DNA of 64,000 bases from positions 28,322,001 through 28,386,000 of the forward strand of contig NC_092674.1 in assembly GCF_964355755.1 (NCBI RefSeq). Reading direction: 5' to 3'. This document shows, piece after piece, positions 1-64,000 of the stretch (positions within the stretch are counted from its first letter, which is position 1; every line of letters starts with the position of its first letter). The stretch is from Antedon mediterranea. Its lineage: Eukaryota > Echinodermata > Crinoidea > Comatulida > Antedonidae. The translations under genes were made by a program, and so were the position numbers. The notes under the pieces are model-generated. The model made no database searches. It saw only the letters and a list, made by a program, of their open reading frames with translations, and was not told the DNA's origin.

Positions 1-467
1 GACTTGCCCTAAGTCTGAATTGTCTTTTTTATGTTAGTCCACCAGTCAGCGTTGCGACGTCTGCCTGAAACAGAGTAGTATACATATGAAACGCTATATG
101 TGCCAAAATATTTATGCTTTTACTAAATATTAAGTATAAACTTCGTCTAGAATCAAACGTTAATTTACAAACGACCTATCACGTAACATGAGATAACAAA
201 AACAACTCAACCAGAAGAACACGCCTAAACATCACGCATTTCCGTTTACTGAAAATTAATTTATCAACGTCAATACAATTAATGGGGTTTCAAATGTTTT
301 GTTCTATTTCTGGATGTACAATGTTCACAACATACACATTGACATCATGACGTCATGGGTCTTACATTACGTGTAAACATTCGTGACTTGAATAAAAGTT
401 CATGTTATATATGTACTAAACCTGAACGACAAAAGGAAGTCGTAGTCCGTCAGGCCATTCGTCAACA
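1..467. other. 5' flank of first CNBD2-like gene
   Basis: No coding exon is visible here. The stretch is AT-rich and holds the presumed promoter of the gene starting at 468. The only recognisable motif is a CRE-type palindrome at 347-356 (separate entry). I see no TATA box that I would defend. Confidence 0.5.
347..356. promoter_or_regulatory. CRE-like palindrome upstream of CNBD2-like gene 1
   Basis: ATGACGTCAT is a perfect 10-bp palindrome containing the full TGACGTCA consensus bound by CREB/CREM/ATF bZIP proteins. It lies about 112 bp upstream of the proposed start codon at 468, a usual distance for a functional site. The same palindrome also occurs inside a MITE near 45.4 kb, so chance or transposon origin cannot be excluded. 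Function is inferred only. Confidence 0.35.
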
Positions 468-3400
468 ATGTCGATGGAAGTATACGCTAGAAGCCGCCGC
501 AAACGGTTAAAGTATAAATCTGAACCGAAGATACTACCATCCGATAATGGGAGCAGCGAGTTAAACTGTAAAAATGCAAACGTAAATATTTAGTATTGTT
601 TAGGCCTTAGTATTTCTGGTTGTTGTTGACGGAATGGCACGTTAAATAAGTAACACTACGGCTGCATATTACTGTTATTTTTTTTTCATTACAGGCAAAG
701 ATAAAGTTCATCAAAGCCGTAAAGGTCGTCATATGTTTAGTAAAGTTTTTCGCAATTATTTTTAAAAAGTAAGTTATGTGTACACTATTAAGCCGTATTG
801 TTAAATAGACCTAGCGTAAAGTGTTAGTATCAATTGATGGTAAATGGAAGATTACTAGTTACACATTTATATATACAAAGTCTGTTTTTTTACAGGAAGT
901 CAAATGGGATATAAACGAAAGAGAACAATTTTATTCAACAAACTAGTCAACTAAAAAGTGTTAAAATTTTGTTTTTTTAGAACTAAGAACCAACCAAAGG
1001 AGACAATGTCCTTTACTGAGATTGCGCAGAACTTAGAATCAGACACAATGAAATACTCAGGTCTGTCGTTTGACCCCAGAATGTACAAAGCAAAACGAGA
1101 GGTATGTCAGCAATATTTTAAAAAACTGGTAACAAATTCGGAAGTGTATTTAACAGATTTTTCATAAATTATAAACGTTATAATAGACTAATCAATACTG
1201 AATCCTGCTTGGTTTAAAGGCGTAAATGAACCCCAAGCGAGTTGAACAATCACAAGCGACAGCGTTACTTCCAAAATATTATATCACCCACCCAAATACC
1301 AGATCCAAAAACAAAAAAAACCACTCTCAAACTTAGCTAAATTTATTCATGAAATTTGTATTTGTGTTAGTTAGATGTTGCTTTTCGATATATCAATTAT
1401 GTATAAGATCAAATATTTATGTCTGGAAGTGTTTAGTTATTTGTTTTTTTTATAAGATTGAAAGAATGTTCTTTCATACCCTGAAAAAGGGTCGATAAAG
1501 ATATAAAGGAATCATTGTCATTGTCATTGTCCATCGCGTCGTGTGATTGGTCAAATTACTTGCGTTGCGCTTACGTCCTAGTGGGAATCAAGAATATTAT
1601 TAATTATTTCGTAACATTTTGTATTTTGTTAGATAAATCTTAGTAATGATGTGAAGAACGTTCTTACTGTTCCAAGTGTTTATAGATCAACAGAGCAATT
1701 ACAAACGGTAAGAATTACACAATTACACCACTTTGACCAAAAATTGGATCTTAAACAAAAATTATTTACATGAAAAAACTGTAATTTAAAGCAAAAAATT
1801 GTCAAATTGGCTGCCAACCAAAAGATTTTTGATTGAATTTAACCATTTATTATGTTATTTTATAAGTGAAAATATTATTTTGTTAATCTTTTTTCTACGG
1901 AAGTGATTAACTTTATTAAAACTACAAAATAACCTAATCAAAGTATGATTTAAATAATTTAAATTTTTCATGTTTTTGGGGGACAATACATCTTTAATAG
2001 AGGTTGGTAGTGTTAAAACATAATATATACCCCCTTTGTCTGTTTCTGAGAAAGTGTTTTCTTAATAGGGTTCCCAATGGTGTCTAGGAACTCAGATCTA
2101 GAAAACTCTGATTTTCTAGACACCCGGTTCTCAATGGAGGGGTTCCATTGTAATAGGTGGTAATTCACTAATTTACAATTATAAAGAAACCAGTTTAATA
2201 AATTCGTATTTATATGCGCATTCAAATTTTAGTAAAACAATTTAGCCGAAAATATAGCCTCAAAAGTATAGGCCTTTCACGATTTTGCTGTTCTTTTAGG
2301 CACTTTATGGCTTACAAACAATGAAATCGTTTGCCGAGTATCCACTACATATGCAAGAAAAACTGGTAAAAGTGGCATGGTTTGAAAGGTAAGGATTTGA
2401 ACTTGCTTATATTATAAATTATTAGTAATGTAACTAGAAAAGATACCTCCCCACTCCCCCAACCTACCTATGAGCGATTTTAAAGGAGCAAATTCAATAT
2501 TGCAACAAGGTAAGCATTGTTGAATTTATTACAATAAAGATAGCAAATAATAAAATAAAGAAAATAAAAAAACAGCACTATGAGCACTATACATTGTTTA
2601 AGTTATTAAAAATTATCTGTTGATAATTTTTTTTTCATTTCAAATTTGGGGTTTTTAGTGTACGGTATTACATCACGTGTTCTTTTATTATTTTTACAGC
2701 GTACCTGCAAACAGGGTTATTATTCGACAAGGGCATTACGCTGAGAACTTTTACTTTATCATTTCTGGATCAGGTATAGAACACTCAATCAGTCAATAAC
2801 GATTAATAACTATGGTTAACATGATTAATTAACAGCTCTGAGACTTTCCTCAGTGCTCCCTTTTTATGTTTCACTGAAAGGAATAAATAAATAAAATAAT
2901 AATACCAAATATTGACCGGTTATGCGAAAGGACATTATAGAAAGTACATACGCATTACTTCTCATAGACCGCTTACTATTTATAGTCAATAAAGTCAAAA
3001 TCATAATATAGGAGCTATAGTAAATAGTGTTAGTGATCGTCAAACAAACGAAACTTTCAATATTTATTCCGCTGAGATTGATGAATAACTTGGCTGTCAC
3101 CTATCGATCTATCACACATCCATCACACAAAGGAAAGGTGTAAAGCTAAACTCGTTTAAGCGGCAGTGAGCAGGATAAATACAATGTCAATTGTAAACAT
3201 AGAAACCGAGGCGGTAATGTCTTAATTGTCGTTTTCCCCCAAGAGCTGGGAAAGAGCGTGACCCCATGGTTTTAAAAATATAATTTAAGCGAAGGACCTA
3301 AAGGTTAGTTCTTTCATATATAAACATATTGAATGACAACATATTATGTTGCCATTCAATATGCTTAAATATTGAATTCCTACACATTAAAATATTCGAA

Positions 3401-6400
3401 TAACACAATTTTTTTTTATAATTGTTACATTACACTGTATTATTCTATCTTTAAGAAGGTTGGATTCGCCACTTAAAATATTTGTTAAGGGCATTTGGGC
3501 ATAGATCTGCTCACAGCAGTCACATACAGTACCATTCATGAAATCATCTACCCTTGCGCACGTACTGTCCGCAGAAAAAGCGTGTGTCAATATAACATTC
3601 CGCGATGGATCGATTACGTAACTTACTGTTTAGAATAGCAGCTACTTCCTGCTAAATTTCTAATAATAATATATACTCTTTACCTCCTTTTCAGTAATTG
3701 TTACAATATTAGAACAGAACCACACGACGGGTGAAGCAAGTCTCCGAACTGCTGCTGTTTTAAGGAAGGGTAGCTCCTTTGGAGAGCTAGCGTTACTGCA
3801 CCATTCAAAGCGCACCGCTACGGTATCGAGCCAGGGAGCCGTCGAGTTGTTAGCAATTGGCAGGGACGACTTTTTTAGGATTTTTATGAGAGGGCAAAAA
3901 CCCGGCGAAGAACCCGAACACATTAAATTCTTAAGGTCAGAAATTAAAAATATCTTCAAAGCATATTTAAAATATTGTACTTACTGATTATATAACTGTA
4001 TTCGTATTATTATTTCGAAATAATCAATGCGACTACTGACTTATAAAAAACTAGAATGCGCATGCGTAATTGTTTTCTAAAGTTTAAAAAAAACGCATAA
4101 AATAATGGCTGCAATTTCGTAAATTAAACAAGAAAAAGCATAAACACAATAGCAAGTATTTTTTAAATATTTTTTTTTAAATTTACACGTAATTTGGATG
4201 AATGAATGATACAAAAATATCACTACCAAAGTTTATTTATTTTGTTTATTTTTATTTAAAGATATATTGTCCCCCTAAAAAAATATTAAAAAAAATTTTT
4301 TTTTGAATATGTTATTTTAATGTCACATAATAGTTATTCACTCTCACAAAAAATTTTTTCTTATGGAAGTGAACAACTTCATTAAAACTGCAAAATGGCC
4401 TATTCAAAGTCCGATTTTAAAAATCTTTATTTTTCATGATTTTGGGGGACAATACATCTTTAAATAAAAATAATTATTATATTTTGTGTTTGGTTCTCAG
4501 ACCGTTACCTTTTATGAAAGAATGGCCAACGGAAACATTGATAGAGCACCCTGAAATGTGCTTATTTCACTTTTACAAGTAAGTAAAGAAATATATAAAT
4601 ACTCATGTAGAAATTATACATTTCGGAAACACGCCGAACGTTTTGCAAGAGAGCTTTTTCAACTGAAGTTTATCTTAATTTTATTATGCTGTCGGTCGGA
4701 AGTTCGGCAACATTTCGGTGTCAATCAAAGAAATACAAAAGTAGGGAAAGCTCTCGAAAAAAACGGTAAAAGCACCAGCTGATTAATCTTAATCTGTAAA
4801 CATTTTTGTTTAAAACGTCATCATTACATCCTTTCCGAAGCTCATTTTTTTCCCCGAAATATTTAATTTCTGTAGACGTGGACAAGTTATTGTAAAAGAT
4901 AGCAACTCATCCGATTGGATTTACATTGTAAAATCGGTAAGTTGTAACAATTAAAACCCAAGTAATTTTGTTGATGTTCGTATAAGGAGATAAAATAAGC
5001 AACAATTATTGTAATGTTTTAGGGCATACCGTTAAAACTTAGTTCACACTAGGACGCAACGCAAGACGTAAGCGAAAAATATTTGACCAATCACGACGCG
5101 ATGGATTATCCGAATTGTCGCGTGTCGTTGGTCAATTCGCCTGCGTTGCGTGTACGCTCGTTCGCCGCGTCCAATGTAAATCGGGCTTAAGAATTTCTAG
5201 TTGTTTGTTTTGCAGGGCCGCGATGGACTATCCGAATTGTCGCGTGTCATTGGTCAATTCGCCTGCGTTGCGTGTACGCTCCGTTCGCCGTGTCCAATGT
5301 AAATCGGGCTTAAGAATTTCTAATTGTTTGTTTTACAGGGCAGTTGCCAAGTAATGAAACAACTCAAAGCTGTGAAACCAAAGATGCAACCATTAGAAAA
5401 GAAGAAGATTTCGTTACCAAAGATTCGAGATGATTTACAAAGTAAGGCTCTACATTACACAATACATATTAAATTATGTTATACAATATTGTTGTTGAGA
5501 AGCAACAGACTACCATACGTTAGTTATAGATACAATTTCAGTAAACAGCAAAACTCTATTACGGGGATACCTTCGATACGAAGTGTTCACTTATAAGAGC
5601 TGTCCCATGAATAAAGTAATGTATCGAAGAATCATTCGTTTCGCTGGAAATTGTCCTCTGAATAGGGGTGTACTCGGAGGTGTTCCCTGGAGGAGGAGGA
5701 TGAGTTATACTTCTACTTAGAAAATTTGGGCAATATTGAATCACGTAAAAAAACAACGATATAGGTCAATGATATAGTACAATAATCCAAAATCATTTCA
5801 GGATGCAATCTAGGAGTGTTAGTAGGCCTAATAACATACGGTGCACATCCCGTCTATATCCGATCAATGTGCAGCCACTTGACTTAAATCCGTCCGGGTG
5901 TCATCCGATTTGATACCATGCAAGCAAAGTGCGCTCGCTCTTCCAAAAGCGTGGTTCCCACTAGAACGCAACGCAACGAGGTATTGACGCAACGTGCTGT
6001 ATTGCGTAATCAGAAGTGGGAACCGACGACGCAACAGTGCTGCAAAAATCGCAGGTTTGATTTCACGTGGGCGGGGGCAAACACAATTATTAGAAGGGCA
6101 TTTTCTTCCGTTGCGTAGGTTGCGTTACGATTCGTCGCTAGTGCGAACCAAGCTTAAGTGAGGTACGTAGATCCTGCACAGCTTGGAAATAAATTTAAAT
6201 ATGTATATCTGAAAATTTTACTATGTTGTTTTACAGGTACATCGAGTACAGATGACATACCGGTGAATGCAACACGCACAAAGCTAAGATTTGACCGAGA
6301 CCACACTATACACAATTTACCAAGACCATCAATTGCAGAAAGCGACACAACCAGCGTAAGTGTTCATAATTAGGTTTATCGCAAATAGCGTGCGCGACGC

Positions 6401-8814
6401 ATGGTGGGAAGGGTTTGGGAGCAAACGTCACAACGAGTATGTCCGTGATTTGTTGTTTGTACGTACGCGTCGTGACGTTTGCTCCCAAACCTTCCCATCA
6501 TGCATTGTGCAATGAAGTTCCTCGGTAAACCACGCTATTTTTGATAAATCTTCATAAGGTAGTGGTCTGATAATACTAAAAAAATATTATGAAAAAAATC
6601 AATGACAATTATAACATCGTTTCTTTTCTAGATTTTTGATGATTTCAAAATACCTCACGATGTGTTTTTGACGCGATCTAAAACGGTAGAAAACATGTCT
6701 TATAACCAGTTTGACTCAAATAATAACATAGTTCCGAAGTTAGACCCAATGCGAGGGATTAGACCGACAAATAAATCGTATTCTAAGAGCAACTTTCACC
6801 TAAACAAGACGTTGCCAGGCGATGTAAGTATAGGTGAAGAAAACCACCAATAAATAATGAAATCCCCCAACAACGACGAGCTTAGAGTGTGACAACATCG
6901 TCGAAAAGATACTGTATCTTAGCACACGATACTGTACGAAAACCGAGCTTTCGTTTTAGGACGGCAGACGAAGAAGACGGCTGTGTAAAGTGGACGTAAT
7001 ACGTGTTGTCTTCTTCATCTGCCGTTCCGAAAGAAAACGAATGCCCGCTATTTAAGGATGACATGAACATGAAACAAACTCAGAAATCAAACTTTGTATA
7101 AAATACGATGTGCCAATAATATGGACCCGATGCCATACCATATTTGGTCATATCACTAGTCTGATAGTGTAAACAGAGGTTAAGAACAAATGCTATCAAG
7201 AAGGTCATGTCAGGCCTACATTGATAAGATAATACAGGAGGGGAATGGGCGTACGTTACAATACAATACATCACTTGTTAACCATTTGTTATGCTCGTCG
7301 TTGTTAACAGAATCTAAATGTTCGTTATAATAAATATACTGATCTGATTGGTCAATAGTCGTGTAGACTATTCCATTTTTGATTTTACACCAGTACGGTA
7401 CGAAGGAACACCAAGGGTATTATTCTTACTGTTACTTATATCAATCCACTGATCTGATTGGTCAATAGTCGTGTCGACTATTCCATTTTTGATTTTACAC
7501 CAGTACGGTATAAAGGAACATCAAGGCCTTTATTCTTACTGTTACTTATATAAACCCACTGATCTGATTGGTCAATAGTCGTGTAGACTATTCCATTTTT
7601 TATTTTACACCAGTACGGTATAAAGGAACACTAAGGCCTTTATTCTTACTGTTACTTATATAAACCCACTGATCTGATTGGTCAATAGTTGTGTCGACTA
7701 TTCCATTTCTGGTTTTACACCAGTACGGTATAAAGGAACATCATCAAGGCCTTTATTCTTACTGTTACTTATATAAATCCACTGATCTGATTGGTTAATA
7801 GTCGTGTCGACTTTTCCATTTCAGATTTTACACTAGTACGGTACGGAACACCAATATTATTTATACTGTTATAATACATCATTGGGATATTCGTCTTTGT
7901 TATTTTAGATGGACACAGGGTATATCAGAATATTAGAAAACAAATCAAAACCGTGTAACTCAGCAAGCGGTAAATTAGGTGTCGTCGTATTCGTGCACAT
8001 AGAGACTCTTCAGAGAAAAGATGTGTTTGTGAGTATTATTTCATATACATATATACATTTTTTCATACAACTAAAAAATACGGAACTTTCGCCGACGCGA
8101 TCATGTTCCGAATATGAGCACTGTTTCTATAACTTGACAGTATTATTTATATACATAATTATATACATTAAATGTCAACGGCAAGTACGTCAAACCAAGG
8201 AAGAGGTAATTTTACTCTTCTCTGATAACACATAACAAACTTGTCTTTATACAATATATTGGAATTTTGGTATTTGCAGGGAAATCATTTGTACAAACAG
8301 AAACTTATCAAGTGCGTGTTATTTCCATTAATAGAATATCGCTCATTTTTTTCATTTATAATAAGTCTCTTATAATATATTTTTTAGGGATTATCAACAA
8401 TCAGGCAAGAATTATTACACCCGCAGACTGGAGTAAGTCTCGTAAGTATTAGACTAAGGCTATACATCCATCCACTATTGGAGAGATGACGTAATGCATC
8501 ATTTACATAAATTCTAGGTCCTAGCAAATCCAACGCTTCCCATGCATTGGCTCATCACGTTTTCTTCTCTCTCATCCATCCAGGTCAGTAGAGGAGCCGA
8601 ATGTGTGATGATAAACAAAGAGTTCTTTATAAAACATGCAAGCGAACGGGTTCTCAGGAACATCAGGAGCATATGTAACCCGTATCCTTCTTCAAGAAGA
8701 CTCCAAAAACGTTTAGAACATCACGCTGTGTGGAACGAATTTAAAAACGAAGCTGTTGTCTCAATAATTCAAGACAAACGAAGAATGCGAGAACATACAA
8801 CAATTCATAAATAA
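468..8814 (+). CDS. CNBD2-like: CNBD2-like cyclic nucleotide-binding domain protein, gene 1 (15 exons, 581 aa)
   Basis: Exons: 468-581, 695-768, 981-1101, 1633-1707, 2300-2388, 2700-2773, 3695-3935, 4501-4578, 4876-4936, 5339-5441, 6237-6355, 6632-6823, 7909-8028, 8388-8441, 8584-8814. All junctions are GT-AG, phases agree throughout, and the sum is 1746 nt with a TAA stop, close to the length of vertebrate CNBD2. A hydrophobic/basic segment occupies residues 39-62. CNBD 1 spans about 145-262: RVIIRQGH from residue 163, then the phosphate-binding cassette FGELALLHHSKRTATV with Glu213 and Arg222, the pair that contacts cyclic-nucleotide phosphate in PKA-type domains. A second, degenerate CNBD (GQVIVKD, WIYIVKSGSC, then DVFGLSTI and VSRGAECVMINKEFF) is split by a linker of about 160 residues and lacks that Glu/Arg pair. 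Vertebrate CNBD2 is linked to spermatogenesis; a role here is inferred. The first exon is the least certain, but the paralogue at 9192-16656 also has a 114-nt phase-0 first exon. Confidence 0.88.
1200..1600. repeat. Degraded MITE of the GCTTGGTTCCCACTAG family in intron 3
   Basis: GCTTGGTTTAAAGGCGTAAATG near 1209 and TTGCGTTGCGCTTACGTCCTAG near 1561-1581 look like the two ends of the family whose clean copies lie at 12333 and 19585, pushed apart by later changes. The segment between them is AT-rich with nothing else recognisable. Confidence 0.4.
1740..2170. repeat. Old repeats in intron 4 (GGGGGACAATACATCTTT family, then an 85-bp-family copy)
   Basis: The first part ends with TTTGGGGGACAATACATCTTT at about 1975-1996, the terminal sequence of a family also seen at 4257-4466, 50388-50717 and 52661-52975. 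It is followed by a single divergent copy (about 1995-2070) of the unit that forms the 85-bp array at 20.6-22.7 kb (GTGTTAAAACATAATAT). The rest is an imperfect hairpin around TCTAGAAAACTCTGATTTTCTAGA. Confidence 0.5.
4255..4466. mobile_element. MITE with ends AAAGATATATTGTCCCCC / GGGGGACAATACATCTTT
   Basis: About 210 bp with inverted terminal repeats of roughly 18 bp and no coding capacity, inside intron 7 of gene 1 and only 35 bp upstream of exon 8. The body is nearly pure A/T. Related copies lie near 1.9, 50.4 and 52.7 kb. Confidence 0.65.
5098..5338 (+). repeat. Tandem duplication (about 122 bp) of MITE fragment plus 3' splice site
   Basis: Two adjacent copies run from GCGATGGATTATCCGAATTG to a pyrimidine-rich acceptor. 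The first ends TTTGTTTTGCAG at 5215 and the second TTTGTTTTACAG at 5338. The second is the working acceptor of exon 10 (starting 5339, continuing the ...VIVKS|GSCQVM... reading). Use of the upstream acceptor would stay in frame at first but meets a TAA after about 28 codons, so it would probably yield a non-productive transcript. The copied material is part of the GCTTGGTTCCCACTAG MITE family. Confidence 0.75.
5945..6156. mobile_element. MITE, GCTTGGTTCCCACTAG family (long subtype)
   Basis: Starts AAAAGCGTGGTTCCCACTAG and ends CGCTAGTGCGAACCAAGCTTA, giving inverted ends of about 20 bp, with repeated GCAACGCAACG motifs and a body containing GGGCATTTTCTTCCGTTGCG. The same subtype recurs at 12516-12702 and 15056-15271. 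It is non-coding and sits in intron 10 of gene 1, about 80 bp before exon 11. Confidence 0.75.
6384..6541. mobile_element. Fold-back element in intron 11
   Basis: The arms AAATAGCGTG...GCATGGTGGGAAGG, GTTTGGGAGCAAACGTCAC and their complement around 6473-6541 pair over most of the length with a short loop near 6440. Its ends are AAATAGCGTG / CACGCTATTT. It is a short non-autonomous element or a simple palindrome and has no ORF of its own. Confidence 0.6.
6880..7190. repeat. Small hairpin and degraded GATAGTGTAGACAGAG MITE in intron 12
   Basis: At about 6950-7040, CGTTTTAGGACGGCAGACGA is complementary to the sequence around TCTGCCGTTCCGAAAGAAAACG. At about 7090-7185 a divergent copy of the MITE common in the TBC1D19 introns ends in CTGATAGTGTAAACAGAGG. 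Confidence 0.45.
7335..7850 (+). repeat. Tandem repeat, about 110 bp x 5, intron 12 of gene 1
   Basis: Five direct copies start with CTGATCTGATTGGTCAATAG near 7339, 7449, 7559, 7669 and 7792. Each contains TTTTACACCAGTACGGTA and ends with TTCTTACTGTTACTTATAT. Divergence between units is a few percent. The array ends about 60 bp before exon 13. Confidence 0.85.
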
Positions 8815-9191
8815 TGACAATAGAAAATAATTTATGATCTAAAAAAGGACATTTTAACGCGGGTATTTAAAGCATTGATTTAGATATTTTTATAACCTCC
8901 ATTCAGTCAACCCCTAAAACTCAATCATCGTCGTACAACGAGGCCCGACGAACCGTCTCTTCGGGAGAAAATTAAACATGTTCAAAGTTCTCCCGACGAC
9001 ATAAACTCTACACCCGACGCTATTCCAAGACGCTATATCTCGTCGGGATTCAACTCAGACAGCACCGACGATTCGTCAGGCCTCGTCGTACGATGCTGTC
9101 TTTATAAGGGACACTTTGATAGGTCCAAAAGGTGTCCCCTTAATAGGGGTTTTACTGTACTTACACATACGGGAGTAAATCTACAATACTG
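8815..9191. other. Convergent intergenic spacer with a small inverted-repeat element
   Basis: Gene 1 stops at 8814 (plus) and gene 2 stops at 9192 (minus), so both 3' UTRs must fit into or overlap these 377 bp. No canonical AATAAA is visible in either direction. About 8926-9094 carries imperfect inverted ends (CATCGTCGTACAACGAGGCC versus the complement of GGCCTCGTCGTACGATG with an indel) with internal CCGACGA motifs. Confidence 0.6.
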
Positions 9192-12100
9192 TTACCGAGG
9201 AGAGTCGCCTTCCTTAGTTTTAGTTCTAATTTTATCAACTGATTTCATTAACGTAGATTTCTTAAACCGTTCCCATTCGGCGTTGAGATGGAATTGGTGT
9301 TGGAGCACATCTGGGCTAGGATATGGACGTATCTAATATGAAAAAGAAAATACGAAAAAAATACTTGATATAATGAGTAAATAAATGTAGACAGTCTCAT
9401 GAAATGTTGGTTGTGTGTTTGACTCCTGGACGATACCGTACATTGTATATGCGGATAATATAGAGTTAAAGCTATGTTATTGGAAATACGAATTAGGCCT
9501 ACGGTAGTTTTTTCAGATTAGCCGACTTGTTACATTAGCAGACTTGTTACATTAGCCGACTTGACACATTATAGTACTCAATCTGTATGGTGTCTTAACC
9601 TAATCTGTAAAGTGTTGGTTGTGAGTTTGAAATTAAATTATTATACTTGCCTGTGTATGCGGATATAGTGTTCGGACTACGTTACAAAAAATACGAATTT
9701 GTTTTCCCGAGTTCATCCGATTTAGCCGACCGAAGTTTACTGTCATTGTGTCTTAATTTACTCTGTAAAATGTTGGTTGTAAGTTTGACTCTTAAATAAC
9801 ACCGTACATTAAATGTTTATACTTTTCTGTCTATTCGGATATAAGGTTAGAAGGGCTATGTTGCTATAAGAAACACGAATTTGTTTTTCCCGAGTTCATC
9901 CGATTAGCCGACTTATACAGAAGTTTATTAGAAAAAACACACCTTATCGTTTTTTCAATATTGTGTAATGTGCTATCATTGTGTATTAATTTCTCTTAAT
10001 ACTTACCGTTCGTAGATAATGTTCCCGTAGATCATCTGAAAGGTGTTGGATAAAAAATCGCTTAGAGATTAAAATACACTCCGCTCCGTCTGACACAAGC
10101 GCCGAACACAAAGGAACTAGAATATCTTTGAAAATTAATTCCGCCATTCCCTAGCAAATTAAATTGTATTTCAAGTAAAAAATAGCGTCATAGTTTTATA
10201 ACCAATTTTTTATATAACAGTTGTATACTCGAACTATATAAAATATCGCCTCTATTAGTAGAAGGCCTTCAGTATTATTAAATATAGATATGTATTATTT
10301 TTTAATTGCCTTGCATAACTATTATACAGAAGATGAAACATTCTCAATTTAATTTTACATGGTTAAGTTTGGTTCACACTAGGACGTAAACGCAACGCAA
10401 GCGTGTTGACCAGTTCGAATAATCCATCGCTTGTGATTGGTCAAACTTACTTCCGCCGCGTTAAGTCCTTGTGATGCATCTCTTGTGGTGAGAACCAAGC
10501 ATTACCGCAAAGTTATTATTATATATATAGCAAGCTAGTAGTATAATTAAATACTTTCGGGTGGCCAAACAAAGTTTCCGCTGAATAGGGGTTGGCAAAA
10601 GTATTAAAACATATTATTGCCCCTCATTTTTTAGTGTTTCATTAATGGAGGTGTACACTGAATAGGGTTGCATGTACTCAACTTTTTTACTTCCAACTTT
10701 TACCTTATACTATTACTTACAAATATATCACCAACGTTAAGTTTCCCCAACTGGATATAGCAGCTCTGACATATTATATCTTCAGTTGTCCCTAATATGA
10801 AGAAATGGCAACTATAATATTTCAGAAGGCGGTTGTTACGTAACCAACGAAACATCGAGACTTTCTCAAAAACAAACTTTATTTATTTTTTGTACTGCAA
10901 ACTTTAGAACTAGAACGCAACGCAAAGATGTAAGCCGTGACGCGGATTACGTCATTGTGTTGCGTCCTAGTGCAAACTAAGCTTTACTGATAACCCAATA
11001 TTGTACTATATCGTAATCAGAAAATGACTGTAGTACATTTTTTACCAAATTTATTATGATTTCCCACAGAGCAGTCAATACACAAGGACGAGTCCAGACG
11101 TTGTAAAATTCGGCACGAACCCTATGAAACAAAAACAGGTTTTTTTTACCATAAAGGAACAGACAAGTGGTAACGATAGGCGGAAAACAGCGTAGCTTGT
11201 TCCACGTATAATCTGTATCTATCCTGAGCGATAAATGCCCGTCCGCTCCGTGTTGTGTGTAAATGGTCATATGGAATAACATTGATTCTATATTTTTATT
11301 ACCGTTGCCGCTCGTCTGTGTAAAATGGCCGTTATGCTTTTCATTTTAACTTGTTCGCATAATAATGTTCCGTTGTCAACAAAATGACGTTTTTACTTAC
11401 CGATTTGATTACGTACAACCATTTTGAAGCCACGCTGTCGGGTGTGATGATCTTCCCCCGACGAAAGTATGTAAATAAGCAAGTATTTGGTTTTTCGAAA
11501 GGTAGTTTATGAACTGGCCAATCAGAGAGTTGCTGGACAGTACGTAGGAATTCTATTACCTCAGGTGGCTGTTTGGTTTGAACGAAAATCGCCAAGAAAT
11601 CCTATAATTATTATTATAAAATATTAATTGGTTGACATAGAAAACGAGTAACATAAAACTAAGGAAACCACGATATGTAAAACCCTTATTTCCAATATTC
11701 TTTACAAATTATATAGTGGTATATACTAATAATACTTAGTTAAGCGTAACCTCACCTAAAACTAATGATTGAACTGAATAAAATGTGTAACTTAGTAAAG
11801 TATTTATATGTTTTTCTACATACCAAAAACTAATTTCTTCTAAATTTTCTTTTCAAGATAAAGACTTTTGTTTCCGAACCTAACACCTAGCAATTTGTAG
11901 ACTATACTTCTAATATAATTCTTATGGCCAATTTACACAGACAAGCGGTAACGGTAAGTGGAAACCCCGCTCCGCGTTGTCATAATAATATAGATTCTAT
12001 ATTTCTATTACCATTCCCGCTCGTCTGTGTAAATTGGCCTTAAAACTTGGTTCCCATTAAGCGTGGTTCCCACTAGCGACGCAACGCAAGGACGTAACGC

Positions 12101-13164
12101 AACGTAAGTAAAGCGTGGTTCCCACTAGCGACGCAACACAAGGACGTATACACGTGTATAATGTATCTTACCTCTCTGTCAATGGCGAGCAATTCAACGT
12201 TATTCTGGCACCTGACGCTTGCATTACGGGTAGCATGATGAATTAAAGCAAGCTCCTAAAAAATAATAATGCTGGCTCTAAAAATGTTCAATAGTCTATT
12301 TACCAGGTGTCCCATCTTTCCCATGATTGTTTAAAGCGTGGTTCCCACTAGCGACGCAACGCAAGGCCGTAACGCAACGCAAGTGGATTGACCAATCACA
12401 AGCGATGGCTTATTCGCTTGTGATTGCTAACTGTCTATAACTTCGCTTGTCATTGGTTAAAACGCTTGCGTTGCGTTTACGTCCTTGCGTTACGTTCTAG
12501 TGGGAACCAAGCTTAACGGCGCAACGCAACGACGTATTGACGCAAAGTGCTGCATTGCGTAATCACAAGTGGGAACCGACGACGCAACAGTGCTGCAAAC
12601 ATCGCAGGTTTGATTTCACGCAGGCGGGGGAAAACACAATTATTGGAAGGGCATTTTCTTACGTTGCGTAGGTTGCGTCGCTATTGAAGGAACCACGCTT
12701 TAAATCAGGTATATGTTTTCACAGAATAGATTTGTTCGTAAAGAAAACAAAGGCCTACCCCAAAACTGTCACCATTTCGTAGGAAAGCCACGTCATCAGT
12801 CCTCTTCTCGCCAGTAACCGGGTGTTTACTTGTGACATTCACAACTGCCGTCCCAGACAAGATTAGGTAAAACTGTTCGGCTCTATGTCCCTGGCGTATT
12901 ATCAACCTTCCTTCTTCAAAACTAGGAAAGATTATTGAAAATTATATGGAGATGATACCATATAAACTCTATTTTGTCGTCATAAAAGAACAAACAATAT
13001 ACTTACGTATGATACTTTTTAACTACTAAAGACGAATTCATATCGACGAGCGGTAACCATTTACACAAGGAGTGCGCAGCGGATAAGCGGTTCTCGCTAA
13101 GGATAGATACACCTTGAGCCTTGAGCCTTGAGCACTCTGGAGTGGTATGTGCGCTATACAAATC

Positions 13165-13196
<32 letters not shown>

Positions 13197-16100
13197 CAGG
13201 TTGTACGTGGAACAAACTACGCGGTTTTCCACTTACCGTTACCGCTCGTCTGTGTAAATTGGCCTTAAGACAGTAGGTCTAATTGCGTCAAGGACCAAGT
13301 CAGACGGTTGGCCCTGTCGCTGAAAGCTTAGTATATATACTTTGCGAAACATTCGTTTTTTAACCTAATACATATTGAAATACATACAGTACAGCACATG
13401 TTTTCCTATTGGTTTACCAGCCACTTAAGCGAGTTGACCAAGCGACTGTTCGAAAATCCCATTGCTTGTGATTGATCAAATCACTTAAGCTTGGTTCCCA
13501 CTAGAACGTAACACAAAGACGTAAACGCAACGCAAGCGTTTCAACCAATGACAAGCGAAGTTATAGACAGTTAGCAATCACAAGCGAATAAGCCATCGCT
13601 TGTGATTTGTCAATTCACTTGCGTTGCGTTACGTCATTGCGTTGGTCCCTAGTGGGAACCAAGGTTTAGTTTGTTCTTGCAAACTCACCTCTCAAACCAT
13701 CCTACTCGGACGATTGATTGCTGCATCTTGACGGGAAATTCCCTGAAGGTTGCCATACACATGTGTAAAGAAACCAGTGCCTAGAACAAAATATAAACAA
13801 TAATATACTCTGTCTTATAAAATAAAAAGACTATACAGTATTTACTATTGGTTTGTACATTTAGAAGTGTATTGTAGGTCATAATTGTTTTGTTTTTTTG
13901 TCTTGTGTGGGTTCGTCCCACTTTTATTATAGTTCTATAAATATAATAATATATGTATATATGCACATTTATATAATTCTGTTATTTATAAGGTACATTG
14001 TTAAAAAAATACATATCTTTTGAACAGTATATACATAAGACTAAGATTATTTTGATGTTAAGAAGTAACCACATTTACATTCATATACATTTTTAAAAAT
14101 ACAATTAATTAAAATATGTCGATGGCAGTAAACTGACGATAAAAATTGATTTAAAAAAAACGTACTTATGAAAAAGTTATTATTGTTGTTTTATTCTGTT
14201 CGTGTCCATTGTCTGGGTAGAGAGGCTATAAACTCAGGGGAAGAATATAAAGAATCTTCCCTTTTCACCAAGAAAAAATGGATGAGATGAAAACGAAGAA
14301 TGCAAAAGCTTGAAAAAAGGGTGTTTAGAATGGATAGGATGGAATGATATATATAATGAAAACCGTAAGGTTAGAGTCCATACACATAACATAATTGTTA
14401 GTATAATAATATGCGGCAGTCTTTCACAAGTTTTTACTTCTTTGATTCAACCTTTCTTGATTTAAATACGTTTTTCCTTATTATATTTTTATGTTGTATA
14501 AAAATAAATAAAGGTATTGATTCCTTAATTGATAAAACACTTACGGTTTTAATATCTTCTTCTGAGCGATTTTCCGGCAATTGTATCAGTATTTGTTTCA
14601 CATCTTTGTTCAGTTGTCTCTTTATAAAGAAAAACGTAAACAAAAATGGTAAACAGAATGAAATGATACGGTTAAAATATATCAATGTAATCAGGAGTAA
14701 TAGAACAGTATTATATACAAGAAACGGTCGCAGTGTAAATAGCCATTTCATTAGATCTTTATTACGACTAGTTACCGTACAATGATGACGTTTTTTACCT
14801 GTCGTTTTGCTTTGTAATAGCTGACGTCAAATGCCAATTCAGAAGTGTCTTCTTTGTTCGTGGTAGTATAGCCAAAACTAAGGGCAATATTTTTCCTTCT
14901 AGAAAATTAAAATTAACAACATTTTTATTTCATACTATAACAAAAAATGTAAATTTCAGTGTTTTTAAGCACTACTCAATGTAGACACAATAACGAGTTA
15001 AGCTCTGGCCTAACTATTCACCGACGTTATGATGCGGATTTTATCCTACTTTGCTAAAGTGTGGTTCCCACTAGAACGCAACGCAGCGACGTATCGACGC
15101 AAAGTGCTGTATTACGTAATCACAAGTGGGAACCGACGACGCAACAGTGCTGCAAACATCGCAGGTTTGCTTTCACGCAGGCGCGGCGGGGGGAAAACAA
15201 TTATTGGAAGGGCATTTTCTTACGTTGCGTAGGTTGCGTTACGTTGCGTATCTAGTGGGAACCAAGCTTAAAAATCAAATCAGTACACTCCTGTTGAATA
15301 GGTCTACTATACTTTACCGGTTTGGATTTGCCGTCAGAATTATCTGAACTTTCCGTACTGCTTTCCGAAAACGGTCTAAACTCTAAAATGAAAAATTACC
15401 TAAGTTGTAACAAAACAATTAAACATTTCAGCACATTTCATGGCACAGTCAAGTGTACTTATGGTATTATATGCCTTACGCCCGTATTCTTAAACCGAAC
15501 TTTAGTCGTAGTTCGAGCTAAAACTAAAAAAATGACGTAAAACTAAAAAAATGACGTAAAAAACGTAACAGTCATTGAGTTGTTATATTGGCCAGATATT
15601 GAAGAATGAAATATCTATATTTATATTAGCTTAATTAAATATACATTGGTATAAGTTACAATAATGAAAATCATCTTTATTTACAACTGTATACAAATTA
15701 CATTATTTTCTTCGCGCAAGTCCGACTTGAACTACGTCACGCCATAGCGACAATTAAATGGGCCGGGAGATGCGGCAATTCACCACGCAATGTAATGTTT
15801 AGGGGGCCTAGCGCTTTCTTGTCACGCTATGAAGTACGTGGTTCGTCTCGATCAAACTTTGTTGGAGGCCTAGAAAATATGAAAGTTACCGTACCGCCAT
15901 GGTTCCTAAATATATTTTGAAGATTTTGTTTGTTGTTAATCAAAAGTACTTCACTGTTAAATTAATACTGATCTTGTTCTAATAATTAACGATTAAAATT
16001 ATTTTTCATGTATATAGGCTAGTCCTGATGCGTAAAAAGTTTTGTAAGAAAATGGAAAGTGATCAATTCGCACAATTTCGTCTGCTCCTCAAAATACTCT

Positions 16101-16656
16101 CTTGTCATTGGCCAATGTTTAGCCTTTGTTACCCAGACGTGTGCAACTCGACTAAAAGCTCGACTTCATTAAGTCGAACTATAAACTTCGACTACTTCGT
16201 TTTTTAATCGAATTTGAAGTAATAGCTCGAACTACGACTTTTTCAAGTCGAACTTCGAACTACGACTAAAGTCCGGTTTAAGAATACGGGCGTAAGACTT
16301 GTATATACAATACTATTGTGACGGTACTGTTACTTTTATACATTCACATTTATTCAGCAATATATATTTACATTGTTATATTATACAATATTACAGGGAT
16401 CTTACAGACAAAAAAGGGTTTATTTTATGTAGTCTTAAGACCCTTTGAAAATTAATTATCACAAAGAAAATCATGAAGTTATATACAAGTTGAGAAAGAA
16501 AAAAAAATATCGGAAAATTAAAGTTAAATGACGTATACTCACATTTATTTTATCACTACCTGTTCGGTGCTTGGTAACGGGTCTTGTAATAGCAAAATAT
16601 GCTTGTAGCGAGTGTGCAGGCCAGGAAATCTGGGCATTGCGTCGTAGGTTTTCCAT
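9192..16656 (-). CDS. CNBD2-like: CNBD2-like cyclic nucleotide-binding domain protein, gene 2 (12 exons, 441 aa)
   Basis: Exons in transcript order: 16656-16543, 15382-15318, 14898-14799, 14619-14545, 13780-13689, 12921-12759, 12255-12172, 11601-11401, 11121-11046, 10791-10721, 10150-10007, 9332-9192. All are GT-AG and phase-consistent, 1326 nt with a TAA stop. CNBD 1 begins with RLIIRQGHRAEQFYLILSG (from residue 154), and the cassette FGELALIHHATRNASV keeps Glu204 and Arg213, so cyclic-nucleotide binding is plausible. The degenerate second CNBD (GKIITPDS, WLYVIKSGSCRILQRL, GDIFGMAELIF, LVSDGAECILISKRFF) lacks the Glu/Arg pair. The linker splitting it is only about 50 residues, which explains the shorter protein. 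Exon 4 is 75 nt as in both paralogues. Three ancestral exons appear fused in exon 8 and two in exon 6. It is a tandem duplicate of gene 1 in opposite orientation; its role is unknown. Confidence 0.87.
9391..9930. repeat. Three degenerate direct repeats (about 160-200 bp) in last intron of gene 2
   Basis: Three copies contain TGTTGGTTGT, then a GTATATGCGGATA-like stretch, then AAATACGAATT and CCGATTTAGCCGAC, near 9400, 9613 and 9770. A smaller nested repeat, GACTTGTTACATTAGC, occurs twice near 9531-9560. Confidence 0.65.
10372..10500. mobile_element. MITE, GCTTGGTTCCCACTAG family (short copy)
   Basis: Runs from TTGGTTCACACTAGGACGTA to GTGGTGAGAACCAAGC, with the internal GTGATTGGTCAAA motif of the family. 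It is in intron 10 of gene 2 (10151-10720). Confidence 0.6.
10560..10675. repeat. Single divergent copy of the 85-bp repeat family
   Basis: Contains CTGAATAGGGGTTGGC, TATTAAAACATATTATTGCCC and TGAATAGGGTTG, matching the unit expanded at 20.6-22.7 kb. Intronic in gene 2. Confidence 0.5.
11140..11335. mobile_element. MITE, GGCCAATTTACACAGACGAGCGG family (diverged)
   Basis: Left arm GGAACAGACAAGTGGTAACG, right arm CCGTTGCCGCTCGTCTGTGT. The internal CGGAAAACAGCG / TATCTATCCTGAGCG pattern is shared with copies at 27445 and 36225. It lies in intron 8 of gene 2 just downstream of exon 8. The 101-codon minus-strand reading across it is a by-product and contains exon 9 at its far end. Confidence 0.6.
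11925..12043. mobile_element. MITE, GGCCAATTTACACAGACGAGCGG family
   Basis: A clean 119-bp copy with TGGCCAATTTACACAGACAA at the left and CGCTCGTCTGTGTAAATTGG at the right. Non-coding, in intron 7 of gene 2. Confidence 0.75.
12057..12160. mobile_element. Partial MITE, GCTTGGTTCCCACTAG family (two repeated ends)
   Basis: AAGCGTGGTTCCCACTAGCG occurs twice about 54 bp apart (near 12059 and 12113) without a matching right end. It is a duplicated left terminus directly downstream of exon 7 of gene 2. Confidence 0.55.
12333..12515. mobile_element. MITE, GCTTGGTTCCCACTAG family (full copy)
   Basis: Left end AAAGCGTGGTTCCCACTAGC, right end CTAGTGGGAACCAAGCTTAA. The internal CAATCACAAGCGATGG is mirrored by the complementary strand, so the whole 183 bp can fold back. 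It lies in intron 6 of gene 2. Confidence 0.8.
12516..12702. mobile_element. MITE, long subtype, abutting the previous copy
   Basis: Carries the body motif GGGCATTTTCTTACGTTGCG seen at 5945-6156 and 15056-15271, and ends GAACCACGCTTTA. It is directly adjacent to the full copy at 12333-12515, suggesting insertion into or next to an existing element. Confidence 0.65.
13046..13267. mobile_element. MITE, GACGAGCGG family, interrupted by a SINE tail
   Basis: The outer arms GACGAGCGGTAACC and TTACCGCTCGTCTGTGTAAA belong to the GGCCAATTTACACAG family. In between, about 13110-13196 holds AGCACTCTGGAG, TGCGCTATACAAAT and an (ATT)n run, which resembles the 3' tail of the tRNA-derived SINE at 19797-20102. 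Confidence 0.6.
13486..13667. mobile_element. MITE, GCTTGGTTCCCACTAG family (full copy)
   Basis: TAAGCTTGGTTCCCACTAGA at the left, CCTAGTGGGAACCAAGGTTT at the right, body with AACCAATGACAAGCGAAG. It ends about 20 bp from exon 5 of gene 2 (13689). Confidence 0.78.
15056..15271. mobile_element. MITE, long subtype of GCTTGGTTCCCACTAG family
   Basis: AAAGTGTGGTTCCCACTAGA at the left and CTAGTGGGAACCAAGCTTAA at the right, body with GGGCATTTTCTTACGTTGCG. Three overlapping short open frames cross it on the plus strand; none resembles a protein. It lies in intron 2 of gene 2. Confidence 0.78.
15475..16296. mobile_element. 822-bp non-autonomous DNA transposon with long terminal inverted repeats
   Basis: The left end CTTACGCCCGTATTCTTAAA continues through CCGAACTTTAGTCGTAGTTCG. 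The right end is its reverse complement (GGTTTAAGAATACGGGCGTAAG) with one mismatch in the first 40 bases. Internal sequence near the right arm repeats TCGAACT/AAGTCGAAC motifs. No transposase reading frame is present. It occupies most of intron 1 of gene 2 (15383-16542). Confidence 0.75.
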
Positions 16657-17690
16657 CGCAATAGTAGGCCTATCTTATCACCCCCAAGTAGGCCTAGCTT
16701 AGCAAATCAACAAGACTGTGGTACCCCATTAGCACCGGTTCGTTAAATCAACCTTCCACCATTTAGCACATCATTGAAATGTTTTTTCTTGTGTGTGCTT
16801 TAACATTATGAACAACTCGCATGTTGCCTAGGTTTTCAATGTATCTTGAAAAAATGTTAACATTTCTAACAACGGAGAAGATCCTGGATGGCCGAAAGGC
16901 GTTATTATTACCACACTTAACATTGATAAATGTATTGTTTCGTTTCGGGTTAGGTACCTGTTTTTAGTATGTACCTTTTATATTGTAATTATTTTTTATT
17001 CAGCAAAGGCAAAACGGTATAACCAAAGAGCTTTCGCTAGTCAATTATTTACACCTGATTAACAAATATAATACTGTCCAGTGCAAACGATTTTGATAAT
17101 ATAATTATACAATAATGTAAGAAAACACAATAATGACAAAAAGAAAGAGGTGGGCCAGCATTAATCAGTATCTCGATAATAGTAGTTCAGTTATATTTTT
17201 TACGAAATTAATTTTTGATGTATTATTTTTTATGTCGAGTGATAAATTATTCCAAAATTTTGTGCCAGTAAACGAAATTCTAAATTAACCAGCCATAGTA
17301 CGGGCTTTTGGGATAGATAAGTTATTACCTTTTTTAAACCTATGAGGGTTTTAAGGAACCAGAAAGTTTACTTTTTAAACGGATGAGCTACAATGTTAAT
17401 TTGAAGGTTATAATAAAGATCAGTTCGCCCTCTATAGTTATATTTCTATTAGCAGTTGTTTCTTTCATTTCAACAAAATGCTAGAGAACCCTTTGTGTTA
17501 TTGTTGTCGCAATAATTGCGGCGGATTATTTTTAACGTGTTTGTTTGTGGAAATGAAAAAGAGAATGATTTTTTTACTCCATGCTTACACGAAAATTCAA
17601 TCCACAGTAAACTTTTAAAGCAAATATGCCAAGACACCAACTTATAGTTATGCAATCAGTGTAATAATAAAGTATTGTTTTTCTAACTCA
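16657..17690. other. Intergenic, 5' flank of gene 2
   Basis: I see no exon. The part nearest the gene 2 start codon should hold its promoter, but no convincing element stands out. The stretch 16980-17460 has the uniform AT-rich look of decayed transposon sequence, but I cannot assign a family. Confidence 0.4.
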
Positions 17691-18265
17691 AGAAAAAACA
17701 CACGCCCACTGTGGTGAAAGAGAAACACTTTATCACTTTGTGTTCAATTGTACTAGATTAACTAATACTAGAAATTCAATATTTAAAAGACTTAGAGAAG
17801 AGCTATACCGCAATGATTTACATAAAATCTGGGAGCTATTTACATCAAGCTCTGATGAACTTAAACACCATCTATTTTTTGACAATCTCGAAATCCATAA
17901 CGAATACCAAATTGCAACAACAGAATCTATACCCCATGTTAATTATGAAATGACAAGTAATATCTTTGACAAATTTTATAAATTATTCTTAACAATTGCA
18001 TGGAAAGAACGCAATGAAATTTATAATACTTTTTAATTACTTGATTGATTTTTGTACTACATATTTAAATATACAGTACTTTTTACTCTAATTTGTACTT
18101 TAATTTCAGTATTGTTTTTGTTTGTTTTCCTTTTTTATCACTTGTACTTTCATTTATATTGTAATCAATTAAGTGTTTACTATTATTTGTGTATTATATT
18201 ATTTTGTTGCACATCCCTTGTGGATAGTGCCTCTGTTAAAAAAGAGATACAATAAAGTTATTATA
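17691..18265 (+). mobile_element. 5'-truncated LINE (non-LTR retrotransposon) 3' end
   Basis: An open frame ending at 18036 begins with a C-terminal LINE zinc-finger-like motif, HAHCGERETLYHFVFNC (Cys...Glu-Thr...His...Cys), then about 95 residues of typical basic/hydrophobic LINE ORF2 C-terminus. It is followed by a T-rich 3' UTR and the tail GATACAATAAAGTTATTATA, with GTGGATAGTGCCTCTGTTAA just before. The reverse transcriptase itself is missing, so it is a dead fragment between genes 2 and 3. The family cannot be named from this piece. Confidence 0.65.
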
Positions 18266-18269
18266 ACAC

Positions 18270-19223
18270 TGTCATTTAAGTAACCTGTACATGAAACGTA
18301 AAGAATGACAATACTGCACTCGAACCCACGACCTCCAGATCACTCATACATGGAGTCTCACCCGAGAATTACTTGAGAATTTGTTCGCAAGTATTCTCAA
18401 ATGTAGTTAGTATGAAGTACAAATTACGTCACAGTAGGGCAAAACATCTGACCAATTACTCAACTCCATGACGCATAGCTACTCCACAGTAGTTTAATAC
18501 AATTACAATACTGCATGTGTAATCAATGAATAGAAATTGCATTGAAACATAAATAAAATGTAATTTTATGAGATATAAAAATGTTTAGTAAAGACTATTT
18601 CGAGTTTTGTTAATATCAAGATGAAAACACCTTTTGATCTTTAGAACCTTTCCCCCAACTCATCAAATAACAAACTAATAATAAGTCTTTAGCCTAGTAA
18701 TAATTATATCGTTGTCCCCAGTGCTAACATATTGCCTCGCAACCCCACGCCCAGGACCCAACTGCGTGCCTGCCTTTTGTTAACGGATTAACAAAAGCAC
18801 CGACAAGACTAAGACAGCAATACCTAATCATTAAAGATTCATTAATGGTGTATACAGAGGTAATCAAAGGAAAACAAGGTAGAGAATACCAAGAGACACA
18901 AAAGGCACATTTAACAATGAACGATCGTTTTCCAATCAATAGCACAATTAATTACAAAATAACGTGTAGATGTTGAACGACCGAAGATGCAATACACATT
19001 TTAAGATAATTACACACTGTACTACACCTCAACTTAGGTAGCAACACCTACATTACCTCTATTTTATTTTGTCTTTCCGCAGTTATTATTACTTATATGT
19101 GCTTTTAATCGAATATATGTAACCGTTTTTTATAATAATTGGACCCTATTTCAGGATCGTTATCTTGCGATTGGCCGGGGTATGATATGATTACGATTCG
19201 ATACGGTAGCCGCTGAACAGACG
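18270..19223. other. Intergenic, 5' flank of gene 3
   Basis: No gene is recognised. Around 18310-18375 the minus strand reads GGTCGTGGGTTCGAGTGCAG, a tRNA B-box-like remnant of a SINE. The rest is unstructured AT-rich sequence and presumably contains the promoter of gene 3. Confidence 0.4.
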
Positions 19224-22200
19224 ATGTCAGGAAAGTTTAGGCGGTCTAGCACCAGGGTGAGCCCAGCAAGCTCAAATGACTTAAGAAGCAAGTAAGTATA
19301 CACTATTATACGTGTTTTTACCCCCAACAGATCTAGTAACAACAAAGTGTAGATAACTAACCACTTGATATCGATCAAGCAACAAATCATTTGAATATAC
19401 TATTTACTAATGAGAGGTAACATGGTCATTAGGACTCAATTGGAGATGTCTGTTTGTGTGGACATTTTTCGTTTGTGGTAACTAAACTTGAGAATGCCTG
19501 TCAAATTGAAACAATATTTTTGTTAGTTCGGTGTAAATAAAATGGAAAGAAAGAACCTCGCTCGAAGGTAAGTTATCTGTCATGAAGCTTGGTACCCACT
19601 AGAACGTAACGCAAGGACGTAAACGCAACGCAAGCGTTTTAACCAATGACAAGCGAAGTTATAGACAGTTAGCAATCACAAGCGAATACGCCATCACTTG
19701 TGATTGGTCAATTCACTTGCGTTGCGTTACGTCCTTGCGTTGCGTCGCTAGTGGGAACCACGCTTTAGAAACAAACATCTTAGTTCTATTTTAGTTTGGT
19801 GAGGGCGTGTGGCGCAGTATGTTGGGCGTTGGATTACTGATCGTGAGATCGTGGTTCGAATCCTACTCTCGCTTCATTGCTTGTATCCTTAGGCAAGATA
19901 CTTTACTTACGTTTGCCTCTCTCCACCCAGTTTAAGATGGGTACCGGTTAGTATAAGCTAGACACCACTTTGCGCTGATTACTAGCTGCATTATTATGGG
20001 AGTATGTTTCCATACATGTGTGATCCAGTATAATGTGCAGAGCATTGAGAGCTTGCTTATATATGCGCTATATAAGAATAAACTATTATATTATTATCAT
20101 TAGTGACTAGCTAGCTTACAACTATCATAACGAATTTAGACATAATTTGGCGTACGATTCTTAATCTTCTCCGTGTCTTTCTACTTCTAGTTTAGCCACT
20201 CTGGCTTACAACTACCATGACAAAGTAAAAGATGGTTTGTAAGAGCAAGGCTACAATCATCTCTGCTGCCCATTTTGTGTTTTTTTCTCAAAATACCACA
20301 AACAGACAGACGCAGAAACATATTACATATGCATTTAATTTTGTGATAGTTGTCTTTTTTTATACGTTAAGTTTGTGATACGCACTGTTCCCATACAGTA
20401 ATACATTATTATCAACATTATACTGTAATTATTAATTATTAGACGATCATTATGTATTGCACACGACGAAGCAAAAAAGATGGGGACATCGATCAAGGGG
20501 TGGCGGAAACATAACAGCTGGTCCGAAGACAAAAGAGGAAGCACACCCCAGGAAAAGCCCACAGTGAGTGAAATAACAATGTATTGAATAGGATACAATG
20601 CTACAATCTTGTTCTTCGCATGCCCCAGCAAATTGTCCATTTAATAGGGGTTTCACTTGAATAGGGGTCGGCCGTAATGTTAAAATATGTATTTCCCCTC
20701 ATTGTTTTATAGAAAAGTGTCCCCTTAATATAAGTGTACCTTGAATAGTGGTCGGTCGTAGTGTTAAAACATAATATTTTCCTCTCATTGTTTCATAGAA
20801 AAGTGTCCCCTTAATAGAGGTGTATCTTGAATAGTGGTCGGTCGTAGTGTTAAAACATAATATTTTCCTCTCATTGTTTCATAGAAAAGTGTCCCCTTAA
20901 TAGAGGTGTACCTTGAATAGTGGTCGGTCGTAGTGTTAAAACATTATATTTTCCTCTCATTGTTTCATAGAAAAGTGTCCCCTTAATAGAGGTGTATCTT
21001 GAATAGTGGTCGGACGTAGTGTTAAAACATAATATTTTCCCTCATTGTTTCATAGAAAAGTGTCCCCTTAATAGAGGTGTACCTTGAATAGTGGTCGGTC
21101 GTAATGTTAAAACATAATATTTTCCCTCATTGTTTCATAGAAAAGTGTCCCCTTAATAGAGGTGTACCTTGAATAGTGGTCGGTCGTAGTGTTAAAACAT
21201 TATATTTTCCCTCATTGTTTCATAGAAAAGTGTCCCCTTAATATAAGTGTACCTTGAATAGTGGTCGGTCGTAGTGTTAAAACATAATATTTTCCCTCAT
21301 TGTTTCATAGAAAAGTGTCCCCTTAATATAAGTGTACCTTGAATAGTGGTCGGCCGAAGTGTTAAAACATAATATTTTCCCTCATTGTTTCATAGAAAAG
21401 TGTCCCCTTAATATAAGTGTACCTTGAATAGTGGTCGGTCGTAGTGTTAAAACATTATATTTTCCCTCATTGTTTCATAGAAAAGTGTCCCCTTAATAGA
21501 GGTGTATCTTGAATAGTGGTCGGTCGTAGTGTTAAAACATTATATTTTCCCTCATTGTTTCATAGAAAAGTGTCCCCTTAATAGAGGTGTACCTTGAATA
21601 GTGGTCGGTCGTAGTGTTAAAACATTATATTTTCCCTCATTGTTTCATAGAAAAGTGTCCCCTTAATAGAGGTGTATCTTGAATAGTGGTCGGTCGTAGT
21701 GTTAAAACATTATATTTTCCCTCATTGTTTCATAGAAAAGTGTCCCCTTAATATAAGTGTACCTTGAATAGTGGTCGGTCGTAGTGTTAAAACATAATAT
21801 TTTCCCTCATTGTTTCATAGAAAAGTGTCCCCTTAATATAAGTGTACCTTGAATAGTGGTCGGACGTAGTGTTAAAACATTATATTTTCCCTCATTGTTT
21901 CATAGAAAAGTGTCCCCTTAATATAAGTGTACCTTGAATAGTGGTCGGTCGTAGTGTTAAAACATAATATTTTCCCTCATTGTTTCATAGAAAAGTGTCC
22001 CCTTAATATAAGTGTACCTTGAATAGTGGTCGGACGTAGTGTTAAAACATAATATTTTCCCTCATTGTTTCATAGAAAAGTGTCCCCTTAATAGAGGTGT
22101 ACCTTGAATAGTGGTCGGTCGTAGTGTTAAAACATAATATTTTCCCTCATTGTTTCATAGAAAAGTGTCCCCTTAATAGAGGTGTACCTTGAATAGTGGT

Positions 22201-25200
22201 CGGTCGTAGTGTTAAAACATTATATTTTCCCTCATTGTTTCATAGAAAAGTGTCCCCTTAATATAAGTGTACCTTGAATAGTGGTCGGTCGTAGTGTTAA
22301 AACATAATATTTTCCCTCATTGTTTCATAGAAAAGTGTCCCCTTAATATAAGTGTACCTTGAATAGTGGTCGGTCGTAGTGTTAAAACATAATATTTTCC
22401 CTCATTGTTTCATAGAAAAGTGTCCCCTTAATATAAGTGTACCTTGAATAGTGGTCGGTCGTAGTGTTAAAACATTATATTTTCCCTCATTGTTTCATAG
22501 AAAAGTGTCCCCTTAATATAAGTGTACCTTGAATAGTGGTCGGTCGTAGTGTTAAAACATAATATTTTCCCTCATTGTTTCATAGAAAAGTGTCCCCTTA
22601 ATATAAGTGTACCTTGAATAGTGGTCGGTCGTAGTGTTAAAACATAATATTTTCCCTCATTGTTTCATAGAAAAGTGTCCCCTTAATAGAGGCGTATCTT
22701 GAATAGTGGTCGGCCGTAGTGTTAAAACATTATTGTCCTAAAGAAGGGAGTTATACTGAACAAAATATTATGTATTAGATAATAATATCTTGTCTTGTAT
22801 TTTAGCCTTATCAGAGGTTTCGCCGAAAAGCAATGGCAGTTCGATGGCTCTGTAGAGTGTGTATATCAGTCATGAGGTAAGTATATAAATATTAACGGCC
22901 TCATTTCTGTTATACATGAGATAAACTCTTTCCATCAGTCCCATCAAATAAATGATGTAATAAAATGTGGCGTAATAAAACCCATACTATACGTAATACT
23001 AATCTAGTAACAATGACCGTTCAGGTACACTGAAAAAAAAACCCGTTCAATTTACATTTTTTTAATGTAAAAAATTACATCCAACAGCTGTTTTACAAAA
23101 AAAAAACTAGTAAATTTGTGTAAATTTCCGACGAATCACATCTTCTTATTGTAAATGGACATTTTTGCACTATTTAACTGAACATGCGTTGTCTGTTTTC
23201 AAATGTGAGTATCCATACTCTTATTTCCTTATTAGTTTTCAATCTTTCATTTGTATCCATGAATACTTCAGGGTTGCGTCTGAAAACGCATTGAAAGGCA
23301 GCCTACTCGAGGTTATCGAGGAGATCGTGTCATCCGCAGAAGAGGAGGCAAGGCGAACCGGTAATGCTGGTCTTCTACAAAAAGGGATAGTCAGTTCGGC
23401 CTATCCTGATATGACATTCGACGCTTCAGACTTTCAAAGATTTTCAAAACGAGAGGTAAATTATTTTGCGTCATCTCTCGTGGGTACCACCGAATATCGC
23501 ACATGTAACACTTTTATTTTGTGACGTATAAAAAGTTACACATAATAATGTTCTTCACAACCTTTTTGATTTTTTTCAGGAAGGAGTTCCAAAAAAGACA
23601 ATCGAATTTCTAAAACTACAAGAAGATGATCGAACACCAGAACATATTGAAAATGTAAGGTTCTTCAACCTTTCGTCAATACGAATAAATGAATATCAAC
23701 ACATTAATTTATTAGTACAAAAAAATATAAAACAACGACGTTTGTTACTTCTTATTAACAGATTGTTCGTAACATGCAAACGGTGGAAGAGTTTGCCAAG
23801 TATCCTCCAGAAATTCAACGAAAGATGTCAGAGTTCGCGTGGTATAATAAGTAAGTCCAATCGCATTGTTTCTGCAAATGTCCCTGCTGCAGATTACCAA
23901 ACCGATCGATAACTTTCATGTATATACGGTTCTGCTCATAACATATACCGGTATATGATCAACATATCTCCTGCTTCCATCACTTTTACATTGTTTCTAC
24001 ATTGAGCATGCGCAGTAATATCTAGTATACTGAATCTTCTCTCCTATGCTTTACTTCTATTCTGCAATGATATTAAATTACCATGCACAATTGCTATCCT
24101 TCCAGATTCGGACGAAATCGTGTTGTCATAAAAGAAGGCTATGTTGCGGAAGGGTTGTACATCGTGCTTTCTGGACAATGTATGTAAACTCAATATCATA
24201 TAATAATGTTATTACAATGATGTTAGTACGAGTAAAGTAGGCGTTACCGTAAACATTATGCGGAACTCTTTGGTTGAACATATTTGGGTTTTCCCCGAAA
24301 TACTCCTGGAAAATCCTGTAGACTTGATCGGTTTGCACAGAACTTCCTTACATAATATTGTTGTATCTTTCAGTGACAGAAACCTATGGAGGACAAACAT
24401 ATATACTTAAAAAGGGAGATAAATTTGGGGTAAGTTAAGTTAAGCTCTCCCAAAACAGAACTCCCTGAATACAATGCGCAACCGAACTACCCTAGTGAAA
24501 ATTGTCTCCCGCCACCGGACTTATTGAATATCGAGAACTCTCCCTAATCACAAGAAACTCACAAAATTTGTTCATATAATGTAAAATATTTTCTGAAAGT
24601 TTTAAGAAAAAAACATAAATTTCAGTCAAGTATCTAGGTGTGTGAGAGTTGAACGCAATTTAGTGCAAAGAAAAAAGAAAAACGTAAACTATTAGACCCT
24701 GCAGTGAAAATGTATGTGTAAAAGAGTGAAAAGCCAAACTTAAACTAGTGTTGGTGTTTGTTATGTAAATGCAAAAAAAGGCGTCCCATCCAAATTGAAG
24801 CTCTTTCTACGGTATCAAACTTTATGTGACAACAAAATGTGATGTGCTCATTTATGGACATGACGATGTCATATTACTACCATATTTTGGTACATCACAC
24901 TTTTGTTGTCAAACTAGTTTGATAGTGTCTAGACAATTCTTTACAGTCGTCAGCCTGTCATGTAGCTGCTCACAAGCAAAAGACAAATAGGGCTTGGGAA
25001 AATTTTTAGAAAATAATATCAAATTAAATTAAACTGATGAATATGTTTATATAATCGGAAATTACAAATACATATCTGAGTGAGTGGCCGAGCGGTTAAG
25101 ACAGTGGAACCGTAATTAAGTAGCCATAACATCGGCAGGTGTTCGAGGCTCACTCACTCCATGGTTCTGGTGGTAGAACGAGTCTTCTCGGATAAGGACT

Positions 25201-28200
25201 ATAAACCGTAGGTCCAGTGTACACATCTAGCTCGTGTGCACTTTAAAGAACCTAGTACATCTTTCGAGACGAGTAGGGGGTTACCCCGGTGTATTAGTAC
25301 ATCACAGCCACTGATCACCAACTGGGCCCTCTGGGAGACCAGTCTTTGACTAAAGAGGTTACCAAGTATAAATATATATTTCAATCAATCAATCAATCAA
25401 TCAATCAATGTCTTGCTTTTCAACTCTTCAGGAAAGCGATATAATTCGTAACTGCAGACGAACAAGCACAGTAATGACAAAAGACGTCGTAGAGTTATTC
25501 TGCATCCACAGTGAAGTAAGTACAAACAAAATAATGATTAGGCATTATCTCATTATTAAGCTGTAAAGTACAACAACAAAACACTTTATTCACTACGACA
25601 CCTGAACTCAATCGGCGTATTCAATCGCGTTTACATTAAGTATATTGAGTTACACGGTCAATTACGCATTAAAGTTGGTCACGGCAACGCGTTTCATAAT
25701 CGGAGTGAATGCTAAACACTTTAGTTGTCCTCGTGGGGACACTCGGAACTAATACGACTAATCATTTTTAGTAAACAGACCGATAAGCACATCGATTCGT
25801 TAAACAATCCAAGTAATCTTAACACATTAAAATTAAATGCGTCTCAATTCTAACGCGTGTCCTAGTTCTGGGAACGAGTTACGCGTCTGTAAGTGTGTTT
25901 CAATTACTCTTAACCAATATCCTTTTTAATACTCTATGTGTTTGATTTTGTAGGATTACCCGGAAGTGTTTGACACGAAGCTGAACATCACTTCAGAGGA
26001 TGTTATGAATTATGTCAGGTAGGAGGATAAAAATAGAAACGTAATAAAAAAAAATTAAACGATAAAGAACTTCCCTTTGATTGTTGCGCGCGCGCGTTCA
26101 AAGTTGACAATAATCTTACGGCTTTGTATTTAGTCTGACTGATTTGCCATACACATAATATTATTGGAAATTGTGTAAAGCTCTGTCTACACTATCAAAC
26201 TTTATGTGACAAAAAAATGTGATGTGCCCATATATGGACATGATGGTGTCATAACACTGCCACATTTAGGCATAGCACTACCATTATATGGGCACATCAC
26301 ACTTTTTTTGTCAAACTAGTTTGATAGTGTAGAAGGAGCTCAAGTAAATAAAACATGAATATGATTGCGGTTACATCACAAACTATTCAAAAGAAAATTG
26401 AAAAGAATATTTGACAGGACCACAATGGAAAACAGGTTTTTCTTTTACCTGATGGTGTAATCCTAGATAAAAATGTTGTTAATAATAAAAATCTAATGAT
26501 CACATATAATCTATTCGTCCTGGTGACGTTGTCATATCATAGCTCTCATTGTGTCGCACGAATATCACATGTCCCCCACAATTAGCAAAGTAAATTATAA
26601 TCGTTTTGAACAATATTTTATTTTTTATTTTTAGAAAGATACCAGTTTTCAGTGTATGGCCCGGTATTGATAAACTGATGGATTCGCTGTTAAACTGGGG
26701 GATACAGAATTACAGGTTAGAACAGAAAGAAACATAGAACTATTTTTTTCATATGAGAAAGGCCTAGAACCCATATTGTGTCGTTGGTTGTCGCCGAGAA
26801 CTATACTAAAATCCGACAAAATTGTGTCAAGGAATCGATTGAAGAAGCGCGACACAATGAATTACTAGAACCCATATTGTGTCAATGGTTGTTGCCTGGA
26901 ACTACACTAGAATCCGACAAAATGGTGTCAAGGAATCGATTGAAGAAGCGCGTCACCATGTCGTCGCATGCGCACAATACATTACTTGACGTATATAACC
27001 TTAAGGCATCGGAAATCGAAAGCTGACAATGACATTACAGAAAGTACTATCATTGAAAACATTCGTTTTAAACTTTTATTGGCGTGAATTTAGTTTATCT
27101 CAATTTTAAAGTAACGTTACTTAATACTGAGAGTTCTAAAACCGTTTCACAGTTAACAGAAATATTTAGTACGATAAATGTTGATATAAAGTTTGCGGTT
27201 CACCACGTATATTAGTTCTGAAAAGAACAGTTGAGTTTCTCGACGTTTCGATCAATATGCTTTAATCGTCCTCCTGATTGAAACGTCGAGAAACTCAACA
27301 GTTCTTTTCAGAACTCATACACGTGGTGTACCGCAAACTATGTATCAACATTTGATTTCGCCATGCAAACCTTAAAACAATTTAACACGATAAAGCAAAC
27401 ATCTGTTAACCGTGTCCAGAATTCACTACAGAAAGCACTGTATAAAGGCCAATTTACACACAGCGGTCGAGCGGTAACGGTAAGCGGAAAACCGCATATC
27501 TATCCTGAGTGGAAACCGTCTGTCCGCTCCGCGTTGTGTGTAAATAGTCATAAGGAATAACATAGATTCTATATTTTTAACCGTTACCCTCGTCTGTGTG
27601 AATTGGCCTTAAATATATGGGTTTTCCGACATCCTAGTCTCTAAGGCGTGGTTCTCACTAGAGGACGCAACGCAAGTACGTACGCGCAACGCAAGTGGAC
27701 CAGTGATAAGCTACTGTTCGAATAATCCATCGCTTGTTATTGGTCAAATTACTTACGTTGCGTTACATCCTTGCGTTGCGTCGCTAGTGGGAACCAAGCT
27801 TTAAAGTAGACATAATATCTTGATATAAGAGCATATATTATATAGGCCTAGGCCTTATTATGTAACGTAATGCGAGTGCTAGAAAATTCCAATTTCATTT
27901 CTTTTAAAGGGCAGGGCAACTGATCGTAAAAGACAGTGAAAATAACGACTGGATATACATCATCAAATCGGTAAGAAGCAACGAAATAAAAAAAGAAATT
28001 TCTAGATTATCTAAAAATACAATGTTTATATCCGCAGCCAAATTATTGTCTTATTTTTCTCCTCCGACTTTTAACGTCTAATTTTTACTTCTTTTTTAAC
28101 ATTATTTTTTTTTCTTGTTTTTCATTTTCAATTTACCGTTCTAGTTTTTTCACGCTGCTGCTCTAGCCCGCTACGTCACACGAGATGACTCATTCATTAG

Positions 28201-31200
28201 ATGAAATCAAGCAGCTTTATAGTACTACACTTTGACATTTTTGTTAAAATGGAAACTCCACTAATTTATTGGTACCACCTGTTGAATCCAAAAACGGCTG
28301 AGAAAAGAGTCTAACGACAAATCCCAAAGCATTCTGGTATTTATGAGTCCCATGATATAATTCGCTGTCAGATAATCATTGAATTATTATCAAAACAGTC
28401 CATTGAAGTTTTTGTTTGTAATAGGATACTTGAAGTGACCCCCAGACTTGACCTTAGCAATAACAATAAGCGAGCAGCGTTTTTTGTAAGAAATATTCTT
28501 GTCATATAATAATTTTACGAATACCTATATCTGAAAAAATCAACTGAACAGTATTATTTTCAAACTCAACGGTAAATAATTTATTGTAATCCAATCCAAT
28601 TCCCACAATTTATACACGTTTCGATTCGCAAGAAAACAAACGATAAATAAAATGATCTAGTCCATCAGAAAGAGCCTGAAACCCTGATAGAGATTTACTT
28701 TCCTCATTACGACGGACATTGAAACTTGGTATGATAAAATGATAAACTTATCAAGCTGTCGCAATAATACGTTGAAAGGAACAAATCATGATTAAACATT
28801 CCATTCGCATTATGATCGACAGAATCTATATATAAATTTACGTAAGGGCAAAATTCGGTAAATCGCGCCTTACTTCTAGAATTTTCACTCGATGGTATGT
28901 AAAGTTGGTTCGTACTTTCGGTACTGATTTTAACCGCCTGATGTAACCCTGTTTACTAATTAAATTGAGTTAGATAATTAGTTATTGACGATTAAAACGA
29001 ATTTAGGTTCAACGATTTGCCCCAAATAGGGGTGTTTTCCGATCGTGGTATACACTGTCTAATGGATGTCCATCTTGAAAAATACCCGCCAAAAAAATGC
29101 GAGGAGGCTTCGCATTTTTCTATCTCCTCCTACGATAATTGTTTTTAATAGCTGAAAACCGGTTGAACAGCTAGAGTACACCATCATAATGTTGAAGACA
29201 GGCCGATTTTCTTTAAAAAATACTATTTTGATAGATTTAATATACGATTATACAAATGTATTGATTTGCGATGAATGGAACATCCCAATCTCTCAGTCTG
29301 CCAGAGTTTGGTTTAACACAAGTACTGTAGGTAAATTTATGAGCCCTTGGTTTAACACATACGGTAGGTAAATATATGGGCCCTTTGAGAATAAACTTGC
29401 AATACTTTGACAATACTGTAAATACCTATTAACTATTTTTCATTTGAATCGAACATTTCTTACTGTGAATGTTCGTACTGTTAGATGTAATATAAAAATA
29501 TATACAAATAAACTTTATTACTGAGACTGTGGATAGGCTCTACTGTTAGATATACAAATAAACTTTATACTGACAGTTCCTTCTCAACGTTTGTATTAAT
29601 TAATAATTACCAAAAATATAAACGTCGTAGTGGTGTATCGTGACATGTACTTTAATATTTCAATCGATTATGACAGTGACAGTTTTAACAAAGTATTAAA
29701 TCGCAAATGTTTTAGGCCTACTGTATTTAGAGGTATATTATTTATAGGCCTATAAAACATGAACAAAATATTTCGTTACTCAGTGGATAAAGAATATATT
29801 TAAAAATTATTCCTCTTTGTACCTATCTGCTTTCCCATCCCTCAACCCTAATGTTACATAGCGAGGAGGCTTCGCATTTTCCTATCTCCTCCTACGATAA
29901 TTGTTTTTAATAGCTGAAAACCGGTTGAACAGCTAGAGTACACCATCATAATGTTGAAGACAGGCCGATTTTCTTTAAAAAATACTATTTTGATAGATTG
30001 CTAGAGTACACCATCATAATGTTGAAGACAGGCCAATTTTCTTTAAAAAATACTATTTTGATAGATTTAATATACGATTATACAAATGTATTGATTTGCG
30101 ATGAATGGAACATCCCAATCTCTCAGTCTGCCAGAGTTTGGTTTAACACAAGTACTGTACTGTAGGTAAATTTATGAGCCCTTGGTTTAACACATACGGT
30201 AGGTAAATATATGGGCCCTTTGAGAATAAACTTGCAATAGGTTCGGAAAATGTTAAAAACCAATTTCTATTATTTGAATCGGTAAACAGTTTCCATTTAT
30301 TATACATTGATAATGAAAAATGAAATATTCCTATTTATGTCCCTCGAGGTTCATTACAATTTATATTTAGTAGTCCCACGGACTTCATCTTAGCCACTCC
30401 CCCGAGTGCTAAGGCCAAATTTATGATACCCTACTTTCTATGTAAGTTTATGTGCTTATAAATTAAGACTCATGTAAACAGCTTGATTACATCATTTTAC
30501 AGACAAACGAAACTTTTTTAAACCTACTGTTTCAATAACTGAGTATAAATACTGTATACGTTTTCATAAGTAAGCGCATATACATTTTCGTGCTTTCATT
30601 GACGAGATTGTAATAGTAACTTCAGTAACTATTACAGTACTTATTTATTATACGACACAAGACAATTGTATCTGACATTATTCTAAAAAATAAGTCTAGA
30701 TAGATCCCTTAGGCGTCATAAATCACAGGCCAACAAATCAGTACTCATGACAGAAATTCGACCCAGTTTGGTTCACACAAATGTTTACAGGAATTTCAAC
30801 ACCACAACCGATGATTTGCCCTAAATATTTAGGTAGACTACAGTTTAATTTTTCACTGAATAGGAGCTTGCATTTCCGATTTCCATTTCGCAGAATGTCT
30901 AGGTCTATTTATTTAGTTTGGTTCTTATAATATATAAATACAATCAACTTTATTACTGCGGTTCCATCACCACCACCACGTGCCGCCCAATTCCCGTACA
31001 TACATTTCCATTTCTCCCTAATTTCTTTAATCCACATAAATTAATTGTCCTTTATGAAATCCAGTATTGGTTTTGTTGTCTCTATTTCTGAATACCCCAA
31101 TTAGGGGGACACTTCCGTTTTTGTTTAGTGTCCCAAAAAAGTCCCCGTCCGTGGATTCTACTGTATTCGAGAACCATCTGTGAGCACCCCTAGATGGTAC

Positions 31201-32185
31201 GCGAGCGAAGCGAGCGTGCCATCTAGTATAACAAATGCCTGCTATTCTAGCTCACCTAAAGAAACGCGTATCACTAAGACGATAGTTTTAATAATCCATC
31301 GCTCTTGGTTGGTAAAATCACTTGCGTTGTGCTTACGTCCTTGCGTTGCGTCCTAGTGGGAACCAAGCTTTACGTGTTTACGATATTAGCTTAAAACCAA
31401 TTTCTTTTTGTCAGTGGTCAATTCGCATGCTTAAACATATATGTTACAATATTTAAACTAACGCAAGGGCGTAAGCGCAAAGTGATTTGACCAACCACAA
31501 GCGATGGATTACTGTGGCTTGTCAGTGGTCAATTCGCATGCTTAAACATATATGTTACAATATTTAAATTCTTTGTTTAAACAATAAAAAAGACATAATA
31601 TTAACTTACCTAAAAACTAACGCGAATCGAGCACAAGAAATTGGTTTTAAGCTAATATCGTAAACACGTAAAGCTTGGTTCCCACTAGGACGCAACGCAA
31701 GGACGTAAGCACAACGCAAGTGATTTTACCAACCAAGAGCGATGGATTATTAAAACTATCGTTTGGCATTGATAAATTTGCTTGCGTTGCGTCTACGTCT
31801 TTGCGTTGCATCTCTAGTGAGAACCATGCTTAAACATATTGGAATTTGTTTACTCAACAGGGAAAATGTGACGTATTGAAAAAGCTAACACCGGGAGTGT
31901 GCACTTTAGATGAGAGCAGAAAGTTCTACAAACGATACAAAAAAGCGCAAAGTGCTCTAGCAATGCAAAGGATGCATGAACAACAAAGCAAAATTATGAA
32001 TAAAAAGTCAGAATCTAAAGGTAAAATATTGTATATTTTAATGATCTGATTTACTGTGTACTTGTATATATTATATTGCTGTTATAGAGTCTTTTAAATT
32101 TTTACTTTTCACGTTGTTTGCAGAATTATTCAGCCGTTGGCTGCCTTCTGTTTGTACTATTTATGTGTTTTTTATGAATAAATAC

Positions 32186-32271
<86 letters not shown>

Positions 32272-35200
32272 TTACCAATAGCGTACCGAGCAAAGCTTAC
32301 AATCAATTGAATGGTTAATGTTTGATTTTTGTGTGTGTATTTCTTCTTTATAGTTACCTTCCTAACTCTTCCAAACTCGAGTCCAAAAAGAACACCCAAA
32401 ATAGAGGTGATGAATATGGACGAGGAACCTAAATGTGACCGACATCAATACCAAATAGCAAGCAACAATGCGTATGGTGAGGAATCTGAATCTGACCGAC
32501 ATCAATACCAAATAGCAAGCAACAATGCGTATGGTGAGGAATCTGAATCTGACCGACATCAATACCAAATAGCAAGCAACAATGCGTTACTACTGGATAT
32601 GGTATGCGTCATGTTCAATACATAAACTAGGTATAATACTAGAGGTATAAACTACGTATAACCTACATAAACTAGGTATACATAAACTAGGTATAATAAA
32701 CTAGAGGTATAAACTACGTATAACTTACATAAACTAGGTATACATAAACTAGGTATAATAAACTAGAGGTATAAACTACGTATAACTTACATAAACTAGG
32801 TATAAACTAGAGGTGTAAACTAGGTATAACTTACATAAACTAGGTATACATAAACTAGGTATAATAAACTAGAGGTATAAACTACGTATAACCTACATAA
32901 ACTAGGTATAATAAACTAGGTATAATAAACTAGAGGTATAAACTACGTATAACTTACATAAACTAGGTATACATAAACTAGGTATAATAAACTAGAGGTA
33001 TAAACTACGTATAACTTACATAAACTAGGTATAAACTAGAGGTGTAAACTAGGTATAACTTACATAAACTAGGTATACATAAACTAGGTATAATAAACTA
33101 GAGGTAAAAACTACGTATAACTTACATAAACTAGGTATACATAAACTAGGTATAATAAACTAGAGGTATAAACTACGTATAACTTACATAAACTAGGTAT
33201 ACATAAACTAGGTATACATAAACTAGGTATAATAAACTAGAGGTATAAACTACGTATAACTTACATAAACTAGGTATAAACTAGAGGTGTAAACTAGGTA
33301 TAACTTACATAAACTAGGTATACATAAACTAGGTGTAAACCAAATAAAACTTACATAAACTAGGTATAAACTAGAGGCTATATAAACTAGGTATAGATTA
33401 CATAAACTAGGTATAAACTAGGTATTAACTAGATATTACATAAACTAGAGGTATAAACTACGTATAACTTACATAAACTAGATATATTCAACTAGATATT
33501 ACATAAACTAGAGATATAAACAACGTATAACTTACATAAACTAGATATATTCAACTAGATATTACATAAACTAGGTATAAACTAGGAATAACTTATATAA
33601 ACTAGGTATAAACTAGATGTTACATAAACTAGATATAAACTATATGTTACATAAACTAGGTATATAACGCATTATATTTGGTAGCAATTAAATAATAAAA
33701 TGTTTGTCTGGTTTTGTTTAGACAGAAATATCAGAGAAGGAAGTACTGAAGCAATTCGTTCAAGAAGGTAGTTCCATGACCACACCATATTGCGTCCGTG
33801 TTGCTGAGTTGGAGGCCGGTGACGTGTTCGTAAGTACAGTAGTACTATTAGATAATTCTATTAGATCGCATCCTGTCACCAAGTGCCTTATTTGCATAAA
33901 ATTGGCCTAAATATGTACCAAAGGTAACTAAATTTGAAATTAGACAAGCGACCACGCACATTACATTATCGTAATTTGTAAATCTGCGAAATCTCTACTC
34001 GATGAGCTGTTGTATTATTACGAGTGACGCCTAATTTATGTTTAACTTCTTTTTAATTCAGGGTCTTTTGTCGACAATTCCCGGATGCAAAGGATCCCAA
34101 GTTACCTTGGTGAGTATAAAATACCTTCTTAATTGTCTGGCTATTGTGACGATAGTACTCGTAGAATCCCTCCACTAAGAGGACACTTAACGGAGAAACA
34201 AACGAGAGGAAATATCTTATCTTAACTACCAGCCTCATGGAACTTGGATGCAACGCAAGCGCGCAGCAAGTAGTTTTGACCAATCACGACGCGATGGATT
34301 ACCCGAATGTCGCTTGTGATTGGTCAAGTTACTTAAATTGGAATTAAACTTTAGAGGACATTGTTTTGGGGTCTGGAAGGGCTCTACTAGATACCATTAA
34401 TTCGCCACCATTGATATTGTAGTCCATTTTTTATGTCCACATAGCTAACCACAGTTTAGTCACTACGACGTACGTAAAACATTGTTAGTTTGGTTTCACA
34501 CATAATTATATTTTACATATCGATGTAGGTAAGCCAAGGAGCAGAAGCTATTCGTATCAATAAACAATTTTTCCTGAAATTTGCGGATGAAAGAGTATTC
34601 ACACAGATAGAGATGAGGGTAATTATTATCATTGGATTATTTCATAACAAAGACATAATAGCCGGCTATGTTATCTCAATGAAAATGCATTTGTATTGGC
34701 TGCAATAACGACGTAAGCAATACGCACTGGTTATCGATTGTGTGTATGTCGCGTATTGAGTTGAGAAATTCTCCTCTCTTAGTCACATCAATTCGACATG
34801 AAATCCCACCAAATAATAGGCGGCTTCGAATCTCTTTTGGTGTAAATCTCAACCTGTTATATTCTTACATTACACGACTTATTGCATCAACTAGTAATGC
34901 TCAACTTAAATTACATTTCGATTTTAGAATAATGTTCATTTAATTCCATTATGTTGCATGTTACAATGGCCGACTAATATCCAATTAAACTAACGCAAAT
35001 AAACGACGAGGGCTAGAAACGGGGCTTTTAAAGTAATATCGTAAACAAGTATTTTTTTCTAATAGGCTATTATTAATTCGTTATTGTGTTACAATAGTTA
35101 AATTCTTATTTTAAACAATCAAAAATACATATTATCAAATAGATATGATGATGTCATATCACTACCATATCTGGGCATATCACTACCATATTTGGGCACA

Positions 35201-35827
35201 TCAAACTTTTTGGTCAAACTTTTATAGTGTAGACATAGCTGTATAGATATCATTTTTCCTTTGAAATGACGATTATATTCAATTTTTTTTAAACGGCATT
35301 CGCGACATTATTTCTTAGCCAAGAAAATTGGCAAGGATATTGCGAAATAGTTTATTATTACATCTTCTCGAATGCTTATTATTATTTCTTTAAAATAGAT
35401 TTAGAACGAGGCTTTACCTTAGCCAAGAAAATTGCCTCAGCGGCCTTCATACGAGAAAATTGGCAAGGCATATTGCTAAATCGTTTATTAATACAACTGT
35501 ATTTTCCGAATAATGTTGATTATTTCTTTAAATTATATTTTTAGTTCGAGTCTTACCGTAACCAAGAAAATTGCCTTGGTGGCCTTGATATGACAACATT
35601 GGCAACGAATAAGCTAAATCGTTTATCGTTACATTTTTCTCGAATAATGCTTATTATTATTATTTCTTTAAATTATTTTTTAGTACGAGGCTTATCCTAG
35701 CCAAGATGATTGTCTGAGCGTCCTCGATATGACGAGTAAATGGCAAAAATGCAAACGCAACGAGTTCAACAAAACAGTACATGAAGTGCACACAAAGATA
35801 CAGACACGGAAAGACTCAAGAAGATGA
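19224..35827 (+). CDS. CNBD2-like: CNBD2-like cyclic nucleotide-binding domain protein, gene 3 (18 exons, 608 aa)
   Basis: Exons: 19224-19291, 20443-20563, 22806-22876, 23272-23455, 23580-23654, 23762-23850, 24106-24179, 24374-24429, 25432-25515, 25954-26018, 26635-26715, 27910-27970, 31861-32020, 32354-32601, 33722-33829, 34062-34109, 34529-34618, 35684-35827 (TGA). All are GT-AG and phase-consistent, 1827 nt. The first two exons have no homology support and rest on start codon, splice signals and phase; from exon 3 on, the match to genes 1 and 2 is clear (PYQRFRRKA, MTFDASDFQRFSKRE, 75- and 84-nt exons). CNBD 1 starts RVVIKEGYVAEGLYIVLSG. Its cassette reads FGESDIIRNCRRTSTV: Glu247 and Arg256 are kept, but the usual Leu-Ala-Leu is Ser-Asp-Ile and the loop before it is about 11 residues shorter. 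The second CNBD (GQLIVKDS, WIYIIKSGKC, GDVFGLLSTI, VSQGAEAIRINKQFF) lacks the pair. Exon 14 carries a 19-residue repeat. AATAAA at 35828 and 35910 may serve polyadenylation. Confidence 0.85.
19585..19766. mobile_element. MITE, GCTTGGTTCCCACTAG family (full copy)
   Basis: AAGCTTGGTACCCACTAGAA at the left, GCTAGTGGGAACCACGCTTT at the right, 182 bp, nearly identical to the copy at 13486-13667 through AACCAATGACAAGCGAAG. It lies in intron 1 of gene 3. Confidence 0.8.
19797..20102 (+). mobile_element. tRNA-derived SINE
   Basis: The head has pol III promoter boxes: an A-box-like GTGTGGCGCAGTATGTTGG and a B box GGTTCGAATCC near 19853. The body has GTACCGGTTAGTATAAGC and the tail TGCGCTATATAAGAATAAAC plus a short (ATT)n run. 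The tRNA-like part is not a functional tRNA: there is no proper acceptor-stem pairing and it is joined directly to SINE body. It lies in intron 1 of gene 3. Confidence 0.75.
20637..22735 (+). repeat. 85-bp tandem array, about 24 copies
   Basis: Unit: GTGTTAAAACATAATATTTT, CCCTCATTGTTTCATAGAAA, AGTGTCCCCTTAATAGAGGT, GTACCTTGAATAGTGGTCGG, TCGTA. Inner copies are almost identical, with alternating variants (AATAT/TATAT, ATAGAGG/ATATAAG, GGTCG/GGACG). The variants recur in blocks, pointing to expansion by multi-unit duplication. Single divergent copies sit near 2.0, 10.6 and 51.4 kb, so the unit comes from a dispersed repeat. The array fills nearly all of intron 2 of gene 3 (20564-22805). Confidence 0.95.
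24797..24938. mobile_element. MITE, AAAGCTCTGTCTACACTATCAAAC family
   Basis: About 140 bp with left end AAGCTCTTTCTACGGTATCA and right end TTTGATAGTGTCTAGAC, and internal GATGTGCTCATTTATGGACA mirrored by TACCATATTTTGGTACATCA. It is in intron 8 of gene 3. The family is most abundant in the TBC1D19 introns. Confidence 0.75.
25075..25412 (+). mobile_element. tRNA-derived SINE with (CAAT)n tail
   Basis: The head GAGTGGCCGAGCGGTTAAGA is a tRNA-Leu/Ser-like A box and GTGTTCGAGGCTC a B box. The core contains TCTTCTCGGATAAGGACTAT and TGTGCACTTTAAAGAACCTA, and the element ends in a (CAAT)n run at about 25381-25409. A second copy, inverted and 5'-shortened, is at 57092-57389. It sits about 20 bp upstream of exon 9 of gene 3 (25432), so its tail forms part of the sequence before that 3' splice site. 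Confidence 0.8.
26177..26341. mobile_element. MITE, AAAGCTCTGTCTACACTATCAAAC family
   Basis: Left end AAAGCTCTGTCTACACTATC, right end GTTTGATAGTGTAGAAGGAG, with an internal GGACATGATGGTGTCATAAC palindrome. It is in intron 10 of gene 3. Confidence 0.8.
26765..26975 (+). repeat. Two-copy tandem duplication, about 105 bp
   Basis: CTAGAACCCATATTGTGTC, ATCCGACAAAAT and GTGTCAAGGAATCGATTGAA recur at an interval of about 105 bp. An 82-codon open frame crosses both copies, but no splice sites or related protein support it. It lies in intron 11 of gene 3. Confidence 0.7.
27176..27353. mobile_element. 178-bp fold-back element
   Basis: The arms AAATGTTGATATAAAGTTTG...GAGTTTCTCGACGTTTCGAT and their reverse complement pair across almost the whole element, leaving a loop of about 20 bases near 27260. 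Intron 11 of gene 3. Confidence 0.75.
27445..27612. mobile_element. MITE, GGCCAATTTACACAGACGAGCGG family
   Basis: AAGGCCAATTTACACACAGC at the left and CTCGTCTGTGTGAATTGGCC at the right, with an internal TATCCTGAGTGGAAACCG. It lies directly upstream of another MITE at 27643. Confidence 0.75.
27643..27804. mobile_element. MITE, GCTTGGTTCCCACTAG family
   Basis: AAGGCGTGGTTCTCACTAGA at the left, GCTAGTGGGAACCAAGCTTT at the right. It ends about 105 bp before exon 12 of gene 3. Confidence 0.75.
29099..29404 (+). repeat. Intronic segmental duplication, copy 1
   Basis: GCGAGGAGGCTTCGCATTTT to GAGAATAAACTTGCAATA. The copy at 29861-30239 is nearly identical but carries an extra internal tandem duplication. 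No coding potential is supported; the 60-codon frame inside is chance. Intron 12 of gene 3 (27971-31860). Confidence 0.8.
29861..30239 (+). repeat. Intronic segmental duplication, copy 2 (longer)
   Basis: Same sequence as 29099-29404, except that a block of about 68 bp (GCTAGAGTACACCATCATAA onward) is tandemly repeated and ACTGT is doubled near 30155. About 450 bp separates the copies. The rest of this intron (28000-29090, 30240-31250) shows no gene or recognised element. Confidence 0.8.
31191..31225. repeat. 35-bp hairpin
   Basis: TAGATGGTACGCGAGCG is followed after AAG by CGAGCGTGCCATCTA, a stem of about 15 bp with one T/C mismatch. It lies in intron 12 of gene 3; no function can be assigned. 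Confidence 0.6.
31280..31761. repeat. Perfect 127-bp inverted repeat with 228-bp loop
   Basis: The left arm 31280-31406 and right arm 31635-31761 are, as far as I can read, exact reverse complements. Each arm contains one end of the GCTTGGTTCCCACTAG MITE joined to TTTACGATATTAGCTTAAAA. The loop holds two direct copies of TCAATTCGCATGCTTAAACA (near 31421 and 31529). It lies just before exon 13 of gene 3 (31861), so the pre-mRNA could form a long double-stranded stem. Confidence 0.85.
32186..32264. repeat. (TA)n microsatellite
   Basis: About 38 uninterrupted TA dinucleotides in intron 13 of gene 3 (32021-32353). Confidence 0.95.
32440..32590 (+). repeat. In-frame 57-bp tandem repeat inside coding exon 14 of gene 3
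   Basis: Three consecutive copies of a 57-bp unit encode DRHQYQIASNNAYGEESES-like 19-residue repeats; the third is cut after NNA. Because 57 is divisible by three, copy-number changes keep the frame. It falls in the linker that splits the second CNBD, a region very different in length among the three paralogues. Confidence 0.9.
32630..33665 (+). repeat. Minisatellite based on AAACTAGGTATA
   Basis: About 1 kb of short units (ACATAAACTAGGTATA, AATAAACTAGAGGTATAAAC, TACGTATAACTT) arranged in higher-order blocks of about 100-170 bp, more degenerate toward the right end. It occupies most of intron 14 of gene 3 (32602-33721). Confidence 0.92.
34237..34345. mobile_element. Partial MITE, GCTTGGTTCCCACTAG family
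   Basis: GGATGCAACGCAAGCGCGC, TTTTGACCAATCACGACGCG and GTGATTGGTCAAGTTACTT are internal family motifs, but the ends have decayed. In intron 16 of gene 3. Confidence 0.5.
35130..35243. mobile_element. Truncated MITE, GATAGTGTAGACAGAG family
   Basis: GATATGATGATGTCATATCA, two copies of CTACCATATTTGGGCA/CTACCATATCTGGGCA, then TTTTATAGTGTAGACATAGC. The left terminus is missing. Intron 17 of gene 3. Confidence 0.6.
35300..35683 (+). pseudogene. Tandem decayed copies of the terminal exon of gene 3
   Basis: The last exon (from 35684) with its upstream intron sequence was duplicated with a period of about 140 bp. One copy has an acceptor and exon start at 35545 (TTTTTAG then TTCGAG) and reads FESYRNQENCLGGLDMTT, aligned with YEAYPSQDDCLSVLDMTS; it stays open for about 50 codons. 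The copy at 35405 hits a stop after five codons. A third, truncated remnant starts near 35315 (CTTAGCCAAGAAAATTGGCA). Confidence 0.8.
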
Positions 35828-35833
35828 AATAAA
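35828..35833 (+). terminator. Possible polyadenylation signal of gene 3
   Basis: AATAAA begins directly after the TGA stop; a second AATAAA lies at 35910-35915, which leaves a more usual 3' UTR. Either could serve; the cleavage site cannot be read from sequence alone. Confidence 0.4.
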
Positions 35834-36224
35834 ACATCATAATTTGATTTTTTTTATATTGATTAAATAGTAATGAGGTAATACAGTAATTAATACATAA
35901 TACTGTATGAATAAATTAAGTTAACTGCGCGCGCACGTCACCGATGAAATACGAGGGCGTGGTCCAATATCCAATAATAATTGAATTCGATCTGACGTTT
36001 CTCCAGCGCGCGTTAACTATGCACGCACGAGTACGATATGTAAGCCACCAACATACTTATATATATAAAATGGTGGAAAAACTTTATCATTTAATTCTAC
36101 AAAATCTTAACATAAAAAAATATACCGGACCAGAGAACATCTTAATTCGGACAATGGACGATAGGCTTATAATGTGCAGCAATAGAGTGGTACTGTATTG
36201 TGTAACATTTACCTACTGTACCTT

Positions 36225-36334
36225 AAGGCCAATTTACACAGACGAGCGGTGGAAAACCGCGTATCTGTATCTATCCTGAGCGGAAACCTATATTTTTGTA
36301 TTACCGTTACCGCTCGTCTGTGTAAATTGGCCTT
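36225..36334. mobile_element. MITE, GGCCAATTTACACAGACGAGCGG family
   Basis: AAGGCCAATTTACACAGACG at the left and CGTCTGTGTAAATTGGCCTT at the right: a clean 110-bp copy, the best-preserved termini of this family in the window. Confidence 0.85.
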
Positions 36335-36349
36335 AAAACTAGCAAAGTA

Positions 36350-36425
36350 CGGGGGTACTAAGTCCGAAGTGGGGGTACTAGGTCCGAAGTGGGGGTACTA
36401 GGTCCGAAGTGGGGGTACTAGGTCT
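36350..36425 (+). repeat. 20-bp tandem repeat x 4
   Basis: GGGGGTACTAGGTCCGAAGT is repeated; the first copy has TAAGTCC and the last is cut after TAGGTC. It follows the MITE end by about 15 bp. Confidence 0.92.
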
Positions 36426-36429
36426 CATG

Positions 36430-38100
36430 AACCCCCGTAAATAATGTTAACATTAAGCCTAAGGTTCTTTAAGTTTATTTGTTATTTGAAAACCCACGTT
36501 TTGTAAAAAAAATAAATAAACAGGTCTATTTAATTAGGATATGTATATGCTGTTGTAATATTTCACATATATTTTGATTAATAAAGGTAATATCTTATAC
36601 GACGCATTCTGGAGTTTGTGTCTAATAATAATACACATTGTGGGCGAGTTCAAGTCTCGGTTGGGTTAGCTACTTTCACTCACAGCAATCTACAGGGTTT
36701 ATACATGTTGTATTTCACTAATACCTCTGGGAAATGTATACATTTATCTTTAATAAAAATTCATACATATTGGAAAAACTAAAGATAAAACTAAATTTTT
36801 TTAAGTGAATAAATAATTAAAGTTCAGTCTTGGAACTGCATCTACAATTGTTATACAATAATAATAATTATCATGTGATACAGCGTTACATGCCTATATG
36901 ACAAAACAAATGTCATATGTGATGCTGTATTTACTACAGTAACCTGAAAAATATGGCGGACATGGGATACAGTATGAATGAATTTGTCTACAATTAGGCT
37001 TAGTTAAATACTGGTTAAATTGTTTTGTTTCACCCACTGAATATAACTACGCCCATGAAGAAATCTTCATCTGGGTAAATTTATTTTATTTTATTTTAAC
37101 TAAAAAACCTAACATGCGAGGTATGTATCATAGATTCTGATTCATAAACATGTTTGTATATACTGTAACATTAAAAATAATTCCATTATCACATGTAACA
37201 CACATATGATGCTGTATCTAGGAACCTGTCTATGATACTGGACAATTATTGTAAATACAGTGACAAAAACATGTGTATCAAAATTGTATGAATGTTCTGT
37301 AACAAAACTTGTAGTAAGAAAGATTTCTCAAAAACTACAAAGAAAATATAAGCATATAAGGCAGTAAGTTAAAGCGCTACGCTAACTTTAAGTTAAAGTG
37401 TCGCACTCACTTTAATAGCAAAATAAATTTAAATCACACCTAAAACTTGATCAGGCTAAAGCAGATTTGTTTATTGATGGCAAGTTTAATTTGGCCGTAG
37501 CTTTATCAAATGTAATATAAAAGATATCCTGAGACGTCAGCAATTTAAATCACAATCTCTTTGTAAACGAGTTAAATAGCTTTATATATCAAACAAAACT
37601 AAATAGGACAGGACACTTTAAAAAAAATTAAGTGGTTAAGAAAAACCTTTGAAAGATTCAATTTCCTTCTAAATGGTTTTGTTTGCTTTCTCTATAAGAA
37701 TCTACCGTTTGTGATATAAACAACGATAGTGTCAATTTTGGAAATCAAAGTGAGCTTTTACCTTTTTTCTTCATTATATGTAACTTACTGTTAAATTAAA
37801 TTAAATACAAAACGAGGATCGAATTGTGACAGTGGTAGTTAGAGGTTGATTTATTAAAAGTGGACAAGTTTGGAGTCAGTTTCGGATCTGAAAATAACAC
37901 TATACACTTTTCTCATTAATGGGGCAAACTTTATCAGAAAAAACTTTTACTTGCAAAAAAACAATATTTGTACATTGTATATTTATTTTTAGAAGATGTT
38001 TTAGAATTTTCCACTTTATAACTTTCTTTTACATACCTGACATGGAAATTGCACAATAGTAAAGAATCTGACCTGTATAAGGGCACGAGTCGAGTCAATA
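36430..38100. other. Intergenic, no gene seen
   Basis: AT-rich sequence between the 3' ends of gene 3 and TBC1D19. A possible SINE remnant (GAGTTCAAGTCTCGGTTGGG) lies near 36650. I see no exon on either strand. Confidence 0.5.
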
Positions 38101-38104
38101 TATT

Positions 38105-38965
38105 CATTTCATTACATTGTGAAGACTAGGGGCGCCATCTTGTGTCCACATACAATATATTCAATCTCATTACATTGTGCTTCAGATCGGACAATAAGAC
38201 ATTGGTATCATAAGAAGACAGAAAACTAGGCGCCATCTTGTGTCTCATTACGCTGTGCTTCAAATGGGACATTAAGACATTGGTGTTATGAGAAGACAGA
38301 AGACTAGGCGCCAACTTGTGTCCACATGCAATATATTAAATCTCATTACATTGTGCTTCAGAAGGGACATTAAGACATTAGACTCATGAGAAGACAGACA
38401 ACTAGGCGCCATCTTGTGTCCACATGCAATATACTCAATTTCACTACATTGTGCTTCAGTTGAGACAGTAAGACAATGGTCAAATGAGACAGAAGACTAG
38501 GTGCCATCTTGTGTCCTCATGCAATATACTCAATCTCATTACATTGTGCTTCAGTTGGGACAGTAAAAGACATTGGTCAAATGAGACAGAAGACTAGGTG
38601 CCATCTTGTGTCCTCATGCAATATACTCAATCTCATTACATTGTGCTTCAGTTGGGACAGTAAGACAATGGTCAAATGAGACAGAAGACTAGGTGCCATC
38701 TTGTGTCCTCATGCAATATACTCAATCTCATTACATTGTGCTTCAGTTGGGACAGTAAGACATTGGTCAAATGAGACAGAAGACTAGGTGCCATCTTGTG
38801 TCCTCATGCAATATACTCAATCTCATTACATTGTGCTTCAGTTGGGACAGTAAAAGACATTGGTCAAATGAGACAGACAACTAGGCGCCATCTTGTGTCC
38901 ACATGCAATATACTCAATCTCATTACATTGTGCTTCAGATGGGACAGTAAGACATCAGTCTCTCT
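38105..38965. repeat. 95-bp tandem array, about 9 copies
   Basis: Units contain AGGTGCCATCTTGTGTCCTC, ATGCAATATACTCAATCTCA, TTACATTGTGCTTCAGTTGG and GACAGTAAGACATTGGTCAA. The central copies are almost identical, those at the left more diverged. The array ends about 80 bp beyond the TBC1D19 stop codon (39046), so it may be transcribed within that gene's 3' UTR. Confidence 0.92.
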
Positions 38966-39045
38966 GACCACTGAAATTTGACATTAAATAAATAAATAAT
39001 AATACTATTAAATATTAGATTTACCGTTGTAGCCAAGTAGATGCA

Positions 39046-42000
39046 TCAACTATTTGAGAAGAGGAACACTTGAAGCAATGGCAATACTTTCATCGTCGTA
39101 ATGTCAGCTAACACGGCTTCAGCCGCGGCATACGATGATGTCTCCATCAAGTTCACCCGACGAAAAGAAAATATAGCTGCTGCAAGGACTAAAAAAGATA
39201 ACAACATCGATCTTATGATAAGTTGATTGTTAAGACGTAAATTTGTTTATTAAAATAATAAGTAACCTGAGATTTATAATATCTTGATCCACGTATTATT
39301 AGAAGTTGCATTAAAATAATAGAAATTAAAGTAACATTAAGACTTCTTAATTCTCTACTTAGTAATTTATTTTCTTGTACGTGATAATAAAAAAAAAATT
39401 CTTTTGAATATTATGTTTGAATTTTATGATGATAAAAAAAAATGTAAAATTAGCTAATAAATGTTTCACATTTTAACTGCATATTTGATTCTTTTAACTG
39501 TAGTTAAAGTAAAAAACATAAACGCATACCTGCTAATAATTCTAATGTACCATAAGCCAGAATACGATCCCATAAATATAGCAACTGATCAGCGGCCAGG
39601 TATCCTGAAAAAGCTCGCATCAACCATTTAAATGCAATTTTTAAACTGTAATAAAAGAAAATTAATATTTATAAATTGTTGATAAGTTCAATCCCAAAGG
39701 TAATAAATATATTTGTAAACATGTAACTGCAGCAATTTGTGTATTATTTCATCATATTTTAATGATTTAAAAGTACTATTGCAAGTTCAGTTTTTTGTAA
39801 TGGTTTTGCTCGATGGAAAGTTATCTGTTGATTGCATGGTCTATTTTTATGATGCAACTTACGGATGAGCTCCCTTTTCTTTAAGATGCAAAAATAACTG
39901 CGGTTGTCGACACTGCAAAATAGTCTCAAACAGCACACAGATTGACAATATTCCCTAAAAAATAATAATAATTAATCTTATATGTTAATTCAAAATAATT
40001 TTGTATAAAATTCTGAAAGTGGTTGCAAATTTACTGGTAAAACTGATTAGAAACCAAAAGACAATCCAAAGTATTCGACGTATGCTACAAAGCAAATACT
40101 AAAGCTCTGTCTACACTATCAAACCTTATGTCACAAATGTGATGTGTCCATATATGGACATGATGATGTCATATCACTACCATATTTTAGCATATCACTA
40201 CCATATTTTAGCATATCACTACCATATTTTAGCATCACTACCATATTTTAGCATATCACTACCATATTTAAGAACATCACACTGTTTTTTTCAAACTAGT
40301 TTGATAGTGTGGACAGACCTTAATATTACATATGTTTTAAAACATAGCAAAATATCTCAATAAAACATAAACAAGCCAAATTACGAGATCATTATTCATA
40401 ATTTGACTGCTTAAACTGCAAAGAAAAAAAAGACAATTTATTCTTTCATAACTCTAATAAAACTTGACAATGTGTCGAATGTGGTTCATTCATTTGAGAA
40501 ATTGTTTAATATCAAAGTTAAGCAGGTCAAAGTCAAACAGCACCTCATTTATGTATATATTACAAAACGAATGAAAATTCTTTGAGGTTTTTATTTACTT
40601 GTTTGCAATTTATTAGCTAGTAGCCTGCGGTATCTATTAAACATGTCAATATTTCGTAGGGATCTACAACTTGATAATGAATGTAAATTGACAGGGTTCT
40701 TTGAAGTGTCCAATTAGAGAAAGTTATTAAATAAAAGAGGTTAGATTGGTTACAAGAATCAAGTGATTCAATTGTCTTTGAAACTACGTTTAAATTCCAA
40801 TATGTGACTTAGGCAATAAGGTGGCACAAAGGTGTTTTGAGATGTGGGTTAGTTATAACATGGAGTAATTATTTAATAAATAATTTCTCCATTGTTTTAA
40901 ATGTTTATCTGGGTGTAACTCTGCCATTTGATTGGTTAATTACATATCACATGTTGTTCAGTATTAGTTCCAATGAACAGAAAAGTGATATTTAACAATG
41001 ATAATGAACAGTACTATTGACCTTTTTGTAAAATGCTTTAAGAGTTTTGTGAATTTTGTAATACAAATTCAAATTTTGCTAACCACTTAATTTTAGTTGT
41101 TTACATTTTGGTAGCAACATCCATAAAAATAAACTTTTGACAGTTTTGGTAATAACTATTTTTTCCTTTAAATAATATTTTTAAAATATCTCACCTGTTC
41201 ATGAGAGGATATTGTGTGAAGTCGGTGAAAATGACGGCAATAAAGTTCACGAAAATTAAAATACAACTTCACTGGATCATCGAATACAAAACAAAGCGGT
41301 ACAACTAATAAGTAAAAACGCATAATATTAGTTTGAAACATTCAACTAAACCACTGAATTATATACCTGGAACAATATTGATCCGGTTTGTGGAACGATA
41401 TTGACCTGGTTAGTGAAACAATATTGACCCGGTCATTGGAACAATATTGACCCGGTTAGTGGAACAATATTGACTTGGTTAGTGGAACAATATTGACTCG
41501 ATTAGTGAAACAATATTGACTCGGTTAGTGGAACAATATTGACCCGGTTAGTGGAACAATATTAACTCATAGTCGAACAATATTGACTTGGTTTAGTCGA
41601 ACAATATTGACTTGGGTAGTGGAACAATATTGACCCGGTTAGTGGAACAATGTTGACTCGGTTAGTCGAACAATATTGATCCAGTTATTAATAATTTAAA
41701 ATCAATTAATTCCTTTAAATATCAATATTTATCTTTTATTAAATCTTATAGTGATAATTTACTATGTGTAGTTCTGGTTATTTTTTTATTTCTTGTTTGT
41801 GTGTGTTTATTTGTGATATAGTCTTGGCCCCTCTGTACTACTGTATATATGTAACTAGCCTTTTTGGGCTTCTGGGGGTTCCGGTTTACCTGATATTCTA
41901 TTTGAAGTTTTTTGACAAATATAGAATGTATGTATGCATATAATATTTTTTTTCTCAAAAGGCTGACCCAGAGCTCATAACAGGCATGACAGGGCTTATA

Positions 42001-45000
42001 CTGTACACTTAATTTCATTTCAAACATAAATGGTATTTAGGTTGAAAATATGTATTGATACAATGATTTTCTGATCTGATAATTGAATGATAATAACGAT
42101 TATGATATGATAATGATAGTATGATTGGAATAAAATAACATTAACTACTGTACTTACGTAGCATTGAAAATCCATGGAAAGGAATGACACCATTAGGCGG
42201 GTAAACAACGGAATAATCGTCTACACCTAACATTCCTTAAAGAGAGAATAAATATGTTAAATTATATAGTGTTACAGGAAAATACTTTAAAATTTAAAAA
42301 ATTACCCGGTTAGTGGAACTATATTGACCCGGTTAGTGGAACAATATTGCTCCGGTTAGTGGAACAATATTTCCCCGGTTAGTGGAACAATATTGACCCG
42401 GTTAGTGGAACTATATTGACCCGTTAGTGGAACAATATTGACCCGGTTAGTGGAACAATATTGACCCGGTTAGTAATAAGTGAATACAAATATTTATTTG
42501 ACAGAGGACCATATTTTTAAAACGTATTAGGGATGTACATATGATTTCAAAACCATCGCGAGATTAAGGATATCTGATTTAAAAGACATATACATACATT
42601 AAGAAGAATTTTTGAAAATGTAAGAAATAACAAAAAAATACAATCTCATGAATTATTCCCACTAACATAAAAAAAAGTGATGAAAACATTTGTTTGTCTG
42701 CGACGTTGCAGAAGACTAAAAAATAAGATTACGGCTGGCGATAGTGACAAGTATTACGTGAGAAAATTAAATAAAACTCCACTTGAATGTGCCAAGAAAA
42801 GGGCAATAATGAGAAGAAAATCTTCAGAGTCGTTTTAAATTATGGTGATGCATCGTCTACTAATAGAACCAGCACTTGCTTGATACCAATAATCCTACGA
42901 CGCAGACCCTAAATTAAATAAATGAGCCGTGGTCGTTGACGTAAAGAACTCACTGGATTACGGAGTACACATTAAATCACTTTGATGCTATCACATTGAA
43001 GAGGTTGATGAAATATTTTCAACCATATATCAAATCACTTCTTTCAGAGTAAAAGAATATATTTTCAATCATTGTAGCTTAAAACACCGTTACAGTGGAA
43101 AATAATTATACAGATCATTGTATATCAATGTGCTGACAGAGTATAGAGAATATATACAACATCACTGTATATTAAAACCTTGTGCGCTGATGGTGTCGTA
43201 AACAATACACGAAATCACTGTATATATTAAACATTGTACTGACTTTGTCGTAAAGAAGATACGAAATCACTGTATATTGTATTGATATTGTCATACAGAA
43301 TACAAAATCACTGTATAATAAATATTATACTGACTTTATCGTACAAAGAATACATAAAAATAACTACACATATATAATAATGAACTGAAGAAGAATACAC
43401 TAAAAGTTTATTGGGTGAAAAATAACATTGTTATGGAGTAAACAAATACAAATACAGTAAAGAAGATTACCACCTATCTGATAGGACAGTGATACATTAA
43501 CTATTGGTAATCCTTGTCCACATTGCCTAAAGACATAAAATTAAAATAAACAAACCTCGTATATATGACTTAGCGGGAATTGCGGAACTGTTAGCAAAAT
43601 GTTTGAGGATGTACGTATCGCGACTGAATAGGAATAAAACTTGATAGAGATTATCTTCAAAGACAAAGTACTGGTCGTCATTTGTTGCCGTCAATTTTAC
43701 ATCCTGTGAACAAAAATGTATTGTATGTCATAATCGAATGTATATAGACAATAATTATAAATGCGATGTGCTTTTTTAAGATGAGGAAAAAAATCACAAA
43801 TAAATTTCATAACAATTTAAAATTTGGATTGTGATAATTTGAACTTCTAAAGCTCTGTCTACATAATCAAACTATAATTTTACAAAAAAAGTGATGTTTC
43901 CAAATATGGTAGTGATATGACATCATCATGTCCATATATGGGCATGTCACATTTTTTTGTCACATAAAGTTTTATAGTGTCGGCTGAAGACTTTTCTTTT
44001 CCAACAAGCTTTTTCATTTCAAACAATTTTGGCTTTTTATTTTATTTAACTTCAATTTATACAGCACTCTGAGAGCCTGCCTATATGTGCTACATACGAA
44101 TAGTAAAACTATTATACTTATGTTATGCGCGATTTGAACGATTTGCGCAATTTGAAATTGCGCAAGTATTTTCTTGCGCAATTTTAAATTGCGCAAAAAA
44201 TTCCTTGCGCAATTTGAATTGAAACATGTGTTTCAAATTGCGCAAGCAACGTATTAAATTGCGCAAGTAATCTGCAAATTGCGCAAGGTTTTTCGACAGA
44301 TTGTGAAATCATGCACGCCCATATTTTTATAGTAATTTCTAAGAATGATTCAAAATTAAAGATAATATCGCATTTCCTTATCCTCCCGGGAGCCTCCCTC
44401 TCGAATTTTCATTCAATTTTCCGAATAAAAAAAAACTCGAATTCCCAATGGTTCTATAAAATACCATATTCACACATAATATGAGGAGAAGGCATAATAA
44501 ATACCAATAGTAATATAATAATTTCAATTCAAATATCAGTACTAATGATGACGATTAATAATACTAATAACAATTGGATTTTTTTAGAAACAATAATTAT
44601 TACGAATTATTAGACGTTTACTATTTAACTTAAAAATTAAATTTAATAACAAAGAAGATCGACCTTTCTAAACCATTCTCAACAACAAATGAGTACAATA
44701 ATAAAAATAAACAAACAGTTCGTTTTCAAATTGCGCAAAGGTGTCATATTGCGCAAGAACTATCTTGCGCAATTTCAAATTGCGCTGCACAATTTGTAAA
44801 TTGCGCAATTGATTGATTGATTTTTTTGCGCAATTTGAAATTGCGCAAGTTGATTGCGCAATTTAATATTGAAATTGCGCAAGAATTCTTTGCGCAATTT
44901 CAAATTGCGCAAGAAAATTCTTGTGCAATTTCAAATTGCGCAAGTCGTTCAAATCGCGCATAACACTTATACTTTATAAAAAAAGTTCTCAATTTAAAAG

Positions 45001-48000
45001 ATGTTTGTCATGGTAGTTTGAGCATCACTTCCATTGTCATAAATGCTAGTTATTGCAATCAAGTTCTTGTTGGATTCGAACTCAAAACCGCTTGAATTTT
45101 GTTCATACCACAATTAGCACAATTGAAAAATCATAACTAAATCTAGTTAAAAATAACATGGATTCATTATACAATTTTTACTAGTTTGACAAAAAATAAA
45201 CATATAACATAAAGTTTGATAGTGTAGACAGAGCTTAAAGGCCCATTCACACTAGGACGATAACGATAGACGATAAATATATAAGCATGCATTTTTTTAA
45301 CATAAAACAAAAGAAATTAGAAAGGGTTTCGTTCTAGGACTATAGAATAATCATTTATGCTGTCTTTGATAAAAATAATATTTTTAAAATTCCAATCAAA
45401 TGACGTCATGATACATAAAAACAATAAAATATTATTGCTCTTACTAATCATGACGTCATTTGATTGAAAGGAAGCATAGATGGTTATTCTATAGTTCTAG
45501 AATGAAAAGGTTTTATATTTCTTTTATTTTATGTATGAAAAATGCAAATTATTGTCTATTATCGTCGATCGTTATCGTCCTAGTGTGAATGGGCCTTTAT
45601 ATTGAATTAATACAGTTTACCTCTTCAATAAAGAATATACTAAAATCTCACTGATATGACTTCCTACTATTAAACTTTAAACGCACTTATTTTGTTCCGT
45701 TTCTTTGTTTATACATACTTTTCAAAAACAATTCCATGGAATTAAAATTATCTAACTATGAGAACATTCAACTTGCGATATCCGTCAAACAAATCCCTTA
45801 CATCATGCTGGCATAATGCTTACATAAACTGAACAATTATTGAGGCTTACAGCTAAGTCTTAAACTCAACATAGGCCTTCAAAACATATCTTTTTGTTTT
45901 AACTTTACATACAGAAACATAATTTACTTAAACTATGAATGTATTTTTTTTCTTTGAACTTTATACTAACTGTTGACTACAGTATGATCAATTATTCTTT
46001 GAAATTAAAGGGTAGCATTAATTTGTTTAACATTTTATTCATTTTAATAACACAAACTGTAAATTGTCTTAAAATAGATAATAATCTTTACTTTATGCAT
46101 AATATTTTTTTTCTAACATTTTTGTAAGTCTGCTTAAAGCTTAGTTCACACTTGATTATATTGTTTATTATAACAAAAAACATTTTTAAAAAAGAAATGG
46201 GCTTATGTCATGATGATTGATCTGCTTTAATAAAATGATCCATTATTCTTTAAAATTAAGGGGTAAGGTATCCTATGAAACCAACTGGGGCTAATATATG
46301 TTTTAATATTGTGGCCACTATTCAGGGAACATTTAGGTGCTGAATCTGTCCCCTAGTTAGAGGTTCTACTGTACTACTAAAGCTTGGTTCCCACTGGGAC
46401 GCAATGCAAAGACATAAGCACAATGCAAGAGGTTCTACTGTACTACTAAAGCTTGGTTCCCACTGGGACGCAATGCAAAGACATAAGCACAATGCAAGAG
46501 GTTCTACTGTACTACTAAAGCTTGGTTCCCACTGGTACGCAATGCTAAGACATAAGCACAATGCAAGAGGTTCTACTGTACTACTAAAGCTTGGTTCACA
46601 CTGGGACGCAATGCAAAGACATAAGCACAATGCAAGAGGTTCTACTGTACTACTAAAGCTTGGTTCCCACTGGGACGCAATGCAAAGACATAAGCACAAT
46701 GCAAGAGGTTCTACTGTACTACTAAAGCTTGGTTCCCACTGGGACGCAATGCAAAGACATAAGCACAATGCAAGAGGTTCTACTGTACTACTAAAGCTTG
46801 GTTCACACTGGGACGCAATGCAAAGACATAAGCACAATGCAAGAGGTTCTACTGTACTACTAAAGCTTGGTTCCCACTGGTACGCAATGCAAAGACATAA
46901 GCACAATGCAAGAGGTTCTACTGTACTACTAAAGCTTGGTTCCCACTGGTACGCAATGCAAAGACATAAGCACAATGCAAGAGGTTCTACTGTACTACTA
47001 AAGCTTGGTTCCCACTGGGACGCAATGCAAAGACATAAGCACAATGCAAGAGGTTCTACTGTACTACTAAAGCTTGGTTCCCACTGGTACGCAATGCAAA
47101 GACATAAGCACAATGCAAGAGGTTCTACTGTACTACTAAAGCTTGGTTCCCACTGGTACGCAATGCAAAGACATAAGCACAATGCAAGAGGTTCTACTGT
47201 ACTACTAAAGCTTGGTTCCCACTGGTACGCAATGCAAAGACATAAGCACAATGCAAGAGGTTCTACTGTACTACTAAAGCTTGGTTCCCACTGGTACGCA
47301 ATGCAAAGACATAAGCACAATGCAAGAGGTTCTACTGTACTACTAAAGCTTGGTTCACACTGGGACGCAATGCAAAGACATAAGCACAATGCAAGAGGTT
47401 CTACTGTACTACTAAAGCTTGGTTCCCACTGGGACGCAATGCAAAGACGTAACCACAATGCAAGTGAGTTGACCAATGACAAAGGACGAATAATCCATCA
47501 CCTGGGATTGGTCAATTTTCTTGCATTGTGCCTACATCCTCGTGCTGCGTCCTAGTGGGAACCAAGCTTTAAGCAAGACTTACAAAAATGTTGGGGAAAA
47601 AAAATTATGCATGAGTAAAGATTTTTTAAGAGAATTTATAGTTTGTATTATTAAAATGAATAAAATGCAAAATTGGCAATAAATTGAAGCTTAGGACAGT
47701 AATAAAATATTTTATAACAGTGAAAATATTCATTAAACATCTTTTTTTTAAATGATTCAGCTAGAACTTTCTTAAATTTGCAATTGTAAACCTTAGGCCA
47801 TGAGATTAATAAATAATTAAAAACCATAAAATAGTGAATGTGAATTCATCTGGCGGAAGGCTTTCATTAAAAATTGATAACTTACAAAAAATTGATTGCT
47901 AATTAATTACCTTTGACCTTTGATCAATAATTAAAACCAATAAAATATCAATATTAATTATAGTACTTTGTATCAGTTCTGTTCATCTCAAACGAACATA

Positions 48001-51000
48001 TACATTGATTAATTAACAATGTTTAAAATAGGAGCATTTTGTATTTTTTATTTGATTTTTTTTTTTTTTTTGGATACAAAGTTATAAAAATTTGTGATAA
48101 AATTGAATTATCATTTTTCCGGATAAAAAATGGAACATTATTTTATCATTATAAGAAAGCATTTTTTAAAATTCTTTTTAAAAAAAGTTTTATATTTTTT
48201 AAATTTATTTTCGTACCTTTTTTGCTTAAGCTCTGTCTACACTATCAAATAGTTTGACAAGAAAGTGTTATGTGTTCAAATATGGTAGTGATATGCCCAA
48301 ATATGGTAGTGGTATGACATCATCATGTCCATATATGGGCACATCACTTTTTTTTTGTCACATAAAGTTTGATAGTGTAGACAGAGCTTTAAGCATCAGT
48401 AAAAAGACAAATAAACCAAGGTTATTGCATAACAGATATTACAATAAATATCTATAGTTTATACCTTGTACATGAGGTCGTCCACCAACATGTCATGTTG
48501 TATAGCATACTTCTTTAATTGCTCGTAATAAAGACAATCCTGAAAGAAAAAACAATAATTTCATTATCAAACTTTAAATTGAATTTTTATTTGCTTTAAA
48601 AGTAACTATGAAGAAAAAACTCTATTTACAGACTGATTGAATTCATGTAAAATTTCCATGGTATGAATCTAAGAAAAAAATATTTGCATAAAGCCTTGTC
48701 CACACTATCAAACATTATGTGACAAAAAATGTGATGTGCCCATAATATGACATGATGATGTCATCACTACCATATTTGGGAACATCATTCTTTTTTTGTC
48801 AAACAAGTTTGATAGTGTAGACAGAGCTTTACGATAAAGTATAACTTTATATATTCTAATAACTAGAAGAATGAACATTAAAACTAATTAAAACTGCACA
48901 GCAGTAACAAAACTTTAAAATAAATTAAAATATTAATAATCTAAATATAGGTCTCTATTTTTCTAAAACTATAATTATGGAGCTATAGTCATAATTATAG
49001 TTAACTAGTCATAATTATAGTTAACTAGTCATAATTATAGTTAACTAGTCATAATTATAGTTTTTTATTCATATTATAGCGACACACAGCTACGCACCTA
49101 TTGTGTCTAAAAGTCATTCTGTACATGCTCAAATGTTTCTGGACATATGCAGAATGACTTTTCAACTCAACAGCTACATATTAGCCAATTCAGTATCTTT
49201 ATTCAATCAATCACATAAAAACGCTGAATTACAGTATTTGTACAAAACGAAAGGACATAAATGATTTTGTCTCACTCAACCTGTTTGTTACTATAGGGCC
49301 GATAAACCACAAAAAAGATCTACATACTGTTACAACTCATCCAAATGGTTTCAGGTAAAAAAAACCTTAATAAATCCTAAGACATTTAAACAAATTCATC
49401 CGGAAAAATGAAAAAAAGAGATTATACTAAGCTGTCACTCAAAATCTGATATTAAGTGAAGTTGAAAGTATGTTAGGTAGTCCGTGGAGTGTTGTGAAAT
49501 TACCTGGGGTATGTAGCAACGACTATTTCAGAGAAAAAACAATGAATTTGTTTGAAAAATATGTGACTTGAATAAAAATAGGCCTATCAATATTGTTCTG
49601 TATTCGCTTTTCCTGTATTGAAATATCAGGAGTGTAAAAGGTAAAATGTGGAAAACATTTTACGGTTCATAAGTTGATATTTAAAGGTCAGTAATGATTA
49701 AGCTTTTTTGGAGATTTTATTTTGAAATTCAAGCGTTATAATTATGATTTACGACAGTATTGATACAAAATCAAAGACAAAGTTATTTATTTAGTATGAA
49801 ACAAAAAAAAAATGAATATGCATGGATCCAGAAATGTGTCTGTTTTATAGTTATTATAATTTTACAACAATACCACAAAACAAATTTTACGAGCATCCAA
49901 TAATATAATTTATTTTATTACATTATTATGGCACCGCTATTCAATTTCTCTTTTTTCTTGTTATCAGGATCAATTTATTCAAACTGAGGTAAGCATCTTT
50001 TTTTTGGGATGAAGCACACCACGTTCTTTTAAGGTATAAATGTTAATATGCTGAGAAATAATACCTCAACAACCGAGACACGGCTATAGTCATTAGGAAA
50101 GAAAACACCTGCATTTATATCTCCATGTGAGGTGGGGTGCTCGCAATAAAAACTCACAGACACGTGAAAAACAAAAACAGAATTTAATTTTGCCTTCTGG
50201 ACCAGATTTGGATGTTAGTTCCTTCCCAAGGTAAGACATTTTTCATCCATTAAAAAAGCATGTTTAACTTTTGAGTACATATGAAAACCACTTTTGGAAT
50301 ACAACATTTGTGTATCCATTTGTGTATCCATATGTATTTTATACATATTTACTTACCGTACAATAAAAATATGGTAAAAAGTATTAAAGATATATTGTTC
50401 CCCTTGAAAATATTTTTTTTTTTCAAATTTTTGGTTGAATATGCCGTTTTAAATGTCGCATAACAATTTACCAAAAACTGAATAAAAAAAAAAATTTAAC
50501 TGATTAAATTATTTTATTTTAAAATTATTATTAAATTGCCTAGGCTTTTGGTAAAATTAACAATTTATTTTATCTTTTTATAAGTGAAATAGTTATTTCT
50601 TTTGTTTTTTTTTCTATAGAAGTGAATAACTTGGTTAAAATTACAAAATAGCCTATTCAAATTCTGATTTTACTAATCTTCATTTTTTGTTGTTTTTGGG
50701 GACACTACATCTTTAACATAACATTTTATACACATTTACTATATTAAATTTATTTTCTGGATTTATCAACTTGGATACAGTAGATAGTAAACGAATGAAA
50801 AAAGTATTTTGTAAGATTAACAAATAATGGCATAAATAATAATTAAGAGCAGTTGACTGTTTGGACCAGGGAGAAAAGCTAAACATATTTTTTTCCCAAT
50901 CAATACTTTTATAAATTGCAATATCTTTCTTTGCATATCTATTACACTATGCCACGAGTCTCATGGGTTTTGGTGCATTATTATACAGGAGATTTATTAC

Positions 51001-54000
51001 TGTGAGCCTTATAAAAAAAACTCATTTTTTAAATCTCAACCAAAAATCTTCTACTATCATCTTAAATAATTTCATTTATCTTCTTTAAGTAATTGATAAT
51101 GTTTAGATTAAAAACAGTAAAACTATCAAGTTTTTAGTTGATTGATTACAAATGGTTGCCACATGTAGGTCACTATATAAAACTACATAAAGCTCTGTCT
51201 ACACTATCAAACTTTATGTGATGTGATGTGCCCATATTTGGACACGCATATCACCACCATATTTGGGAACATCACATTTTTTTTTCAAACTAGTTTCATA
51301 GTGTAGACAAAGCTTAATAAAAATGAATATTTTGTTATACAGTAGAATTCCTATTAAGAGGACATTTTCGGGATGTAACAAATATTAGTTAGAGTGCCCA
51401 CTAAATTGGAGATAGTTTTAATTTCCCCTTGTTCGTTTAATAGGAAAACATCCTCTTAATAGGGGTGGTCCCTATAAAATAGGTGTTGCCCAATAGGGGT
51501 GTGGCCCATGAATAGAAGTTGGCCATGATTGACTCCTCCTCATTGCTTGAGATAGTATTTTCTGAATACTAGAGGAAGTAAAGAGCTCCAATATATATTT
51601 TGGAATCTATTTGTTTGTGCAATATTTTGTGTCAAATAATTAGCCGCGATGGCAGCATTCGTCTTAAAATCTCCGATTACGCAGTGATATATTTCATGAT
51701 TTGCTTGGCTAATTTGACGAATTAAATGTATTTGACGTGATATTTGTAAAAGATAAAACAATCAATACTAGACTGGCAGCTGTCAGAGACAAGATAATTT
51801 CAAATGTCAGTATGAAAATAAAAAGAAAAAAAAACTGTGTCAGTAATCATTCTACTACAGTGTAATTGCTGTATATTGTTTTACTGCTGAAGACCTAGTT
51901 TAGATTGATTAGGGTTGGAGGCTCTCAAGCCCAGGATGACCAAGACAGAACTGGTGCTGACCTTGGTTTAATTAGACCGAAAGCTGGTATAGTGATGAGG
52001 GCGTATTCAAATACTTCGGTTTGGGTTTAGATTTTTGTTTTTCAGCCTTTTGTAAGTTTTTCTAATAGTTTGTGTATCCTTCCATATTGAAGATGTCAAT
52101 TGTCAACAAATAAAAACATTTTTTTTTTTTATTTTGGAAATTTTTCTTCTAAGTAGTTATCAAATTATCATTCTGAAAGTATTCATTTTTTGTGTGTACA
52201 AAACGTATAAATTATTTTATGTCCAAATAATTTTAAATAACTATTGGAATAAAAAGGCAATTATTTTTTTGAAAAATTAAAACCGATGACAGTTATGAAA
52301 AATAATATCAATATTTGACAATTTGTCAAAATTAATGGCATGGTTCCTTAGGCACAAAACAGGGGTCAGTAAGGGTCCTGTCACAACTCTAATATAATTT
52401 GTCAGTCAGGGTGACAACAACTAGATATATGTTGATAACTTATAGCTACAGTTTACATATATTACGGCATAATTATGTCATAAATAGTGTCGTCTATAAA
52501 ACTGATAAATCACCGGAAATGTTATACATTACAGTTTTTAAATGTTGCTCTTGGTAAAAAAAAAATGTTTCTGAACTCCTGGAGAAAGTAGTGATAATGC
52601 AGAAACGTGTAAAGATTAAAATTGAGAAAATCTAAATAAAATTGCTTTATAGTTTAAAGATGTATTGCACGTCCCACAAAACATGAACATTTTAGATTAA
52701 TTAAATCAGACTGAATAGAGTATTTTGTAGTTTTAATATAAAATTTAATCACTTTCGTAGGAAAAAAAATGTCTTCACTTATAAAATGACAAAATAAATC
52801 GTTAAATTCACTGACAGCCAATTTGACTATTTTTGCTTTAAATTACAGTTTTTCAGGTAAACTAAATTTTTTTTTCAATTTAATTTTTGGTCAAAGTGGA
52901 TAATGCGACATTAACATGGTATATTTAACAGAAAAATGTTTAATAAATATTTTTTCAAATTTAAATTATCTCTTTCCTGATAGATCATGAAATGAAATGA
53001 TACAAGGCAATGCCTAACAGCCTTTTTGCAGTATTGACACACTAAATGTTAATGTTCAGGAATAGGCCCACAACATCATGGTGGGTTTAAAAGAGAGTAG
53101 TAGTTAGCACAACAGGGCATCAAAGTAAAATGACTTGTAGATAGTAATAAATAAATGAATGTACAGTGTGAATATTAAATCAACAAATGTTGATATTCAG
53201 GAATAGGCCCATCACAATATGAAAGGGCTTAAAAAAGAAATAGTATGGTATATTTCTTAAATCAAACGATGGAGTAGTTAATAGCACAACAGGGTATCAA
53301 ACAAGTAAAATGACTTGTATATATTATAATTAGTAAATAAATAAATGTATAAATAATTTAGGTAAATCAATAACTAAAAAAAAAAAAGAGGACAGACATG
53401 TGAAAATGGCTATTTCTTCTACTTCAATTATCTGCCTATTTGATATACGCCAATTATTGAAAATCAACGATTTGATAGTTACTCCTGCTGGGAGTCTAAG
53501 TTACGAGCCGTCTTAAATAGCTGGTGGTCTCAATATTGGAATCTTTAAAAAAAACACCTGAGAATATTGTACCATTACCAGCAATAATACCTGTTGGAAT
53601 ATGAAATAATATGATTGGAAAGTACAAAAGGTCAAGGAAAACAAAACAAACTTTAGACATACTATTTACTACTTCTCTTACGCCTGCTATAGTACCATAC
53701 ATATCGTAGTGTACTACTATTAGTAGTACCCTACTAAGTTTTAACCCACCTTGGGCATATAGTTTTACCCAAATTTGTATAAACATCTAATTTCAAACAG
53801 TCTCTCTCCCCACAAATACCCTTTGGGTTAGCTTTGTTAAATTTAACTTTTTAGAAATTCTGGTATTGTAATCCAAATGTATTTGTAAAGGTGAAAACTA
53901 AATTTTTTTATAAAAAATCTGGTTTTGGGAAGATTTTCAAGTTTTTGGAAGTTTGTGAGAGTCGACTGTACAACTTTACAAAATATTTACTCTATAATTA

Positions 54001-57000
54001 TCTTCACATATATGGCATATTATCTGATATTTAGTATCATAGGCAAATACTATATATAGTGTCCCATACATATCACATGTGCTGCCTGTATCATGTTATT
54101 GTTAAAAAGGTTTAATGATTCCAATAGTGACATACACTGTACACATCACATGTGGTGCCTGTATTAATATTATGTTAATGTTTAGGCTTGATTACATGTG
54201 TATTATCTAATTTGCATATGATACTGTTCAAATTAGAGATACAGAAATGAGAATTGGCGAAATTCACTCAGATTCAGTTTAATATAAATGCAACTGAAAA
54301 TTTTTATTCAAATTTGAAGTACCGTAGCTTAAATGCATTCTTCAGTTATTTTCTTTCTTTCTAAATTTTCATAACCATTTATTTAAGATTTAAGTGTCCA
54401 TACTGTACATTATTTTACGTTGATAAATTAATCAAACTTTACTTTTATTGGCTTTGGTATTTTCTTTTAAAATAAATAAAGAAATAAGTTTACAGTTCAA
54501 CATCCACAGATTATCTTAGTTGTTGTCCAATGAGAAATGGACCAATTACTTATTTTATTGGCTTCTTCGGTATTTTCTTTTAGAATTAATACTAAAATTG
54601 TGTTACAGTTCACTGAACACAGATTATTTTGTGCAGTTAAGTTAAATTGTGCATTGAGAAATGAAAAAAAAAGTAGTCTATTTATTGGCTTTGAAGATGG
54701 AATTGTATTTTATTGCGCATTAAGAAATAAGTATTTTTATTGACTTTTGGAATTTTTCTTCCAATTTATCATTAACGATTAAATTGTCTTCAAGTTCAAT
54801 CTCTTGACACAATTTTCTTTTAGTTGTGCGTCGATAACAGAACATTATTGTAACGCATTTAGATTGGCTTTGTTGTTTGTTCATTCTCATCCTACAATGA
54901 TGAAATATTCATACAGTTCAGCGTCCATAGACATCATTTTTTTCAAAGTTGTGCATTGAGAAAACCAGCTGCAGTTACTTAAAGTTTAATTCACATCACG
55001 GATATTGGGAAATGGCAAATAAGAATACCAACATAATGATTTATTGTGCTTTTGTTTTCTTACTACTTAAAATGATCATCTTCGTTAACGTTTTCCAGCA
55101 TCAAACGTTGCACTTTCTATCTTGTCGTTTTTCATTGAGTCATTTTTCAGGGAATAATGGCTTTTCTTGCTAACATTCCTACTCCTTAGGTCATTCTATC
55201 TGCTGTGTAAAGCTCTGTCTACACTATCAAACTTTATGTTAAAAATAAATGTGATGTGCCCAAATATGGTAGTGATGTGCCTGAATATGGTACATGACAT
55301 CATCATGTCCATTATTTGGGCACATCACATTTTTTTGTCACATAAAGTTTGAGAGTGTAGACAGAGCTTTAAATTACCATGCTCCGTCTAAAATATCAAA
55401 CTTTATGTGACAAAAAAATGTGATGTGCCACTTTTTTTGTCAAAATAGTTTGACAGTGTAGACAGAGCTTTATAGATTAGTTTAATAGTAAGTTATATTA
55501 TGTTTTTTTCCATTATTATATACAGATTCTCAGTACTGTATCTTTTGAAAATTACTCATATTCCAGCCCTGCTTTATGTAGGAATTACTGAAACATGTGC
55601 ATTTTGCCTTTGGAAAATAATGATACAGCAAAACCAACAAAAAATGCAACTATGAAACAGTGAGAACTACAAGTGGGCCAAATGAAACATAAATCTGTTT
55701 TAACTGGCAATTCTACTAAGGAAAAATTTAGAGCAAGAGCAATTTGTTAAGGTAATTTAGTGAAATACCAAATTTGGGCCAGAAATTACACTAACTGATG
55801 AAAAGCTAAATGAAGACAAAATGCCAGAAACTAAGCCAAGTGGCCATCATCAACGTTTGAACTCTGACCTTTTCAATATATTTGTTAACATGTTTAATGC
55901 CGATAGCACCAAAAAAACACAAATTGTACACTTAAAATGGCTTATCTAACTTTTTATATTGACAAAAATAATGAAAAGCACTAGAAATCAAAACTAAGAA
56001 ACAAACAAAAACATATGTGAAAATAAAATCTATAAGATATAAAGAATATCTAAAATAATGTAAAAAATAAATCAAAACAAACTTTTGCATTAAACTGTCA
56101 ATAAAAACGAAATCATCTGTTTTTTTAAATTTTTGAAACATTCAACATTTTTTGTCCATCAATATTGGAATTTATTGCAATTTACAAACAGTTGAACATT
56201 CTTTGTCTCAAAATTTACATTAATGTGGTTAAAACTAGGACTATATTCATTTCATTTTGCATGATTGTTTCTTTGAATATAGTTATAGTAATCTTAATAT
56301 ATATTTTATCTTAATAAAATCATACTTTAATTAAAAAATAAATAAATAAAAAATGGGATATGGGAATTCGTCCCACAAAAAAATTCTAAAAATAGCCATA
56401 GCCAAGCCAAAGCTTTTATGATTTTGTTACCTTTCAAAAAAAAAGAGGAGAGGATGTGGATGGAATCCGAGATTCTTCTTCTAAAGGCCAATTTACACAG
56501 AAAGTGGTAACAGTGCGGTAAGCAAAATATTGAATCTGTTATTTCTGTTATTTACACAAAACGCGAAGCGAACAGGTGGTGGTGGCGGATTCTACGACAT
56601 GAGACAAGCTACTCAGTTTCCCGCTTATTGTTACCGCTCGTCTGGGTAAATTTGCCTTTGGCCAGTTGCTTAGAATTGCAAAGAGTGAATACTTACTACA
56701 TCATCTGTCGTTACACCCAGGATGTTAGACCAGATTTCTGATCTCAAAGTAGTTGGGCATCCTTGCTTTGCATACAACTGTGCTAAAGGACACTGATTCT
56801 CATTTATAACTTTACGACCGAATTTCACTGCCTCATTCTCAAATCCTAATAAAACAAACATAAATTACAATACAATAAAAATCTTTTATACATGTGCCAG
56901 TAAATCAGGCCACATCTTATTTGTATGATTTACAATGCAGGGAATTATGAACGTACTGCCTTATAGTACATACACCAATCTAAAGCTCTGTCTAGACACT

Positions 57001-60000
57001 AACCTAGTTTGACAAAAAAAGTGTGATGTGCCCAAATATGGTGGTGATATATCTAAATATATTATAGTAGTGATATGATATGATCATCATGTCCAATTGT
57101 TTGTTTGTTTGTTTTATCTTTATACTGGGTGACCTCTTCAGTCAAAGACTGATCTCCCAGAGGGCCCAGTTGGTGATCAGTGGCTGTGATGTACTAATAC
57201 ACCGGGGTAACCCCCTACTCGTCTCGAAAGATGTACTAGGTTCTTTAAAGTGCACACAAGCAAGTTGTGTACACTGGACCTACGGTTTATAGTCCTTATC
57301 CGAGAAGACCCGTTCTACCACCAGAACCATGGAGTGAGTGAACCTCGAACCCCTGCCGATGTTATGGCTACGTGATTACGGTTCCACTCCAAATATAGGA
57401 ACATCACATTTTTTTGTCACATAAAGTTTGATAGTGCAGACAGAGCTTTAAATTTTCATGAAACGTACTTTTTGAGCTCCGTCTACACTATAAAACTTTA
57501 TGTGATAAAAAAATGCCCATATATGGACATGATGATGTAATATCATTACCATATTTGGACATATCATTACCATATTTGGGCACATCACCATTTTTTTGTC
57601 AAAATAGTTTGATAGTGTAGACATGACAGCTTAATTAGCAACGCAGGTGAAAACATAATCATATGTTGTCCTTAATATGGATTAAACTATTAAACAACTA
57701 TAGCTGTGGTTCCAAAATGGTCTTTAATAAGAGGACGACAGTTACTGTAAATTTCAAGAGACCAATTATGCACACAACATCTGCGAGAACGGTAATGTTG
57801 TATTTCTGCCACATAAAACAGTTTTTAATATCGTCATAAAAATAGGTGGTAATGTACCGGCAACTTTTGTAATGGGTTACAACACGTTTGTGAAATCTTT
57901 AATTTTAAAGTCGCTTAATGTTTGAGAATTTTGCATATATCGGAGTATTTCATTAACATTAACTGATAATTGTATATCATTGTAAAGCCTTTTATTTTAT
58001 ATTCCTTCAATTTGTAAGCACCATTAATTTTTAACATTTCATTTCCGCCAAAAAAGCCCCTTAAAATTAAGGCCACACAAAAATATATAATATATATATA
58101 GTAATAAAACCGATGTGAGGCAAACTTAGAGACACGCTGTCTCAACATAATCTATAAAAGCAGAGTAGGTGTTATGAAAATTATGTAATATGAAAATTAT
58201 GAAACCATGACTTAATTCATAGTTTAAAGTATCATCCAAAAACTGAAACACATGTCGCCATTGTAAGAATGAAGTTTTAAATCTGGATTGAAACATTTTT
58301 GAACATTTTAGACAATATTAGAATTTTGATAACGCTTAAAATAGTCGTCTACCGAGCCAACAATATCGGCATGGGTTTAAGGGTGAATCGCTCCTAGTTC
58401 CAAAGTCTTCTCGGATAAGGACTATATAAACCGTAGGTCCGGTGAACACTTTAACCACTGTGCATTTGAGTAGGAAGTTACCCCAGTGAACTGGTTCAAA
58501 AAATAGCCCCTGTGTCAGGGGATTACCACCTATGTGATAGGATAGAGATTAATTTACTATTGAAAATGTAATATGTAATGTAATAATTTTTCTGTGTATT
58601 AGCTTTTTGCAAGAGGAGGAAAATCCATAATTTTTGTAAGATTCACTGACTATTACCCTAATGGTGTCTCTTGAAGTTAGTAGTCTTTTTCTCAAACATA
58701 ATTATTTATGGCAACATTTAGGTACCTTGTTTTATATAAGAGAGATATTTGAAATAAAAGCTCTATAAAAGTGTTTATCACAAATTTGATACTAAAACAT
58801 TTCTATAAAGTAAAAATATGACTGGACCTAGTCTTGACGGCGATTTAATATATTTAATGTATTTTGGCACACATGGCATTTCATACGTATAATACTTGAG
58901 CTTTACAGGCAAAAATCAAGCATTTATTGATCAACTATGATGGACAACATAAAGACAATAACTAGATACTTGGGGTCAAGTGTCTAAATTGACCATACCT
59001 GCATTTAAAGAACTCAAATTCTCCACTCCAATCTGCGCGTTACTAGGAGACAAATCACAATAACAACTTTTCTGTAAAAAGAAAAATATGTACTATATTT
59101 ATAATGAAATTATAATTTTGATATATGATAATAATAATCACTTACGTTATTTATGTCTTTGTCACTAGAATAACAAAAGGAATTCGGTCAATTCATTTAG
59201 GATCCCTTGATTGTTATTGCAGAAGAAGATCTACTCAATTTAACATACATGATATATTATTATGAGTTTCAAACCACCTAATTTATATGTAGGTCATCCT
59301 ATTCACTTTTAAATGTCAAATCATTTAACATTAAAACATTAATGATGCCTAGAAACATTCAATTTTATTGGTTAAATTACTCTTAACGAATATTTATGTT
59401 GGGCCTGAGGCAATTATCCTCAATTATGTCAAACATATTTATATTTCTAAAGATCTGTCTACACTATCAAACTTTATGTAACAAAAAAATGTCATGTGCC
59501 CAAATATGGTGATATGCTTAAAATGGTAGTGATATGCTTAAATATGGTAGTGATATGCTTAAATATGGTAGTGATATGCTTAAACAATGGTTGTGACCAG
59601 ACAGTGGCCTGTCTGTTATCATTCAGTGATCCAAGGCTCAGTCAATGGTCAGTCTGTTGGTTAGTGATCATTATACTTTAATTTACAGTACATAAAAATT
59701 ACAAAACATAAACATTATTGCAGCCGATAAAATTTTGCAATTACAATTTAATAGATTTAGTCTATGGTCGTCTGTTGGTACTATAGGCTGGTCAGCAATT
59801 CCATCAGTGTTAAAGTTTCTGGTCAATGGTCAAGAGTTTGAATGGCTTATGGCTAGTTTCTGCGGTCAGTCATCCAGGGTTCAGTCAGTCACTGAGGGAT
59901 CGGTCATTCAGTTCATCTGTTCATCATTTAGTCATTCGTTGACTTATAATCAATAAATCAGTTTTTTATTTTAGCAATATATCGTACCACCTGCACCATT

Positions 60001-61364
60001 TCAAAAAAATGGAGTGAGCAATTAGACGCATACGTTGCACAAACAAACATACTAAACATGATGACAGTCCTTAATTGATTTTAGTGTTTGTATTCAGCTA
60101 GAAGCTAGCTCAAGTACTGACAATCGCAAAGTAAATGTATTGCTAGCTAATTACAATTCACAGTGAATGTTGATTTTAGCAGCCATATAGTAGAGTATTG
60201 ATATTATACATAATGATAATGATTCTATGAACAACCCTCTTTCTGGACACCTCTAATCAGGGGACACCCATATTAAGTGGAAATCTCAATTAAGGGGCAG
60301 CCTTAAGCAAGGGACACCCATATTAAGTGGACATCTCTATTAAGGGGCACCTCTAAGCAGGGGACACCCATTTTAAGTGGAAACCTCTATGGGATACCTT
60401 TAATCAGTAGACAACAAGTAAGTGGACACCTCTATGACGTACCTCTAAGCAGGAGACAACAATATTAAGTGGACACCTCTATTAAGGGGCACCTCTAATC
60501 AGGGCACACTTCATAGTGGAAACCCATATTAAGTGGACACCTATTCAGGGGACACCCATATTAAGTGGATACCTTTATTAAGGGACACCTATAAGCAGGG
60601 GACACCCATATTAAATGTAAACCCCTATTAAGGGGAACCTAATCAGGAGACACCCATATTAAGTGGACACCTCTATTAAAGGGACATTTTCATGTGAAAC
60701 GAATGAGGTGAAACCCCTCCTTTGGAACACCCATAATATATTTAGCCAAAGGGGTACTCTGCTGGATACCAAAGGTCTCTCCTTAATAAAGGTACTACTT
60801 TAGTTGGAGTTTACCCCTTCCATCAGCTCGGTGGTCCGATGTATGATTACATTCTAAAGATCGGCAAATCATGTGTTCGATATAAAGTACATTTTTCATG
60901 CCTGGTTGAGCACCAATGATGCAAAAAAAATGATGGTGATGAACTAAACTTCCAAGCCGTTGGTAAGAAAATGAGTGATTACTCAAAAGTAACAATAAAA
61001 AAAAGGAAGTTAAAAGTATAAAATGAATGAGCTAAAGAGTTAAAAAAATATTGGACAGTACAGAACAAAGTTAGCCTCAGAGTTAATTCCTCACTAAAGA
61101 TAAATTTAAGTTGAACGAGTGAATCAGACGTGCGTATCGCCCACGGTAAATTGATGGCCTCAGATGACTGATTACGACCTTGAATTATAATAGGTTATCG
61201 ATATCTTACCAATTCTGCTACAGTCTTGACCTTGAGAGGAATTTGAATTAATCCCCAACTTTTCTGCAAAGGATTATGGGTCAGCTGTTGATGTGGGTTT
61301 TTCACAGTAACCAATGCATCAAGGAAATCTTTCGGGGCATATACCGGTCGAAACGCTGTCAGAT
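39046..61364 (-). CDS. TBC1D19: TBC1D19 orthologue, C-terminal ten exons (5' part outside window)
   Basis: Exons in transcript order: 61364-61210, 59071-58999, 56845-56697, 48539-48465, 43703-43556, 42235-42158, 41304-41195, 39954-39863, 39645-39530, 39188-39046 (TGA). All are GT-AG and phase-consistent, 1139 nt: two bases of a split codon, 378 codons, then the stop. Diagnostic stretches are FRPVYAPKDFLDALV, GLIQIPLKVKTVAEL, FENEAVKFGRKV, YAKQGCPTTLRSEIWSNILG, VVYPPNGVIPFHGFSM, FKWLMRAFSGYLAADQLLYL and KVLPLLQVFLF, in the order known for TBC1D19. The TBC fold normally stimulates Rab GTP hydrolysis through an Arg (IxxDxxR) and a Gln (YxQ). Here the first motif reads IQHDMLV and the second PFHG, so neither residue is visible; vertebrate TBC1D19 is similarly atypical as I recall it. 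Introns are large (8.2 kb between exons 3 and 4 of this set) and MITE-rich. The N-terminal exons must lie to the right of 64000. Confidence 0.9.
40101..40322. mobile_element. MITE, AAAGCTCTGTCTACACTATCAAAC family, internally expanded
   Basis: AAAGCTCTGTCTACACTATC to TTTGATAGTGTGGACAGACC, with the internal motif TATCACTACCATATTTTAGC amplified to five tandem copies. In the TBC1D19 intron 39955-41194. Confidence 0.85.
41365..41695. repeat. 23-bp minisatellite, array 1
   Basis: About 14 copies of GGTTAGTGGAACAATATTGACCC with variants. It lies downstream in the sense of the exon at 42158-42235; a second array of the same unit is on the other side of that exon. Confidence 0.92.
42303..42478. repeat. 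23-bp minisatellite, array 2
   Basis: About 7-8 copies of the same GGTTAGTGGAACAATATTGACCC unit, in the same orientation as array 1 and 68 bp from the TBC1D19 exon at 42158-42235. Confidence 0.92.
43110..43350. repeat. Degenerate direct repeats (ATCACTGTATATTAAA)
   Basis: Four or five imperfect copies of a roughly 65-bp unit containing AATCACTGTATATTAAA and GTCGTAAAGAATAC. The stretch at 43470-43530 is a fragment of the SINE core also seen near 58520, not an exon. Confidence 0.5.
43849..43990. mobile_element. MITE, AAAGCTCTGTCTACACTATCAAAC family
   Basis: AAAGCTCTGTCTACATAATC at the left and TTTTATAGTGTCGGCTGAAG at the right, internal ATGACATCATCATGTCCATA. Decayed right end. Confidence 0.7.
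44122..44964. mobile_element. 843-bp fold-back element with TTGCGCAA-palindrome arms
   Basis: Left terminus GTTATGCGCGATTTGAACGA; the right terminus is its exact reverse complement and ends at 44964. Both sides are flanked by ACTTAT (44116-44121 and 44965-44970), a plausible 6-bp target-site duplication. Each arm (about 180 and 240 bp) is built of many copies of the palindrome-rich motif CTTGCGCAATTTGAAATTGC. The central 420 bp is AT-rich without an ORF. It is in a TBC1D19 intron. Confidence 0.88.
45175..45236. mobile_element. Solo end of AAAGCTCTGTCTACAC-family MITE
   Basis: Only the right half remains: TAAAGTTTGATAGTGTAGAC then AGAGCTT. It abuts the next element at 45237. Confidence 0.65.
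45237..45598. mobile_element. 362-bp palindromic MITE
   Basis: Ends AAAGGCCCATTCACACTAGG and CCTAGTGTGAATGGGCCTTT. The two halves pair along most of their length, including AATCAAATGACGTCATGATA and its mirrored copy near 45452. No ORF. TBC1D19 intron. Confidence 0.85.
46381..47572. repeat. 69-bp tandem array (about 16 copies) grown from a MITE end
   Basis: Unit: GAGGTTCTACTGTACTACTA, AAGCTTGGTTCCCACTGGGA, CGCAATGCAAAGACATAAGC, ACAATGCAA. After the last unit the sequence continues into the body and right end of a GCTTGGTTCCCACTAG-family MITE (to about 47572, CCTAGTGGGAACCAAGCTTT), so the left terminus was amplified in place. The array is open in one frame on each strand because 69 is a multiple of three; I do not regard either frame as a gene. 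Confidence 0.92.
48228..48390. mobile_element. MITE, AAAGCTCTGTCTACACTATCAAAC family
   Basis: AAGCTCTGTCTACACTATCA to TTTGATAGTGTAGACAGAGC, intact ends. TBC1D19 intron, 75 bp from the exon at 48465-48539. Confidence 0.85.
48690..48830. mobile_element. MITE, AAAGCTCTGTCTACACTATCAAAC family
   Basis: AAAGCCTTGTCCACACTATC to TTTGATAGTGTAGACAGAGC. A second copy flanking the same exon, within 160 bp of it on the other side. Confidence 0.85.
48975..49065. repeat. 20-bp tandem repeat x 4
   Basis: TAGTCATAATTATAGTTAAC is repeated about four times; each unit is itself partly palindromic. Confidence 0.85.
50388..50717. mobile_element. MITE with AAAGATATATTGTTCCCC / GGGGACACTACATCTTT ends
   Basis: Same family as 4255-4466, with the inner motif GCCTATTCAAATTCTGATTT. 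Nothing coding. The surrounding intron 48840-56690 otherwise holds no exon that I can find. Confidence 0.6.
51189..51315. mobile_element. MITE, AAAGCTCTGTCTACACTATCAAAC family
   Basis: AAAGCTCTGTCTACACTATC to TTTCATAGTGTAGACAAAGC, about 127 bp. Confidence 0.8.
51340..51545. repeat. Dispersed AATAGGGG repeat (relative of the 85-bp array)
   Basis: TCCTATTAAGAGGACATTTT, CCTCTTAATAGGGGTGGTCC and CCCAATAGGGGTGTGGCC are shared with the family around 20.6 kb and with the degenerate array at 60.2-60.8 kb. Confidence 0.5.
52661..52975. repeat. Divergent copy of the AAAGATGTATTG family
   Basis: Begins AAAGATGTATTGCACGTCCC and contains TTTTGTAGTTTTAATATAAA and ACTTATAAAATGACAAAATA, colinear with the reverse complement of 1740-1996. 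Confidence 0.55.
53040..53350. repeat. Two direct repeats, about 160 bp
   Basis: GAATAGGCCCA, AGTTA(AT)AGCACAACAGGG and AAGTAAAATGACTTGTA appear in the same order twice, moderately diverged. Confidence 0.65.
54420..54985. repeat. Degenerate direct repeats, about 110 bp x 5
   Basis: TTTATTGGCTTTGGTATTTTC, ACAGTTCA...CACAGATTATTTT and GTGCATTGAGAAA recur in order with strong divergence. No coding potential. Confidence 0.55.
55208..55370. mobile_element. MITE, AAAGCTCTGTCTACACTATCAAAC family
   Basis: AAAGCTCTGTCTACACTATC to TTTGAGAGTGTAGACAGAGC, with internal AAATATGGTAGTGATGTGCC. Confidence 0.85.
55378..55472. mobile_element. MITE, same family, internally deleted (95 bp)
   Basis: ATGCTCCGTCTAAAATATCA to TTTGACAGTGTAGACAGAGC, adjacent to the previous copy and reduced to little more than its two ends. 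Confidence 0.75.
56483..56660. mobile_element. MITE, GGCCAATTTACACAG family (diverged)
   Basis: AAAGGCCAATTTACACAGAA at the left and TACCGCTCGTCTGGGTAAAT at the right, interior altered. It ends about 35 bp from the TBC1D19 exon at 56697-56845. Confidence 0.7.
56982..57448. mobile_element. MITE split by a SINE insertion
   Basis: The left half, AAAGCTCTGTCTAGACACTA to CATCATGTCCA (57091), and the right half, CCAAATATAGGAACATCACA to GTGCAGACAGAGCTTT, form one AAAGCTCTGTCTACAC-family MITE. The 298 bp between them is the SINE listed next. TCCA borders both sides, compatible with a short target duplication. Confidence 0.8.
57092..57389 (-). mobile_element. tRNA-derived SINE (inverted, nested in MITE)
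   Basis: The reverse complement of the 25075-25412 element: AGTCCTTATCCGAGAAGACC and GGTTCTTTAAAGTGCACACA match its core. On the minus strand it starts in the tRNA-like head (GTGGAACCGTAATCACGTAG, GGGGTTCGAGGTTC) without the A box and ends in an AAAC repeat. The similar peptides read from both copies reflect recent shared ancestry, not protein coding. Confidence 0.8.
57473..57632. mobile_element. MITE, AAAGCTCTGTCTACACTATCAAAC family
   Basis: GAGCTCCGTCTACACTATAA to TTTGATAGTGTAGACATGAC, with TACCATATTTGGGCACATCA internally. Confidence 0.8.
58380..58570. mobile_element. SINE-core fragment
   Basis: TCTTCTCGGATAAGGACTAT, AAACCGTAGGTCCGGTG and GGGATTACCACCTATGTGAT resemble the core of the SINE at 25075; the tRNA-like head and the tail are unclear. 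Confidence 0.6.
59451..59590. mobile_element. Half MITE with 21-bp internal expansion
   Basis: The left end AAAGATCTGTCTACACTATC is intact; the inner motif TAAATATGGTAGTGATATGCT is repeated four to five times and the right terminus is missing. GGTCAGTC-rich degenerate sequence follows to about 59950. Confidence 0.7.
60230..60790. repeat. Degenerate tandem array, about 53 bp x 9-10
   Basis: The units combine GGGGACACCCATATTAAGTG, GACACCTCTATTAAGGGGCA and CCTCTAATCA, with many small indels. It appears related to the AATAGGGG dispersed family. TBC1D19 intron 59072-61209. Confidence 0.8.
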
Positions 61365-62049
61365 CTGGTGGTAAAAAAGAGGTAATGCAATTTGTAAGGC
61401 AATTATGATCGTGTCACTTTTGTTTCATTGTAATTTAAAAATTCCTAGGAGGGTCGTAATTCAAAAATAGATGCTTGAGAAAAATAAATGGATTAACAAT
61501 GTATTACGGCCAAAATAAAATTTTCATAACATGGCTCAAATTTGATAAATATTCTTACATTATTTGTAGAGCTAATACATTTTATCAATCAATCGATAAT
61601 GAATGAAGGTATTGATTATCAGTAAATAAATCATTCAATCAATAATCAAACCTAATCAATGTCAATAAATTAAGTATTTTGGCATTTCCAGAAATAAAAA
61701 AATGATGGAAAAAAAAAATTCATGCCAGCATATGTTTCAAAACATGCTTGGTGGGTGATTAAAAAAACATTGATAGCAAAAAATAAAAACTGGATAATAA
61801 AAATAAATAAGGATAACAATAAGGAGTATAGTGATAATTCGTAATCAAACTGTAATTAACTGTTCTGTATATATCTTTTAAATTAGGCCTTCTGTGTTTT
61901 TATGTTATAATTTTTATTTACTTTTAAACTTATAACTGGACCATTTTGGAAAGCAGTACTGCGCGTTACTGAAAATGCAATCCAGTCAAAAGAAAGAATA
62001 AATAAATAAATAAATAAATATTTAACACCTTTTGTACACTATACTCTAT

Positions 62050-62140
62050 AAAGCTCTGTCTACACTATCAAACATTATGCGACAAAAAAACTGTATATGG
62101 ACACGTTGATTACTAGTTTGATAGTGTAGACAAAGCTTTA
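62050..62140. mobile_element. Minimal 90-bp MITE, AAAGCTCTGTCTACAC family
   Basis: AAAGCTCTGTCTACACTATC and TTTGATAGTGTAGACAAAGC are separated by only about 45 bp. Confidence 0.85.
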
Positions 62141-62411
62141 ACAGTACCTGTAGCACAATTATAAGTCTACAGAATTTCTTTAATACATCAGTTCACATTA
62201 CCATTAAAAAAAACATAATGTATTATATAAGATGTGATGGAATATGATAATGATGAGTTGATAAAATAAAGAAATTGTTTTATCTTTGTCTGTAGACTGT
62301 GTATATACAGTAGATAGTGAGTAATTTTTGTCATGAAAGATTTTCCTAAATGGACCGATACTAAAAACTTGCAAAAAATTATTCAACATTTAGTTAGAAA
62401 AATGAGATGGG

Positions 62412-62562
62412 AACTCTGTCTACACTATTAAACTAGTTTGATGTGCCCAAATATGGTAGTGATTTGCCTAAATATGGTATTGATATGACATCATCATGTC
62501 CATATATATGGGCACACCACATTTTTTGTCACAAAAAGTTTGATAGTGTAGACAGAGATTTA
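62412..62562. mobile_element. MITE, AAAGCTCTGTCTACACTATCAAAC family
   Basis: GAACTCTGTCTACACTATTA to TTTGATAGTGTAGACAGAGA, with AAATATGGTAGTGATTTGCC internally. Confidence 0.82.
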
Positions 62563-63664
62563 CGTTAACATTACACTATATAGCGTACACTTCAATAATT
62601 TATAACTCCATAATCAGCAAAACTTTACATTGTCATAACATTGTTTGAAATATAATTATGATTTCTTTAAACTGAAAGGTTTAATTTTTTATTGAGATGG
62701 TTTTAACTGAAAAATAATTTTTGTTAGAGTAGAAATCGAAAGACAAAAAATTGTTTAAAAAATACACTGGAATTATTTAAAATAATAATTATTTCACAAA
62801 TAATTTCTTTAACAAAGGCAAACAACCTGCTATGGTTTTTAGAAATCCCAGCAAAAATGTGGTTAAAAAAGAAATACTATGTATGTATCAGGCTAAATAG
62901 CGAGAGATAAATGTATAATGTTTAGTAAATTTTACATTAGTTTTAGGGCTCAAATTTTGCACGGCTGTCTTTCGAGAGAATGTGTTTTTTATTATAAAAT
63001 TTTGTTTTGTAAATTAAGTAATATATCTTTTTAAAACTTATTTATTTGTAAAATCTACCTTTCTAATTGATTGGCAAATTATAACATTTCAGAATATACT
63101 AATATACACATTTTAATTTGCTAAATATTAGTTATAATGCCACAACAATTCCTTTATAATCTACTGTATATAAATAATACTGCTCGAATTTGTACAAAAT
63201 TGTTATAATAGAACGTTTTTATATTGAGAAAACTGATGATGAATGTGAATACGACAGCGTAACCCGGAGCAGATGTTAATCTACGCAAAGCATAGGTTAA
63301 CGTAGGACGATAACATTATAACATTGATTCACTAGGAAAACCATAATAATGTGTAGATATGTCGGACATAAGCTGAGTATATTTACCCATAAAAGAGAAA
63401 TAAAAGAGTCCACTTCAGGTCAGCTAATTAAATATTGAATGTCTGGTGTAGGATAATTAGTGAGCACGTTCTTAGTAACCAGTTTTAATGATTTTATGTT
63501 TGACCACAGTAATTAAAATGTCAACGCATCGTGATTGGAATTAGTCAAATCAAAGTACACAATTTAGGGTTAGCAGTAGTTTTTGGAATATTTCAAATTC
63601 TGTAATTGGTCAGTGAGCTCTGTTTAACTTGATTGAAATTGATATTTAATTAAAGTGCTATGTT

Positions 63665-64000
63665 TACACAGAATCAAATTGCGGTCTATCGGAATTGAAC
63701 TGCGATCTACCGGATTTAAATTGCGGTTTATCGGAATCACATTGCGGTCAATCGGAATTGAATTGCGGTCTACCAGAGTTAATTGCGGTCTATCGGAATT
63801 GAATTGCGGTCTACCGGAGTTAAATTGAGGTTTATCAGATTTATATTTCGGACTACCCAAATTAAATTGCGGTCTATCGGAATTGAATTGAAGTCTATCG
63901 GAATTAAATTGGGGTATATTGCAATTAAATTTTGCTTTACGTGAGAATTAAATTGCGGTCTATCGGAAATAAAGTTGTTCTATCGGAAGTAAAGTTGATA
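63665..64000. repeat. 21-bp minisatellite running off the window
   Basis: TTGCGGTCTATCGGAATTGAA and variants (TACCGGAGTTAAA) repeat about 15 times to the edge. Its period is divisible by three, which creates the 78-codon minus-strand frame with a seven-residue repeat; that frame is not a gene. Confidence 0.9.

What the first reader, a model, noticed from the sequence alone, without database searches (positions are those of the whole stretch)
468..35827. Three CNBD2-like genes clustered in alternating orientation
Seen: three full-length models (581, 441 and 608 aa) on +, -, + strands with the same order of domains, the same intron phases and identical sizes for some exons (75 nt in all three; 84 nt in two; 61 and 74 nt in two). 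Known: vertebrates have a single CNBD2, associated with sperm formation. Inference: a local expansion through inverted duplication, possibly lineage-specific, that may have split cyclic-nucleotide sensing among paralogues.
Basis: partly seen in the sequence, partly recalled or inferred. Interest (0 to 1): 0.65.

Follow-up and report, generated by a model that had tools for sequence, protein, structure and literature searches.

The report
Three old CNBD2-like sperm-sensor gene relatives
Three neighbouring animal genes encode proteins resembling CNBD2, a cAMP-binding protein needed by mouse sperm, but they are old, unequal members of a family of at least twelve genes spread over the genome, not a fresh local triplication.

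Summary
All introns are GT-AG and no frame holds a stop. Each encodes two cyclic-nucleotide-binding domains and no effector domain. Domain 1 keeps the cAMP pocket signature (FGE plus Arg, spaced as in mouse CRIS/CNBD2); domain 2 is degenerate.

The inference (local inverted duplication) is mostly unsupported. The genome holds at least 12 such loci on five contigs. Gene A's closest relative is on another contig (support 99/97), and forcing A, B and C into one clade is rejected (AU p about 0.002-0.004). The equal exon sizes and phases occur family-wide. Synonymous sites are near saturation; identities are 25-39%. An old array that later seeded contig C8 is not excluded ({A,B,C,C8}: p 0.058-0.118).

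All three window genes keep pocket residues, so divided sensing is not visible there; some relatives elsewhere have lost the Glu or the Arg. Lineage specificity could not be tested, because no animal database was available.

The parts
468..8814 (+). Gene A, CNBD2-like, 15 exons, 581 aa: 468-581, 695-768, 981-1101, 1633-1707, 2300-2388, 2700-2773, 3695-3935, 4501-4578, 4876-4936, 5339-5441, 6237-6355, 6632-6823, 7909-8028, 8388-8441, 8584-8814
   Evidence: open frame, GT-AG junctions, PF00027 E 1.7e-22
3695..3935 (+). Gene A exon 7: cNBD1 pocket, FGELALLHHSKR (Glu and Arg present)
9192..16656 (-). Gene B, CNBD2-like: exons 15382-15318, 14898-14799, 14619-14545, 13780-13689, 12921-12759, 12255-12172, 11601-11401, 11121-11046, 10791-10721, 10150-10007, 9332-9192 (403 aa) plus tentative first exon 16656-16543 (38 aa)
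12172..12255 (-). Gene B exon 7 (84 nt): cNBD1 pocket ELALIHHATR; FG lies at the end of exon 6
19224..35827 (+). Gene C, CNBD2-like, 17 exons, 556 aa: 19224-19256 (tentative), 22806-22876, 23272-23455, 23580-23654, 23762-23850, 24106-24179, 24374-24429, 25432-25515, 25954-26018, 26635-26715, 27910-27970, 31861-32020, 32354-32601, 33722-33829, 34062-34109, 34529-34618, 35684-35827
   Evidence: PF00027 E 7.4e-18
24374..25515 (+). Gene C exons 7-8: cNBD1 pocket FG|ESDIIRNCRR (Glu and Arg present)
4501..8814 (+). Gene A second, degenerate cNBD (exons 8-10 and 13-15, FG followed by L, no Arg) split by a long linker; conserved C-terminus PYPS..W..FK
   Evidence: PF00027 in 7 of 7 family members (gene A 27.1 bits, just under the 27.5 cut-off); PKG matches E 1e-17
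20656..22730 (.). 85-bp tandem array, 24.4 copies, in intron 1 of gene C
35371..35733 (+). Two decayed upstream copies of gene C's last exon (period about 139 bp), one with an in-frame stop, one frameshifted, before the intact exon 35684-35827

Best explanation
The three genes are intact, anciently diverged members of a dispersed family of at least 12 CNBD2-like (CRIS-like) genes in this animal genome. Each protein has a conserved N-terminal segment, a first cyclic-nucleotide-binding domain that keeps the cAMP pocket signature, a second cyclic-nucleotide-binding domain that has lost its ligand residues and is interrupted by a variable linker, and a conserved C-terminus. The most likely mechanism is that cAMP binds domain 1 and changes the relation between domain 1 and the pseudo-domain 2/C-terminal tail, so that the protein acts as a non-enzymatic cAMP-dependent scaffold in sperm precursors or ciliated cells, as inferred from mouse CRIS. 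Gene structure, domains, pocket residues and relationships are shown here; cAMP binding, the conformational step and the tissue are inferred.
For: Gene models with GT-AG introns and open frames. PF00027 in all three, no channel, kinase or GEF domain. FGE and Arg with the 9-residue spacing of mouse E279-R288 in A, B and C; gene A also has Phe at exactly +39, as F327 (mouse residues from PMC3854790). Second cNBD found in 7 of 7 members and matched to PKG cNBDs, but with FGL/FGM and no Arg. Nine further loci, most with the same exon plan. Tree and AU tests. Near-saturated synonymous divergence (pS 0.73-0.84). Mouse CRIS responds to cAMP but not cGMP by FRET and is needed for spermiogenesis (PMC3854790).
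Against: No vertebrate CNBD2 sequence was available, so orthology to CNBD2 is not tested by reciprocal search. The purine-contact Asn330 of mouse is Pro, Thr or Lys in A, B and C. No expression data. First exons of B and C are tentative.
Confidence: 0.75

Rival explanations
1. One reading: a local, lineage-specific expansion by inverted duplication that made exactly this trio.
For: Adjacency in +,-,+ order; A and B convergent with stop codons 377 bp apart.
Against: {A,B,C} clade rejected, AU p 0.0017-0.0035; A is sister to C8, 99/97; A and C8 share absence of two introns (columns 259 and 641) that B and C keep; {A,B} alone also rejected at p 0.013-0.038; saturated or nearly saturated synonymous sites.
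Confidence: 0.07
2. An old tandem/inverted array on this chromosome gave rise to A, B and C, and a copy of A later moved to contig C8; the other loci are older branches. This is a variant history of the same family, compatible with the best explanation.
For: {A,B,C,C8} not rejected (p 0.0585, 0.0577, 0.118); intron 611/phase 0 is shared only by A, C and C8; a convergent sister pair on C9 (98/98) shows that inverted duplication happens in this family.
Against: Gene C sits on a long branch and does not group with A and B in the free trees; log-likelihood 4-5 units lower.
Confidence: 0.3
3. The genes belong to another cNBD family (for example orphan PKA-R/PKG relatives or CNBD1), not CNBD2.
For: Sequence matches to solved structures are generic PKA-R and PKG domains; Asn330 is not conserved in A-C.
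Against: No kinase, docking or channel domain; FGE-R-F spacing equals mouse CRIS, and relatives C9b and C9c keep the F-x-x-N pair of F327/N330.
Confidence: 0.2

Closest known systems
CRIS / CNBD2 (mouse; PMC3854790)
   Same: cNBD with FGE + Arg at identical spacing, Phe at the alpha-C position in A and B, no effector domain
   Different: CNBD2 is described as lacking paralogues as a human drug target (PMC7054227), at least 12 loci here; Asn330 replaced in A, B and C; whether mouse CRIS has the degenerate second cNBD was not checked
PKA regulatory subunits and PKG tandem cNBDs
   Same: Two cNBDs in tandem; best matches among solved structures
   Different: No kinase or docking domain; second cNBD lost its ligand residues and carries a long insertion
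KCNH-type non-binding CNB homology domains
   Same: A cNBD fold that is not expected to bind ligand (second domain here)
   Different: No channel domain; first domain retains ligand residues

Membership tests
CNBD2 (CRIS) | cNBD with Phe-Gly-Glu and phosphate-binding Arg | tested here: met
   A, B and C all have FGE and Arg, 9 residues after Glu; mouse F277/G278/E279, R288
CNBD2 (CRIS) | No other functional domain (no kinase, channel, GEF) | tested here: met
   Pfam finds only PF00027 over threshold
CNBD2 (CRIS) | Alpha-C residues Phe327 and Asn330 | tested here: inconclusive
   Phe in A and B, Tyr in C; Asn absent in A-C, present in C9b and C9c
CNBD2 (CRIS) | N-terminal segment upstream of the cNBD | tested here: inconclusive
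   Mouse peptide 142-159 (...DFSFWDKKKQGR) has its SF 127 residues before FGE; gene A LSFDPRMYKAKR has it 119 before. Resemblance by eye only
CNBD2 (CRIS) | Reciprocal best match / tree position with metazoan CNBD2 | not testable with these tools
CNBD2 (CRIS) | Expression in spermatocytes/spermatids; cAMP binding | not testable with these tools
   Needs RNA-seq and binding assays
Recent local tandem triplication | The three copies are each other's closest relatives | tested here: not met
   AU p 0.0017-0.0035; A sister to C8
Recent local tandem triplication | Low synonymous divergence | tested here: not met
   pS 0.80 (A-B), 0.73 (A-C), 0.76 (B-C): saturated or near it

The most novel reading that the evidence does not exclude
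A dispersed set of a dozen CNBD2 paralogues divided cAMP reception in cilia and sperm: some (A, B, C) remained sensors, others (C9a, C5_30490, C5_5357) became non-binding pseudo-sensors or changed ligand, so that this animal uses a graded panel of cAMP receptors where mammals use one.
Probability: 0.25. Interest if true: 0.5.

Novelty: new member of a known kind. Interest (0 to 1): 0.3.

Why it matters
CNBD2 is usually thought of as one mammalian fertility gene. A genome with at least twelve copies, showing graded loss of pocket residues, would give a natural series for asking which parts of the protein need cAMP. It also warns that equal exon sizes among neighbours can be a family-wide inheritance rather than a sign of local duplication.

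Tried and rejected
Literature on multi-copy CNBD2 in invertebrates: nothing found. L025 (C9:15.34 Mb) scored 56 but has a different exon plan, so I left it out as another cNBD family. Further copies within 10 kb on each side of the window and in 36-64 kb: none.

Full report
1. The observation. I rebuilt the three genes by hand from the sequence. Gene A lies on + (468-8814), has 15 exons, and gives one open frame of 581 aa. Gene C lies on + (19224-35827), has 17 exons, and gives 556 aa. Gene B lies on - (exons 2-12, 15382-9192) and gives 403 aa, or 441 aa with a tentative first exon at 16656-16543. All internal junctions are GT-AG and no frame holds a stop. A home-made spliced profile alignment returns nearly all the same internal exons, with scores of 404-682 against 20-25 for shuffled or reversed DNA.

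2. What the proteins are. Pfam finds only the cyclic-nucleotide-binding domain over threshold (E 1.7e-22, 1.5e-20, 7.4e-18). Against solved structures, gene A matches PKA regulatory subunits and PKG. The C-terminal half holds a second such domain: 7 of 7 family members match PF00027 at E up to 1 (best 3.6e-8; gene A 4.1e-6, just under the curated cut-off), and the profile matches PKG chains at E 1e-17 (the linker was left out of these queries). The second domain is split by a linker of variable length. It has FGL or FGM in place of FGE in six of the seven members and in all three window genes (FGL in C2 as well), and no Arg in the phosphate-binding cassette. The protein ends in a conserved YP...W motif.

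3. The cAMP pocket. Mouse CRIS (CNBD2) uses F277/G278/E279, R288, F327 and N330, responds to cAMP but not cGMP, and is needed for spermiogenesis and normal flagellar bending (PMC3854790). A, B and C all keep FGE and the Arg nine residues later. Gene A has Phe exactly 39 residues after the Arg, as in mouse; B has the aligned Phe, C a Tyr. Asn330 is Pro, Thr and Lys in A, B and C, but Asn in two relatives on contig C9. On sequence, all three window genes could still bind a cyclic nucleotide.

4. The family in the genome. Protein searches of the window's own genome (354 Mb, 18 contigs; the window is C5:28322001-28386000) find nine further loci, most with the same exon plan. C9a (C9:5124383-5127990, +) and C9b (C9:5132759-5128981, -) form a convergent pair. 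C9c is at C9:1820025-1825284 (+) and C8 at C8:25442024-25436514 (-). The others are C2:3068741-3073901 (+), C7:28860645-28857789 (-), C5:29209718-29211694 (+), C5:30491842-30489220 (-) and C5:5359338-5356436 (-). Several of these models are partial. C5_29210 and C7 share few introns with the rest, so their place in the family is the least certain. No further copy lies within 10 kb of the window or in 36-64 kb.

5. Was it a local duplication? In maximum-likelihood trees gene A is sister to the C8 gene (99/97; 96/96; 99/98; and 87/90 in the eight-gene tree). A tree in which A, B and C form one clade is rejected (AU p 0.00166, 0.00172, 0.00351); so is {A,B} (0.0129, 0.0198, 0.0376). Introns agree: A and C8 both lack two introns (alignment columns 259 and 641) that B, C and the C9 genes keep. 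Ten intron positions are shared by six to nine members genome-wide, so the equal exon sizes are inherited from the family's ancestor and say nothing about local duplication. Protein identity is 39% A-B, 25% A-C, 26% B-C and 42% A-C8. Synonymous sites are saturated or near it in every pair tested. One alternative survives: an old array on this chromosome that later sent a copy of A to C8 ({A,B,C,C8}, p 0.058-0.118). The C9 pair (98/98, 97/97, 91/93) shows that inverted duplication does occur in this family.

6. How it most likely works. Shown: intact genes, two-domain anatomy, retained pocket residues in domain 1, lost ones in domain 2. Inferred from mouse CRIS: cAMP binding to domain 1 alters its contact with the pseudo-domain and tail, making a cAMP-controlled scaffold during formation of sperm flagella or cilia. 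CNBD2 was also a hub gene in larval ciliogenesis of an annelid (PMC10380512) and appears in a coral gonad transcriptome (PMC7579821; I read only the table row, not its tissue assignment). It has some support across the family: C9a lost the Arg, C5_30490 has FGG, C5_5357 has TDG.

7. Limits. No animal sequence collection was available, so orthology to vertebrate CNBD2 and lineage specificity were not tested. The organism was not identified. No expression data were available here.

Noticed in passing
window 35322-35733: Two decayed copies of gene C's last exon lie directly upstream of the intact one (period about 139 bp), one with a stop, one frameshifted: an exon-level tandem duplication in decay.
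   Followed up: partly
window 20656-22730: 85-bp tandem array, 24 copies, 97% alike, in intron 1 of gene C; its unit resembles a stretch near 2001-2084 in a gene A intron.
   Followed up: no
window 46359-47464: 69-bp array, 16 copies, 98% alike, giving open frames of about 400 and 390 aa on both strands; the unit shares the GGTTCCCACT..GACGCAA motif of the dispersed repeats in this window. Probably not coding.
   Followed up: no
window 32422-32587: 57-bp in-frame repeat (19 aa, 2.9 copies) inside gene C exon 13, in the linker of the second domain: a coding minisatellite.
   Followed up: no
L015/L016 (C9:5124383-5132759): A second convergent pair of CNBD2-like genes, sisters in the tree (98/98), with modelled ends about 1 kb apart: a true inverted pair.
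   Followed up: partly
L024 (C5:5356436-5359338): Twelfth family member with TDG in place of FGE, so a likely non-binding first domain.
   Followed up: partly
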